Source of the DNA: Lepas anatifera
Taxonomy: Eukaryota; Arthropoda; Thecostraca; Lepadidae
Assembly (NCBI GenBank): GCA_034440635.1
Contig: JAOTON010000767.1
Span: forward strand, 496,001 to 560,000
Reading direction: 5' to 3'
DNA length: 64,000 nt
The notes under the pieces were generated by a model. The model made no database searches. It saw only the letters and a list, made by a program, of their open reading frames with translations, and was not told the origin of the DNA. This document shows positions 1-64,000 of this stretch, in pieces. The position numbers were made by a program, and so were the translations under genes. Within the stretch, counting starts at the first letter, position 1. The number at the start of each line of letters is the position of its first letter.

Positions 1-1608
1 GAAAGTGGCACGAACTTTTTTGGTCGGTTCCGACGTCTGCGTTGGTTGAAAATTAAGGTTAAAACTGAATATTATGCAAGTTCAGCTGGAAACCACGGGG
101 AAGTGCCGGAAAAAGCATTTTAATGAAATCATTGGAGCATCATCTTATATCATCCCGAAATCAAAGGGGCTGCTACAGTGTTTCTAAAGAAATGGTATCT
201 CAAAAATAACTAAAAAATAAATAGTGGACGTGAGAATCGGGTGAACTCTACCGGAGCTCATCGTTGGCAAACATACTCCATGTATTAGCACTCCCCTGAC
301 CTGAAAGCCTCTTTCTATCCCAGCTATCACTGCCAAGTCAATGCACAGCTCATAGAATTTTCCCCTGGGGGCACGGCTCCCCTGTTCCGGCAATGTGACG
401 CAGCTGGGGTGTCCTGGCGGTGGGGAGGGGGAGGGGAGGGGGGTGAAGAGGAAGTCTGTATCGTCACCCGTCTGCCGTACATTCCACGCATTCCTCACCA
501 GTTTGTAATAGTGCGGCGTACGGTGTGAGTAAACTTCTGATCCGTCTGGAGTTCCTTAACCTAGCCTGGAGGGCTTAACATCCGCGAATGATGAATGAAC
601 AATCGATGCGTCTGTTGAAGCGTATGATTGCGTTATGCATCATGCTCTAAGCATACAAGTATTTTCGTGTAAGTGATGCAAACTAGCAAGTCATGCAAAA
701 TAAGATGGGTTCATTCGTTGCATTTTTGAGAATTTATTCATATAGCAGACTTAAAGCCATAAGGAGATTCGAGGAATACAAACAGGGGGAGAGTAGGGGC
801 CCTCCTTCCCTATCGAGCCCTGTGGCGCCCCCACACTGCGACCAAACGCCGCCCCTGAAGCGTAGCTGACCACCCGCTCCCAAGATGCAGCTGTTGGCGC
901 CTCTCAAGATGAAATCTGGTGCCCACCTGATAGATCGCATCTAAAAATGTCGCTCCTCTAGCTGAAATCCCTGACCAAAGTATCCTATTCCACCCCAAAT
1001 CCTGCATCTGGCTTTAAGCAGGTGTCAATATTTTAGGTAACATTAGCTTGGTCTCTAGAATCAAAAATTATGCGGGAAAGGTTTGTAAGCTCTTGTTTGT
1101 TGCGGCATTCTATACCGATGTTTGGTACAGTCCAAAACAGGGGGCTATTTAAAACCAGGAGCCGAATCCATTGAAGGTGAGCAGCTTCAATAATCGATCT
1201 ATTTTTCTCAACTTTCCTTGCTGGAACATGGTCTTATCATTTCACATGTGTATATGAGTATTTAGCTATCTACTGTCCGCCTTATCTAACTGGCCCGTAA
1301 AATCAAAGGGAAAGCCTCAAAGTATCTTGATTTTCAGAGACAAAAGAGTTTAAAAAGCTTGAAATGATATCCATCTCATCATTGGTATGCAAGGATGAGA
1401 TGATTGCCCCAATTATCACTATGGTTTTTTAAAAAAATGCATTTTAATACACCTTGTGAATTGAATAATGGCGGATCTACACCAGTGACTTGGGGGGGAG
1501 GGGCACAGGGCCCAAAATCGTGACAAAGCAGGGATTTTGAAGATAAATTTAGCGAAACGGATGTTTGGGGAGGTCAGTGCCTCTCCCATGGATTAATAAT
1601 AATAATTT
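1..1608. other. Intergenic DNA, nothing recognised
   Basis: No protein family, RNA gene or transposon end can be supported here. Short open frames exist on both strands (for example 184-498 minus and 734-1007 minus), but they are low-information and have no recognisable domain. A G-rich stretch near 1490-1510 resembles the subterminal G-runs of the hAT MITEs seen elsewhere in the window, but I found no matching second terminus. Confidence 0.5.
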
Positions 1609-1765
1609 TGGAGTGTAACGGCGCACCAACTGCCAAGGTTATACGGTTATACGGCGTCGCCAACTCTCACCCTGTTGGGAGAAATTTGGGGATCATATTG
1701 ACTTATTCAGAGACTCTCTCGGGCTTTGAACCCAGGACCGGTGGCTCACTGTCCTGGATTCGCCA
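1609..1765 (-). repeat. tRNA-derived SINE, diverged copy
   Basis: Read on the minus strand, this segment has a tRNA-like B-box region (GGTTCAAAGCCC, about 1725-1736), then the element body, then the GTTGGCGACGCCGTATAA block also present in the copies near 4.6, 18.4, 29.0 and 30.1 kb. It ends in a tail related to GTCGTTAAACCCCAACAATA. The A-box side is degraded. The shared 3' block among copies with different heads identifies it as a SINE of one superfamily. The exact 5' end is uncertain. Confidence 0.65.
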
Positions 1766-2484
1766 CTATGATTGGACCTGGGGTTTCCGACGTCCAATAC
1801 TGTCACTAGGATTGAGTCTGACGGCGTCATCCCATCATTTCCGTTGCAACTCTAAAGTTCAAATTCATATATTCAGCCGGTTTTCCTTTTTTGAATCGTG
1901 GTAAATATTTTTAGTTCGGTTGAGGGACATTCTAGCTATATTCTTGCATCTTTGTAACGATTTAAAACTGTTTCATAGGCTTGACGTTTTTTGAACCATA
2001 ATTAAAAATAGGAGTTATTTCATCAGGAATATTGGGTTTCTCAGTGTTCTCGGCTTCATGTTTGACCTTTGTGACTAAACATTTTCCAATAATGGTGAAA
2101 GCTCTTCCAGAGCTCGCAGAAATCGGTCTGATGCTAATCGATCTGTACGTACAGCCCTGTCAAGATATAGCTTTCCGTTGCTAGGACAAGAAACAAACCT
2201 ACATTTTGTCATAAACTTAAGCGAGATTTAGGCTTGCACGAAAACATACGCATTTCATAGCGTGCAGAATTTCAGCATCCGTGACCCAAGTCGTCCGCTC
2301 CAACCCCCAACTCATGAACTGTGAGAGCTATATTCTGGCCTCTGGTCCCGATCTGCTGGGTGACGTCATTGACGTCCCTGTCGTGATTCGGGGGGTGGTT
2401 GGAGATGTGATAAAAACAGCGGCACGAGGTGAAACCGTGTTGGGTATGCCATTTTTATCATTTTTACAACTTTTGGAAAAAATT

Positions 2485-3345
2485 TTGGGTTCAGATCATT
2501 TCAGGTCCGATCACCATTGCAGGTTAAGTGACCTTACCTCTAAAAACGTTTGAGATAGAAGAAGTAAGAACAAGGTCAATCTTTGGATCTGAAATTCATA
2601 TTAACAAATGGGCCTACTGGTTACCATTGAATATTATCTAGGCTTTTCTTATATCGATGACCTGAGGTCAGGTATGAACCATGACCCTCCCATTCAAATA
2701 AATAGGACAAATGGTTTAAACCAGGGGCGTAGCCAGGATTTCACTCAGGGGGGGGGGCGCAGCCCCCGAAAAGGGCCCCTGCGATAGCGCCAAAAGGGCC
2801 CTGATGGGTAAAAATGGCCCTGCTTGTTACAGAATAGAGTGCTGAAGAGGGCTTAAGAGGGCCCTGTATGGTATGAAATTTCCAATTTGGCCACAGAGCA
2901 TAGTGCGGGCGAGCCTCGCTTCGCGCGGCCCGTTTCTTCAGGGGGCCCTTCAGGCCCTCAGGGGGGGTCGCTGTCCCTGCCGCCCCCCCTTGGCTACGCC
3001 CCTGGTTTAAACTGAATAACTTAGTAATAGATGGCGGTACAGCATTTATTTTAACGGCATTTGGACTTTTCTTATATTTGTAGTTGTAATGTTATGTATT
3101 GTGACCTGCTTCGACTGTGATCTGACCTTAGGTCTGGTCAAATCCTATATCTGACCTGGCATGGTTATGTTATACATCACTCGATTCGGCTTACTGCGAG
3201 GATTCCACTGGCTTATATGTTTTTCTCTATCCTTAATAGTTCAGATGTAATGACTGGAAACTTTAAATTCCATGTGATTCTTATAATGGCATGCCTTTGC
3301 CTCTGGTAACCCTAAATTTGACCTGACCAAAAAATTGTCTAAATG
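2485..3345. repeat. Diverged copy of the AGGTCA-rich TTAA-type repeat
   Basis: The order of short blocks matches the better preserved copies at 15666-16624 and 34568-36540: a tract like GGTTAAGTGACCTTACCTC, then a 'cataagtaagaa'-like tract, then ATCGATGACCTGAGGTCA and CCATGACC. Both ends are eroded and no flanking TTAA can be assigned. The copy is split by the hAT MITE at 2722-3004. It is rich in TGACCT/AGGTCA hexamers. No coding capacity is apparent. Confidence 0.6.
2722..3004. mobile_element. hAT-type MITE (283 bp) with perfect 8-bp TSD
   Basis: Terminal inverted repeats begin CAGGGGCGTAGCCA on the left and end TGGCTACGCCCCTG on the right. The element is flanked on both sides by GTTTAAAC (2714-2721 and 3005-3012), an exact 8-bp duplication, which is diagnostic of the hAT superfamily. 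The interior is G/C-run-rich and non-coding. It lies inside an older AGGTCA-rich repeat, so it is the younger insertion. Confidence 0.92.
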
Positions 3346-4567
3346 ATTTCGTCAGAGACTTGGATGGGCTTTGCAACACCGCTTACCGTTTTTTGCTCTC
3401 AAGCGTTGTTCTTGAGATCATACAGGGTGTTTCTAAAGAATGATATTTTTGAATTGGTCATAATGCGGCTATAAATAGGTTGTTGTGGTATGATTTCATA
3501 TCAATCGAAAGCAAATTTTGGGACATTTACGATTATTCGTATTTTGATAGCTGTTTTTATAATTTTGCTAGTTCATAGTGGTCTTAAAAATCAGTAGAAA
3601 ATACTGTCTATTTTGCCTTCATCAAAATTTTTGTAGAAATCACGTGCGTATACGTGACAAGTATCCGCCAATGACACTGCAAACATTACATCGTCACTGT
3701 GGTGCATCACAGTCCCCACGCGCATTGCCTCTGGAAATAATTTAAAAACAACTCTCAGCTTAGGAAGCTCGGATCCAGCAAGCAATCCCATTGGTTCGTC
3801 CCTTGTTCTGTGATGAACAGTGACATCTTTTGGCGTGTCCGCCGCATTCAGTCATTCATATGGAAGGTAGCCATGGCCATATTGGCTTGAGCCAAAGCTT
3901 TAACCTTGTAATATTACTGAACTTTTGCCTTTGATGTGCATGCTCCCCGATCTTCGCTTGCTAAAGCCTTTTGAGTGCTGCCGCTCCGTGTTCTCAAATA
4001 TAACCGGGCATATGTCTGTTTCTTGCATCATTTTTCGAGACATTTAAGACGGGGGAAAATATTTGATTCAAATGGAACATGTTTATGAAAATGTCCTACA
4101 ATTTCCAATAAATGGCGTTTTGTGGACGGATTTGAAGGATGTGTGTACTGTACGAACATTTTAAAATATTTCTTTCTGAAACACCCTGTAGGAGGAGGGG
4201 GCGTGTTCTTCCCCCCCGGTTAAAGCGAAGGAGATTCAGACCCCCGTCAATGCGGTTGCGAACCAGCTTTGGTTGCGAAACATTATAATTTAAACTTTGA
4301 GTCAAATGGCGTGAGTGACGGAAATGACGCACCTCAAATGACGCCGTCACGTCACCGATAGTCTGACGGCGGCGTGACGTCATCGTGACGTGGCATCACA
4401 GACATACTTGTCGGAATAAGGGGGGGGGAGCTGGGGGCAGTCCCCAGTCTTTCATCACTCGGATTTTAGGAGAAAAAAATCTGAGAATTTTGTAATTAAC
4501 CGGCGCGGACAGCAGCAATGAGCCCCAGCCCGATATATGCTTGGTTCTTGAAGGGATAGAGTTTAAC
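3346..4567. other. Intergenic DNA with a TGACG-rich patch
   Basis: No gene is recognised. About 4300-4400 contains roughly eight TGACG/CGTCA pentamers, including one TGACGTCA, in 100 bp. This resembles either a cluster of ATF/CREB half sites or a degenerate short tandem repeat. The minus-strand frames at 3591-3791 and 4096-4383 have no domain I can identify. Confidence 0.45.
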
Positions 4568-4741
4568 TATTGTTGGGGTTTAACGACGCTCCAACTGCCA
4601 GGGTCATACGGGGTCGCCAACTCTCACCCTGTTGAAGGGACTGGGGATCAGATCAACTTATTCAGAGGCTCCGCCGGGACTTGAACCCAGGACCGGTGCC
4701 TTAGAAGACAAGGGTGCTATCCACTAAGCCACCTCATCCCC
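4568..4741 (-). repeat. tRNA-derived SINE, well-preserved copy
   Basis: On the minus strand the copy starts with a tRNA-like head: A box TGGCTTAGTGG and B box GGTTCAAGTCC. The body contains GAGAGTTGGCGACCCCGTAT and the copy ends in GTCGTTAAACCCCAACAATA. Both boxes are nearly canonical for RNA polymerase III. Length is about 174 bp. The head is too diverged in its acceptor pairing and too clearly joined to the SINE body to be called a functional tRNA gene. Confidence 0.85.
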
Positions 4742-7700
4742 TGAGATAGAGTTTCTTGTCAGTAGCAAGTTAAACCTTAAATGGATCCCTTATTTTACGC
4801 TTATGGTCTGCTTGTGATCAGGTTTGCCACGGGAGGCGGGCGATGAAGCTGTCCTCCCCCCTTACGTCTTCGAAGAATGGGAATATCCCTCCTTTTGGCT
4901 GGCAGGCTATAGTCTCTGCATTGTTTACAATGATAGGATTTTTGCACCGTAAGTTAGTATACAGGCCAAAAAAGATCCCGAACACAATGATCAAACTACT
5001 TCTCCTTGGTATTTGTGCATTTTTTAGCTTCGCTTATCACCTGTTATCGAACTGCTTACTTTTCTACTCGGCTGAATGAACATAATGAAAATCTGGTCAG
5101 TTGAGTTGAGTTCAGTTTATTTTTATAGCCTCACAAAACAAGGCTTTCCATGCACCATGCCAGAAATAAATATAAAAGGAATTGAGCATTGCTGAGCATT
5201 TAACATCAGTTCTTAAAACTCTTAGCAGACCGTTCTTGATGTCAGAACGACAAGCAAAGTGGGGCACTTACTGCAGGTGGAAGAGCAGTATAGCGAGCTG
5301 CACATGACAAGCCCTGCTAGCGTTTCCCCGCGTTACGCGTGGGGGTTCCGCATAGGTCGGCTGCTTGACGGGTGTCACGTTGATTGCTGACTCCCACGAA
5401 ACACTGCAGCTGACTCACCAGTGACTCGAATGTCACGCACTAAACGCAGTCTATGGTGCTCTGTCACTGTAGGTTGGTGAGCATAGAAGAGACCAAACAT
5501 CCTCCAGGGCTAAAAAGGCTCCGTCCTACCGTCCTCACCGGCGACCCACAAAACCTTTTTGTTACTTGTCGGGGCGACCAAATCAAGCTCTGCTGGAAGA
5601 TGAATACTCAGATGGCACCTGTCAGAACGGATTGGTTCAAAAACATTGGCCTTTGCCTTTTGATCTCGTCTGTTGCACCCATCTTTCATTTATTAATTTA
5701 TTGTACCTCTGTTTTGGGTACCAAAAGCACCATGCTTCAGACCTGGTACATACGTCACCATTCTGCTCTGCCACCTGTGGTACGCTGCCATACCCCGTTT
5801 ATGGCTACGCTGGTTGTCCGGGAGTCATCGGCGCAGATCTGTAGTCGACAACCAAATCGTACACAAATAACGTAACATTGCTCAACAGAATAAATCGAAG
5901 AGAGCTATATACGATCAGAACTGCTGTTATTGTTGTTATTTTATTCATTAATGTTTATTCTATATCTTCAGGGATGTCAGTCTTACAAAGTATCATATGT
6001 TGAAGAAAATACCGTTTCGTTATTGTCAAATGCTGCGTTTGAGTAGCTTGGTTGGTTGTCGGGTTGTCGGACGGCGGCGTAGACGGGTGAAGTGCTAACT
6101 CCTGCCGCCAGGGCAATTCCTTCAGAATTCAAATGTGAAATATTGACGGCTGGAGACGCTGGACATTTATTGAGGACGTTGCTTTTAGATATAGCGGGTG
6201 GGCAATGATGCAGCGCATACCGGAGGCTAATTTTTCGGCTCGCGCCCTTTTAAAGTGGGTGAGAAAATAGTGTCAGTCTGGGCATTGTGGCTGAATGAGC
6301 ACCTACAAACATTCCACGACCAGGCATCTCGGGAAAGCAGTGCTTAAGATCTTCCCAGAGAGCCAGTTTGGAACAGGACTACGTTTTGGTTGGACAATAC
6401 GTGATGAGCCAGTGCTTGTCTGTCCGTATTATTTAAATTTGTCGAACAGATTTGCAGAGTTTTAACATGCAAGCTGCATGGTATGTCTGTTTTGTAAGTT
6501 TGATGTATGACGTATGTTTAATTTATGTGCAATAGAGACCGCTTACAGCGCTTGTTTTACTTTCCAGGCTGTGCAGTTAACCAGTAAACAATTCTTATCT
6601 GGAATATTTGTTCGGACAACCGCAGTCGATATTTGTATTTGGTCGGCGACCACCGAACTACTTTTTTGAGCCCTGACATCCTCACACTGCGAGAAATATG
6701 TTCAAACTTGTGCTGTCCGGATATAACTCCAGCACTAAAGGTGACGTATTTTTAACGCGGCGAAGTTCCACCCTTCCCCACGTGCAATGCATGGAGATGC
6801 AATAGACGAAGGCCAAAGTTGCAAGACCCAGGCCCTCCCGCGTCTTACTTCAGAACTGACTTTGCTGTAAGGTGACATGTTAACACGCGCCCCGCTGGGG
6901 TCCCTGGCATGACGCAGCCCGCTGGGGGGCGAATTTCGCCCCCCCCTCCGTATCTCATTTCCCAGGAAAGCTAAATAAAAATTACAGACGGCTTTCGAAA
7001 GCTCTTAACGAGACGAAGAGAAATTATACGAAGTATTTTTATGTCAGGTCAATATTGAGGTCAGCATAGGTCAAAGAAGGTTCCATAGGCTTACAACAGG
7101 GCAGGGTACGTTTCCCCCCTCTAGATCTTTACTCAGTGGAGCTAGAGCAAATATTTATGCATCATTGGATTCCTCTTATCGTGGCAAATCGAATGATGTA
7201 TAATATGACCTTGCTAGGTCAAATTGTGAAGATGACCTGACATCGAGCTAGGTCAAGGTCACAGGGTGACCTGGTAGTCATGCTGCATATCATTCGACCC
7301 CCCGCGACAATATAAGCACAATGCAAGCAAAATAGGAGCTTTATCTCAATTCAGTGAGAATTTATTGGCAAAACAATCACTGTATGCTCCTGTGACCTGA
7401 CATGACCTTTGAGAGGTCAGATGGTCAGAAACTCAACTTTATCGTCAAGATCGTGGTAAGAATACACGGTTTGATTAACTGATTAAAAGCAAAAGAAAGA
7501 TAAGAAACTGTCAGGGCCTTTCAGGAACTGTTTGAGGGATACCTTTAAACACGAGGGATGGGCAGAGTAACCCTCACTCCTGACAAGAATAGGCTTAACT
7601 GTGTACCTACAGAGGTTGTGCCCCGGAATTTAAATTTACCACACTAGGCCAAAACTTATATTACGTTTATCTGCGCACGTATACCGAGCCGCAGAGCGCG

Positions 7701-8308
7701 GATGTAGCATTCAGTTTCCTCAATTCTTCAGCTTTGTCATCCCCTGGACTGGTCGCGGCGACCCTCTTGTAACAGGAAGCTCTTTTCATCATCGCTCTCT
7801 CCTCACGTCTTGCGCCAGTCACCAAAAAACGTTAGATTACAATGGAGCTTACGTAACGGCAATCACCAAACGGAATGAAATTCCAAGACGGAAGAAAAAC
7901 CATCTTGATGTCCAGAGTAAGTAATATCCGTGTTTAATGTAGCGCGCCACCTCGTCTCACGTGGAAACCCCCTCAGGGATGCGCCGTATTCAGTGGCTCG
8001 TTCAGACTTCCGCCGGGGGTTGTAATCAAAGGTGGAGCGTAGCGCAGCCAATGAACGGCGCTCGCAAATAGAACAGGGATGTTGTTCTGTACACGAATAG
8101 CCGCCGCTACCTGCCTGTCCTGTGCGAAAATAAACCCGCACTTGTTGCAATTGGCGGCCGCCCAGTCTCGAGAGTCTTTATCAGCGCTGGAACACTAATT
8201 GATCGTATCTATTTTAGGCAATCAGGTGGTCGCGATGCATTCATATATTCATATCGAAGAGCAAAGTTTGACCAGTTAGCATTTATACATGAATCTGAGA
8301 AAATAAGG
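4742..8308. other. Intergenic DNA, no gene recognised
   Basis: Short open frames (the longest is 5453-5875 plus, 140 codons) have no recognisable domain. The sequence near 5100-5130 (repeated GTTGAG followed by AATAAA on the other strand) could be the eroded 3' tail of a retroelement on the minus strand. About 7020-7440 is another stretch dense in TGACCT/AGGTCA hexamers, probably a diverged relative of the TTAA-type repeats. Short C/G-run tracts near 6890-6955 resemble transposon subtermini but lack a pairable second end. Confidence 0.45.
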
Positions 8309-8676
8309 CAGAGCTGCAAAAAATATCAAATCTGTCGGGCACTTTCGAAAAAACCTCCAAATCTGTCGGGTGGTTAGGATAGGACCATTAAAATTGTCTA
8401 AAACCCATTCAATTGGTAAAATGTTCCTACTCATTTTCCACATTCTTAATAGAAAATACTAAAATTAGCATAAAAACTTCTAGTTTGGCACCAATGGATA
8501 TCATTATCCTTATTTTTGTGCTCTGATCCTTATATGTGTGATATCCTTATTTTCGTGCTCTGAAGCCGCCTATGGCAAATCTAAGTGGAATGACACAAGT
8601 CTATTAATTTTCAAAACTCTAGAACTGAGACTGTTCTTCGGGTTTTCAATTATCAGACGCGCTCAGGAAATTAAGG

Positions 8677-8895
8677 TTATCGGCAGAAACCTATAACAAA
8701 TTGAATACCGAACCACCAATTCTCATTTTCTGGAGTCACCATTGGTAAAGGAAATTTATTATTGGATGTAATTTGAGATTGGTGGACGTACAGCATACAA
8801 ATAGTGTGTGTCAAAGTCAGCTCTACTGGGTCTTGAATAAGACTCAGTCTTGAATTCAGATGATTTAGGTCACAGGCGGAAATATACAATAACAT
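8677..8895 (-). CDS. Conserved 72-codon frame in element ZF copy 1, function unknown
   Basis: A 72-codon minus-strand frame beginning MLLYISACDLN is open in both copies of the element (the equivalent is 26698-26916), with a few substitutions and no frameshift. No domain is recognised. Two young copies that are about 97% identical would keep most frames open by chance, so conservation is weak evidence for coding. It could be a terminal exon of the element's gene, or simply non-coding. Confidence 0.2.
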   Translation of the reverse strand: MLLYISACDLNHLNSRLSLIQDPVELTLTHTICMLYVHQSQITSNNKFPLPMVTPENENWWFGIQFVIGFCR

Positions 8896-9883
8896 GAAAA
8901 GCAGCCCCCCTTTTTCAGTCCTCTGCAGCTGCCATTGACAAAAAATGCTGCACTAGAATGAGAATAAGTGATATTTTGTTATTAGGTTACATAGTCCAGC
9001 CCAGAATACTTAAAAATATAGTTTGCAATGGAAGAAAGCTGACCTGGTTCCCATACCATGCTGTTACTTATGCCAGCTTCTGCAGATTTTCATGATTTCA
9101 GTTTTTTGGAGGTGGGAGGGGGTAATTTGGAAGGAACCCCCAAAATTTATATATGGATTTTGCTCTGATGGCCAGACAAACAAGATTGGAGGGGTACTTT
9201 TTATATTTGAAAGTGTTTTTTAAGGATCATGGCTACTTGTAGTTGAATACAAACATGCAATATTAGCTTTCCATGACTTATAAATACATGTTTACATGAA
9301 AAATCCTAAATTTTGAAGCTGTTGGCTATTTCAAAGTTCTTTAAGCATTGCCGTGCTCATTTCCATGAGGGTACGTAGCTTAGGATCTGAAGTTCATGAG
9401 GCTAATAAATAACCTTAAGTCAGTTAGATAGTAAATGTCAAATAAATATCATGTTTCCAAGGAAGTTATGAGTAAAAGGAATGAGTAAAGGTTGCACTAG
9501 GCTGTGTTTTTGTTATATCTTTGTCCCCTTGACATAGATCATAGGCATATTTAGGTAAGTGAATAAAATGAAATGGGAGAAATAGTTTGGTACTTAAAAC
9601 TCAAATTAATGTGGAAGGGTGAAGAGTTTTGTTTCTTTGGCATCTACAAATCCACTGATGAAGGTATGCAACTTTTGTGGTTAATTCTGGACAAACAGGG
9701 ATTGGATTTAAAAGAAGACGGAAGGGAAAATCAAATGTTTTAGTCTAATTTGACCAGTCTGCTGGTAAAATTCATTTTTCCCTTATTAATATCATTTAAA
9801 ATTATTGATCAACAGTGAGCATAACATACTGTGTGGAAATAAGTGTAAGCTGCCGAAATTACAACGAACACCACATCACTTAC

Positions 9884-10111
9884 TTGTTTGTTTTCTCCCC
9901 ACTGTTCTGATCTGCCCGCTGTTTGACCCATGCTTCAAAACGACCTCCTTGGCCAAAACCACTGTTCCTGAACTTGCAGGGCAGCCCAGAATGCTTGATT
10001 CGCTGATGCTCCTAAAAAAAAACGTTTTTCGCCAAAATACCCACATCCCTCAAATCCACATTTAAGCTTGACACGGGACGGTGGAAGGGGCTTCAGCTTA
10101 ATCGGAGGCAT
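9884..10111 (-). pseudogene. Broken zinc-finger exon in element ZF copy 1
   Basis: This is the counterpart of the zinc-finger exon at 27912-28140. It starts with ATG on the minus strand at 10111 and ends at the same GTAAGT splice-donor-like site. A T-run near 10015-10022 (minus strand) is one base longer overall than in copy 2. That shifts the frame between the Cys pair and the His pair, so the finger cannot be completed. Further short indels follow. This copy is therefore inactive for this exon. Confidence 0.6.
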
Positions 10112-10335
10112 TTATCAGCCCTTCAACTATGGACGATGAAATCCAGGCTCAACCAGTTTACTCAAGATGTATACCAAAGTAATGCAAGAGAAAAATAATC
10201 AAAAACACAACCTGGCAACGTATTCCCTCCACCACACCACGGGATTCTAGGGCCTTGGCCTCCGCCATATCCATAACGCAACACACCAAACCGCATGGCT
10301 GATTTTCAAACCAAAGATACCTTTTACACCGGCTT

Positions 10336-10373
10336 TGCCGCAAGGGCGTTGTTCAAACAGCGCCCTTGCGGCA
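10336..10373. repeat. Near-perfect 18-bp hairpin in element ZF copy 1
   Basis: The inverted repeat TGCCGCAAGGGCG.. / ..CGCCCTTGCGGCA has a 2-base loop and a single mismatch. The equivalent in copy 2 (28331-28368) is perfect. It lies about 470 bp inside the right terminus. Confidence 0.8.
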
Positions 10374-10849
10374 GCGTTGAGCGTACTTCCAAACGAAGGA
10401 AACGAAGGAAAAAGACTGTTTTGCCTGTCTGAAGGCCTTTACGGCGGCCTGTCGGGCCAAGCTGTCGCGTGCTATGGAATACAAATCGGGCCCGACAGGC
10501 CGGTGAAGGAATTTTTCCAGCAGAGGATTTTCTGGGTGACGTTTAAAAGGCCCTCTGTGCATAAGGCCCTCTATTCAAAGGTTCCTCGATTCATAAGTCC
10601 CTCGATTTTCCATCGGTTCTTGCTGCACACTGGCTTGATATGGGAGAGGTGCAAATTCATGAAAAACTTGTTGAGTGAAAGAGGTGACAATGCTAATATT
10701 GAGATTTTTTAGAACAAAAAATATTTTCTGTTTCCTTTCAATTTTTTTCTCACAGATTGTAAGATCTGTCGCAGGACCATACCGTGCCCTAAAATCTGTC
10801 GGGCACTTTATGACCCGAGAGTCCGACTTTTTGCAGCTCTGAAATAAGG

Positions 10850-12198
10850 TTCGGTTTGTAAGGCCCCATTTGTTTCCTAAAGCTTTTCCCCCCAGCAAGG
10901 CCGACTTACATGATGCATGCTTAAACACACAGAAGACTGCTGGATAGCCCAAGTATAAAGTTAAATAAGTGGCAAAATAGCGGGGATGTATGCCAATTCC
11001 ATCAGATCAAACACTTGATTCATAATGGCGTAGGAAGCTTATTTTCGAGAATTCTGCATTATCGACATAGAAGGTGCTCGACGCGCACATGTCAGTCCAT
11101 TCTCGTTGACTAAGTTGTTGTTTTTACATGGTTTTAATTTGGATCGCTCATCAACGTGTGTAAATGAATTGGCTTTGATTTTGTGCGCAATACTTTGGGT
11201 TGGAGGGGATTGCCGCTCAGTGTTCGGGGCAGAGACACACTGTGCACCCAGCCTGCGTCTATCAGCCGGCGGGCCTCGCCAGGCCGTCGTTTTCCGCTGT
11301 CAGTTCCAGAGTTTCTGACAACCCTGTTATTGAGATGCCGACTCCGAATAATCTAGTTTTGCACCGATGTCAGAAGTGCTCGGTAGGGGCTAGAAACTGG
11401 AATATACGTTGTTTGGAGAATGATATTAAGTCGGCAAAGCGCATGAAGTGTGAACATTGCTGTATATAGTAAAATCTGGGCGCTTTATTCGACTCCACTA
11501 ACCAAGCGTCTGCTGCAAAAACATAGTATGTATTAGGTCTCTACTACACAGGAAAGGATGGCAGGTTCGATTTATTCAATTAAATTCAGTTTAATTCAAT
11601 GACGACAGTTAATCACGATCCAGATTTCTAAAAATAGATTCTTATACGCTATTTTCATAGTTTGTACTATGCAAAGTACGCATAATGCATAGTATAGTTG
11701 CGCAATGTGTAGTGTCTTACATTTTTTGCACACCGCAAGTTAAACTATGAAAATAATGTAGTAAAATTTACTTCGCGTAACCTGGATCGACTCACGTAGA
11801 GCCTCAGCAGCTGCAGTTCCCTAAAACTCCAGCCTGGATCGGCTATGTTATATTTCCCGAACTATGACCGAGGATATATCAGCGGTCAAATTGTTGGAAC
11901 CTACATGGTCTGGCCGCTGAGAAACATCGTGCTGGCTTTATGTACTCACGGTTGAAAGGTGTGACTGTAAGGTAAGCAGCAGGTCCCGCTTCTCAGGGTT
12001 GGTCTGCGTTCGCGCCTGGCACAGTTGGTCTGCCTGGTGCGTTCGGCGGATACAACCAACATGATACATTATTAAGAGCTCTGCTGTTGAACCTGTGCTA
12101 AGGGGACGTTTGATCAAACTCTGCTGGTGGTGTTAGGCTGCTAAGTGCTGTGGCAATTGAAGAGCCTACTTTTTTTAGGTCCCATGAACCTATTTACG
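10850..12198. other. Intergenic DNA with a small inverted repeat
   Basis: No gene is recognised. ATTTTCATAGTTT at 11651-11663 and its near-complement at 11742-11754 bracket about 105 bp and may be a small MITE, but no target duplication was found. The overlapping plus frames at 11106-11469 show no domain. Confidence 0.4.
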
Positions 12199-12226
12199 TA
12201 CAGTCAGTTGCGAAAGTATCGTTCCG
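12199..12226 (+). repeat. Terminal-repeat-like 28-bp block, Tc1/mariner-like candidate
   Basis: TACAGTCAGTTGCGAAAG and the following 10 bases recur, inverted and with two mismatches, at 41868-41895. Both begin with TA. Both neighbourhoods also share a CTCAGACATGT motif. This suggests two halves of one TA-flanked (Tc1/mariner-like) family, but no complete element with two ends is visible at either site. Confidence 0.35.
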
Positions 12227-12504
12227 CTGCCGACCCACTAGTTTGGAAGTCACTGTACGCTGTAGCGCTGAGCCGGGCGAGTGGGCGGGCATTGGGCGGG
12301 GACAGCTGAGGAGAGGTGGAACTCACGCCTCAGACATGTTGTTTGGTCAAGTTGGGGTCAGTTATACGTGGGTGCCACAACTGCAGATTCAAACTAAAAT
12401 GGACGCAATGTCCGCATCACATGCCACCTGAAATGTTCGCATCACATGCCACCTGACGGGGTTTCTTTATGCCTCTCTTGAGATCTATAGAATTGGGATA
12501 TTGC

Positions 12505-13210
12505 CAGGCGTGCACCAAGGATTTTCGTTTGGGGGCCCGGCTGACGAAGCGGGGGGACTGATGGGAGGTGGCATGTTTGACAGGGCGTGCCAGGCTACTG
12601 CAGGGGAAAAATTGGCCAGAGAGGGTACTTATCAGGTAAAAAGCAATACATATTTGTCGTATGGTGTAAAACGCAAGTAAAGGGGTCATAATCGTCGCCA
12701 CCGCGCAAAAAAGGGGGGCAGCTAAACTCCAACCTGATGCTGACAAAAAACTTTCCACGTCAGGACAAAAAACTGTCTGAATTTGGGCTCCTCGCTGCCT
12801 TCCGCAGCGGCTGGTTATAAGCATTTGCAGTTTTCTCCCATTTTGACTGAGATCAGTAAATTTTTGGCCGAAAAGTCGAGGACCAGGCCCCCTGGCCCCC
12901 CTTTTCCAACACTTATGGAAGGTGATACAATTATTATAAACCTGGCCTGTGGTTGAATCACATATTGAGTGAATAATTCACCGGAGGGGCTACACACTGT
13001 GAGCAGGGGCGGTAAGGTGAAAGGAGAACTGGAACTAAAAGCCAGATCAAGCCTCATTTCTGCTCTTGATGGGTGACTCCAGCGGTCAGTTATTACCAGA
13101 ACCCACGTCGAGTGCCACGCCAGACATGGCCGAGGGCCGGCACTTTTGAGTCAAAGCGTTTGGGGGAAGGGGGCCCGGGCCCGCTGGCCCTCTCCTTGGG
13201 TGCGCTACTG
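12505..13210. mobile_element. hAT-like non-autonomous element (706 bp)
   Basis: The left end CAGGCGTGCACCAAGGA pairs imperfectly with the right end, whose complement reads CAGTAGCGCACCCAAGGA. The flanks GATATTGC (12497-12504) and GGTATTGC (13211-13218) match at 7 of 8 positions. The interior has the GGGGGCCC-type subterminal runs seen in the other hAT elements of this window and no recognisable transposase. Confidence 0.7.
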
Positions 13211-13218
13211 GGTATTGC

Positions 13219-15661
13219 AGAGCGTGGCGGATTGAGGGGGTTAATCAAGGGTGACATTGACCTATCCCATTTCCACGATGTTCTCTTATTTTCTTTGCAG
13301 ACTTTTTTTACGATTCTTAGGTCTGTTGTCCCCCAGACCACCAGTTCAAACTCGCAGGTAATTGTAAATTTCTTTGAATCAAAATCTCCCAACATTTTTG
13401 ATTTTTTTCCAGTTCGGGGATCAGCCTAGAAACAGAAATTTAGGGAAAATTGATGCTACCTTGGTATATTAAATGAACTTTATACGAATTCAGACCTAAA
13501 TATGTATATGCGTAATTACCGAAAGAAAGGCATCATCATCAAACGTATCATTTAAGATGCCTACTTTAATTGGACATAACTGTCAAACTTTGTCCATGGC
13601 GTATAGGGGGCATTCCATGACAGATCGACAAGTCGATAACACCCTCATATCTCAGATTTCGGTGTATGTTTTTGTGAGGGGGGCTATTGATGAAGCTGAT
13701 GACTATTTTTCTATTCATTTTGCTCCCTGACTTACGGATTGGAAATTTAGCCTCAAGCATTTTGATCATATTCACTTGTCTTTTTAAAGACGAAATTTTA
13801 CCTGTGTGATTCTAAAAATACCATGAAGACTTGATCTAGGTCTCTTAAGGATAAATTACGAATTTTGGCTCATGAGAAATATAACTCAAAAAATAAAATT
13901 TTGAATGTATTATACATTTTTCATTTTTTTCAAAATCTATGAAAAATTGTTTTCCTATGCCTTATTTTAAACTTTTTGAGGCTGATATTACTCTTTATAC
14001 TTCTCTCTATAAGATTCAGCAATAAAAAGAATGGAATCTTTAACCAATCGCGAGTTCTGAGTTCCCAAATGTCCCGATCCCCACTTTTGTGAGGTTCGTT
14101 CGCCGGCGCGGCCCGCCGTCGTTGCGGCTATCAAACGTCTCTGGTCACGAAAAATACCTTCCCACAAATCCCACCATTGACACTTGTGTCAACGATGGGA
14201 TTCGTTGGGCATGAGGGTAAGGATGTATTTAAAACAATAAACTGTAATTAATGTCCCATTTCTTAACACCCGCACTGGAGAGGGGTCTGACACTTACGCG
14301 CACTGGTGGGCCCCCTGAGCGCTCGGAAATTAAGAGACGTAGAAAAATTCCGGTTGGAGGCTGGGTGGGAGCTATTGAAATCTATACTATGACCGATTTC
14401 GATTGACCTAGGTAAGTACCGTCCAGTTCAAACGAGGTCATAAGGGTCATGTATGAGCCGTGCTGGAGATTTTTCTGGAAAGGCTGTGATTAAGCGCAAA
14501 AATGTTAAGAATGCACTAAAAACGGACCAAGGTCATAATGAGAACGTTCCAAAAATGTAAACTTAATTTTTGGGGTTAAGTCATTCAAGTTCATTGACCT
14601 ATAACGTCACAATATTACATATTTCCTATAATTACACCATGGCTAGCACCAGAGCAACTGTTGGACGGGAAGTGAGGATTGACCTTTACCCATGACATTT
14701 TACTTTGACCTGTGCCTTGACCTTTACATTGAGTTATCTTAACTTTGACGTCGTAGCATGATATACGTCATACTGGGTAACACCATGCGATCGGAAGCAC
14801 CCGACCAATGACTTTGAGAATGCTGGTATGGCGTTGAACTGTGGGCTTGATCTTCATGTTGGGTGAACTTGACATATAACCTCATTTCATATACCGCTAT
14901 AACTTAACCAGTCGGTCTTTGATGCACGCAAACTGGTACAACCGCGCGATTGCAGCGATCTCAAAATAAAGCGTTTACCTTTGAAAGTCTATAATTACAA
15001 AATTGGGGCCGATTTTCAAGATAATTTGACCAATCGACGTGCCATTGGATATTCTCAAAAGTAGCTATTTAGCATTTTTGGCCACGAAGGGTTCTCCCGC
15101 CACCTTGAAAAAGTAGGTGAGGCTCCCCTCCAGTGTGCTTGTTATCACGCGCTGGTATGAGGTCCCAGGCCACCTTTACTAGCATGGGGGGGTACTCATC
15201 CCCCTACGATCTTAGCAACCATGCTTGGAAGGGAAAAGGAAAGCAGTGTTCCATTGCTTCCCTCGATCTCTACCAAAAATGCTTATACAACTTTTCGTTC
15301 AGGTCATTTTTGTGGTCTCGGAGGCCAAGGTATGTTTCCATAAGAATACAACGGAAACTTAAATCTTGTATCGTAATGGCTAATAAACTATAACAAGAGT
15401 AAAGTTATTGCCATCGTTGAAATGTATGTGCAGAAACAAAAACTACTCAAATTAGCTACTGAGCTCAGAAAATGCTTCGATAAGGCAATCACGAGAGAAG
15501 GAACATTGAAGATTCACAAGTTCGTGCTGGTTAATTCGAAGGCCATTATTGTGCATGAGCTCTCGAACGACTAGGGACAGAAGGTTCAAGTTTCACATTT
15601 AATATGTGAACTTCATTTGCGCCACGGGATGGAGTCGTTCTTCCGATCCCTTGGTCAGATC
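13219..15661. other. Intergenic DNA, AGGTCA-rich in part
   Basis: No gene is recognised. About 14380-14900 is again dense in TGACCT/AGGTCA hexamers, with phrases such as TTTGACCTGTGCCTTGACCT, and is probably a decayed relative of the TTAA-type repeats. The rest is AT-rich without identifiable features. Confidence 0.45.
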
Positions 15662-15665
15662 TTAA

Positions 15666-16624
15666 CCCTCGCCCGGTGGGGGTGTTTGAAAACCCCGTCG
15701 GTTTTTTTCCGGCGGCAAGAAAAACGGCAGCGCCAAGCGCCGCCGTACTTGGTACAGCTTATCCTTGATTAAGTCCGCAACTTCCCGCAAAGTTTTAAGG
15801 TTAAGTAATCTCAGGTAAGGTCACTAGTGCAGGTCAAGTGACCTCATCTCAAAAATGTTTAAGGTGGCATAAGTAAGAAATGGGGAATCCATCGAATTGA
15901 AACTTATACCACATAATGGGCCCACCAAGCGCTAAAAAATATATTCCGGTGTTTTAATATCGATGACCTAAGGTCAAGTACAGACCATGACCTCTCGATT
16001 GGAAATGCATGAAATAAAAGATATTGGGTTGTATTTGTGTAGATACAACTGAGAATACCTTCATATTCTCAAAATCGTAGTATCCTGTGCCCCTTTCCAG
16101 GTTCATTCTGCAATTTTTGACCCGTGACCTCTGAGAGGTCATCTGGGGGTATTTAAGCAGTTTTCAGACTTAGGTCAATAACTTTGCATGAAATGATGAA
16201 ACAGCTTTTATTTTGATGTCATTGCGTTCAGGTTGCTATTGCAAGTCGATTGATATGCATATCGACTATGCTAGGTTAAAAAGTGACCTTGACCTGACCT
16301 GGGGTAAGGTCATTTTTGTGTTTTGACCTAGTATGGTCATAATCTACATCATTAGATTCGCCGTGACGAGAGAAAGCGAATGGTGCCCAAAAAATGGTTC
16401 TAACTCAGCTCTCAGACGCTAGAGCACAAAAACTTTACCCAAAATGCCACTTTCTTTGACCTGTCATGACATGACCTCAATATTGAACTCAGCCAAAAAG
16501 TGACTAAGATAGTTTCTTCATGAATTTGTATGAGCTATCCAGCAGCATTCGCGTTTTTTCGCTATCCCGCATAGGGGCCAAGTTAGAAGGGGTTGTTAAA
16601 ACACCCCACCTACCGGGGCGAGGG
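15666..16624. mobile_element. TTAA-flanked piggyBac-like element, copy A (959 bp)
   Basis: TTAA sits at 15662-15665 and 16625-16628. The body starts CCCTCGCCCGGTGGGG and ends CCGGGGCGAGGG, so it has inverted CCC...GGG termini next to a TTAA duplication, the hallmark of piggyBac. Kolobok elements also use TTAA and cannot be excluded. The interior is non-coding, contains a GCGCCGCCGT hairpin near the left end and at least fifteen AGGTCA/TGACCT hexamers. A second copy lies at 34568-36540 and a diverged one at 2485-3345. Confidence 0.8.
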
Positions 16625-16628
16625 TTAA

Positions 16629-17642
16629 TCAAATATGACATATTTATGTCAAAAGGTACTCCTTGTGTTTCAGTGTTAGTTACGTGTACTAAAAAAACAC
16701 GGTTGTCATCACAACTAACTGTATGCAGCTAATGACATCATGATTGACTTTCCAGTGGTTTCAAAGACCATTCAGAAGAACATGTTCTAACGTGTAATTC
16801 TGAACGAAAATAAAGTAAAGGACTTCGCTCCGCAGCCGCAACTAACGCCGTTCGGTGCCTGTCGGTTCACATATGATATGGTAATAGCAGACTAATGGTA
16901 CCAAGCGGAATGGGTCTGTAATTTTTTAAGCCAGAGGGAGAACGATTTTTTTAATGGGCTGGATGGTGGCTTGTTTCCACAATTATGGACATTTCTCCTC
17001 ATTAAGGGATTTGTTGGAAAGAGTGGTACGTGGTTTGTAGATCAGTATCGCCGTTAGCTTTAAAATACGAGGGGAATTCCGTCGGGACCTAAGGGATTTA
17101 TTGAAATTGATTGAGTTTAGTTGGTTCAACACTTCTCGCTGGGTGATAACGATGTTGTTTAAAGGAGGGCTGAATTCTCTGTTTGTGTCCATGTGAGGCT
17201 GGGATTGATCATCGATGTGTCGCCTGAATAACGAAGCGCAATATTTATTCTATATTTAATATAATATGATATTATATAATATGATTTAATATAATATGGT
17301 ATAATATAATATTCTAATATTACCTATCTATTGTAATATTGAGATGGATTTTGCTTGAACTGGACATGCGTCGCTAATTTTTTTGCACCATCCATCTTTC
17401 CCAGCCTTCCCCCTGTCACTCTTCTTAGCCAATTTGAAATGCGATTACATTTGTGAATGCTTCTTAAAACCTCCGATGTCACCCATCGGTTTCTCCCGCT
17501 GTTAATTTTTAATTGCCTTTTCATCTATCACCACTGATCACCACACTTATCGATCTCTATCCGTCTCTATTAATCCCGACCTCTTCTGTATGGACGCAAC
17601 AAACCCAGTAGCATGCACCTGCCCGAGTTAGTCAAGGGCACG
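16629..17642. other. Intergenic DNA with AT-rich simple repeat
   Basis: No gene is recognised. About 17244-17335 is a degenerate TAATATAATATGAT microsatellite. The minus frame at 16983-17192 is low-information. Confidence 0.5.
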
Positions 17643-18299
17643 CTCAGTACCAGGGGCGTAGGAACGGTTTGAAAAGTGGGGGGCCAACCTTAGAGGGGGC
17701 CCGCCTCAAGGGGGCCCCAGTCCACGGGGGCCTATAATTTTAAAAATTTTAGATAGCTCGTTTAGTGTAATAAGGCATGCATGCACACAAGGATGACAAT
17801 GTATGGAAAATTGAGAAATTAAATTTTTTCCCTATGATTTCGAGTTGTACCTATTATGATGTAATAAATAATAGTAAAACGCCAAAAATTTTTTTGTTTT
17901 TTACCTAGACCCTTTTCAAATACGAAATACATTTTTAAGCTTTTTGTGGGGATTTCAATCATTTTTTACCACGAGCACGTTTTTTATATTTACAGATGCT
18001 TAGGCCCTTTTCATTACATTTACAAAATTAAGAACTGCTTAGAAAACTACAGACAGTGCTTTGATACCAAATAGCCTCACTTCGCTATGCCTAATCAACT
18101 TGTATTTGCTTATTTAATGACGAAAATGGGAATATTTATGTAGGTTATTACTGATCTATTCTTTCCATCATTAGAGATTGATTTAGGTAAAGGCTGATCA
18201 CAATAAATACGCCTAGCTATATTTCGATGGCTAAAATGCAGAGTTCCAGCATGACTGCAAGTGCAATGTTGGTACTTGATGGCCAGCTTTGTAATGCCG

Positions 18300-18490
18300 A
18301 GGAGGTGTGAGCATGGTGTTATAGTGGTTCGCAACCCTGCTTTCCACGCGACCAACCCGGGTTTAAGGCACGGCAGATTCCTTGTGCAAGGAGCAATTTG
18401 ACTCCCAAGAAACCCCTCCAACGGGGAAAGAGTTGGCGACGCCATATAACCCTGGCATCGAAAGACGTCGCGCCTTTCGATGGCTCAGGG
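18300..18490 (+). repeat. tRNA-derived SINE inside L1
   Basis: The plus-strand copy has a tRNA-like head (GGTGTTATAGTGGTTCG as A box, CCCGGGTTTAAGG near the B box) followed by GAGTTGGCGACGCCATATAA, the shared SINE 3' block. The head differs from the other copies, so the family has more than one tRNA-like 5' part. No clear flanking duplication was found. Confidence 0.7.
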
Positions 18491-18689
18491 ATGACTGTTG
18501 CTCGGCATTTAGTGCAGGGTCCGTGTCCGATTCATATTTTGTGTTGGGATTGATATGGAATGGAGTTTGATTGGGCCCAGTTCTCGGGACTCATTTGGAA
18601 ACACTCGGGTAGTAGGTTCCTTGGCTTTGTTACGAAGCGCTCCTCCTCCAGGGGCTTGCAGGCAGCGTATTACCGAACTTGAACGTTCC

Positions 18690-18821
18690 CAGACAAGCTA
18701 TCGGGGCCGTTTGGGTTTCTTGTTCTATATTACAGTTGCTGATATTTGTATATTCGTTGCGGGGCCCACCTCAAAAGGGGGGGCAGTATCCCCCCTCACC
18801 CCGGTTCCTATGCCTATGCCG
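18690..18821. repeat. Internal direct duplicate of the L1 right terminus
   Basis: About 130 bp, from the ACAAGCTATCGGGGCCG block to GGTTCCTATGCCTATG, repeats the last about 135 bp of L1 (39715-39850) in the same orientation and with the same terminal motif. The sequence after 18821 (CCGCCCAG) is not the L1 target duplication, so this is an internal copy and not the functional end. Confidence 0.7.
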
Positions 18822-18839
18822 CCCAGGGGCCGCCAAATT

Positions 18840-19398
18840 ATCTCGGAGGGCCCCAAAGTCCAGACCATGGCTCAGGAAACCAGATCAGTCAGCTCAAGGG
18901 CCCAGACCAGTGCATTAGCTTTGGGACCAGCTTATCAAGGGACCTTACATAAGCACAACACCGATAGAAGCTCATCTCAGGGGAGCTCCAGATTCGCACA
19001 GGGTGCCAGATTAGCTTAGGGGCCCGGTTCAGCTCGGAGGTCCCCAGGTCGACTTATGTAGGGTCTCAAAACAGCTCAAGGGACTTCAAGCTCACGGATC
19101 CCAGCTTAGCTCAATGATGCTAGAATAGTTCAGAGGCCCCAGACCAGCTCAGGGCTCTTGTTCAGTACAGGCCAGCTCAGCTCAGGGGCCCAGATCGGCT
19201 GATATAGCATCTCCTCTCACACCAGCTCAGGGGCTCCATTCAAGCTCACGGCCCCAACTTAGCCCCGGGACCCTAGAAGAGTTCAAGGCCCCCATACCAG
19301 ATCAAAGGCCCCAGTTAAGTACAGCTGTACCCAGATTAGCTCAGGGCCCCAGCTAGGCTTAGGGGGTCCCAGGGTGGCTGATGTAGAGTCACAGAACA
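18840..19398. repeat. L1 satellite, left part (AGCTCAGGGGCCC type)
   Basis: This is a degenerate short-period array. Each unit contains AGCTCAGGGGCCC(A)GAT or a close variant at irregular spacing of a few tens of bases. It is interrupted by L2 at 19399 and resumes at 39100 with the same phrases, such as CAAGCTCACGGC. Open frames through it are low-complexity and not credible genes. Confidence 0.8.
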
Positions 19399-19406
19399 CA
19401 GTGGCG

Positions 19407-20797
19407 TAGCCAGGATTCGGCCAAGGAGGGGGTCCGACTACCGTCGGGGGCCCCAGGCCGGGGTTCCCTTAGCAACCGGGCCCATCTCCTATATCTTTTG
19501 TATAGTATTTTAACATTATAACATTCACACGAAGGAAATTTTGTTATGGCTTTTTAAGCATTCATTCTTATTTTGTTTATAGCTTGGTTTTTCAATCCGA
19601 CCAAGTGTTGGTAAACTAAGGTCACCAAATATTAAGGATGGCCCATAACTTATATGATAGCGTGGCTATAATAACAGCTTTGAGCCATATTTCGGGAAGT
19701 TCAATGTTGATGCACGCATGATGTTAAACCTGAGTCTACCTCAATTCATTCGGGTAATCAGACATGAAGTTATTGGAGGTCAGTCGTTTTGAGTACGAAG
19801 AAATGATCTACAGGAAATGATTAGCAATTATTTCCCGGTGTCGAATCCATTAACTCTTTAATAAGGAAATTTCCAAAGAAACGAAAAAAAACGAATAAAG
19901 ATACAAGGGATATGGGAGTGTGTACTGAACGTTACATAACCTCTATTCCGTCGACAGATCATGTTGAGATCCATTTACTTTCTTACCCTTGCTATCTTGT
20001 AAACGAGCAAATTACCAAGACAAAAGGCGCCCAAGATATCTATCGCTTTGGCTCACTCTGTTATTGTTATTTTCAACCTTGCATACCTATTTTTTTTTGG
20101 GATTATGCTCATTAATTTCTGTCATTACCCTAGTTTGTCTGGTTTCCTACGAAAATATTGGAAAGTTGTTTATATCAGAATATTTAGGAATGTATTTATT
20201 GGTGGTAAGCTACTCGATTAAAAATTGACTAGCCCTGTTTGATTTGCTCTTATGATAAAATTAGATTAATTTTTGCCCTTCCTTCGATAATGGTGCCTGA
20301 TCGACATGTTTCAATTTGTCCCTTTTAGTACGCAATAGGGGTAGGTACATTTTTTTCCGAGGCATATGATTTTGAAAATTTTTATTTGAGCTCTGGAGCC
20401 ACCTAACACCAACACTTGGCGGCACTCACAAATATAATTTTCGGCCGCCCTCCCGATTATATCTCAGATGTATAACGAGCTGAACATCAATGGCACTCTG
20501 CCGTTTCGTGCCGCAGTGAGAGCTATTTTATTGTCACGGTGATAGCGATTCTTCTTAACACATGTCATTTCATGGTTAGGTTTTTAAGTGTCTCGCTACG
20601 TCTAGGGCTTTTATTTTATTTTCCAGGTATTTGTTTTAGGAAAATTTACTGTTTTTATGTCTCTGAGCTTGTTGATAGATTTCCTTACGAATGCGTGAAT
20701 GACGGTGTGATGAGTCTTGTACCCACTTTTAGATTTCGTTTTAAACAACTTGACGTGTCGAGTGAAAAACCATGTGAATGGATCTCAGACAAAATAA
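19407..20797. other. AT-rich interior of L2, no gene recognised
   Basis: The short frames at 19912-20228 and 20539-20877 contain no known domain. About 20560-20820 ends in CAGACAAAATAAAC followed by an (ACT) repeat. This resembles the 3' end of a non-LTR retrotransposon with a microsatellite tail, but no reverse-transcriptase sequence is present to confirm it. Confidence 0.35.
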
Positions 20798-20820
20798 ACT
20801 ACTACTACTACTACTACTAC
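20798..20820 (+). repeat. (ACT)n microsatellite
   Basis: Seven to eight uninterrupted ACT units follow AATAAA-like sequence. It may be the tail of a retroelement. Confidence 0.9.
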
Positions 20821-20829
20821 CAAGGGGTC

Positions 20830-21342
20830 CCTGAGAGTGATTCACGGCGCCTGTTGATCAAAACTGGGGGCCCCTGAGAATCTCTCGGGGCTCCTGAGAT
20901 TAGTTATCGGCAGCACCTCTGAGACTAATTATTGGGCCCCCCAGATTTGCTCTGGAGGGGAGGGGCTGAGACTGACTATTGTGACCATCCAGATTAGCTA
21001 TTGGGGTCCCCTGAGGCTGTCTTTGGGGTGGGGGAGGGGGCTGGGAATGACTTCCGACAGCCCGCTGAAACTTACTCTAGGGCACCCCTGAGACAAACAC
21101 CCGGGGGGGGGGTGGAATCACCTCTGAGACTGTGTCTTTGGCGTTCCTGAGACTGACTCTCGGAGGCTCCAGATTAGCTCTCGCGGGCCTAAGGCTAACT
21201 CTGGGCCCATGAAACCAAAAATCGGGAGCACTTCTGGAAATTACTCTCAGAACCCTGAGATTAACTCTCGGATGTCTCTGAGACTGACAACCGGGAGCCC
21301 TCTGAGACTAACTTTTGGGAGCTCCCTGAGATTGACTCTTGG
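20830..21342. repeat. L2 satellite, left part (CTGAGACTGACTCTCGGGG type)
   Basis: This is an array of diverged units about 25-40 bp long built on CCCCTGAGACTGACTCTCGGG. It is cut by L3 exactly inside a unit (ACTCTTGG, the L3 target duplication) and resumes at 36692. The continuation across the insertion shows that the satellite predates L3. Confidence 0.88.
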
Positions 21343-21364
21343 CAGGGGCGGATCCAGGGGGGCC

Positions 21365-24300
21365 GCGGGGGCCGCGGCCCCCCTCGCCGGTAAGGCGCCC
21401 CCTCGGCACTAAGGCGCCCCCGGGGTCCGCCTCCATTTGCTCCACATTTGCATGCCAAACGGAAATACTGGCGTCCCCTGGTAATTCCGCTGCATGCAAA
21501 TACCACATTTTGACAACCTGCCCTGCATCACTGGCGCCCCCATGGTGCATCATTGGTGCCCTTATTTCACTCCGCCGACGCCCCCAAGCCTCTTCCACCT
21601 CTTGAAATCCCGCTATATATTACCGGCGCCCCACTCTTCCCTACGGGCGCCCCTATCTTCTAGAGATCCGCTCTATATCACTGGCGCCTCCATGGTGCAG
21701 CATTGATGTCTCGTTTTTGCTCCAGCGGCGCCCCCACGCGGCACTGTGGGCGCCCCATCTTTTGGAACCCCGAATGTACCACCGGCGCCCCCATTGGGCA
21801 TCATTGGTGCCTTCGTTTCACTCCACCGGCGCCCCCAAGCCTCATCGTGGGCTCTCCCACTTCTTGGCACCCCACTATAAACTATTGGCGCCCCAATCCT
21901 CACCACGGGCGCCCCCACCTTCGGAAAATCCGGTCTATACCACTGGCGCCTCCATGGTGCAGCATTGATGTATCGTTTTTGCTCCAACGGCGCCCCCACG
22001 CGTCACTGTGGACGCCCCACCTTTTGGAACCCTCATGTACCGCCGGCGCCCCCATTGGGCATCATTGGTGTCTTCTGTGTACTTCACCGGCGCCTCACGC
22101 TTCACCGTGGGCGCCTCTGCTTTTTAGAGCCGCTCGTTACCATCGGCGCCCCCGTGGTACATCATTGGTGCCTTTTTGCCGAATTGGCGCCCCCGTGCCT
22201 CAATGAGGGGGCCTTCACCCTTTACCAGCCCGTTTTATACCAGTGGAGCCCCCACTCTCTCTCCCCACTCCCCACTACGGGCGCCCCCACCTTCTAACAA
22301 TCCGCTCTATACCAGTGGCTCCTCCATGGTGCAGCATTGATGTCTCGTTTTTGCTCCAACGGCGCCCCCACGCGTCATTGTGGGCGCCCCATCTTTTGAA
22401 ATCCCGAATGTACCACCGGTGCCCCCATTGGGCATCAATGGTGCCTTCGTTTCACTCCAACGGCGCCCCCAAGCCTCTTCCACCTCTTGACATTCCGCTA
22501 TATACTACCGGCACCCTACTCTTCACTACGGGCGCCCCCATCTTCCAAAAATCCGTTCTATACCACTGGCGCCTCCAAGGTGCAGCATTGATGTCTTCTG
22601 TGCACTCCATCGGCGCCCCCACGCTTCACCATGGGCGCCTCTGTTTTTTAGAGCCGCTCTTTACCATTGGCGCCCCCGTGGTACATCATCGGTGCCTTTT
22701 TGCTCAAATGGCGCCGCCATGCCTCTTTGAGGGGGCATTCACCTTTTACCAGCCCGTTTTATACCAGTGGAGCCCCCACTCTGTCTCCCCGCTACGTACT
22801 ACTGGATCCCCACTCCCCACTACGGGCGCCCCCACCTTCTAACAATCCGCTCTATACCACTGGCACCTCCATGGTGCAGCATTGATGTCTCGTTTTTTGC
22901 TCCAACGCCGCCCCCACGCGTCACTGTAAGCACCCCATCTTTTGAAACACCGCATGTACCACCGGCGCCCCTATGGTGCATCATTGGTGCCTTCGTGTCA
23001 CTCCACTGGTGCCCCCAAGCCTCTTCCAACTCTTGACATCCCGCTATATACTACCGGCGCCCCACTCTTCACTACGGGTGCCCACATCTTCTAGAAATCC
23101 GCTCTATATCACTGGCGCCTCAATGGTGCAGCATTGATGTCTCGTTTTTGCTCCAGTGGCGCCCCCACGCATCACTGTGGGCGCCCCATCTTTGGAACCA
23201 CACATGTATCACCGGCACCCCCCTTGGGCAGCATTGGTGCCTTCGTTTCACTCCACCGGCGCCCCCAAGCCTCATCGTAGGCTCTCCCACTTCTTGGCAT
23301 CCCGCTTTCAACTATTGGCGCCCCAATCCTCACCACGGGCGCCCCCACCTTCGGAAAATCCGCTCTATACCACTGCCGCCTCCATGGTGCAGCATTGATG
23401 TCTCGTTTTTGCTCCAACGGCGCCCCCACGCGTTACTGTGGGCGCCCTACCTTTTGAACCCTCATGTACCACCGGTGCCCCCATTGGGCATCATTGGTGT
23501 CTTCTGTGTACTTCACCGGTGCCCCACGCTTCACCGTGGGCGCCTTTGCTTTTTAGAGCCGATCTTCACCATTGGCGCCCCCGTGGTACATCATTGGTGC
23601 CTTTTTGCTCAAATGGCGCCCCCATGCCTCACTGAGGGGATCTTCACCTTTTACCAGCCCGTTTTATACCAGTGAGCCCCCACTCTCTCTCCCCGCTATG
23701 TACTACTGGATCCCCACTCCCCACTACGGTCGCCCCCACTTTCTAACAATCCGCTCTATGCCACTGGCGCCCCCATGGTGCATCATTGGTGCTTTCGTTT
23801 CACTCCACCGGCGCCCCAAGCCTCATCGTAGGCTCTCCCACTTCTTGGCATCCCGCTATAAACTATTGGCGCCCCAATCCTCACTACGGGCGCCCCCACC
23901 TTCGGAAAATCCGCTCTATACCACTGGCGCCTCCGTGGTGCAGCATTGATGTCTCGTTTTTACTTCAACGGCGCCGCCACGCGTCACTGTGGGCGCCCCA
24001 TGTGCTGAAACCCTGCATGTACCACCGGCATCCCCATTGGGCATCATTGGTGTCTTCTGTGCACTCCACCGGCGCGGCGCCCCCACGCTTCACTGTGGGC
24101 ACCCCCTGCTTTTTAGACCCGCTCTTTACCTCTGGCGCCCCCATGGTGCATAATTGGTGCGTTTCTTTTTAATATCAAACGGCGCCCCCATGCCCCATTG
24201 AGGGGGTCTTCATCTTTCAACAGCCCCTCCTATACCACCCGAGCCCCACTCTTATGATGCATTATTGTTGTCTGCTTTTAGCTTTATGGGCGCCTTCCCC

Positions 24301-25565
24301 CCGCCTCTTTCCACCATCTGTTGACACATCGTTCTGTATCACTGGCGCCTCCATAATGAATCATTGGTGCCTGTTCTTTGCTCCACCGGCGCCTTCATTT
24401 CCAGCCGTGGGCTCATCGGGAGCGCCCCCACATTTCGACAAACCGCTCTGTCTGGCGGCACTCATGGTACACATTGGTGATTTTCTTTCGCTCCATTGGT
24501 GCCCCCACACTTCACTATAGGCGCCCACATATTTCTGCTGATTGTTTGATGAATCATTGGTATCTTACTTTTGCTCTATCGGCGCCCAACCACATCCCCC
24601 ACCACGCGCCATTATTGGCGCCCCAACTTTGACAGCATGCCCTGTGCCTCCATGGTGCATGATGGGTGCCTGTCGTTAGCTCCATGAACGCACCAACACA
24701 TCCCTGCCAGAAACCCCATGCAGCTTCTCTTTACTTTGAATTTCCTGCATCCCAAACGTGGCCCGTTGTCTTACCAGCGCCTCCCCTTGACAGCTCCCAC
24801 AAATTTCACTGAATGCGAGTACTCCCCAAGCTGTATCACCGGAAACTCCAAACTTCAGCTTCGGTGTCTCCTTGATTGCCAAATTGCGCCGTCAGCGCTC
24901 TTCCCATGCATTGCCTTCTCCTCCCTGTTGCCCAACCAGTGCCCTGTTCGTGTACCCCTCTTCTACCCTGTTTTTACCCTACCAGTGTCCCTATGATGGA
25001 TTATTTGCTCCCACAGACGCTACACTGACGTTTCCAAGCCTATGTGCTGCAGGCGCCCCTTGCCTGCACCATCGGTATCCATAACTCCAGTCTCAGTATC
25101 ACCTCGGTGAAGTATCAGCGTCCCCCCGATGCACTATCACCATTACCATCCCTCGCCCGAAAGCCCAAATAACTAACTGACTAACTCACCACACTTCCCC
25201 CGGCTATAGACCACCGGCGTCCCACAGGGTGTACCACTGTACCACACTGAACTTTTGGCACTCCCATGCTGCATCACCGCTGGACTCATTTATATACCTA
25301 AGCACTCCCTCATATATGATGCCCCTGGGTCACTAATAGGCGTCACACTTCAACGTGGACCACCCTCATCGATTTTTTGACGCCCTCTTCTTGTGGTTAG
25401 GCGCCCATATTTCACGATTGGCCGCCCTTTTCAGCTCTAGAGCGCCCCACTGCAACATGGACCACCCGTGCCTACCTTTGGCCGCCCTCTTCTGCATGAT
25501 TGTTCTCCTGTTCTCCACTATTGACCGCTCCTTTGCAGATCTAGGGCGCCTGACTTCAATGTGGA
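21365..25565. repeat. L3 satellite, left block (GGCGCCCCCA type, higher-order)
   Basis: This is about 4.2 kb of units carrying GGCGCCCC(C/A) every 20-45 bp, grouped into larger repeats. The phrase ATGGTGCAGCATTGATGTC recurs near 21693, 21955, 22328, 22578, 22872, 23127, 23388 and 23938, with several intervals close to 255-262 bp. The array decays towards 25.5 kb and continues beyond the foldback element at 30964-31620. Frames up to about 200 codons stay open in several phases, but their products are pure repeat translations. Confidence 0.9.
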
Positions 25566-26697
25566 CTTCTCATTAGACCAAGTCGTCAGAAAATAATTTC
25601 CGATTTCGAATTAAGAGTACTGATATTATTATGTCATGATATGTTGTAAACATGATGCAAGCAAAACAAATCCGATGAATTTAAGTTTAATGGGCGCGGA
25701 ACGGCCTTTTCTGAAGGCATGTTTTCAGTAGGATGGCGTTGAAGTCTCCATTGACTTCACAATGCATTGTTGTCAGTATCCTTGCAGCACGGTAACTTGG
25801 TTACCAACATCAAAACGTTGGATCTTTTTGTAGCCAGGCGGATGCACTGGATACCTGGGCAGCTGCCGAGAGGCCAAGGCACCCTCTGGTCCCTTCCTGG
25901 TCACCCCTTGTATTGAAGATAGGGGGATTTCTCGACTTTTGAACCTTAACAACTTTGCCAATTGTTGACGTTTAAAGGGAATGTGGCGCCTTGGTCGAAT
26001 CCTGGAATTTAGTGTAATTAGGGATACTTTTAGCCAAAAATCATGGAACCATCCCTGATTTCTCTGAAAAAAATTTACAATAAGCTCAATATTTTTATTT
26101 TTAAAATGCGCCTCTAGGGGAAAAAATAAATATCTCCCTGTAGATTATGTCATGATGTGGTAACCACTACCATATTCAATAGGCTTCAAAGGCTTCGATT
26201 AGCTTATACTCACCGTGACGTCAGCATATGTCGGCACACCAACAACTGACAACTGTGGCCTGCTGCTCAGGGTGCATGAGGGCTACATTTCAGGTAGGTT
26301 TTAGCTTTTATCTACGGAAGCTTCGAGCAGAGCTGCAAAAAATCTCAAATCTGTCGGGCACTTTCGAAAAAACCTCCAAATCTGTCGGGTGGTTAGGATA
26401 GGACTATTAAAATTGTCTAAAACCCATTCAATTGGTAAAATGTTCCTACTCTTTTTCCACATTCTTAATAGAAAATACTAAAATTAGCATAAAAAACTTC
26501 AAGTTTGGCACCAATGGATATCATTATCCTTATTTTTGTGCTCTGATCCTTATATGTGTGATATCCTTATTTTTCGTGCTCTGAAGCCGCCTATGGAAAA
26601 TCTAAGTGGAATGACACAAGTCTATTAATTTTCAAAACTCTAGAACTGAGACTGTTCTTCGGGTTTTCAATTATCAGACACGCTCAGGAAATTAAGG

Positions 26698-26916
26698 TTA
26701 TCGGCAGAAACCTATAACAAATTGAATACCGAACCACCAATTCCCATTTTCTGGAGTCACCATTGGTAAAGGAAATTTATTATTGGATGTAATTTGAGAT
26801 TTGTGGACGTACAGCATACAAATAGTGTGTGTCAAAGTCAGCTCGACTGGGTCTTGAATAAGACTCAGTCTTGAATTCAGATGATTTAGGTCACAGGTGG
26901 AAATATACAATAACAT
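26698..26916 (-). CDS. Conserved 72-codon frame in element ZF copy 2, function unknown
   Basis: This is the counterpart of 8677-8895 in copy 1, with the same length and only a few substitutions. No domain is recognised. It is listed because both copies keep it open; it may equally be chance. Confidence 0.2.
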   Translation of the reverse strand: MLLYISTCDLNHLNSRLSLIQDPVELTLTHTICMLYVHKSQITSNNKFPLPMVTPENGNWWFGIQFVIGFCR

Positions 26917-27911
26917 GAAAAGCAGCTCCCCTTTTTCAGTCCTCTGCAGCCGCCATTGACAAAAAATGCTGCACTAGAATGAGAATAAGTGATATTTTGT
27001 TATTATGTTACATAGTCCAGCCCAGAATACTTAAAAAATATAGTTTGCAATGGAAGAAAGCTGACCTGGTTCCCATACCATGCGGTTACTTATGCCAGCT
27101 TCTGCAGATTTTCATGATTTCAGTTTTTTGGAGGTGGGAGGGGGTAATTTGGAAGGAACCCCCAAAATTTATATATGGATTTTGCTCTGATGGCCAGACA
27201 AACAAGATTGGAGGGGTACGTTTTTGATATTCGAAAGTGTTTTTAAGGATCATGGCTACTTGTAGTTGAATACAAACATGTACTATTAGCTTTCCATGAC
27301 TTTAAATGCATGTTTACATGAAAAATCCTAAATTTTGAAGCTGTTGGCTATCTCAAAGTTTTTCATGCATTGCCGTGCTCATTTCCATGAGGGTACGTGG
27401 TTTAGGATCTGAAGTTCATGAGGCTAATAAATAACCTTAAGTCAGTTAGATAGTAAATGTCAAATAAATATCATGTTTCTAAGGAAGTTAAGAGTAAAAG
27501 GAATGAGTAAAGGTAAAGGTTGCACTAGGCTGTGTTTTTGTTATATCTTTGTCCCCTTGACATAGATCATAGGCATATTTAGGTAAGTGAATAAAATGAA
27601 ATAGGAGAAATAGTTTGGTACTTAAAACTCAAATTAATGTGGAAAGGTGAAGAGTTTTGTTTCTTTGGCATCTACAAATCCACTGATGAAGGTATGCAAC
27701 TTTTGTGGTTAATTCTGGACAAACAGGCATTGGATTTAAAAGAAGATGGAAGGGAAAATCAAATGTTTTAGTCTAATTTGACCAGTCTGCTGGTAAAATT
27801 CATTTTTCCCTTATTTATATCATTTAAAATTATTGATCAACAGTGAGCATAACATACTGTGTGGAAATAAATGTAAGCTGCCGAAATTACAACGAACACC
27901 ACATCACTTAC

Positions 27912-28140
27912 TTCTTTGTTTTCTCCCCACACTGTTCTGATCTGCCCGCTGTTTGATCCATGCTTCAAAACGACCTCCTTGGCCAAAACCACTGTTCCTG
28001 AACTTGCAGGGCAGCCCAGAATGCTTGATTCGCTGATGCTCCTTAAAAAAACGTTTCTCGCCAAAATACCCACATCCCTCAAATCCACATTTAAGCTTGA
28101 CACGGGACGGTGGAAGGGGCTTCAGCTTAATCGGAGCCAT
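27912..28140 (-). CDS. Putative zinc-finger exon of element ZF (partial)
   Basis: The minus-strand frame starts MAPIKLKPLPPSRVKLK, followed by a C2H2-like finger: Cys at residues 18 and 23, His at 35 and 40 (spacing C-x4-C-x11-H-x4-H). A basic tail follows. The frame meets AGAA|GTAAGTG, a strong splice donor (GTAAGT at 27906-27911 on the minus strand), and would otherwise stop a few codons later. So this may be a 5' exon of a spliced element gene encoding a DNA-binding N-terminus, or a host exon captured by the element. The downstream exons were not identified. In copy 1 the finger is frameshifted. Confidence 0.45.
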
Positions 28141-28330
28141 TTATCAGCCCTTCAACTATGACGATGAAATCCAGGCTCAACCAGTTTACTCAAGATGTAT
28201 ACCAAAGTAATGCAAGAGAAAAATAATCAAAAACACAACCAGGGCCTTGGCCTTCGCCATATCCACAAGGCAACACACCAAACCGCAGGGCTGCTTTTCT
28301 TCAAACCAAAAATACCTTTTACACCGGCTT

Positions 28331-28368
28331 TGCCGCAAGGGCGCTGTTCAAACAGCGCCCTTGCGGCA
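28331..28368. repeat. Perfect 18-bp hairpin in element ZF copy 2
   Basis: TGCCGCAAGGGCGCTGTT and its exact complement are separated by CA. A second hairpin (28441-28498, arms CGGCCTGTCGGGCC) follows within about 70 bp and carries the CTGTCGGGC motif of the element termini. This subterminal structure may be a transposase-binding region. Confidence 0.88.
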
Positions 28369-28970
28369 GCGTTGAGCGTACTTCCAAACGAAGGAAACGA
28401 AGGAAAAAAACTGTTTTGCCTGTCGCCTTTACCTTTACGGCGGCCTGTCGGGCCAAGCTGTCGCGTGCTATGGAATACAAATCGGGCCCGACAGGCCGGT
28501 GAAGGAATTTTTCCAGCAGAGGATTTTCTGGTTGACGTTTAAAAGGCCCTCTGTGCATAACGCCCTCTATTCAAAGGTTCCTCGATTCATAAGTCCCTCG
28601 AAAAGACCCTCTGTGCATAAGCCCTCGATTTTCCATCGGTTCTTGCCGCACACTGGCTTGATATGGGAGAGGTGCAAATTCATGAAAAACTTGTTGAGTG
28701 AAAGAGGTGACAATTATAATATTGAGTTTTTTTAGAACAAAAAATATTTTCTGCTTCCTTTTAAGATTTTTTTCTCACAGATTGTAAGATCTGTCGCAAG
28801 ACCATACCGTGCCCTAAAATCTGTCGGGCACTTTATGACCCGAGAGCCCGACTTTTTGCAGCTCTGTCTTCGAGTTTCAAGACAAATGAGATATTGAGTA
28901 CCGGGTTTTCCGGCATGCTTTACAACTTGGCTATCTTAGTCAAAATCACGTTATAAAGGTGCCAAATTCT

Positions 28971-29130
28971 CTTTAACAACGCACCAATCTTTTGAATTAT
29001 ACGGTGTCGCCAACTCTCATCCTGTTGGGAGGGATAGTCAGGTTGTCCTCATTCACTGTCCTTGCCGGGGATTGGAACCCGGAACCTATGGTGCAGGACA
29101 CAGATGTGCTGCCTACTGCAACACAGCACC
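28971..29130 (-). repeat. tRNA-derived SINE in left foldback arm
   Basis: On the minus strand: B box GGGTTCCAATCCC, the shared GAGAGTTGGCGACACCGTAT block and a TTAAAG-type tail. It is the mirror copy of 29945-30117 in the other arm, so the SINE was in the ancestral arm before it was duplicated or converted. Confidence 0.8.
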
Positions 29131-29308
29131 CCCCCTTCACACTTAATAACTTTGGCTGGTCAGCTGGTTGAGCTTTTTCTCTAGTTGAGCACCTACTCAG
29201 ATTTGGGTCTGGCTACGAGCGTGGTTTGTATGTGAGACCTTGGAGTAAGACAGTGTAGTAATGTAATAATCAAATGATCAGACTGAAGGCTGAAGGTATG
29301 CTATCCTG

Positions 29309-29773
29309 TGCTCACTCTGAGCCTTCCTGCCGAGGAGATCAAGATGTTCCAGACTACTTCCATGGAAGTTGTTGACTTACTCGTTCATGGTCGGGGCGTG
29401 GAACTGTGTGTGAAGGAGGTAACGGCCGGTTCCGAGGCTGTGTTCGAATAGACATGAGGGATGGGTTCATCAGGGCTAGGCTTACTCACAGGCAGATGAC
29501 CGGCAAAGTGAGGCCCGAGAAAGACCACGCAATGGTCTGCTTATAGAAGCAATTGATAACAAGTAAAGCTTATGTCTAATGTACTACGGAGTCGATGTGT
29601 ATTTTGTGATGTGTGTAGGATATTTGAGTGCCAGGTCATCTGCAAATATATGATGTTGATTAAGACATACTCACAGCATTAAGCTTGCGTCAAACAAATA
29701 AATACGGCAAACAAATCTAATTAATCTTCAATCCGGTTTCTGTCAGAACTGTGTGTCTCAAAATGCCCAAGTC
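29309..29773. other. Unique spacer of the foldback element
   Basis: About 465 bp between the two arms, without a recognised gene or repeat. A short coding frame is not supported. Confidence 0.55.
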
Positions 29774-29944
29774 GCAGGATAGCATACCTACAGCCCCCAG
29801 TCTGATCATGTGGTTATTACGTTACTACACTGTCCTACTCCAAGGTCTCACATACAAACCACCCTCATAGCCACACCCAAATCTGAGTAGGTGCTCAACT
29901 AGAGAAAAAGCTCAACCAGATGACCAGCCAAGGTTATTAAGGGT

Positions 29945-30117
29945 GGTGAGGAAGGAGAGAGTGCTGTGTTGCAGTAGGCAGCACTTCTGTGTCCTGCACC
30001 ATAGGTTCCGGGTTCCAATCCCCGGCAAGGACAGTGAATGAGGACAACATGACTATCCCTCCCAACAGGATGAGAGTTGGCGACATCGTATAATCCAAGA
30101 GGTTGGTGCGTCGTTAA
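29945..30117 (+). repeat. tRNA-derived SINE in right foldback arm
   Basis: On the plus strand: GTGTTGCAGTAGGCAGCA (A-box region), GGGTTCCAATCCC (B box), GAGAGTTGGCGACATCGTAT (shared 3' block) and GCGTCGTTAAAG tail. It mirrors the copy in the left arm. Confidence 0.8.
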
Positions 30118-30971
30118 AGGGAATGGGGCACCTTTATAACGTGATTTTGACTGACAGCCAAGTTGTAAAACATGCCGGAAAACCCGGTACTCAATATCTT
30201 ATTTGTCTTGAAACTCGAAGCTTCCGCAGATAAAAGCTAAAACCTACCTGTAATGTACCCCTCATGTACCATAAGAAGCAGGCCACAGTTGTCAGTTGTT
30301 GGTGTGACGACATATGCTGACGTCACGGTGATTATCAGCCAATCGAAGCCCTTAAAGCCTATTGAATATGGTAGTGTTTACTAGATCATGACATCATCCA
30401 CTGGCAGATATTTATTTTTCCCGTAGAGGTGAATTTTAAAAATAAAAATATTGAGCTTATTGTACTATTTTCAAGGAAATCATGGACAGTTCCATGATTT
30501 TCCGCTTAAAGTATCCCTAATTACAGTAAATTCCAGGATTCGACCAAGGCGCCACGTTCCCTTTAAACGTCAACAACTGCCAAAGTTGTTAATGTTCAAA
30601 ACTCGAGAAACCCCTATCTTCAAAACAAGAGGGTGACCAGGAGAGGGCCAGAGGGTGCCTAGGCCTCTCAGCAGCTGCCCGGGTATCCAGTGCATCCGCC
30701 TGGCTACAAATAGATCCGACGTTTTGATGTTGGTAACCAAGTTACCGTGCTGCAAGGATACTGACAACAATGCATTGTGAAGACAATGGAGACTTCAACG
30801 CCGTCCTACTGAAAACATGCCTTCAGAAAAAGCCGTTCCGCGCCCATTAAACGTAGATTCATCGGATTTGTTTTGCTTGCATCATGTTTGCAACATATCA
30901 TGAGATAATAAAATTACTACTATTAATCCGAAATCGGAAATTATTTTCTGACGACCTGGTCTACTCCTCAT

Positions 30972-31620
30972 TCACCTCCGGACGCCCTCTATTTTATGGT
31001 TGGGGACCCCATTTTTCACGTTTGGCCACCCTTTTTCAGCGCTTGGCGGACCTCTGCGACGTGTACCACCGTCATTTACCTACAGGCGCCCTTAACTTTG
31101 TGACTGGGCTCCCCGTTTTCACAATTGACCCGCTTTTCAGCCCTAGGGTGCCCCACTGCAACGTGGACTGCCCTCATCCATTTTAAGCCGCTCTCTTCTG
31201 TATAATTGCGCGCACCTTCTCCACTGCTGGCCGCTCTTGTGCAGCTTTAGAGCACCCCACTTCACCGTGGACTGCCCTCATTCACCTCTGGCCGCCATCC
31301 GCATTGTGGTTCAGAACCCCTATATCATGATTGACCGTCCCTTTTAGCTCTAAAGCGGCCCACCGTAAAATTGATCGCTCTGATCCACTTTTGACTGCCC
31401 GCTAGTGCATGATTGCGCGCCCATTTTCGACAATTGTCTGTTCTTTCTTAGCCTTGGGGCGCCCCACTTTTACGTGTACCGCCTTCAACTTCGGATGTCC
31501 TCTACTTTGTGTTCGGGTGCTCCAATTTCACGATTAACCGCTCTTTTTCAGCCTTAGGGCATCCCACTGCAACATGGCACTACCATAGCACATGGACAGC
31601 TCTCAGCTTTGAGTGGTAAC
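30972..31620. repeat. L3 satellite, right block (decayed GGCGCCC type)
   Basis: This continues the array interrupted by the foldback element: units with GGCCGCCCT, GGCGCCC, CACTGCAACGTGGAC and TTTTCAGC phrases, which are also found just left of the insertion (25380-25560). It fades into non-repetitive sequence near 31.6 kb. Confidence 0.75.
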
Positions 31621-34563
31621 AATTGCCCCGAGTTCTTTTAATGTATGCTTTGGGTATCGATTGGTGTCATTTTGCTCCGTTACCACGCAGGATCCCCCAG
31701 GGTGCATTCATGCCCATCCGATGTGTGTGGTCGTGTGCCTGTCCAATATGTGGTTGTGTCGTCTTTTGCAACAAGAATATGCTACGATGGAATAAAGGGG
31801 ACTGGTAAAAGTAATGTTTCTTGTGAAGCAAATTTTGAGCACATATACCAATATCCCTTAAATGTGTTTAAAAAAACATTCCGGATCTATTGATAACCCT
31901 ATAAGCGGTTGACTTCGATCATTTAATTATTTTGCCGAGGTTTTTTTCGCAGTGCCACTAATGAAAGGCTGTGTCCAGACAGCAATGCGAAATTCCCACG
32001 TCATCTGTGTAAGAAAAACATTGAGGGCTCGGCAGGAGGCACCTGCATAATTTTGGTTGCGTCTTCTCCCACATGTTTGTAAACAGCAAAAAGTTTCGCC
32101 TTATGTAGAATATTATGGATTTATCACTATCCACTCTGCGCAGACAGGGTAAACTGCAACGACTGCTTCGCAAAATCTCCAACGGCCGTCTCTGCGTAAA
32201 TTCTGCTTCAAAACGTAATCCAGGTAGAAGTTGCCCTGTTTACTTGTTGCTTATTTAACTAGAGGCACTTTGAGAAATTCTTCCTTTTCTTGTCAATGTG
32301 TTTTTTTAATCGGCACTTTTTCAAATGGCATCACAAATACGCAAAATTAGCATCACAAAGATCCATGATACCAAAGGCTGATCCCCAAATGGTAGTCTGA
32401 CCGCCCCCGGAGACTTCGCTTCCCTCTTATCGAAATCCTGGATCGTCCATGTACCCAGCCCTCTCGGTTGTTGATCAGTGATAGATAAGCTCGGTCAGTG
32501 TTGATCAGGTGCAATCTCTAACATCATCACCTTGGATAGGTTGAGTTTGCGGTCGGTTGATAGAGCTGGAAAATGCCTAGGTGATCGGGGAAGGAGAGTT
32601 TATTGGGTAATGGAACTATAGTAGGGAGGAACAGAAACGTAGTAAAGGGGTGGAGCGGCTAGCACAGTCGCATGAGAGGCACCCGAAGGGAAAAGATCGC
32701 GCGAAGGGGCAGCCGGGCTACGCCAATCTATGACCAACCGTAAACCTCGGGGACCAGCATGACTTGCTGTTACAAGCGTGACCCTCTGCGGCAAGCGACA
32801 CCCTATATGTGACCGTCAGGGTCCCCAAGGGGCAGAAGAACACTCTTTAATCGGGTGGGTCACCTGTTTTCAACAGGGCCCTCTGTGACAAGCATGACCA
32901 GTACATCATTCCGTGGTCGGCAGGGCCCAATGCAGTCAGAAGAGCCTTCTGTCTGCCACCGAGAAACCGAGAATGCCCTCTGTGCCAGCGGGGATGCTGT
33001 GACAAGTAGGGCCGTCTACGGTCAGCAGGTCCTTTGGGACCAGGAGTCTCCTCGTTATCAATAGGGCAATCTTAGGTCAACAGGGATCTCTTTAACTAAC
33101 AGATCTTTCGGTCGCAGTCAGGGCCATGTCTTGCCAGCATGCTTTTTTGTCGGACAGGGCGATACCTCCGGTGACCATAAGAGGACTCTGTATCGTAAAT
33201 ATATATATATATTTGGAACTGAACGCACGGTCTATAAAAAGGGCACTCCGGGACCAACAGGTCTTTCCGTGCCCAGTAAGGCCTGCCATATTCTTGTGGA
33301 AGGTCATGAGGTGACCTGAGGTCTAATCGAGAAGCCGCTGGGCCCCCTGCATCCAGGCGGGTAACCATCCATGACGGTCTTTGACTGCTGTGAGTGGGAC
33401 TGGTGGGACCCTTAAATCCATTAGGATCTAAATCTGCCAGTTAGCGAACCCCTGGAGAAAGCCGGAAAGTGTACAAGTGTACACTGTGAACGACTTTGAG
33501 TTCACTTTGGTCAGTCGAGGGTCCTATGTGGCTGCCATAGCACAGCGAAGACAGGCCAACGGCCAAAATCTGGTTATAGCTAGTTATAGTTCCTGCAAAA
33601 ATTCAGGTGGATGCCGTTGAGGGAGACACAAACACATTTTTCCGAGTTGATCGCTGATGTGGAGTATCCCTAAACTGGGCCTTTGCTTGGGGCCGTATTC
33701 TGATGCCGAGAGTACATAAGAATGGGCGCACGCACGTCGATATTTTATTCTGATTTCCAGCCTGCACCCACACTGCGCAGGTGGGGTCAAATCAGCATTG
33801 TGATCGTAGTGCGCACATTAGATCAGTATGCTGATATTCTGCGTAGACTAGGTCGGTACTGGTCCCTGTGCATCCCGGGTATGCTTGTCCTACGTCGAGC
33901 GTGGCTACGCACGGAAGAAGGTCAAAATACCACATTGGAATACGACAAGTTGCTTGTCTCAGTCAAGTCTTAGGAGGGCATTATATTAGAATATAGCCTT
34001 AGAAAGGTTTACAATAACTGGGGTCTTGAAGTAAGCCAAGGTCCATGAACTTAAGTAATAGATCCTTCGTGGCTGGCTAGCTCAGATTGAAGGGATCTGG
34101 GATCACTGCTCTGACCTAGTGGTTTATTAGACCCTTATGGCTAGTTAAGGCCCTGTGTGCTAATCATCATCATATAAGCAAAATCAGTAGTCCATGTAAC
34201 CATCATGGGGCTTCCCAAAGTGTATCGGGATTTGATCTGACATGTCCTGTAGAAACCTAATCCCCAATGACAAACATGGGCTCATTGAACGAGACGGGCC
34301 TATTCTAAACATTTCTTGGTCTTCTTCAAACTGTTTAAGACTTCTGAAGATAATTTTGATCATTGATTGGGGAGAAAATAGTCCCCATGCAGTCTCCCCG
34401 GGTCCCAAAGTGTCTTTACTAACCGTTGGTTCCAGTGCACAATGAAATAAACGCCAAAGAGATACATTCACTTTTTACCACTCCTGAGATGTATTTTAGA
34501 TCCATTCAAAGCCATGATCTTCCCTCATTTTTTTAAAAAGAAAATATGAAACTAATTACCTCT
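31621..34563. other. Interior of L3, no gene recognised
   Basis: The short frames near 31613-31893 and 32600-34471 have no recognisable domain. About 32740-33110 shows weak periodicity of phrases like CAGGGCCCTCTGTGACAAG, possibly another decayed satellite. A short (TA)n tract lies at about 33198-33215. Confidence 0.45.
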
Positions 34564-34567
34564 TTGA

Positions 34568-36540
34568 CCCTCCGGTTTTTCGGGCGGCAAGAAAAAACGG
34601 CGACGCGAAGCGCCGCCGTACTTGGCACACCTTATTCTTGATCGATTCCGCAAGAATCCCCCAAAAATTTTGGCTTGGGTCATCTCAGGTCAGGTCATCA
34701 GTGCAGGTTAAGTGACCTTACCTCAAAAAATGTTGAAGGTGGCATAAGTAGGAAATGGGTGAATCTATCGGATTGAAACTTATAGCACATAATGGCCCCA
34801 CCGAGTTCTCCAAGAAGTTCCGGGATTTTTCATATCGATGACATAAGGTCAAATACGGACCATGACCTCTCCATTGGAAATACAGAGGAAACAGAAAATG
34901 GTTTGTATTTGTGTAGATCAAGGTGATAATACCTTCATATTCTCCAAATCGAAGTATCTTAGGTCCCTTTTTAGGTTCATGTCGCAATTTTTGACCTGTG
35001 ACCTCTGAGAGATCATCCGAAGCTACTTAAGCAGTTTTGAGACTTAGGTCAATAACTTTGCATGAAATGATGATACAACTTTTATCTTTATACCATTGCG
35101 TTTGGATTGCTATTGCCAGTCGATTGATAGGCATATGGACTATGCTAAGTCAAAAAGTGACTTTGACCTGACCTGAAGTCAGGTGATTTGTGTTTTGACC
35201 TAGCCCGCGCCCCCACCGGGGGTCCGGCGCCACCTTCGCCCCACCGGGGGGGGCCATCGATGGCCCCCCCTCTAACTCCGAAAATATGGGCGTTAGCGCA
35301 AATCTGCCAAGTGCAATAGAAAGCTCGCGTGAATTCAGTAAGAAATTACTTCGCATGTTTTAGTGCTCAGGTCAATGGTTTGACCTCCAGAGGTCAAATT
35401 AGGTCAAGATCGGCTATTTTCACTCAAATATGCAATGATTAAGCAAACTGGGCATAACTCTTATGTCATTAGAGCTATTGAGGCCTGGTAAAGTACATTT
35501 GATAGCAAATTGCCAGTACTTTTTCCGCTATGTGGAACTAAAGACCTCCCGCCAGTGGTTTGACCGCCAGAGGTCACCTCGTGACCTAATATGACCTGAG
35601 GTCACGAAAGGTCAAAAAGTGACCTTGCCGTATATCAAATGAAAGCCAGTGACAAGACAAGCACGATGGTGTTTGTTTCACCGCTCTAGCTCAATTAGGT
35701 CAAAAGTTATTGTCAAAATACTGTTTTTGACCTCTGGTGACCTTGGATGACCTTGGAAAAGTCAAAGGGCAAATATGACCCCTGGGATCCGTGAAAGGGT
35801 GTCCAAAAACGTTGTTCTGAGCAGTCTGAGTATTTGCAATCATTTTTGTGGCTTTTATATCATGAAATAGCTTTTCCCCATGCTTTTCCAATGGGAGAGG
35901 TCGCCTCGTGACCTGACCTCAGGGCACGAAATCGAAAAATCCCGGATATGCACCTTGTAGACCCTGGAGGGGTCATAAAGTGTAGGAAGTTTCAAATCGA
36001 TCGACTTTCGAAATGTAGCTCTTACAGAGCTCTAAAGGTGAAGTGAGGTGACCTTGGTTGACCTCGTCTGGTGACCTGACCTTGGGTGACCCGGGGTAAA
36101 AAATTTCAGGGATGATGGGAAAATGATGCCGTGAGAGGTAGAGCCCTCAACCGCGGTGCTGCGCCTCGTCGTTTTTCTGCTATCCCGGAAAAACCTTGAG
36201 GGGGGCTATCGATGGCCCCCGGTGGGGCGAGGGCTAGTATGCTCATATTATACATCATTCGATTCGCCGTGACGAGAGAGAGCGAACAGTGTCTACAAAA
36301 TTATTATAACTCAACGCTGTCAGACGCTAGACTTTGCTCAAAATGCCAACTTCTTTGACCTGCCATGACCTCAATGTTGACCTGAGCCAAAAATTGACTG
36401 ATAGTGTCTTCGTGAATTTGTATGAGCTATCCACCAGGGTTCGCGTTTTTTCGCTATCCTGCATAGGGGACGAGTTCGAGAGGGGGTGTTCAAACACCCC
36501 ACCAGGGCGAAGGTGACTCGGAGGCCCACCGGGGCGCAGG
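34568..36540. mobile_element. TTAA-type piggyBac-like element, copy B (split by an insertion)
   Basis: The body aligns with copy A (15666-16624) from the CGGCAAG...GCGCCGCCGTACTTGG block to the right-end GTGTTCAAACACCCCACC. TTAA follows the right end at 36541-36544. The left flank reads TTGA at 34564-34567, so one flank appears mutated. The right terminus seems duplicated (two CACC..GGGGCG motifs). It is interrupted at 35200 by a 1.03-kb insertion that copy A lacks. It contains very dense AGGTCA half sites and no coding capacity. Confidence 0.72.
35204..36233. mobile_element. 1.03-kb insertion flanked by CTAG duplication
   Basis: The flanks CTAG at 35200-35203 and 36234-36237 duplicate a site present once in copy A (GACCTAGTATGG), which serves as the empty site. 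The ends begin CCCGCGCCCCCACCGGGGG and, as complement of the right end, CCCTCGCCCCACCGGGGGCC. Both ends continue into CCATCGAT(G/A)GCCCCCC. They resemble the TTAA family termini, yet the duplication is CTAG. The interior is AGGTCA-rich and non-coding. Confidence 0.75.
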
Positions 36541-36691
36541 TTAACTGATTCAGTTCACAAAAATGCTTTAAATGGGTAAAGAACATAAAATTTGGCGCCC
36601 CCAGCCGGCCTAAAAATGGCGCACCCTGGCCATGAAAGTGGCGCCCCCCAGCGCTGCGGCCCCCTAGCGAAAATTCCTGGATCCGCCCCTG

Positions 36692-39000
36692 ACTCTTGGG
36701 GCCGCTTATACCAAAACTCGGGGGGGGCACAGCCTGAGGCAAAATCTCGAGGGCTCCCAAAATTACCCCCTCTGGGGCCCCCTGAAACCAGCACTCTGCA
36801 GATCAAATTGGACTAACTCTCGGACCCCCGGATTAACTCTCGGAGCCACCTGAAAGTAAATATTGACTCCTGAGAGAGAAACCCGTGAGACTATGAGGGC
36901 CCCCTGAGACCGACTCTTGGGGTGCTCTGAGACTCACTCTTGTGGTTCTTTGAGACAGACTCTCAGAGGGACCCCGAGACCGAATCTCGGGGTCCCCTAA
37001 GACAGACTCTTGGGGTCCCCTTGACCGACTCTTGGGGTTCTCTGAGAATGACTTTAAGGGGCCCCCTGAAATAGACTGTTGCAGGGCCCTGAGAACCACT
37101 CTCTGGGGGGCCCTGAGACTAGCTCGGCCCCCCTCCTCTGAGACAGACTCCCGGGGCCCCTGATACCGACTTTTGGGGCCCCTGATACCAACCCTCAGGG
37201 GCCCCCGAAATCTACTTTCGGGGGGCCTTGAGACCGACTCTCAGGGCGGGGGCCGTGAGGCCGACTCGGGACGCCCTGAGAACGAATCTTCAGGGGCCCC
37301 TGAGACTAACTCTGGGGGCCCCGTGATCAGAGAATCCTTTGCAGTGGTTCAGATTGGCCCAAGGGGTGGGGGTCTGCGGACGCCTAGGGCCCCCTTGGCT
37401 ACACCACTGCATCCACACTTTCGGGGGGCCCTCCGAAATCACCATTTGGAGACCCCTAAAATAATTGCTCCCCCTAAACCAATACTCCGTAGCCCCTTGA
37501 TACCGATGCCCGGGGGTCCTAAGACCAAGCTCGGGGTCCCACATAGATCAGGCTCAGGGGCACCCTTAGACCCATGCTCGCGCTTTTCTCAGGAGTAACT
37601 CGACACCGATGTTCCGGGGCCCTCAAGATCAATATTTCGAGCCCCCCCCGAGACTAATGCTTGGTACTCTGGAGCCCCTCGATGCCGATGCTCAGGGGTC
37701 CTGAACCCAGGTCTGGGGGCCCCTGGGACCAAACTCTGGGTCTCATGAGGCCAATGTTCGTGCTTCACTCATGAGTCCCTCGATATCAATAGTCGGGGGC
37801 ACCCCGAGGGGATCCTGAACCCCTGAGACCAAGCTCGGGGGCCCCTGAGACCAAGCTCGAGGGGACCCTGAGACCAAGCTCGGATGCTCCCTGAGACCAA
37901 GCTCGAGGGCCTCCTGACACCAAGCTCGGGGGTTCCTTGAGACCAAGCTCGAGACCCCGTGAGACCAAGATCGAAAGGCCCGTGAGACCAAACATCGAAA
38001 GACCCATGAGACCAAGCTTGCCCCCTGAGACCAAGCTTGGTTGTCCCCTGAGACCAAGCTCGGGGCCCCTGAGACCAAGCTCACGGGCCTCCGAGATCAA
38101 TATTCGGTATTCCAGAGCCCTCGATACCGATGATCGGGGCCCCCCTGAGACGAAGCTCGGAAGACCCGTGAGACCAAGCTCGGGGCCCCTGAGTCCAAGC
38201 TCTGGGGCACCCTGAGACCAAAATCGAAAGGCCCGTGAGACCAAGATCGAAAGGTTCGTGAGTCCGAGCTCAGGGGGCCCCTGAGACCAAGCTCAGGCGT
38301 TCCCTGAGACCAAGCTCGGAGGGCTCCTGACACCGAGCTCGGGGCCCCTGAGACAAAGCTCGGGGGGGTGCTGAGACCAAGCTCGGTGGCCCTCTGAGAC
38401 CAAGATCAGGGCCCCCGAGACCAATGCTCATGTTTTCCAGTGCATACGGTCAGCCTTATGCATCAGATGCCCTCGGATGCCCCCTGAAACCAAGCTTGAG
38501 GGCCCCTGAAACTAAGCTCGGGGAGAGGGGGGCCTGAGACCAAGCTTGGGGACATCCCTGAGACCAAGCTCGGGGGTCCCCTGAGACCAAGCTCGGGGGG
38601 TTATCTGAGACCAAGCTCGGAGGGCTCCCTGACACCAAGCTCGGGGGGCCCCTGAGACCAAGCTCGGGGGCCCTGAGACCAAACTCGAAAGGCCCCTGAT
38701 ACCAAACTCGGGAGCTCCTTGAGACCAGGCTCGGAGGGCCCCCAGACACCAAGCTCGGGGCCCCTGAGACCAAGCTCAGGGGCCCCTGAGACCAAAATTG
38801 AAAGGCCCGTGAGACCGAGCTCGGGGAGGAGGGGCCCTGAGACCAAGCTCGGGGGCCCTGAGGCCAAGCTCGGGATCCCCTGAGACTGGAGTGCAGGGGT
38901 CCCCCAAGATCAATATTCGGTACTCTGGAGCCCTCGATACCGATTATCGGGGGCATCCTGAGACCAAGCTCGGGAGGCCCCTCCCCCACCGAGACCAAGC
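36692..39000. repeat. L2 satellite, right part (GAGACCAAGCTCGGGGGCCCC type)
   Basis: This continues the array from 20830-21342. It begins with GAGACTGACTCTCGG-like units and becomes dominated from about 37.8 kb by CCTGAGACCAAGCTCGGGGGC units of about 25-30 bp. A 68-bp stretch (37342-37409) reproduces the L2 right-terminal sequence within the array. The minus-strand frames of 113-180 codons (37743-38998) are repeat translations open in more than one phase, so they are not annotated as genes. Confidence 0.9.
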
Positions 39001-39099
39001 TCAGGGGCCCCCGAGATCAATTTTTGTGTTTTTAGTGCATAAGGTCGGCCCAAGGGGGTCCGCGGACCCCAGGGACCCCCTCCCCTGGCTACACCACTG

Positions 39100-39740
39100 T
39101 CAGAACATCTCAAGGGACCCATTCAAGCTCACGGCCGCCAGGTCAGTGGCTGTAAAGCCTTATAGGGGTCCCAGACCATCTCAGGGGCCCTCAGTTCAAC
39201 ACAGAGGCCCATATTAGCTCTGATGACCTGATAAGCTTAAGGGCCTGGATCATCCAGGGGCCCCTTGCCGGCATATTTGGGGTTTCAGAACAGTCCAGGG
39301 TTTCAATTAAAGCTTATAACCCAATTTCAAAGCAGGGGCCCTATTCCTGTGCAGGGGCCTCAGATAAGTTTAGGGTCTTCTGTGCATCACAGGGGATCCA
39401 GATTAGCTCAAAGGACAATATTAACTTACGGTCCCAGCTCAGCTCAGGGGCCCCCCAGGTCGGTGGATATAGGTTTTGGCCAACTCACGGGGCCCTGTTC
39501 AAGGTTACGGCTCCTAGCTCAGTTTAGGCATCCTAGAACAGTTCATGCTGCCCAAACCATCTCCGGGGCGCTCAGTTCAGCTCAAAGAGCCCAGATTAGC
39601 TCGTATGGTATCAGAGGCCAGTTCAGGGGCCCCGAGAAGCTCAGGGGCCTTAAAATAAACTCATATGACCTCAACTTAGTTTAGGGGCACAGGTAAGTTT
39701 AACGGGGTTCCGGGGCAAGCTATCGGGTCAGTTTCAGTTT
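39100..39740. repeat. L1 satellite, right part (AGCTCAGGGGCCC type)
   Basis: This resumes the array cut at 19398, with phrases such as CAAGCTCACGGCC, CAGATTAGCTC and CAGTTCAGGGGCCCC. It leads directly into the L1 right terminus. Confidence 0.8.
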
Positions 39741-39858
39741 CTCGCTTGATATTACAGTTGTTAATATTCTTACCTCCGTTGCGGGGGCCCATCACAGAAA
39801 AGTGGGGGGGGGGCAGTGGCTCCCCTGGCCCCCCGGTTCCTACGCCTATGCTCAGTAC

Positions 39859-41867
39859 GGCTCCTCTCGCAGGCAAACCACAGCACAAATGGGCAGCAGT
39901 TTGAAAGACAATACAGCACGCCCCGTGTTGAGGAATTAACGTGCCTTACATTCGCGCGTCCCCAGCTATACAATGGTACAGTAACTGTGCAATTGGCTCT
40001 CCGATCACCCCTAAACGGCGCGCTTCCTAGCACCTGCTACCTCTTCGCCGGGTCACAAGATCACATTCTCCGCAATCCGATGCCGGCTCAGCTTGCGCCG
40101 GCACCACCCGCTCAGGTCACGCGACAGCGAGGGTCGTCTCCGCAGACCATTCAGCTTTGTGTTCAGGTCACGTGACAGTGAGGGTCGTCTCCGCAGACCA
40201 CTCAGCTCCGTGGCAGCAGGGGCGGCAGCATACAGATACAACGGTAGGAAAACATACAAGATAAAAGTATGAAAGACAGGTCCCCCAGTTAGATATAACG
40301 TGGCACATGCGCTAATGATGACGATGGCGGAAAGGCCAGGCCTTCCGCTGATCTTAGCCTGGACGCGGTGCTGCATATGGCGCCGGGGTGACTTAATGCT
40401 CGCCCGAAATACGGCCCTTGAATGTGCAAAATGGAGCTCGAATAATTTTGAACAAAGGTTTCACAAACGTGCTAAATTTGGCATCAAATCTTTTAAAGTC
40501 GCGCATCCCTAAACGTATGCAAAGGCGCTATCACAATGCAATAGGGTCTCAACTATCGCCCCTGAACGATGCGCTGCGTGACATCTGCTACCCCTTCGCT
40601 GGGTCACAAGGTTACATTGCCCGCATTCCGATGTCAGCCCAGCTCCACCCCCTCAGGTCACGTAACGGCGAGGGTCGTCTCCGACATGACAATGTGTGGA
40701 AAGCTAAACATGTTTGCTCCTAGAAGCATCATTTGATAGGTTGGCATCAGTATTCAGTTTTGGAAAAAACTGCCAAGCTATGCACAGCCAACCCGGGTTC
40801 GAACCAGCATGCTCTGTAAGAGAGCGTAACATCCTACCCACTACACCACGGCTCCGCACGCTGCCGCCACGCTACTAGTCCGGACAGGCGACCCGTTTGG
40901 AGGTCACGTGACTCTGCCGCCAGTACCTCCGACTGATCGAGGACACTCGCGGTGACGGAATCTGGCGTTGAACGCTGGAGTGGGCCAGAAAGTAATTTCA
41001 AGAGAAGCGCTGGCATCCCAAAATATTATTGAAATCGATATTTCGGAACAGTTAAGATACAACAATCCGCTGTAACCACTGTGACGTCCCTATCATAGGT
41101 AAGATGGTGCTGCAAAGTGTCAAGAGACCGATCATGTTGAGGGGCTGGCTCATCAGTCATTAATTAGTTTGAGTTCTGCATCCCTTGCACCTCATGGGTG
41201 AATTCAGGGAAGGCAAGTAAGGGCACTTGCTCCCTTCCCTAGATTGAGCCTCGACGCCCCTTAATGGTCGCGGCTTCTCCTAAAATGTCAGTGGCGCCAT
41301 GATAAACTTTCGTTTGCCACCCGTTTACTCTTTCCGTCAGGATGCAAATGAGCACCCCACGATAGGTTTTGGTTTATCACCCCTCCCCCTTCTGGCTCAG
41401 ATGGCGACCCGCTTTCAATCATGCGTCGTCCCATAAAAATCCTGTATTTGCCCATTCTGCAACCCCGACAACCATGTTATCCCCACTCCTGCCAACTTTC
41501 TGGCAGTAATGTGACCTCTGCTCCCCCCTCCACCTCCTGGCAGTAATACTACCCTAAAACACACGGTCCTGCCTCCAATGGTATTTGGGGTTCAGCTCTC
41601 AATAGTGGGGAGGGCTACTTGGTGGCCCACCGCAGCGGAATCGAAAAATTACCATTATGGTGCTTCGCCTCTCTGTCGGGGAGGCTCAAATACAGGAGTT
41701 TCCACGACTGAAAGTGAAAGCATTGGGTCACCCCACCCTCCCCGGCTGACCCCAGCCTCATCGGTCCGACCCGCTAACCGCTGGGGAGGTCGACCAGCCG
41801 AACAGGCCACGCCCTCAGACATGTGGTTCCCAAACTTCATGTTTCCGCCTGGTCGGACACCCCTGGA
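39859..41867. repeat. Intergenic DNA with a dispersed ~135-bp repeat pair
   Basis: 40006-40140 and 40556-40685 are diverged direct copies (shared CTTCGC(C/T)GGGTCACAAG, CAGGTCACG and GAGGGTCGTCTCCG). The first also has an internal tandem of about 48 bp ending CGAGGGTCGTCTCCGCAGAC. No gene is recognised. The frames at 40300-40723 and 41578-41951 carry no domain. Confidence 0.55.
40786..40858 (-). repeat. tRNA-like head, pseudo-tRNA or SINE fragment
   Basis: The minus strand reads GGAGCCGTGGTGTAGTGGG (A-box region) and GGTTCGAACCC (canonical B box) at tRNA spacing. The putative acceptor strands do not pair, so I do not call a functional tRNA. It is probably a SINE head of a second family or a tRNA pseudogene. 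Confidence 0.5.
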
Positions 41868-41895
41868 ACGGAACGATACTTTCGCAACAGACTGT
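41868..41895 (-). repeat. Inverted partner of the 12.2-kb terminal-like block
   Basis: The complement of this block begins TACAGTCTGTTGCGAAAG and matches 12199-12226 with two mismatches. See that entry. Confidence 0.35.
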
Positions 41896-44143
41896 ACACT
41901 ACGCAGCCAGTGAGGATGTTTGTTTCTTGATTCTTGATGAGACTTACTCATGACTCAATGATTTGTGTGTCAACTTGACTCCTATCCATGGCTTTACATT
42001 TGAACCTGATTCTGGTTTTCCTCACAAGTTTGAGTCAGTGAGCTGTCTCTGATTCACACTGTAATCTCAACTGCTTCAGTTTAACTTGATTCTGACTCAA
42101 ATGAATGAGCTTGTGAGCTCATTTAGGCCCTGACTTAGAGTCAACTCAGTAAATAAATCTGGGGCCAAAAGTAGGCACGCGGAAAGTAGAAACTAAACAT
42201 GCCTGGATTTAATTCATTCTAGGATTCCAGTAAACAAAATTATATTGAATAGGCGTAGAAAAGTGCAGAATATTTGTGAGCTAAGCACTATTTTTAGACC
42301 ATATGTCAACAATAAGCAATATTGCAACACTTTATTGTACCTGCTTCGAGACAGCTTTAGTCGGACATCCCCATGCACCTTCTAGACCTCAAACGTCATT
42401 CTCCTTTGCCCCTGAGGCCAGTAGGAACGTTGCACGTGTTGCAAATGTTTCAGCGTGCGAATACATTGGGCAAACGAAGGTGGCGCGATGCTCTAGACTA
42501 GTTTGTGACGCTTGCGTCCAGTTATTTGCTCTGGCAAAGTAACAACTGGGCTCAGAAAAAGAAATTCCCCAACGGACAATTTTAACCCCGAGATAAGGAA
42601 TTCTACCCAAACTAAAAGGGCTTTGGAGTCTTATGAGAGATTAGATGATTGTTCTTAGCGCATAGAACGAGTGGGGCGGGAACCAGGTTGTGATGCAAAA
42701 TTATCTGAAGGGATTATTTGCACCTCAAGAGATAAGAGGTCTCAGCTTTGAAAACATTCAGTTTTCTACTTCCTTGCGATATCTTTATCTACGTTAGCAA
42801 GATACTTTTTTTACATAAATAGGTACTTTAAACAGGATGCGTAACATTAGATGGAGGGAAATTTTGCTTCTGTCTAATCCTCAGACGGGCGCTAAAGGGA
42901 ATGTGCAACGTTCTTGGTATGATATAACGGGGTTTTTAGTGAGGTAACCGTTTGATAGAGCATGTAGAGAAACCGCTACTGGCATATTTCATTTCAGCCA
43001 GAGTTGCAAGTATTCATTTTCTGCATAAATTATTGTTCAAAAACAAACGACACCCAAGCCCAATCTAAGTCATGGATGAACCCATTTCCATCTAGTTGCA
43101 ACGATCTAATGGTCTAAATCAAGGCTGGAGATCCCTTCTCAGCCCCGGGGGAGGGGGGGGTCCTGGATGGGTTAACGCTGGTACGGTAATAAAAGCAATA
43201 TTCAAAGCCTATCGGAAAACCAAAATCGAGGGAGTTTCTGACCCCCCAACCCCCCCCGAGATCTCCACCCATGGTCTAAATTTTAAGCCCCTCCAACTTA
43301 TTGTGAATGTAATGCTTACGAGTGAGCCATTCTTTACTATATGCCTGATCTACGGCTTATTTCACCAGCTTCACATATTGCTGGAATGCAATGAAGTAAA
43401 CGTGATTTTTCCGTTGAAAGAACGAGCAAAATTAGTTTTCACAGCATCCTCACCCTTGGTTTTGAATTTTGAAGGAGAAATTAGGATCAAATCTGGTATA
43501 CCAATGGTGGGCTATACCTACTTGCCGCGCGGTCTAGGCAAGTCTATGTCGTTCCAGTAATCAAGGTTATTATTTTGCAGACGGCCAAAACATCAGCTTT
43601 GAGGACATTATCGATTAAAAAAACTATATTTTGTTCTGAGCAATTTAATTTCGAAAGAAAGTGTTGTTTTCTGGCCTTCAGACTTATGTTTCCCATAAGC
43701 AATCGCTTATATTTTATTGCGCGCTTGCAATTAATCGCCAACAAAACACCGTTTCACTGACAGGCAAAGTCATTGTAGATAAACAAAGACTTTATTATAT
43801 ACACAGGTGAGCGGCACACATGTAAAAAGCTTTAATTAAGCATTAACATACATGTGATAAATAAAATGTAGCCGATGCTAAAAGCAAAGTTCATAAAAAC
43901 ATAAAAACAAAAGTTGAATAAAAGACAGTCTTAGAAATTTAAAAATGGAACGTTCCCTTTCAGCCTTGTGTGTCACTGCGCGTCCTTGTCAGTTTTGCAA
44001 TCTCCAACTAGAACAGTCCATTAATCACTGCGCTTTTGCCAAAGAGCGGCGCAGTTCAGCGTGACTCACCGGCCTGCTGCATGCGATGGAACCCCACCGA
44101 TTCTTCTGTGCGTTCAGGAGGCGACGTTTACAGGTCATCATGA
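41896..44143. other. Intergenic DNA, nothing recognised
   Basis: About 41930-42130 is enriched in TGACTC/GAGTCA motifs in otherwise plain sequence. The plus frame at 43096-43560 (154 codons) contains no recognisable domain and begins in G-run-rich DNA. No gene is called. Confidence 0.45.
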
Positions 44144-44151
44144 GCTATCGC

Positions 44152-44338
44152 CAGGGGCGCCGCTACGGAATTTTTACAGGGGGGACGGACCCGAGCTGGT
44201 GCTGACCGGGGTGGCGAATTTTGGGCATATTCGGTACCTGACAGCATTAATGACGATGGACCAAAAATTTTGGGGGCGTCCCCCTGGTTGGCCAACAGGG
44301 GGATGCGTCCCCCCGTCCCCCCGCTTTCGGCCTCCATG
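44152..44338. mobile_element. hAT-like MITE (187 bp)
   Basis: It starts CAGGGGCGCCGC and its right end complement is CATGGAGGCCG, an imperfect inverted repeat. The flanks GCTATCGC (44144-44151) and GCTATCGT (44339-44346) match at 7 of 8. The interior has G/C runs like the other MITEs. Confidence 0.65.
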
Positions 44339-44686
44339 GCTATCGTGTGCTGATACGGGGAATGCGTAAATATATTTGACGATATGGGATCATGAAATAT
44401 TCATAAATGTGAGTATGAGTTGTTTGAAGGGGGAGATAGGACCAGAAGCATGTCTTATAGGCCTTCAATTCCTTTTATTACCGGCCCCTTTCTTCAATTC
44501 AATACCTTGCTTTCAATTCTTAATCTTCTCCGTAACCCAGTGGCGGCGGATGCTCTTTTCGGATGGGGGGGGCAAAAATTTTTCCAGGGGGGCCCCCTTG
44601 ACGATGGGGCCCCTCGGCAGCAAGGGCACCCTAAAAACTGCAATAGATTGGTTGGGACTCGCTGCCTGAGGTCAGAGGCATAAGTG

Positions 44687-44822
44687 CAGGGGCGGATCCA
44701 GGGGGGCTGAGGGGGCTTCAGTCCCCCTTGCCCCATTTTTGCCATTTTTTGCCATATTCCCCCTTTTTCGCCATTTTTCAAAGCTCAGCCACTCCCCTAG
44801 CAAAATCCTGGTCCCGCTCCTG
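44687..44822. mobile_element. hAT-like MITE (136 bp) inside the 44.5-kb element
   Basis: The left end is CAGGGGCGGATCCAGGGGG and the right end complement is CAGGAGCGGGACCAGGAT. The flanks CATAAGTG (44679-44686) and CATAAGCG (44823-44830) match at 7 of 8. It is similar in length and ends to the MITE at 51986-52123 and shares the terminal motif of L3. Confidence 0.85.
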
Positions 44823-45031
44823 CATAAGCGTCACAAATGGTAAAAGTTGTATTTGGCCCAGTACAAAAACGGCTATTCCTCCCTGTTGTTTAGTTGGCCC
44901 GTATAAAACATGGTTTTGCCTTCCTATTCGATTTTCTACACGATCTCAGATTTCACGCTGGAATATGTTTCATGTAGTACAGCAAAATAAGCAGCGTATT
45001 TAACATGTAGATGTCGAAATATAGATCTGCG

Positions 45032-45243
45032 TAAACCAACACAGCAGGCAGATTAACGCGTTTCGACAAAAATTGTCTTCTTCAGCATCTATGGTAGGAG
45101 GGATGATCCCTCCTCCCATCTATGGCAGGAGGAATGATCATCCCTCCTACCATAGATGCTGAAGAAGACAATTTTTGTCGAAACGCGTTCATCTGCCTGC
45201 TGTGTTGGTTTAAGTGTTAATATCTGTCAACCACTGTTATACA
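45032..45243. mobile_element. Snap-back hairpin insertion with 11-bp duplication
   Basis: The body has two arms of about 80 bp (TAAACCAACACAGCAGGCAG and its complement at 45194-45212), nearly perfect complements around a loop of about 20 bp. A short unpaired tail of about 30 bp follows. ATAGATCTGCG occurs directly on both sides (45021-45031 and 45244-45254), an 11-bp target duplication. The 11-bp length and one-sided tail suggest retro-insertion of a self-folded RNA/cDNA more than a hAT or piggyBac event. Each arm holds CTGAAGAAGACA and TGTCGAAACGCG, hammerhead-like words also known from Penelope-type retroelements; an extra A before stem II argues against a canonical ribozyme core. Confidence 0.7.
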
Positions 45244-45569
45244 ATAGATCTGCGTTTTATAGGTTCACGTAAGCCTCGGACATTGAGCGTCAAAGCTTTA
45301 AGCTCTAACGTCACGTTAGGAGTTTAGGAAAATTATAATAACGGTACAACAACGGCCTTCCGAGGCAAATAGTTCTTCTCTTAAAAAGTGAACGCTGTTT
45401 GTTCGTATGCATCTACATAATAAGACATGGTAGGTAACACGAATTATTATAGTCTTAGTTTTTTTCGGAAAATTCCGTCTCCCGCAGTATGAGAACTGGG
45501 GTGCTTTGATGCTGTCGTCTATGTCGGCACAGAAAAAACGCAAATGACAGGCATACTGACTTGAGCACA

Positions 45570-46760
45570 CACAAGACCAAGCTCGGGGCCCTGAGACACA
45601 GCTCGGGGCTCCTTGAGACGGAGCTTGGGGGCTCCTAGAGATCAAACTCGTAGGCCCCCGAGCCTAAGCTCAGGGCCCCTGAGACCAAACTCGGGGCCCC
45701 TGAGACCAAGTTTGGTGGCCTCTGAAACAAAGATTAGAGGCCCCTGAAACCAAGCTCAAGGCCCCCTAAGACCAATCTCGGGAGCCCCTTAGACCAATCT
45801 CGGAGGCCCCCTGAGACCAAGCTCGAGGCCCTGAGACACAGCTCGGGGGCCCCCTGAGACCAAGCATGGGGGGCTCCTAGAGATCAAGCTCGAATATCCC
45901 CGAGCCCAAGCTCAGGGGGCCCTGAGACCAAACTCGGGGCCCCTGAGACCAAGTTTGGTGGCCTCTGAAACAAAGCTTAGAGGCCCCTGAAACCAAGCTC
46001 AAGGCCCCCTAAGACCAATCTCGGGAGCCCCTTAGACCAATCTTGGAGGCCCCCTGAGACCAAGCTTGGAGCCCTGAGACACATCCCGGAGGCCCCTGAG
46101 ACCAAGCTTGGAGATCAAGCTCGAATGCCCCGAGCCCAAGCTCAGGGCCCTGAAACCAAGCTCGAGGGCCCCTGAGACCAAGCTTGGCGGCCTCTGAAAC
46201 CAAGCTTGAGGCCCCTGAAAAGCTAAAGGTCCCTTAAGACCAATCTCGGGAGCCCCTTAGACCAATCTGGGAAGCCCCTTATACCAATCTTGGGGGCCCT
46301 GAGACCAATCTTGGAACCCCATGAGGTCACGTTCGGGAGCCCCCTGAGACTAAGCTTGGAGAGCCCCTGAGACCAAGCTCGGGGGCCCCCTTAGACAAGC
46401 TCCGGAGCCCCTTAGACAATCTCGGGCCCCTGAGACCGAGCTCGGGGGGCTCCCTTAAGGCTAAGCTTGGGTGCCCCGAGACCAGCCTTGGGGGCCCCTT
46501 AGACCAAGCTTGGGGGTCCCTGAGACGAAGCTGGGGGGGGCGAGGAACAGCTCGGGGGCCCTTGAAACAGAGTGGGGGCCCTGATACCAGGCTCGGAGGT
46601 CCTTTAGACCAAGCTCTGGGCCCGCCGAGACCAGGCTCGGGGGCCCCTTTAGGCTAAGCTTGGGGGCCCCTAAAGGTCAAGCTAGAGGGTCCCCGAGCCC
46701 AAGCTAGAGGGGTCCCCAAGCCCCAGCTCAGGGCCCCTGAGATAAAGCTCGGACACTGTC
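45570..46760. repeat. GAGACCAAGCTCGGGG satellite with ~240-bp higher-order unit
   Basis: Monomers of about 27 bp (CCTGAGACCAAGCTCGGGGCC and variants) form a larger repeat. CTGAGACACA recurs at 45591, 45831 and 46073, about 240 bp apart, with the same order of variants between (GAGATCAA, CGAGCC, AAGTTTGG, AGACCAATCTCGGGAG). The monomer is shared with L2. Frames through it are repeat translations. Confidence 0.9.
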
Positions 46761-46898
46761 CAAACCGAGAAACCGGGGGGAGAAACTTTCAGAAGCCAAC
46801 CAAGCTAAAATTGCGTATTTTTCCAGGGGCCCCCTCTGATAATTTGGAGGGGGGCAACTGCCCCCTTGCCCCCTTTATCCGCCGCCACTGCCGTAACC

Positions 46899-47526
46899 AT
46901 TTGATGATTCTCTAATACTTTTTTATTCACTAGCGCAATCCTCTTAAAAAATAAGCAGCGCACCTATTTTAAGACTCCAATATTCCATTAGACATTCACT
47001 CATGACTCCCGCCCGTGCCGTATCTAATTTTGAATGGTGAGACATCACCCATTCGCCAACCAATGGCTTTGAATGAAAGGGCGAGCGCCTTACGCGGTGA
47101 CAAATTCATCTATGACGTCCACTCTGACGCATTGAATGCTGGGGTCAGCAAAGATCGTGGGAATCGTGTCAATCTCTGTACCACCACGGTGGTCATGTAT
47201 CATCCCCATGCCAGCGGGCGGCTTTTTCGAACCCGAACGTTTCCAATCCGCACACCGTGCCATTCATTCGCCAGTCATTTCCTGCGTTCCGCGCACGGTA
47301 CGGACGCACTACCCGTCCGTGCTCGTCTCTGATTGGTGGAGCCGGGACGGCGTGCTCGTGAATCACCAGCTGATTGTGGGACGGCCGCGCGTCAGCTGGC
47401 GCACCGCCCTCCAGCGCCAGAGCGCAGCGTCGCCTCAGTTTCTTACTGTGCGCCGGCCGGGGAGGTACAGCTCCCAGTGCTCTCCGTGTCTTGGTAGCTA
47501 CCAGTTACTTGATTCCCGTCTAAACC
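46899..47526 (+). promoter_or_regulatory. Upstream region of the MKP-5-like gene
   Basis: This is GC-rich, single-copy sequence between the last transposon and the first coding exon. It contains a CCAAT box in reverse (ATTGG at about 47332) and a CRE-like TGACGTCC near 47113, and no TATA box close to the ATG. The transcription start cannot be placed. An upstream non-coding exon is possible. The assignment rests mainly on position. Confidence 0.4.
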
Positions 47527-48097
47527 ATGATAGGTACGGACGCTAAGCGGGAGGGTCTCAAACTTAATTTCAGTAGGAGTATCAGTGCACCAGCTGAGGC
47601 TGCGACGCCCACGGTGCCGGTCCCTGCGGCGGAAACCTCCACAAGTCTAGCGATACCGCCGCGAGTGCGACCCATTTCACTTCCGGCTTCGCCGAGCTCG
47701 GAAGCGGCGGAGATGAAGAAGGCGGTGGTGGTGTCGCGAACCCGCCAGTGCGGCAGCGAGGAGTTGGCCAAGAGGCTGGGATCAAGAGGCTCGGCCACCT
47801 TCGTCATCCTGGACGTGCGGCCCTTCATGGGCTTCAACCAGTCCCACATCCAGGGGGCCATCAACCTCAACTGCATGGACCGGTTTAACCGCAGGAGGCT
47901 GCAGCTAGGGAAGGCTTCCTTGGCTGAACTCGCCACCACCAAAGAAGCGAAGGACTTGTTGAAGAGGAGGGCGTATAGGGAGTTTATAGTCTGTGATGAG
48001 GCGACCACCGACCTGGAGTCGCTTCCGTCGGCTCATCCCTTGTTTATGGTGCTGAGTGCACTTTTGGAGGACAATCGGGAACCTTCCATCCTCACAG
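47527..48097 (+). CDS. DUSP10-like: MAP-kinase phosphatase (DUSP10/MKP-5-like), coding exon 1
   Basis: This exon encodes residues 1-190 plus one base. The start is supported by an in-frame TAA six bases upstream and by an A at -3. Residues 1-65 are Ala/Pro/Ser-rich and probably disordered. About 66-190 form the rhodanese-like MAPK-binding domain: FVILDVRPFMGFNQSHIQGA (92-111), the basic docking motif NRRRLQLGK (121-129, with the RRRLQ of DUSP10) and IVCDE (154-158). The exon ends ..ILTG at CACAG|GTGAGT, phase 1. Family members dephosphorylate Thr and Tyr of p38 and JNK; the rhodanese-like part binds the kinase and is not catalytic. The N-terminus is shorter than in human DUSP10. This is a metazoan orthologue candidate; Drosophila puckered is a related but less similar alternative. 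Confidence 0.93.
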
Positions 48098-48315
48098 GTG
48101 AGTCGCGTTTGTTTCAAACTTTCCAGTTTTTAGCGTTGATTTATAGCGATGTCTTTTAAGTTTAAATGAGCTGTGCTCGTAAAGCTGTGGTCTCCAATCT
48201 CATACAGATCCAGCCTGCTAGCTTGGTTATGAAAAACGACATTTAAAGTAAAAGCCAAAGAATGATGTTCATTGTATAAGTAAACCTGATGTTCATTGGG
48301 CTAGCTATAATGATT

Positions 48316-48503
48316 CTCATGGCCACAATACAATCTGGACCGGACTGGATCAGCATACACCGTAGAGTAATCGAGTCCATCAAGTGTTATGCAGCACTAG
48401 TGCTATAGTGCTGGGAAAACAGCACCTGATCGACTCAATCAGGAACAGGATGTTGCATCCTGATCCACAGTCCGATCCGGATCGCATTTTGGCCATAGAA
48501 ACT
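48316..48503. repeat. Imperfect palindromic MITE-like element in intron 1
   Basis: ATGGCCACAATACAATCTGG on the left is mirrored by the complement of the right end, ATGGCCAAAATGCGATCCGG. Inner parts also pair (GGACCGGACTGGATCAG with its mirrored partner), converging on AGCACTAGTGCT. Length is about 188 bp. No convincing target duplication was seen. Confidence 0.6.
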
Positions 48504-48869
48504 AAACCAACATTTTACCAAGTACTCATTGTGTTAAACTCAGAATGGGAACTACTGCTATAAGGCCATCGCTGAACACCCGGAATGAATGAGCGCCGTG
48601 CTGTTGTATGATTGGCGATGTTGGGATCGGATAGCGTATGTATGATTGCGACATACGCTGTGCGATGGTATGCGTTGATTCATTCTTTCTGAGACCTCTC
48701 ATCGTCGATTTAGACGGGCGAATCTCCATAAACTGCTTTTCTGCGAAGGCCAAATGCCATCATCAGCAGTAATTCTGTTGAACAATGCGTCAGCTAACTC
48801 GCATCGCTACTACGTACAATTGTCTGCCATTCCGCCCGGCGCGACCTTGCTGCACCAGTGACGTGAGTA

Positions 48870-48877
48870 TGACGTCA
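48870..48877. promoter_or_regulatory. CRE/ATF octamer TGACGTCA in intron 1
   Basis: Exact palindromic octamer bound by CREB/ATF and ATF2-Jun dimers. Further exact copies lie at 49248-49255, 49413-49420 and 57032-57039 in intron 1, and at 58817-58824 and 58892-58899 in intron 2. Function is inferred from the motif and the cluster only. Confidence 0.4.
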
Positions 48878-49247
48878 CCCATTTCGGCTCCATATTTGGT
48901 GGGTGACTGGACAATTCGTGGTCTTTGGATCGGCGGAGATAATTACCTTCCATTCGCCGGGAGCCGGGTTCGATGTTGGTTCAGGGTATAATGCAGCCAG
49001 AAGGCCACCACTGCAAGGAGCCAGATTTGCTGGGCCAGTTCTACACTCAGTCTGCTCCAAGTTATTGAACGGTGCGTCGGGTTTCTCCGTGAATTATATG
49101 CACATATAAAAGGAATATTGTATATATTCAGATACATGCATATAAACCTTCTCCCGATTGGCATTGACACTACCGCTAGATTTGCTCCTTCATTGCAGTG
49201 GTTGAATGAACTCAAGTCAGCGTGGTTCGGGACGTCAGCAATTTCAG

Positions 49248-49255
49248 TGACGTCA
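49248..49255. promoter_or_regulatory. CRE/ATF octamer in intron 1
   Basis: Exact TGACGTCA, with a partial GACGTCA 25 bp before it (49231-49237). Part of the intronic cluster. Confidence 0.4.
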
Positions 49256-49412
49256 CATGTCGAGCAATAGATGCCGATGAAACCTCTGAGTCTTTTTACC
49301 AGGCAGCAAGGCGTGTGAGAAACATGGCTTCGTTCCGTTCCGGAGTCTTGCCAGCGTTGAACATGTCGTTCATTGCCGCCTCCTCGTCTGAACTGCGGCA
49401 GAAGCGGCGGCG

Positions 49413-49420
49413 TGACGTCA
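49413..49420. promoter_or_regulatory. CRE/ATF octamer in intron 1
   Basis: Exact TGACGTCA inside a CpG-rich tract, 158 bp after the previous site. Confidence 0.4.
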
Positions 49421-51985
49421 CCGGGGAGCTGCGGGGTTCGGTTGTCGCCCCGCGACCCCTCGCTCCACCGACGCCCGTTACTTTCCGGTCGGCCGCGACC
49501 TCTGCCCTCCCGAGTCACGAGGTCGCGGTTTACAGTGGATGATCCGGCGCGTTTGGCCGGGGGCACGGCCGCTCCTCGGCGGCAGGAGGAATGGCCGGGC
49601 TGCGATCAGGCCTGGGTTGGGTTCTAACTATTCATCACGCGGCACTCCTCGCGCCTCAGACAAGTGCGTCGACCAGGCCTGATCCTGCCGCGAAACACGT
49701 CATCCGCCGGGGTCTGGTGTGCGTTACACTGTCGCGGTCAGCGGCCCGCTTTGCGAAACCTGATCTGTTATCGGGGGCACCGCGTGTGCCGACGGCGATG
49801 ACTCACTCCCTTGCCGTTTTGGTCCCCACCCGGTGCGCGTGTGGTGCGTGGCACGTGTAACCGCCGCGCTCGCCCTGAAGGACAGAACATGCCACTGGCC
49901 GCGACAGATCGTATCATCGGCCGTATTTTCGAGGCTGTCCTCCACCGGCCGAGAACCTGAGTCACTGGTGTAGTGTCGGTGACCGCGCTATCGCGTGTCC
50001 CCATCAGCCTGCCCAGAGTAATTTACATGCATTCCTCGATCATTAACCTGCCTGACGTGGAAGAAAACTCTGCTCTTATTCAGAGAAGTCGCTTGTATCT
50101 GCTCCGTTTGGTTGAGCAGGAACAGCGCGGTAGTGGCCGGCTCTGTTCCCGGGCAGGTTGGCTGACCGCTCTGTGCGTGACTCACCACCACCCGGTGGCC
50201 CTCAAGGGTGACTTCTTGCGCGCCACGGACTCTCGGCACTCGAGACCAGCTCAGGGCCGGCAGCGTTTTTACGCGTCAAGGCAGAGGCCGGCTGTCGCCA
50301 TGGCAACCCATCCGCGTCCGAAGCTGCGTTCGACAGCATTGAACAAATGTATGAGAACTCGAGCCGGTAGGTGCTGACGTTTGGCTTTTCCGCAACGCTA
50401 CTTCAGTATTGATTTAGTGTGTCTTTAAAGGCTAGGCATTACGTTTTTAGCAATCGAATTCCGATCTAATTGCAATCGAGCAAGAGCGGGATTGTAGGAC
50501 ATGTAAATACTGTCATCTGTATTCAAATAATTATCTACAGTGTGACATTGCATGCAGTTTCGAGATCTATGCATTGTTCCAATTCAACTTCTGTGCAACA
50601 GCATTCGATTTAGATCTCTCGTCCTGACTAAAAGAGATTACTAGTTCTGATTTGCTCCTCCTACAGTTTTTCCCAGAGCCTCCTTAGCTGCGTTTTCTCA
50701 GTTGGGGAGGCCCAGGAGGACAAAAAATCAGCTGGCTTCCCATTTTTTGAGATTTTGTGCGAAGTAATCAAAGATGGGTAGCAACCGCGCCAGTTTTTTT
50801 CGCGTTCGACAATAGCTGCCGGGATGAGAGGGAGGCGCTGTCTTACAATGATGAGGCGGCAGAAGTATTCAAGTCGGGTGTTCACAGCTGAAGTCTGGCG
50901 CTCTGTAGCCGTAATGCACCATAGGCGACTCCAGGACAACTTTGTTCAAATAAAGTTCTTACGAACAAGTAGAACTATTCTTGTTCTTCTTTCTCACTCT
51001 CAAATGGAATCTATGGATTACATTTTTAATGTCACCTCAGTTCTTCTTTCTGCCCGCAACAAGGCGGGAGATGGAATCAGAGTGCTAGGGAGCTAGCACA
51101 GGTGTACCTATACCGACGCCAAGGTGGCGGCAGATGCAGCAAAGGAACACATTGCTGCGCATGATAAAGCATTTCTATTCAGCTGTCACAAGAGTTGGAT
51201 GGAGCCTTTTGTGCTCTTAAATCTTTACATCTGCTCCCGCTGTTGAGCTTGGTGACCTTGGTGAAAAACTTAAGGTCAGGAAGGAGAGTACCAATTGTCA
51301 CGTGTTTTCAACTGTTTTCCAAAAAAACTATTCGTGTAATGATATTGAGAAGAACCAGCCGTCTGTAATCGTGGCTGAATCAATAACATCGCTGCTTTTG
51401 AAAGCTTTGCTGTACAGACACAGTTTTTCGAGAATAGTGCGGCTCAGGATGGGACCAAAGGGAGTATCTATACATTCACACTGTTGAGGGTTAAACAGTC
51501 GCACTCTATTCACCAAAGCAGGATAAGATGGCACGTTTGAATACCAGGGGAAGCACTGCACCAATGCTCGATCACCACCGCAGCTGGACACGGTTCAAAA
51601 CTGGCAACCTCCAGACTGGCAACCTGAGGAATACCTCTTTTGTCACACATAAAGCCCTGTTCCGCTGTCAGCACAGTTTTGTCGCAGGACCTCTAACCCT
51701 CCTCCAAAGTAATATCAGCGCCATAATCGCCTCTTGTTTGTGCTAAGCAAGGAACTCAAACCTTTACACCATTTAAAAATATTGAACTGCCACTTCTGCA
51801 CTTACTATTTTCATCAGCGCAAACAGCGCCGTCGCCCGTAAACCTCTGAACTAGTTCCCGAGAGGCTTATCCTGTGACGAGGCGCAACGCGGCCCGCTGA
51901 TTGGTGCAGACAAACTCTACTGACAGCTGAACGCTAAGATTAGATGGCCAAAACCAAATTCACCCTTTACAAGCGCAGATGAGAC

Positions 51986-52123
51986 CAGGGGCGGATCAAG
52001 AGGGTGAGTCAAAGTAGTGTATTCCAGCTCCAGAACCCCTGATTTTACCCATTTTCTTAAAAAGAACCGTTTTTTCACGATTTTGAGGCCGGTCCCCCAA
52101 CCACCGGTTTAAATCCGGCACTG
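51986..52123. mobile_element. hAT-like MITE (138 bp) in intron 1, perfect TSD
   Basis: The left end is CAGGGGCGGATCAAG and the right end complement is CAGTGCCGGATTTAAACC. The flanks GATGAGAC at 51978-51985 and 52124-52131 are identical. Length and ends resemble 44687-44822, so both belong to one family. Confidence 0.88.
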
Positions 52124-52709
52124 GATGAGACTCAATCCCTCGCTACCAGCCGCCACTCCATGACCGAGCATCTCACTCGGGCTGCGCGTAACGCCCGATC
52201 TACTGTCGTATCACGTGACTGACGGACGCGCAGCCTGATCACGTGAGCGTGAGGCCCGGCGGTGTTGCACGCGCTGCCGCCCCGTGCATCCATCAGTGCA
52301 CGGTGCATACGCACGCCCACGTTTCTCTGAATGGCACCGCGCTGGGGGGCTGCGCTCCCGTCAACGCCCACTCGTGTGTACCCATTTGTCACACAGCGTT
52401 GTACGGGCTACCGGCAACAGCTGCCAGCGCTTCAGAACTGGCTCCGGGCTGAATAATGTCTGAACTGGTGACCAGTGACATCCCAGGCATGTGCTTAATC
52501 AGGGGAAATCCAAGATTTTCACTTAAGCTCGTGCCGCGAACAAAGTGGGATCTACCCTTGTGGCTGGTTCATTCATCAATACGGAAAATGTAATCTCAAG
52601 CCACGCCTTCATATGGTTTTATGATACAGTTTCGAATACATCTATCTGTGGAAGTGGCTTCAGTAGCATTTGCACTGCATTGGGAGACCGTGCGGGCGTT
52701 CCCCGCCAG

Positions 52710-52772
52710 CGTTCGACTCTTGACACGCTTCGAAGCGGGCCGTTCGACTGTTGGCACGCTTCGAAGCGGGCT
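52710..52772. repeat. Two-copy tandem repeat (~31 bp)
   Basis: CGTTCGACTCTTGACACGCT.. and CGTTCGACTGTTGGCACGCT.. are adjacent and each ends TTCGAAGCGGGC. Function unknown. Confidence 0.8.
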
Positions 52773-53351
52773 TGCCACGGCCAGGTAGCGTAACGAATGA
52801 CCCGGAGACGCTCCAGTCCGTCTGCAAGGTCCGGCAACTGGCGCCGTGCGCCACAGCTTTCCTTTCCAGCGCCGCTTTCGCCCCGGCCCCGAAGGCTGTG
52901 TCACGCACGCTCTTTCAGATATTCTCAGGCTGGACCGAGTCAAAATTAGCAAGACAGGATGACTGGGATTCTTGAGCTACGTACCGCGTTGTTTGAATTA
53001 AGAGGTTTATCAAAAGCGAGTGAAAGCACTTGTCGGAATTTCAATAAATGCTTGAATTACAAAGGCACTATCATGTGACAAAAATTCCTACCAGGCTAAT
53101 GGTTCAAATGCATTCAAGGTAGCATAGCCTTATGATGCAGGATATAGATAATGACGGGAGAAACTTCTCAGCATTGCGCTAAACTGTAAAAGACAGCCAA
53201 AAACAAATATTAAACTTTTTCAATCGAAAATAGCCGGATCGTATGGTTCCCCCGAGGTGCGCTTTCTGCTCTTACACGGTATTTCATGGTATAATAGATA
53301 CATCTTGCAATTCCGAGCATTCAACTCGGTCTCATGTAAAATAACGATAAT

Positions 53352-53395
53352 TGTTGGGGTTCAACAACGCACCAATCTATACGGCATTAACGACG
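53352..53395 (-). repeat. SINE 3'-tail fragment in intron 1
   Basis: Contains ATTGTTGGGGTTCAACAACG, the complement of the family tail (CGTTAAACCCCAACAAT), followed by CACCAATCTATACGGC. The head is missing. Confidence 0.55.
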
Positions 53396-54906
53396 GTCCT
53401 ATACGGCACTGCCAGTGTCATATACAAGCCACCTCCTGTTGCAGACAGTGCTTAAACCGAGCCAGGTGCTGACAGCTTGGACTGAGCCACAAATAATGGG
53501 AAATGGCTGACTGCACCCTGGTGCTTGGTGGTTTGGTTAGCAGTAGCGTCCTCTGACGAAGAATGCATCGGATCGGGGCCAGCCTTTTTTAGCGCTTCTG
53601 GGACATGCCCGCTGGCACTGCAGTCTGATCCGCTACAGATCAGTTGAAAATTCAAATTTTCAAATATCCTCTCTGGCTTTGGCGTGTCGCACACTGACCA
53701 CGGCCACCACTCATTGGCCGGAGTACGACGGCGCTAGACCCCACCCACCACTTCCGGTGTCGCCGGACATTGTAACTTCCGTTGTAACGCACTCACTTCC
53801 GTTTTGGCACGCTGGTTTCCGTAGGGTCGTGGCTTCCCCGCTTTTACCCCGACTGTCCCCGGAAGGATGTGAGGCTTGACTGACAAATTTTGAAATTTAC
53901 AAAGGACATGGGGGTTGCGAAAGAGGATGTGCTGGACTGGTGGGTTGGGGTAGTTCTGTAGCGGTTGGAATCTGCTTCCTTTTCTGTTGTGTACGCCGCC
54001 TGGGTTAGGGTACATGCGTGTTTGTTCCGGAGGGGATCAGGGGTGCCCTATCGTGTCGGATATCCGGCATTTCACCAACGGAAGGAAATGAGAATAGCAA
54101 CGGCCTGTTCAAAGCCTGCTTGTTTGTTCTTCTACTCGCTCTCCTCTCTGTAGTTATTGGTGGAGTGGCGAGCCCTGTCGTTCTCCGCATCCTGTTCATT
54201 TGTCCCTCAGCCGAACCCTCCTGGGGAGTTCAGCCTTTTAGAGAGGCATGCCTGGCTTTCAATAGATCGCCGGCTGCTCGGTTCCCAGATTAAATTCAGC
54301 TGTCAAAGCATCATGGGGCGTCGGGAGAGGGGTCGGCTCGGCCGCCGGCGTCTGACAGGACCTCTTATCTCCCCGCTCCGCCTCGGGTATTTGGGTATCA
54401 ATTAGCGCTGGCCTGATGCGGTGTACGGTGAGTCAGTGCCGGGGGGCCGTTATCAGCCGACCGGCGGCCTCCCCGGGGCGTTATCGAGTTACCACCAATC
54501 ACGGCGCTGCTCGGCGCGCCGCCCGCTTCCGCTCCCGCCCGGAAGCTGCCGCTTACGCAACTCCCCTCGGCTTTGGTACACACCGCCCGCTCCCCTTGGG
54601 CGGTATCCCCAATGGGTCTTGTGTCCCCAGTGAGTACTAACAAACCCACATCGGGTCTATTTCCGCTTCCTCTCGGCGTGAGAGCGCTGTCGCTTTCCCT
54701 CCCCTACCCTCCCCTCCTCCCCTTTCCGCGTGCCTCGCATGGTATCCTGTGCACCTGGCACCGCATTCATCTCCGTTGCGGAAGAGGGCGGAACAGGCGC
54801 ATTCTCCACCCACTCAGCCTGCCCTGCGTTTCCTTTCAGATAGCTTCCGGTGGTGGCTTTATTTAGCGCGCCACCTCGAGGCATCTCTCGACGATTTTCA
54901 TGTTTT

Positions 54907-54908
<2 letters not shown>

Positions 54909-54946
<38 letters not shown>

Positions 54947-55094
54947 TCTCTCTTCTCTCTCTTCTCTCTCTTCTCTCACTCTCTCTCTCTTTTTCTCTTT
55001 CTTTCTTTCTCTCTCTCTCTTTCTCTCTTTCTCTCTTTTCTCTCTTTCTCTCTCTTTCTCTTTCTCTCTCTCTTCTTTCTCTCTTTCTCTCTCT
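54909..55094. repeat. (CT)n/(CTTT)n microsatellite in intron 1
   Basis: About 186 bp of pure pyrimidine made of CT and TCTTT units. It explains the long open frames rich in Ser/Leu/Phe on the plus strand and Arg/Glu/Lys on the minus strand here. Such a mirror-symmetric homopurine/homopyrimidine run can form triplex (H-) DNA. Confidence 0.95.
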
Positions 55095-57031
55095 GTGCCG
55101 ACATTCTGCCATCGTTCCTCTCGTTCACCCCAGTTCATTGGTAACAGATGCCTCATCGCCGGGTTCTTCGGTAGCTTGAGTCTCGTTGTGCCTGGGACTC
55201 GCGCTAACTCTCCTCCCCTGGCTCTTGCTAGTCCGCCCACACTGAGAAAGGCGTGGATTCTTCTGCCACGAACAAACTTGGATGGCATCGTAACGGAACG
55301 GGGGTGCTTGACTGTTAAAAATATGTGAGCGATGAATATTTGCAGTCGTGGGAAGCGGAAAATCAAGAACGAACTCTACATAAAATGTGGAGAAGTTTGT
55401 TTTTCCATATTGGCCTCCCAAGTTCACGCGCTGGGTGCGCTGCTGATCACAGATGCGGTGGCACGCGGAACTGAGGGTCATACATCACAGACAGTCGCCA
55501 CCGACGGCCGAGAAGACGGAGGGCGGGCCCGTCGGCGAGCGACTCAGATTGATGCTGGGCGACGAACAAAATGCCTCGCTTGTGTGGGAGTATTCTTGTG
55601 ACACCGTCTGAAATTTTTGCATGTTTTTTAGATGGCATTGCAGATAAAATTTTGCCCTTTTATTGCCGTCGGATCAATCGCCACACAAGTTTGTCGTCGG
55701 AGTGGGCTTTTTCAATTCCTCTTTATAAAAATCAACAAGAAGTTAAAGGTGAACCCACAAAAATTCAAATATTCATAGAAAAAGGTGCCAAGTGCGTGCT
55801 TCGCAGTAGAACGAGCCTGACCGTCGCAGCGACGCTGTCGCCGTCCCGCGTCGGACCCGTCATGCCAGATGCAAATGCGCGCGAACGCAAATAGCCTGCG
55901 GCGACGCGCATTCTGCCAAAGTCGCGCGCTCGAGGCGTGCGTGGCGCGCTCGAGTGGCGCGAACTCCCGCGACAGTGGTCACACCAGCCAACTCGCTATT
56001 TATCGCGGCAAATTGATGCGGCAGTGATGCCAAATGCCGTCACCAGGTGCGGCGTTTTCGGCGCGCGCTGCCAAATCTGTCACTGACGCTCACAGGCCTG
56101 TTCGCACTGCAGACCGCTGGGTATTTCGAGCAGGCTGCGGTGTGATCTTGTGATTTTTCACGACGGAGGTGCGTGTGCGGTCGCTGGCTCGTCGCCGCCG
56201 GCTGCGCGCGTCGCCGACGACGCTTTAGTCCACATGAAGCGACGCGACAGCTGCGAATGTGTCGACGCCGACGGCGCTGAGTTGAGGTTTACGGGTCGTG
56301 TGGTCGACCACCTGACCCGTTGCAAACGGGCCAGGTGCCTGAGCTGCATTTGGAGAGGGGGGGGTGCGTCGCCGCCACGTTTGACGCACACGCGTGACGC
56401 ACGATGTTTGATCATCGCTTCAGAGAACTGAGGGAGCAGTGCCCCCCCTCCCCTGTTCTCCCCCGAGACGAAGGTGCGGTCACTACCCTCAGTGATGGTC
56501 ATCAGTCGTGAGACGCAGACTTATCCTCTGTGTCTGTCACACCCTCGTCGGGAGAAGCCTCACAAGGGAGATGACGTCGTGGGCGCCGCGGCGGGGCAAC
56601 GCACCCTCGCCCCTCTGACTCACCCCCCTCTCGGCACCGTCTTATCTCATCCGACACATCTTGTCGACTCGGCCGTTTCTGCATCCCCACCGCCTCTGTC
56701 GTTTTCGACGAAGGGTCGCCGATGCGATGCAGAAGCCTCTCGTCGCTATCGTCGATCTCGTGTGAGTCAGAGCTGAACAATGGGCGTTCTTGACAAGAGC
56801 TTTTGGCTAAATGGCGACCGCTGGCTGTAATAATGGCGTGTCTGGCGGTCCAACTCGCCCGACGGAGTCTTAAATAGACCACGGATGGTATGTGTTTTGC
56901 CTGGTTTGTAAACATACGCATCACTGGCTCATCACTTTGTTTGGTTTCTTCAAGGATAATTGATATGCGTTTGCCCTGGTATACCACAGAATGAGATAAA
57001 CTAGTTTATGAAAAAGTACACCTTTTTGCGC

Positions 57032-57039
57032 TGACGTCA
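57032..57039. promoter_or_regulatory. CRE/ATF octamer in intron 1
   Basis: Exact TGACGTCA within CTGACGTCAG, a 10-bp perfect palindrome, about 1 kb before coding exon 2. Confidence 0.4.
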
Positions 57040-58050
57040 GCGTATAAAACACAGGAGCGTAGGTATAATGTCTCGAGACAAGATATGTTGTAATTTCAGC
57101 TATTCGTCGGCTATTTTTGCGGCTTTCTCGTGAGTCAACTGTTGGTGTTTTCATTATCCAGTGGCTGCCCAGACTTTGAAGAATTTCTCCGCTGTTCCGC
57201 CGTCTCGCGTCGCTGCTGGCTGCATACCACAGCCTCTGTCCAGGCGCGGCTCTGGCAAGTCTGAGGGCTGAATCATTCTGACCCGCATGATATAATCGGG
57301 GCCGACGCGAGCTGCACTTTAGGAGACGGTCTCGAAGGCTAGTCTATACCATAGGAGCGGCTCTTTACCAATCACGCACGGTGGCCGTGGGTGCAAACAC
57401 CTGTGTTGATTATATGGAATCTTCGAAGCCTTTCCGACATTTGGTCGATTTTTTATATGTCAAAAATTGTCATAGGAAAATTTTTCTCCTTCCCGGAATA
57501 TGAACAAGCTATTTCAAAATCGATCCCTGAAAATTGGGGTCGAAATGAAGGGTGCGTTAGGCAGAAGTATAAAATCTGTCCGTAGTAATTTCGCCAGACG
57601 AAAGCTGGGGCCAGGTACGTTATGTTCCATTTCGCTTAGATGCTACACGTGTCCTGGCCATATGCTCCAATATCTGAGCACTTCTGCAGGAGCACAAACA
57701 CGGTGCAGATTACTTAGCATACAAATTGGGTGCATCCTCCCATTACGACCAAGGTGGCGTCCACGGGTGTGGTGGAAGTGACGTCGCGACGCGTTCAAGA
57801 TCAGCACGAAGCGTACCAAGGCCGTGTCCATCGTGGGCGGGGATTTCTCCTCTCTTCTTGTACCTGACAAAATCCCTCGCAAACACACACACCTGTTCAT
57901 CATGTTCTCATGTTCATAACACCTTTGCGTAAGCTTCCGACCCCGATGGCGCCTTTGCTGCGTGTATCAGGAGTTTGTGACGGTGCACGCCTTGACCTCC
58001 AAGCCTACAGGTGACAGTTCACTAACCCGCTGACCTCTCGGTGCCCGCAG

Positions 58051-58247
58051 GTGGGATGAAGAGTTTCGCGCGCGATTTTCCGCACCTGTGCGACTCGGAG
58101 CTGCGTCCGATGGGCTTCGACGGACCCGACTGCGTGTCGCAGCTCCGCGAGAGGGCCGATGAAATCGAGCGCGCTCAGGTCACGCAGATTCTCCCGTTCC
58201 TCTACGTGGGAAACCAGCACGACGCCAAGGATCTCGTGAACCTCAGG
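58051..58247 (+). CDS. DUSP10-like: MAP-kinase phosphatase (DUSP10/MKP-5-like), coding exon 2
   Basis: This exon encodes residues 191 (split codon) to 256. It finishes the link after the rhodanese-like domain (GGMKSFARDFPHLCD, matching the family's GG..F....P.LC pattern). A variable linker of about 30 residues follows, then the phosphatase domain opens with QILPFLYVGNQHDAKDLVNL (236-255), the conserved 'I.PFL..GN..DA.D' start of dual-specificity phosphatases. It ends CTCAG G|GTAAGG after Arg256, phase 0. Joined to exons 1 and 3 it keeps one continuous frame. Confidence 0.94.
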
Positions 58248-58816
58248 GTAAGGGCAGAGGCAGAGTGGGAGCCTTATTTTACGTGAAGTGTGCTTTTGTG
58301 CAGTGTGTTTCAGGCGGCTAGACGATGTTGTTAGGAACAGTAAATGCGTTTGCTTCTGATTTGGAAAGTTGGTATTTCAAAATGCTTGTAGTCACTTTTA
58401 TCATCTTAATGCTACTGCTCCCTTGTATTTACTCATTATTTCTCTCAAATTTTAACCTCGTACAAAATGTTGGCTCTGTCACTGCCATACAGTCATCTCA
58501 AAATTCCGACTTCAGCTGCCATGTAATTGTTTAGCCGTTGTGACCTATGAATGCCTTGGTGGTCTGTATTAGCAATGGTACCAGACTTGATCCTGGTGCT
58601 ACCTCATCGTCATCAACTGAGGAGAGGAGGGGGGGGTGGACAAATACAGAGCCTAGTCTCTTGGACAAACCTATCTGGCCGTAAATACCTCATCATGACC
58701 TCATGGCCCCCTGCTGCGCCTGCTCTGCTGCAACGCCTGTTATGATGGCGCGCATTCTTGGGCCACCATACGTGCATGTAAAGTAAGCAAACGTCGTCTG
58801 CCGGAGCGGAGTTTTA

Positions 58817-58824
58817 TGACGTCA
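58817..58824. promoter_or_regulatory. CRE/ATF octamer in intron 2
   Basis: Exact TGACGTCA, 75 bp before another at 58892-58899. Part of the cluster discussed under intron 1. Confidence 0.4.
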
Positions 58825-58891
58825 CAAGTGCCGTCTGTTTATATGCGACCTCGGACTTCCCGACTCCGACTGCGCATCCCGATTACACCTG

Positions 58892-58899
58892 TGACGTCA
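58892..58899. promoter_or_regulatory. CRE/ATF octamer in intron 2
   Basis: Exact TGACGTCA. The close pairing with 58817-58824 makes it the best candidate for a real element in the cluster. Confidence 0.4.
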
Positions 58900-59395
58900 G
58901 TAATCTGGGGAGGAGGCGCCGCGATTGCGGCGCAGAGAAACGCCCGGTCTAGTGAGAGTAGCAAATTGTGGAATATGACTTCCCCACACTCCTTCATAGT
59001 TTTTGGATTGCGTAAACGGGATTTTCTGCCCAAACTGGTAGCTTTGTATGAGCATTCCGTGAAAATAATGACGAGTATGTAAGTTATGCACGGTGGCAAT
59101 ATCAACTGAGTGTAAAATCCAACTGGATTGTTGATAATTATAGGCGGCCATCGTTTTTCCCGTTTCTTAAGCTTTCCTTCATCGTCAGTAATGGATTCCG
59201 TGAGCCCAAGTTTCAACGATACTCCTCATTCCAAAAAATTTCAGCCTGAGCAAATTTTCCCAAATTTGAACATTTTTCCTTGCAATATTATGATAGCTAA
59301 GAAAGTAAATACACTGAAAGACCTCTTCCCTGTCCTAATCCTCCGACGACCTCCCTCCCTTCGGTCCTAATGGCTGTGTGGTGGTGTGTCTGCAG

Positions 59396-59543
59396 AGTTT
59401 CGGGATCACGCGCGTGTTGAACGTGACGGCTCATCTGCCCGGCTACCACCAGCAGTCCGGCATCAGCTACAAGACGCTGCCCGCCGTCGACTCTGGCCAG
59501 CAGAACATCAGCCAGTACTTCGACGAGGCCCTTGAGTTTATCG
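59396..59543 (+). CDS. DUSP10-like: MAP-kinase phosphatase (DUSP10/MKP-5-like), coding exon 3 (last in window)
   Basis: This exon encodes residues 257-305 plus one base: SFGITRVLNVTAHLPGYHQQ, then YKTLPAVDSGQQNISQYFDE and ALEFI. V(L/I)NVT.HLP.YH is characteristic of DUSP10. Asp288 in LPAVDS is the expected general acid of the Cys-based phosphatase mechanism. It ends ATCG|GTGAGT, phase 1, the same place and phase expected for the family's EFI|E junction. The next exon should bring the HC-x5-R catalytic loop, which is not in the window. So the gene is cut by the window edge; nothing indicates that it is broken. Confidence 0.94.
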
Positions 59544-60821
59544 GTGAGTTTCCGCCCTATGCTGTATCAAATTGCGATGAAGTGCGAGATGATAGGCCGG
59601 TGTTAGACGCCAAAACCAAAAACGGCGTGAGGTTAGGTGAGAGCGATGACAAGTAAACTGATGAGGTTGGATGCATCGGGCGGAGGAGAAGAGATTGTCG
59701 GCCGACGCACCAGCTGCTGCCGTCGCTGGAGGACGGGGACCGCTTTGTTGGCTTCGGTCGGTTGGTGATGAAGAGCCTCTGCGGGAGGTGGGGGCTCGTC
59801 TGGTTATCGATGAGCGTTCTTATAAGCCGCGCCTGTACCGAATTCGGCACGGACGCCAGCGGGAGGTGGTTTGGAGAGACGTCATCGGGAACGCTGCTCT
59901 CACCTTGGAGGGGTGTAGCTCGCCAGTTCATACCATTCATGGACAGATCATCTGGCAAAGTAGCATTTTTATCGGGACGGCGTCCTGGGGTGGGGAGGGG
60001 GTGCACCTAAATATGCCTGAATGACAGCTCATACCTAATGTCCCCTTTTACTTCACTGCTGCAAGAGGCTAAGCCGAAGTTGGCATAGCTTTATTTCGGT
60101 GGACATTAGATACTTTCCTGCAAAGATGCCAAGCAGAACATAATTTAGCGGCGTGAAAAGCTCGTCGACAGCGTCGCAGTTTGCTGTGAATAGCAGAGTG
60201 AGTAACAGTGCACACAACAGTTACATCGTGTTACACGTCATGCCGCATTGCGTCTGTGCATAACGCAGTATCCAGGGCGGCCGGACGCCTCGGGTCGATC
60301 CCCTACAAGGCACCCCTCCCCGCGGGAGGGGGGAGGCGTGTGTACGCACTTCCTCGGTGCTCGCCGAAGGAATGACGGTGTCGCGTATCGCCGTGACTCA
60401 CGAACGCGCCACTAAATTCGACTGTGGGAGTACCGCCCTGGCCCTGTCGGTGCCGCCCCGCGTGCTGGAGGTGCCCGCTCATCGATAACGCGTGGGATCG
60501 ACGCTATTTCCGATTCTTGTTCGCTGGGCGGATCAGCAGCGACTTTGACGCATTTCGGCAGCAGGTGTCTGGGTGGCTGACGGTCAGATTTTCGTCAGGT
60601 TTAGCTGTGAATCCGGATTAAACTGAGATCAAAACCAGAAATAAAACTAGATTTCACGTAGCATCGAGCACTGCCTCAGATCCTCCGACCCTTTGACACG
60701 CTTTGTCTTGTTTGGTGTCAGCTTCGCGTGCTGCCGGTAGCAGCCGGCACTTGCGCGTCAGACTGAGTGTCTCCATACACTGTCACCGCGCCGGGCCAGA
60801 CGGGGTGTCGCCCTGGGGGCA

Positions 60822-60839
60822 TGCAGCAGCAGCAGCAGA
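60822..60839 (+). repeat. Short (CAG)n tract
   Basis: Five to six CAG units in intron 3. Confidence 0.85.
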
Positions 60840-61518
60840 CCCCCGGTCGGCCACCTGAGTCACTCCAGCCGGCCTGCCGCCGTCCTGCCGTGCGGGGGAG
60901 CGTGCCCCCTCAGCCCCCTCGCCTCCGCCCACCGTCACCGCGTGACCTGGCAAACAGAGCCGCCGCGCCACGCTCAGTCCAAAATCAATGGCCCACCTCC
61001 GCACGGCCTCACGCCTGAATAACTAGCACTGGAGTAGAAGGAAGCTTAAACAGCGGATAATGGCGCCGATGGAGCGCGAACGCTGGAGCTCTTTTTGTTC
61101 GCGCCATAGAAATGTGTTGTCGGCGGTAAAATGCGGGAAATCCGTATTTGCCTGTACTTTTCTTCGGGACTGTTAGGCATTGGACTCGATTGCCACTCAG
61201 TAAGCCAAAGTCGGGTCTGGCAGCTGGTGTTGGCCGTTGACCCAGTGAAATAAGTCGGCCACTTGTTTGGTTCGGTAGCACTCCGCTGACTGATGCTTCT
61301 TGCGGACCGGAACCATGAGAACGGGGGGTGTCGAAAACGACGCGGGCTGCCAACGTGACGCGGCTCGGAATTTGGCAGCTTCTGCCGCTGGCGGCAATCG
61401 AATGACACTCCGCGCCACTTCGTCGGTGACCAATTTGACGCAGCGGCGACGGAAAGTGGCAGTGGCACCTGTCGTAGATGAAACGGAAATCGCAGAGCCC
61501 CCGTTAGCGCCGGATTTG

Positions 61519-61642
61519 TAAAATTTGGAAATGTTCTTACATAGGTGTCATAAAATTTGGAAATGTTCTTACATAGGTATCGTAAAATTTGGAAATGTTT
61601 TTACGTAGGTATGGTAAAATTTGGTAATGTGCTTACATATCT
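61519..61642. repeat. 32-bp minisatellite, about 3.9 units
   Basis: TAAAATTTGGAAATGTTCTT begins units at 61519, 61551, 61583 and 61615, exactly 32 bp apart, with increasing divergence to the right. Confidence 0.92.
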
Positions 61643-64000
61643 GTTTTTCTGCGCTTGGGAGGAATCTTTTTGTGTGTGATTCATCTCTTGGACGACAAGA
61701 AAACTGTTCTACATGAGAGAGAGACACGTGTTTCCGAGAAATACGACAATGAAAGGTTTGGCAAGATGAACATTTCTCGACGTCTGAGGATTTCCTAAGA
61801 TAGCACATTTTCCCTTGTGTTGCAATGTTGCAAACCCCGTGCGTCAATGGAGACATTCCCATCTGCTGCGTTGCTCTTTGATGGTGGCGTACTTCCAACG
61901 AAGCGAAACTATTCAAGCGAAACCAGACCGGAGATCCAAGTGCCACGGTTTGACATCCACCTAACGCAACGCCGCCGGCCGAGTGTGCACCGGCGCCGAA
62001 CGGCGCGCGGCAGAACATCATGTTCGCCGCGCTTTCGACACGCATCATGACGGCCGGTTCTGACAGAGCCGTGACAGTGGCCAGGAGCGGACTGACAGGC
62101 CGGTCTGTCACCGCAGAAGTGAGTCACTCTCAGGCCCACTGATGAGGGGCGCAGGACAGACGGGCGAGGTCGTGACAGCGGGATTAGAACTGGACGCCAC
62201 GCTCTGCGGCGGCCAGGGTTCCAGGGGCCAGTTCCAGGCTCCGTTCTGGACTGCAGGCAAATACTGCACTGGCTGGGTTTGCCGACGGCTGGGGGACCGG
62301 TGCTAACTTTCTAGCGACAGCTTTACGCGTCAGCTAGATTTCTGCTGAGGCCTGGTGGAAATGGACCGCAGGAGTGGTGGAAACTGCCTCGGCTGGTCTT
62401 ATTTTCCCTCAGAGATTAGTCCCCCTCGAGAGCGAAAGCGACATGTGCCGAGGTGAAAGCTTTGGAACGGGCAAATTTCGGATGGACGAGTGGGGATGAA
62501 CTTGTGCTTTCCCGAAATTACGCTTTAAGAAATAAACTTACGAAGTTCGGGCCATTCACGAACGATAAATCACAGATAATGGCAAGAGGCAGAACTGTAT
62601 GCGCTGTGGAACTCTAAATTTTGTTCACCCATCTAACGATTTGAAACAAAATATTCCTGGTTTCTCCCGCATACTGTTCCAATAGTTGCAAAACCTGCCC
62701 AGCACCCTACATCTGTTCTTTCGTACACGTCAATGACAGCTTCTTAGTTTTTACTCCATATCTGGTTAATTCACAAGATGACCCAGCGTTTTCGTTGGAA
62801 CAGCCCGCGTGTGCTGCTTTCAGGAAGGTCTCTTGTCAACAAGAGGTTCGATGAGTCGGTTGGACTGTTTGGAGTCCTCGTGAGTCACAATGTGTACCAG
62901 CGTCGGCCTGGCCTGATGTCGCAACGAGACGAGGCATGTTGATTACAATGAATTCTCGCTCAGATTAGTTGTCCTGGAAATTTTCCAGAAACAAGTGGCA
63001 GCTAGTGCATAAAAGACGCGAACCCTCCTGACAACCTGGAAAGTGTGGAGCGCGGGGGAGGGGGGGTGAGACCAGCGCCACCGGATGCAGGTTCGCTTCG
63101 GCGATAGACTCCTTCCTGTATGCGTCACCAGCACCGAGCAGGCTAATTTGGCTGCGTTTGTTCCCCTCTGCCGTGTTTCCTTTACGCTGAATCACCGATC
63201 GTGTTCATGGCAAAAGCATGGTTTGCGACTGGGTGCCGGAATCTGGACTGTCCCGCGTATGCTGCTGTGTAGTCGGGAGGAAATGAGCGACAAAGTTAGC
63301 TTGACAGTTGATTGCATGAGCGTGGCGGCCTTCCCGATCTCCGCACGCGACGCCACCGGCAAATGGAGCCTTGATTGTGGCGTAATGGTTTAATGGGGGC
63401 AAACAATGCTGACGGGATGATTCACTTCGCTGGGGGAGGCCCCCTCCTTGCTGACAATATCACACTCCCCCTATTATAGCTCCTGGTTCCCCACTCCGAA
63501 AGTGGCGCACTGAAAAATATGGGAAATTCTTGTACAGAAAGGGATTTCGGACAGTCCGTTTCTCTCTTTTGGATACGTGATCCGCGTGTTCACCGCAAGT
63601 CTTCGATAATGAACGCCCCAGCCGCACCCCGCAGTGTGTCTGACGTGGGGAGAGGAGGCAGGGCCGGTCAACCGGTCCACAACAGCTGCTGCCGGTGACG
63701 TGGGGTGGAGGGGAAATGGGCACACGCTGCCACCCCGGTCCCGGAACTCCCGGCTGCTGCAGTCCGTGGGGCTGTCCATGACTCACGGTCTTCCCCACGG
63801 CAGCTGCAAATCACATGCATCACGCATATTAATTAGCGAGTTTGAAACTCGCGTTCATTCAGAAGCTGCAGTGTTGGGAAGCAGCTGGTCTGTGTATCAG
63901 TTCCCAGGAGGGTTCGGCCCGGGAATCCACTCTGCCGCGGTGCGCCGCCGTGGCCCCGGGCCATTCGTCCACAGACCGTCCGCTGGCCGCGGTCGCACGG

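Follow-up and report, generated by a model that had tools for sequence, protein, structure and literature searches.

Six inverted-repeat DNA elements nested one within another in Lepas anatifera, with inner nests that recur elsewhere as whole units

Some 30,000 letters of Lepas anatifera DNA resolve into six stacked transposon-like elements. They form a nest of inverted-repeat DNA elements (L0>L1>L2>L3>FB>ZF) that fills positions 12198-41898 of the window, the 64,000-nucleotide stretch analysed, and a second branch, L3>P1>P2, stands beside the main stack (Table 1). We consider it likely that two composites, L0(L1(L2)) and L3(FB), already existed before they came together in this nest, and that transposase acting in trans moved each of them as a whole. 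A preliminary description had seen a single stack, five deep, with L1 outermost; it missed the P1 branch and the longer repeat, L0, to which the L1 flanks belong.

Table 1. Elements, insertions and arrays in the window (positions in the window; duplications as left/right copy)
Feature	Position	Setting	Description	Duplication
L0	12198..41898	outermost	7.5 kb excluding nested elements; ends GTACAGTC[AT]GTTGCGAAAGTATCGTTCC	
L1	17651..39850	within L0	hAT-like; from ends and window scan	CTCAGTAC/CTCAGTAC
L1 tandem array, left part	18820..19398		resumes 39108-39706; L2 insertion point inside	
L2	19399..39099	within L1	hAT-like; from ends and window scan	now ACAGAACA/TCAGAACA
354-bp insertion	20467..20820	own L2 copy	(ACT)n tail, retroposon-like	
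L2 23-bp array, left part	20813..21342		resumes 36700-37353; L3 landing site inside	
L3	21343..36691	within L2	hAT-like; carries FB and P1	ACTCTTGG/ACTCTTGG
FB	25574..30963	within L3	long inverted repeat; arms ~1.19 kb, 466-bp centre	now CTTCTCAT/CTCCTCAT
ZF	26328..28866	FB left arm	hAT-like	GCTTCGAG/TCTTCGAG
P1	34559..36540	within L3	TTAA-type relative, piggyBac-like ends; left end eroded, left limit approximate	
P2	35204..36233	within P1	1,030 bp; CCC-type ends	CTAG
Second ZF	8309..10841	outside nest	full copy	exact AAATAAGG

An unbiased scan that covered the entire window and sought 14-bp inverted ends (up to 2 mismatches) flanked by 8-bp repeats (up to 1 mismatch, 80-25,000 bp apart) recovered the end/octamer pairs of L1, L2, L3, FB and ZF without being given their locations, and the coordinates and sizes originally assigned to these five hold. 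The sizes of L2 and L3 after removal of inner elements do contain later private insertions, the 354-bp insertion and P2, respectively. In total the scan returned 52 pairs, 36 of them minisatellite-array artefacts and 3 located in the FB arms. When the window was dinucleotide-shuffled 20 times, each shuffle gave 0-5 pairs (mean 2.1).

In the animal's own 1.04 Gb genome, insert-free copies of the L1, L2, L3, FB and ZF sites carry a single octamer. From these empty sites, the octamers at every one of the five levels are target-site duplications, as had been proposed for a nest of DNA transposons. Each genome search scored the 40 best candidates, and the resulting counts are not population frequencies. 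The L0 site empty of L1 was spanned by 40/40 of the best scored copies. The preliminary description had raised the concern that the flanking octamers might belong to a longer duplicated segment; the L1 flanks do lie within one, L0, and CTCAGTAC is still a real duplication because it stands only once in the aligned L0 copies that lack L1 (four copies, three exact and one with one change). The corresponding site in L2-free L1 was spanned by the 40 best scored copies, with TCAGAACA in all four that were read, and removing L2 restores the register of the host L1 array (best of 151 shifts). Likewise, the FB-free L3 site was spanned by the 40 best scored copies, with CTCCTCAT in 4/4 read; removing FB restores the register of its host array (top score of 209, with one other shift tied). 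The ZF-free site, with a single GCTTCGAG, was found in the FB right arm, and 12 further FB loci, representing 8 places, have it empty as well. The L3 octamer has 5 exact occurrences within the 1,192 bases of array around it, and the excision register in the 23-bp array ranks 8 of 47. We accept the L3 insertion because L3-free genome copies run through the site, and not on array register: in 7/7 L3-free L2 copies the sequence is continuous across it, with a single ACTCTTGG in the five read.

The paired termini also occur together as single elements. The end pairs of L1, L3, FB and ZF recur elsewhere with octamers of their own; both L2 ends recur too, yet every L2 copy seen sits within L1. Single FB copies have an exact 8-bp duplication in 3/5 cases (one is shifted, and in one the right end was not found), and genome copies of ZF have an 8-bp duplication in 5/6. 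The second ZF in the window differs from the nested one by 2.3% substitutions.

The limits of L0 come from its other copies. The match to the C350 copy has its left limit at window position 12197/8 and its right limit at 41898, and 39 of the 40 best scored right-end matches end at window 41896-41915, the 40th being the window's own copy. The inverted ends are clear and were read in several copies. We recognised no target duplication beyond TA in the window, C350, C1298 or C1521, and because L0 thus has no clear target duplication we are less certain that it spread by transposition. Pfam scans detected no domain and no transposase in any of the six frames of 17651-21343 and 24700-36700, and no domain in the L0 stretches 12197-17000 and 39859-41898; positions 17001-17650, 21344-24699 and 36701-39858 lay outside the scans.

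We then counted copies that span the junctions between neighbouring elements. Among the best 40 scored, own copy included, L0/L1 and L1/L2 were each spanned by 40 and L3/FB by 5, whereas L2/L3 and FB/ZF were each spanned by the own copy only (1/40). The L1 flanks are L0 sequence in all 40 best scored junction copies and in 5/8 fetched copies of L1(L2). Among these eight, the duplications at the L1 ends are exact in 6/6 with both ends read; the right end of L1 is absent from the fetched stretch in the other two. The octamers are GTAATGGT, GTAGTCAA and CAGGTGAC, plus CTCAGTAC three times within L0, and in C1057 homology ends at the L1 tips. Because different exact 8-bp duplications flank L1(L2) at several sites, L1(L2) changed place on L1 ends with L2 as cargo. 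The octamers around L2 itself are shared: the left one is ACAGAACA in 16/16 composite loci read (14 places including the own), and the right one is TCAGAACA in 5/7 composites, the L2 right end not being found in the fetched stretch of the remaining two.

L3(FB) behaves in the same way. Exact duplications flank the L3 ends in three of its four other copies (GCGGTCGT, CCCTAAGC and ATGCATAG), C1734 having no matching octamers, and in four copies the homology reaches no further than the L3 tips. Since exact 8-bp duplications occur at L3 ends elsewhere, L3(FB) changed place on those ends with FB as cargo. Four other L3(FB) places were read at the FB site, and in three of them the octamer is CTTCTCAT. 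P1 is present in all four other copies. P2 is missing from all four (site read in three) and from the P1 relative at 15666-16624, which has an empty site. That relative is flanked by TTAA on both sides and matches P1 at 81-83%; P1 has TTAA on the right side only. The 354-bp insertion, at which we saw no target duplication, is missing from 7/7 L2 copies (L010-L016; junction read in three).

The following course is likely. L2 would have entered an L1 first and L1(L2) then spread; one L1(L2) copy would have landed in an L0, after which L0(L1(L2)) spread in turn. FB would have entered an L3 to give L3(FB), with at least five copies, one of which entered the own L2. The latest layer comprises the 354-bp insertion, ZF and P2, found in the own copy only, and ZF and P2 could have arrived before or after L3(FB) landed. 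The composites L1(L2), L0(L1(L2)) and L3(FB) are non-coding and would have been moved by transposase in trans. Such transposases, and the excision of whole nests, are suggested by general hAT-like mobility; no excision was seen. Two orders in this course are likely from the sequence comparisons: L2 was probably already in L1 when L1 entered L0, and FB was probably already in L3 when L3 landed in L2.

The first of these orders bears on an alternative in which L1 entered L0 first, L2 entered that L1, and L1(L2) later left L0 for other sites. In a tree of L1(L2), copies outside L0 have deeper branches and greater diversity (1.75%, against 1.03% within L0), and C1057, outside L0, is the deepest branch; both features speak against L1 having entered L0 first. 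The tree offers that alternative an exception, the L0-embedded C325, which joins a copy from outside L0 (65% support), and the inner nodes of the tree are weak. It covers 12 composite places, only 3 of them outside L0, with two of the four L1-without-L2 loci as outgroup. L0 status came from fetched L1 flanks for C1298, C350 and C325, from the L0/L1 junction for C1443 and C1454, and from the right end alone for C1263; C1935 and C1551 were also taken in, and C1127 and C401 (L0 status), C84 (shorter) and C1240 (interior) were left out. We regard this alternative as improbable, and composite transposition on L1 ends would stand either way.

Similarly unlikely is that the own locus was the donor, FB having entered an L3 already in L2 and L3(FB) having jumped from there to the four other sites ahead of the ZF and P2 insertions. 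Shared-site counts among the L3(FB) copies are compatible with this, and ZF and P2 are indeed absent from the others. Among the five copies, however, C2088 branches first and lacks 3 derived changes present both in the window copy and in others, which means that a donor at this locus must have shed copies at least twice; a priori, moreover, it is one copy in five. Composite transposition on L3 ends holds under a donor locus too.

We find it very doubtful that the nests spread by segmental duplication or recombination. The missing clear target duplication at L0 and the C1734 copy of L3(FB), which also lacks one, would fit, but homology does not run past the element tips, those of L1 in C1057 and those of L3 in four copies, and exact, differing 8-bp duplications surround L1(L2) and L3(FB) elsewhere. 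Least credible of all is a plain series of five local insertions, outermost first and with nothing preassembled, as originally described: every pair has its own octamer and, among the 40 scored, the own copy alone spans the L2/L3 and FB/ZF junctions, but the L0/L1, L1/L2 and L3/FB junctions recur as units with other flanks and other exact duplications, and composite copies have mutated octamers in common, the recurrence counting against such a series unless the own locus was the donor of all three.

Assembly from preformed composites may be one instance of a broader, more tentative picture of layered lineages. Elements of different families could repeatedly capture one another, the captured nest becoming the mobile unit that expands, and larger nests would arise where smaller ones fuse (an old L1, a young L1(L2), then L0(L1(L2)), with L3(FB) in parallel); the capture of L2 might have triggered a recent burst of L1.

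Several further ideas were examined and dropped. FB arm divergence (1,188/1,189 bp, 7.3% mismatches, 7.7% K2P) set against the 2.3% of ZF does not serve as a clock for an older outer element; it characterises the FB family and does not date this insertion, because other FB copies lie at a median of 0.5% from the nested one (14 loci, up to 5.7%). With ZF copies at ~2.2% (median of 6), above the FB value, family distances alone cannot rank the layers. Three insertions lie in arrays, yet roughly half or more of each host is array (a coordinate estimate), and we make no case for arrays as landing pads. A suspected relationship of the L2/X arrays to the L1 array (z of 2.3 forward and 6.6 in reverse for L1) was set aside as well for lack of specificity, unrelated L3 arrays reaching z values up to 5.8. 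A candidate tRNA-derived SINE in L1 near 18310-18450 gave no Rfam or tRNA hit and aligned poorly.

A transposon nest is commonly taken as a stratigraphic record in which the outer elements came first, and the preliminary description had taken the nest order as a relative chronology. "Outer is older" is unsafe here because inner pairings recur elsewhere as whole units. With two- and three-level nests recurring in this way at many sites, nest depth alone can neither count nor order the insertions at a locus. Shared octamer mutations (ACAGAACA, CTTCTCAT) provide a cheap test of inherited versus local nests, and whether captured cargo helps or hinders the amplification of a non-autonomous element becomes testable.

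The relative of P1 is presumably akin to piggyBac-like TTAA elements, as it has TTAA flanks and ends that start with CCC; P2 differs from them in its CTAG duplication, and no transposase domain was found. L1, L2, L3 and ZF have 8-bp duplications in the nest, the window and genome copies, and short inverted ends that match at 16/16 positions in L3, 14/14 in ZF and 15/16 in L2; L1 is weaker, with 3 mismatches in 17. Only two of the five nest octamers (L1 and FB) fit the Ac-type consensus nTnnnnAn. We call these four elements hAT-like and non-autonomous, and not proven hAT members, because the scanned stretches contain no transposase domain. In the accessible part of one account, hAT terminal inverted repeats are 10-25 bp long, and non-autonomous hAT elements resemble these four in their short inverted ends and 8-bp duplications; L1(L2) at ~6.5 kb and L3(FB) at ~11.8 kb (by coordinate subtraction) exceed the 2.5-5 kb given there (PMC8961557). 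FB was rejected as a hAT element on its long arms; with long inverted repeats and a target duplication it resembles foldback elements, sharing the former with Tm1 (PMC3169594), Tetris (PMC4079207) and Galileo as far as the accessible text describes them. Tetris has duplications of 8-9 bp in the portion available (PMC4079207). Unlike Tm1 and Tetris as portrayed in those portions, FB has no tandem repeats in its arms detectable by TRF (no array at 25574-26327 or 28867-30963), and its TAGACCA ends and the lack of any coding part found set it apart from all three.

Nested DNA transposons are already known, and layered composite amplification is a notable variant. We found no multi-level composite DNA-transposon families in an animal in the literature, in which subscription journals were thinly covered. 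ToxhAT is reportedly nested within a larger mobile element, the Starship Sanctuary. It is of hAT type, as L1-L3 and ZF are, but in the available excerpt it is fungal, carries gene cargo and involves two levels (PMC12506042). In Medicago truncatula, nested PIF/Harbinger-like non-autonomous elements contain internal tandem repeats, and one sequence flanked by inverted repeats and a TSD measures 21,696 bp (PMC2213677, accessible part). That nest belongs to another superfamily and is presented there as having received later insertions, and the accessible part describes no composites in multiple copies; the barnacle nest is like it in being non-autonomous, with tandem repeats within and nested insertions (PMC2213677).

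The preliminary description had read this stretch as a nest of DNA transposons, five deep. The inverted ends of all five nested levels, and the 8-bp repeats flanking them (octamers, read as target duplications), were present exactly as it gave them, and a blind scan of the window for inverted ends and flanking octamers, allowing ≤2 mismatches in the 14-bp inverted ends and ≤1 mismatch in the 8-bp flanks, recovered the same five. The scan yielded 52 pairs, 36 of them inside minisatellite arrays and 3 inside the arms of the foldback element FB, whereas 20 dinucleotide-preserving shuffles averaged 2.1 pairs (range 0-5). The nest stands, but its depth does not: one more element, L0, lies outside L1 and makes the main stack six.

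L1 flanks were common to other copies at 5 of the 8 loci fetched, and in the copy on contig C350 the homology, at 97.8-98.6%, extends leftwards to 12197/8 and rightwards to 41898. L0 carries an inverted repeat, GTACAGTC[AT]GTTGCGAAAGTATCGTTCC, at both ends; no target duplication longer than TA was recognised, and scans of 12197-17000 and 39859-41898 detected no Pfam domain. When the 40 best matches to its right end were scored, the 39 others stopped at the L0 end or ≤19 bases past it, so the insertion of L0 at this place is seen only here. A TTAA-flanked element with CCC-type ends (15666-16624) lies inside L0, is also present in the C350 copy and is 81-83% related to P1. About 5.6 kb downstream of the L0 end, an open frame (47524-48156) matches the rhodanese-domain part of the MAP kinase phosphatase DUSP10; among 18 matches the closest named one belongs to the barnacle Amphibalanus amphitrite, with 79% identity across 60% of the query, and is outscored by two unnamed proteins. 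The host is probably a barnacle or close to one.

Elements of the main stack, its second branch and the other insertions recovered in the window
Feature	Position	Ends and flanking repeats
L0, outermost element	12198-41898	
L1, in L0	17651-39850	
L2, in L1	19399-39099	
L3, in L2	21343-36691	
FB, foldback-like, in L3	25574-30963	
ZF, in FB	26328-28866	
P1, TTAA-type relative, in L3	34559-36540	
P2, in P1	35204-36233	
hAT-like element, blind-scan positive control	2722-3004	octamer GTTTAAAC, exact
Second ZF copy, blind-scan positive control	8309-10841	octamer AAATAAGG, exact
hAT-like element, blind-scan positive control	43120-43273	octamer GTCTAAAT, exact
X, hAT-like element, blind-scan positive control	44538-46890	ends CAGTGGCGGCGGAT both sides; octamer CCGTAACC, exact
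Short element (136 bp) with L3-type ends, inside X	44687-44822	flanks CATAAGTG/CATAAGCG
Palindrome (180 bp), inside X	45032-45212	

The window itself holds traces of the uninterrupted hosts. ZF breaks FB in its left arm; in the right arm the site is uninterrupted and has one GCTTCGAG. Cutting out FB restored the register of the host tandem array better than or equal to any cut within 104 bases, and the same held for L2 within 75 bases; the cut at L3, whose octamer itself belongs to the array unit, ranked 8 of 47. Beside a tandem array, both L1 and L2 repeat their own right terminus internally (18685-18818 and ~37356-37409, respectively). Because neither is followed by a matching octamer, the pairing of L1 and L2 with their outer ends is not arbitrary; the internal copies may reflect the way in which the arrays or longer elements arose. 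Outside the stack, X with its L3-type element and palindrome is a second, shallower nest. X (45574-46752) and L2 (37412-39020) have unlike ends and share the same 22-23 bp minisatellite (CTCGGGGGCCCCTGAGACCAAG); a profile built from X gave 103 strong matches in the window, 58 in L2, 44 in X, 1 in L1 and 0 elsewhere.

We then asked which junctions recur across the assembly (1,044,440,039 bases), using 200-base queries across each left junction and scoring the 40 best candidates per query, own copy included. The L0/L1 and L1/L2 junctions were each spanned in 40/40. At L3/FB, 5 candidates spanned, 14 were FB-only and 21 L3-only. The L2/L3 and FB/ZF junctions were spanned in a single candidate each, the window's own copy. 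L2 in L1 and L1 in its surroundings are therefore multi-copy units, and L3 in L2 and ZF in FB are seen in the window copy only.

Queries in which both flanks were joined and the insert removed detected the corresponding empty sites. L0 without L1 was spanned in 40/40 best candidates (97-100%), L1 without L2 in 40 scored copies (87-91%) and L3 without FB in 40 scored copies (98-99%). A single CTCAGTAC stood at the empty L0 site in 3 of 4 aligned copies, with one change in the fourth; among copies aligned or read, single TCAGAACA and CTCCTCAT stood in 4/4 empty L1 and 4/4 empty L3 sites. L2 was free of L3 at 7/7 loci (single ACTCTTGG read in 5), FB of ZF at 12 loci in 8 distinct places, and P1 of P2 in 4/4 copies of L3(FB), that is, L3 with FB inserted (single CTAG read in 3).

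Composites relocate by way of their outer ends. Both L1 ends could be read in 6 of the 8 fetched copies of L1(L2), with exact octamers in all 6: three with unrelated flanks have GTAATGGT, GTAGTCAA and CAGGTGAC, and three within L0 have CTCAGTAC. For the remaining 2, the fetched stretch covered the left end with its L0 flank but not the right end. Five of 7 L1(L2) copies showed the L2 right end, each time followed by TCAGAACA and L1 sequence. Three of the four other L3(FB) copies had exact, differing octamers (GCGGTCGT, CCCTAAGC, ATGCATAG); no octamer pair was found for the copy on C1734. For elements alone, octamers were exact in 5/6 ZF copies (one right end not found) and 3/5 FB copies (a shifted octamer in one, the right end not found in another).

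Some copies were irregular. An L3(FB) copy on C240 (L004) has an FB arm rearranged or partly inverted, and L1(L2) copies on C1127 and C401 (L119, L120) are without the L1 left tip in the fetched stretch, possibly truncated. On C1551 (L028, 1-695 and 720-3199), the composite is adjoined by another stretch with 71% similarity to the left region of L2; L2 relatives may lie side by side there. Five ZF left ends in one orientation, spaced ~4.4 kb (G000:C250:1077744-1095427), seem to form a tandem block.

The single octamer mismatches of L2 and FB are inherited. The left octamer of L2 is ACAGAACA in 16/16 composite loci read (14 distinct places, window included) versus TCAGAACA in empty L1, and that of FB is CTTCTCAT in 3 of 4 other L3(FB) places, the fourth giving no exact-string match, versus CTCCTCAT in empty L3. 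One insertion and one mutation followed by spread of the composite account for this sharing. The ZF octamer mismatch was absent at 8 empty FB sites.

In a tree built from 12 composite places and, as outgroups, two L1 copies without L2 (10.6% from the composites), a copy outside L0, on C1057, took the deepest branch. Mean L1(L2) diversity was 1.75% outside L0 (3 pairs) versus 1.03% in L0 (36 pairs), and the L0-embedded copy on C325 grouped with an outside copy at 65% support. Topology and diversity suggest that L2 would have entered L1 first, that L1(L2) then spread, that one copy landed in L0, and that L0(L1(L2)) spread in turn. For L3(FB), changes were polarised against L3 without FB and single FB copies. 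The copy on C2088 branches first, without three derived changes that the window copy shares with the other copies scored. This fits arrival of L3(FB) in the window from elsewhere; that the window locus was the donor of the remaining copies is less likely. After such an arrival or, for ZF and P2, possibly before it, the latest additions would be ZF, P2 and a 354-bp insertion with an (ACT)n tail (20467-20820), which is absent from 7/7 other L2 copies and for which no clear target duplication was found. Median distances to fetched copies were 1.8-2.1% for L1 and L2 pieces, 0.5-1.1% for L3, 0.5% for FB and 2.2% for ZF; since ZF exceeds FB, distances alone do not rank the layers.

These families would have moved in their usual way, by cut-and-paste with transposases acting in trans. 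No transposase domain was found in six frames of the nest stretches scanned; autonomous hAT partners would be expected to carry the ends CAGGGGCGTAGGAAC or CAGGGGCGGATCC. In the accessible part of the open-licence literature we found no report on an animal in which stacked composites amplify one level at a time. PMC2213677 already describes DNA transposons that are nested and hold internal tandem repeats, as well as a sequence of >20 kb flanked by inverted repeats and a TSD. FB is foldback-like, with 1.19-kb arms, and by its ends not hAT; P1 and P2 share features with piggyBac in part only. L1, L2, L3 and ZF behave as non-autonomous hAT elements do, with short inverted ends and 8-bp duplications.
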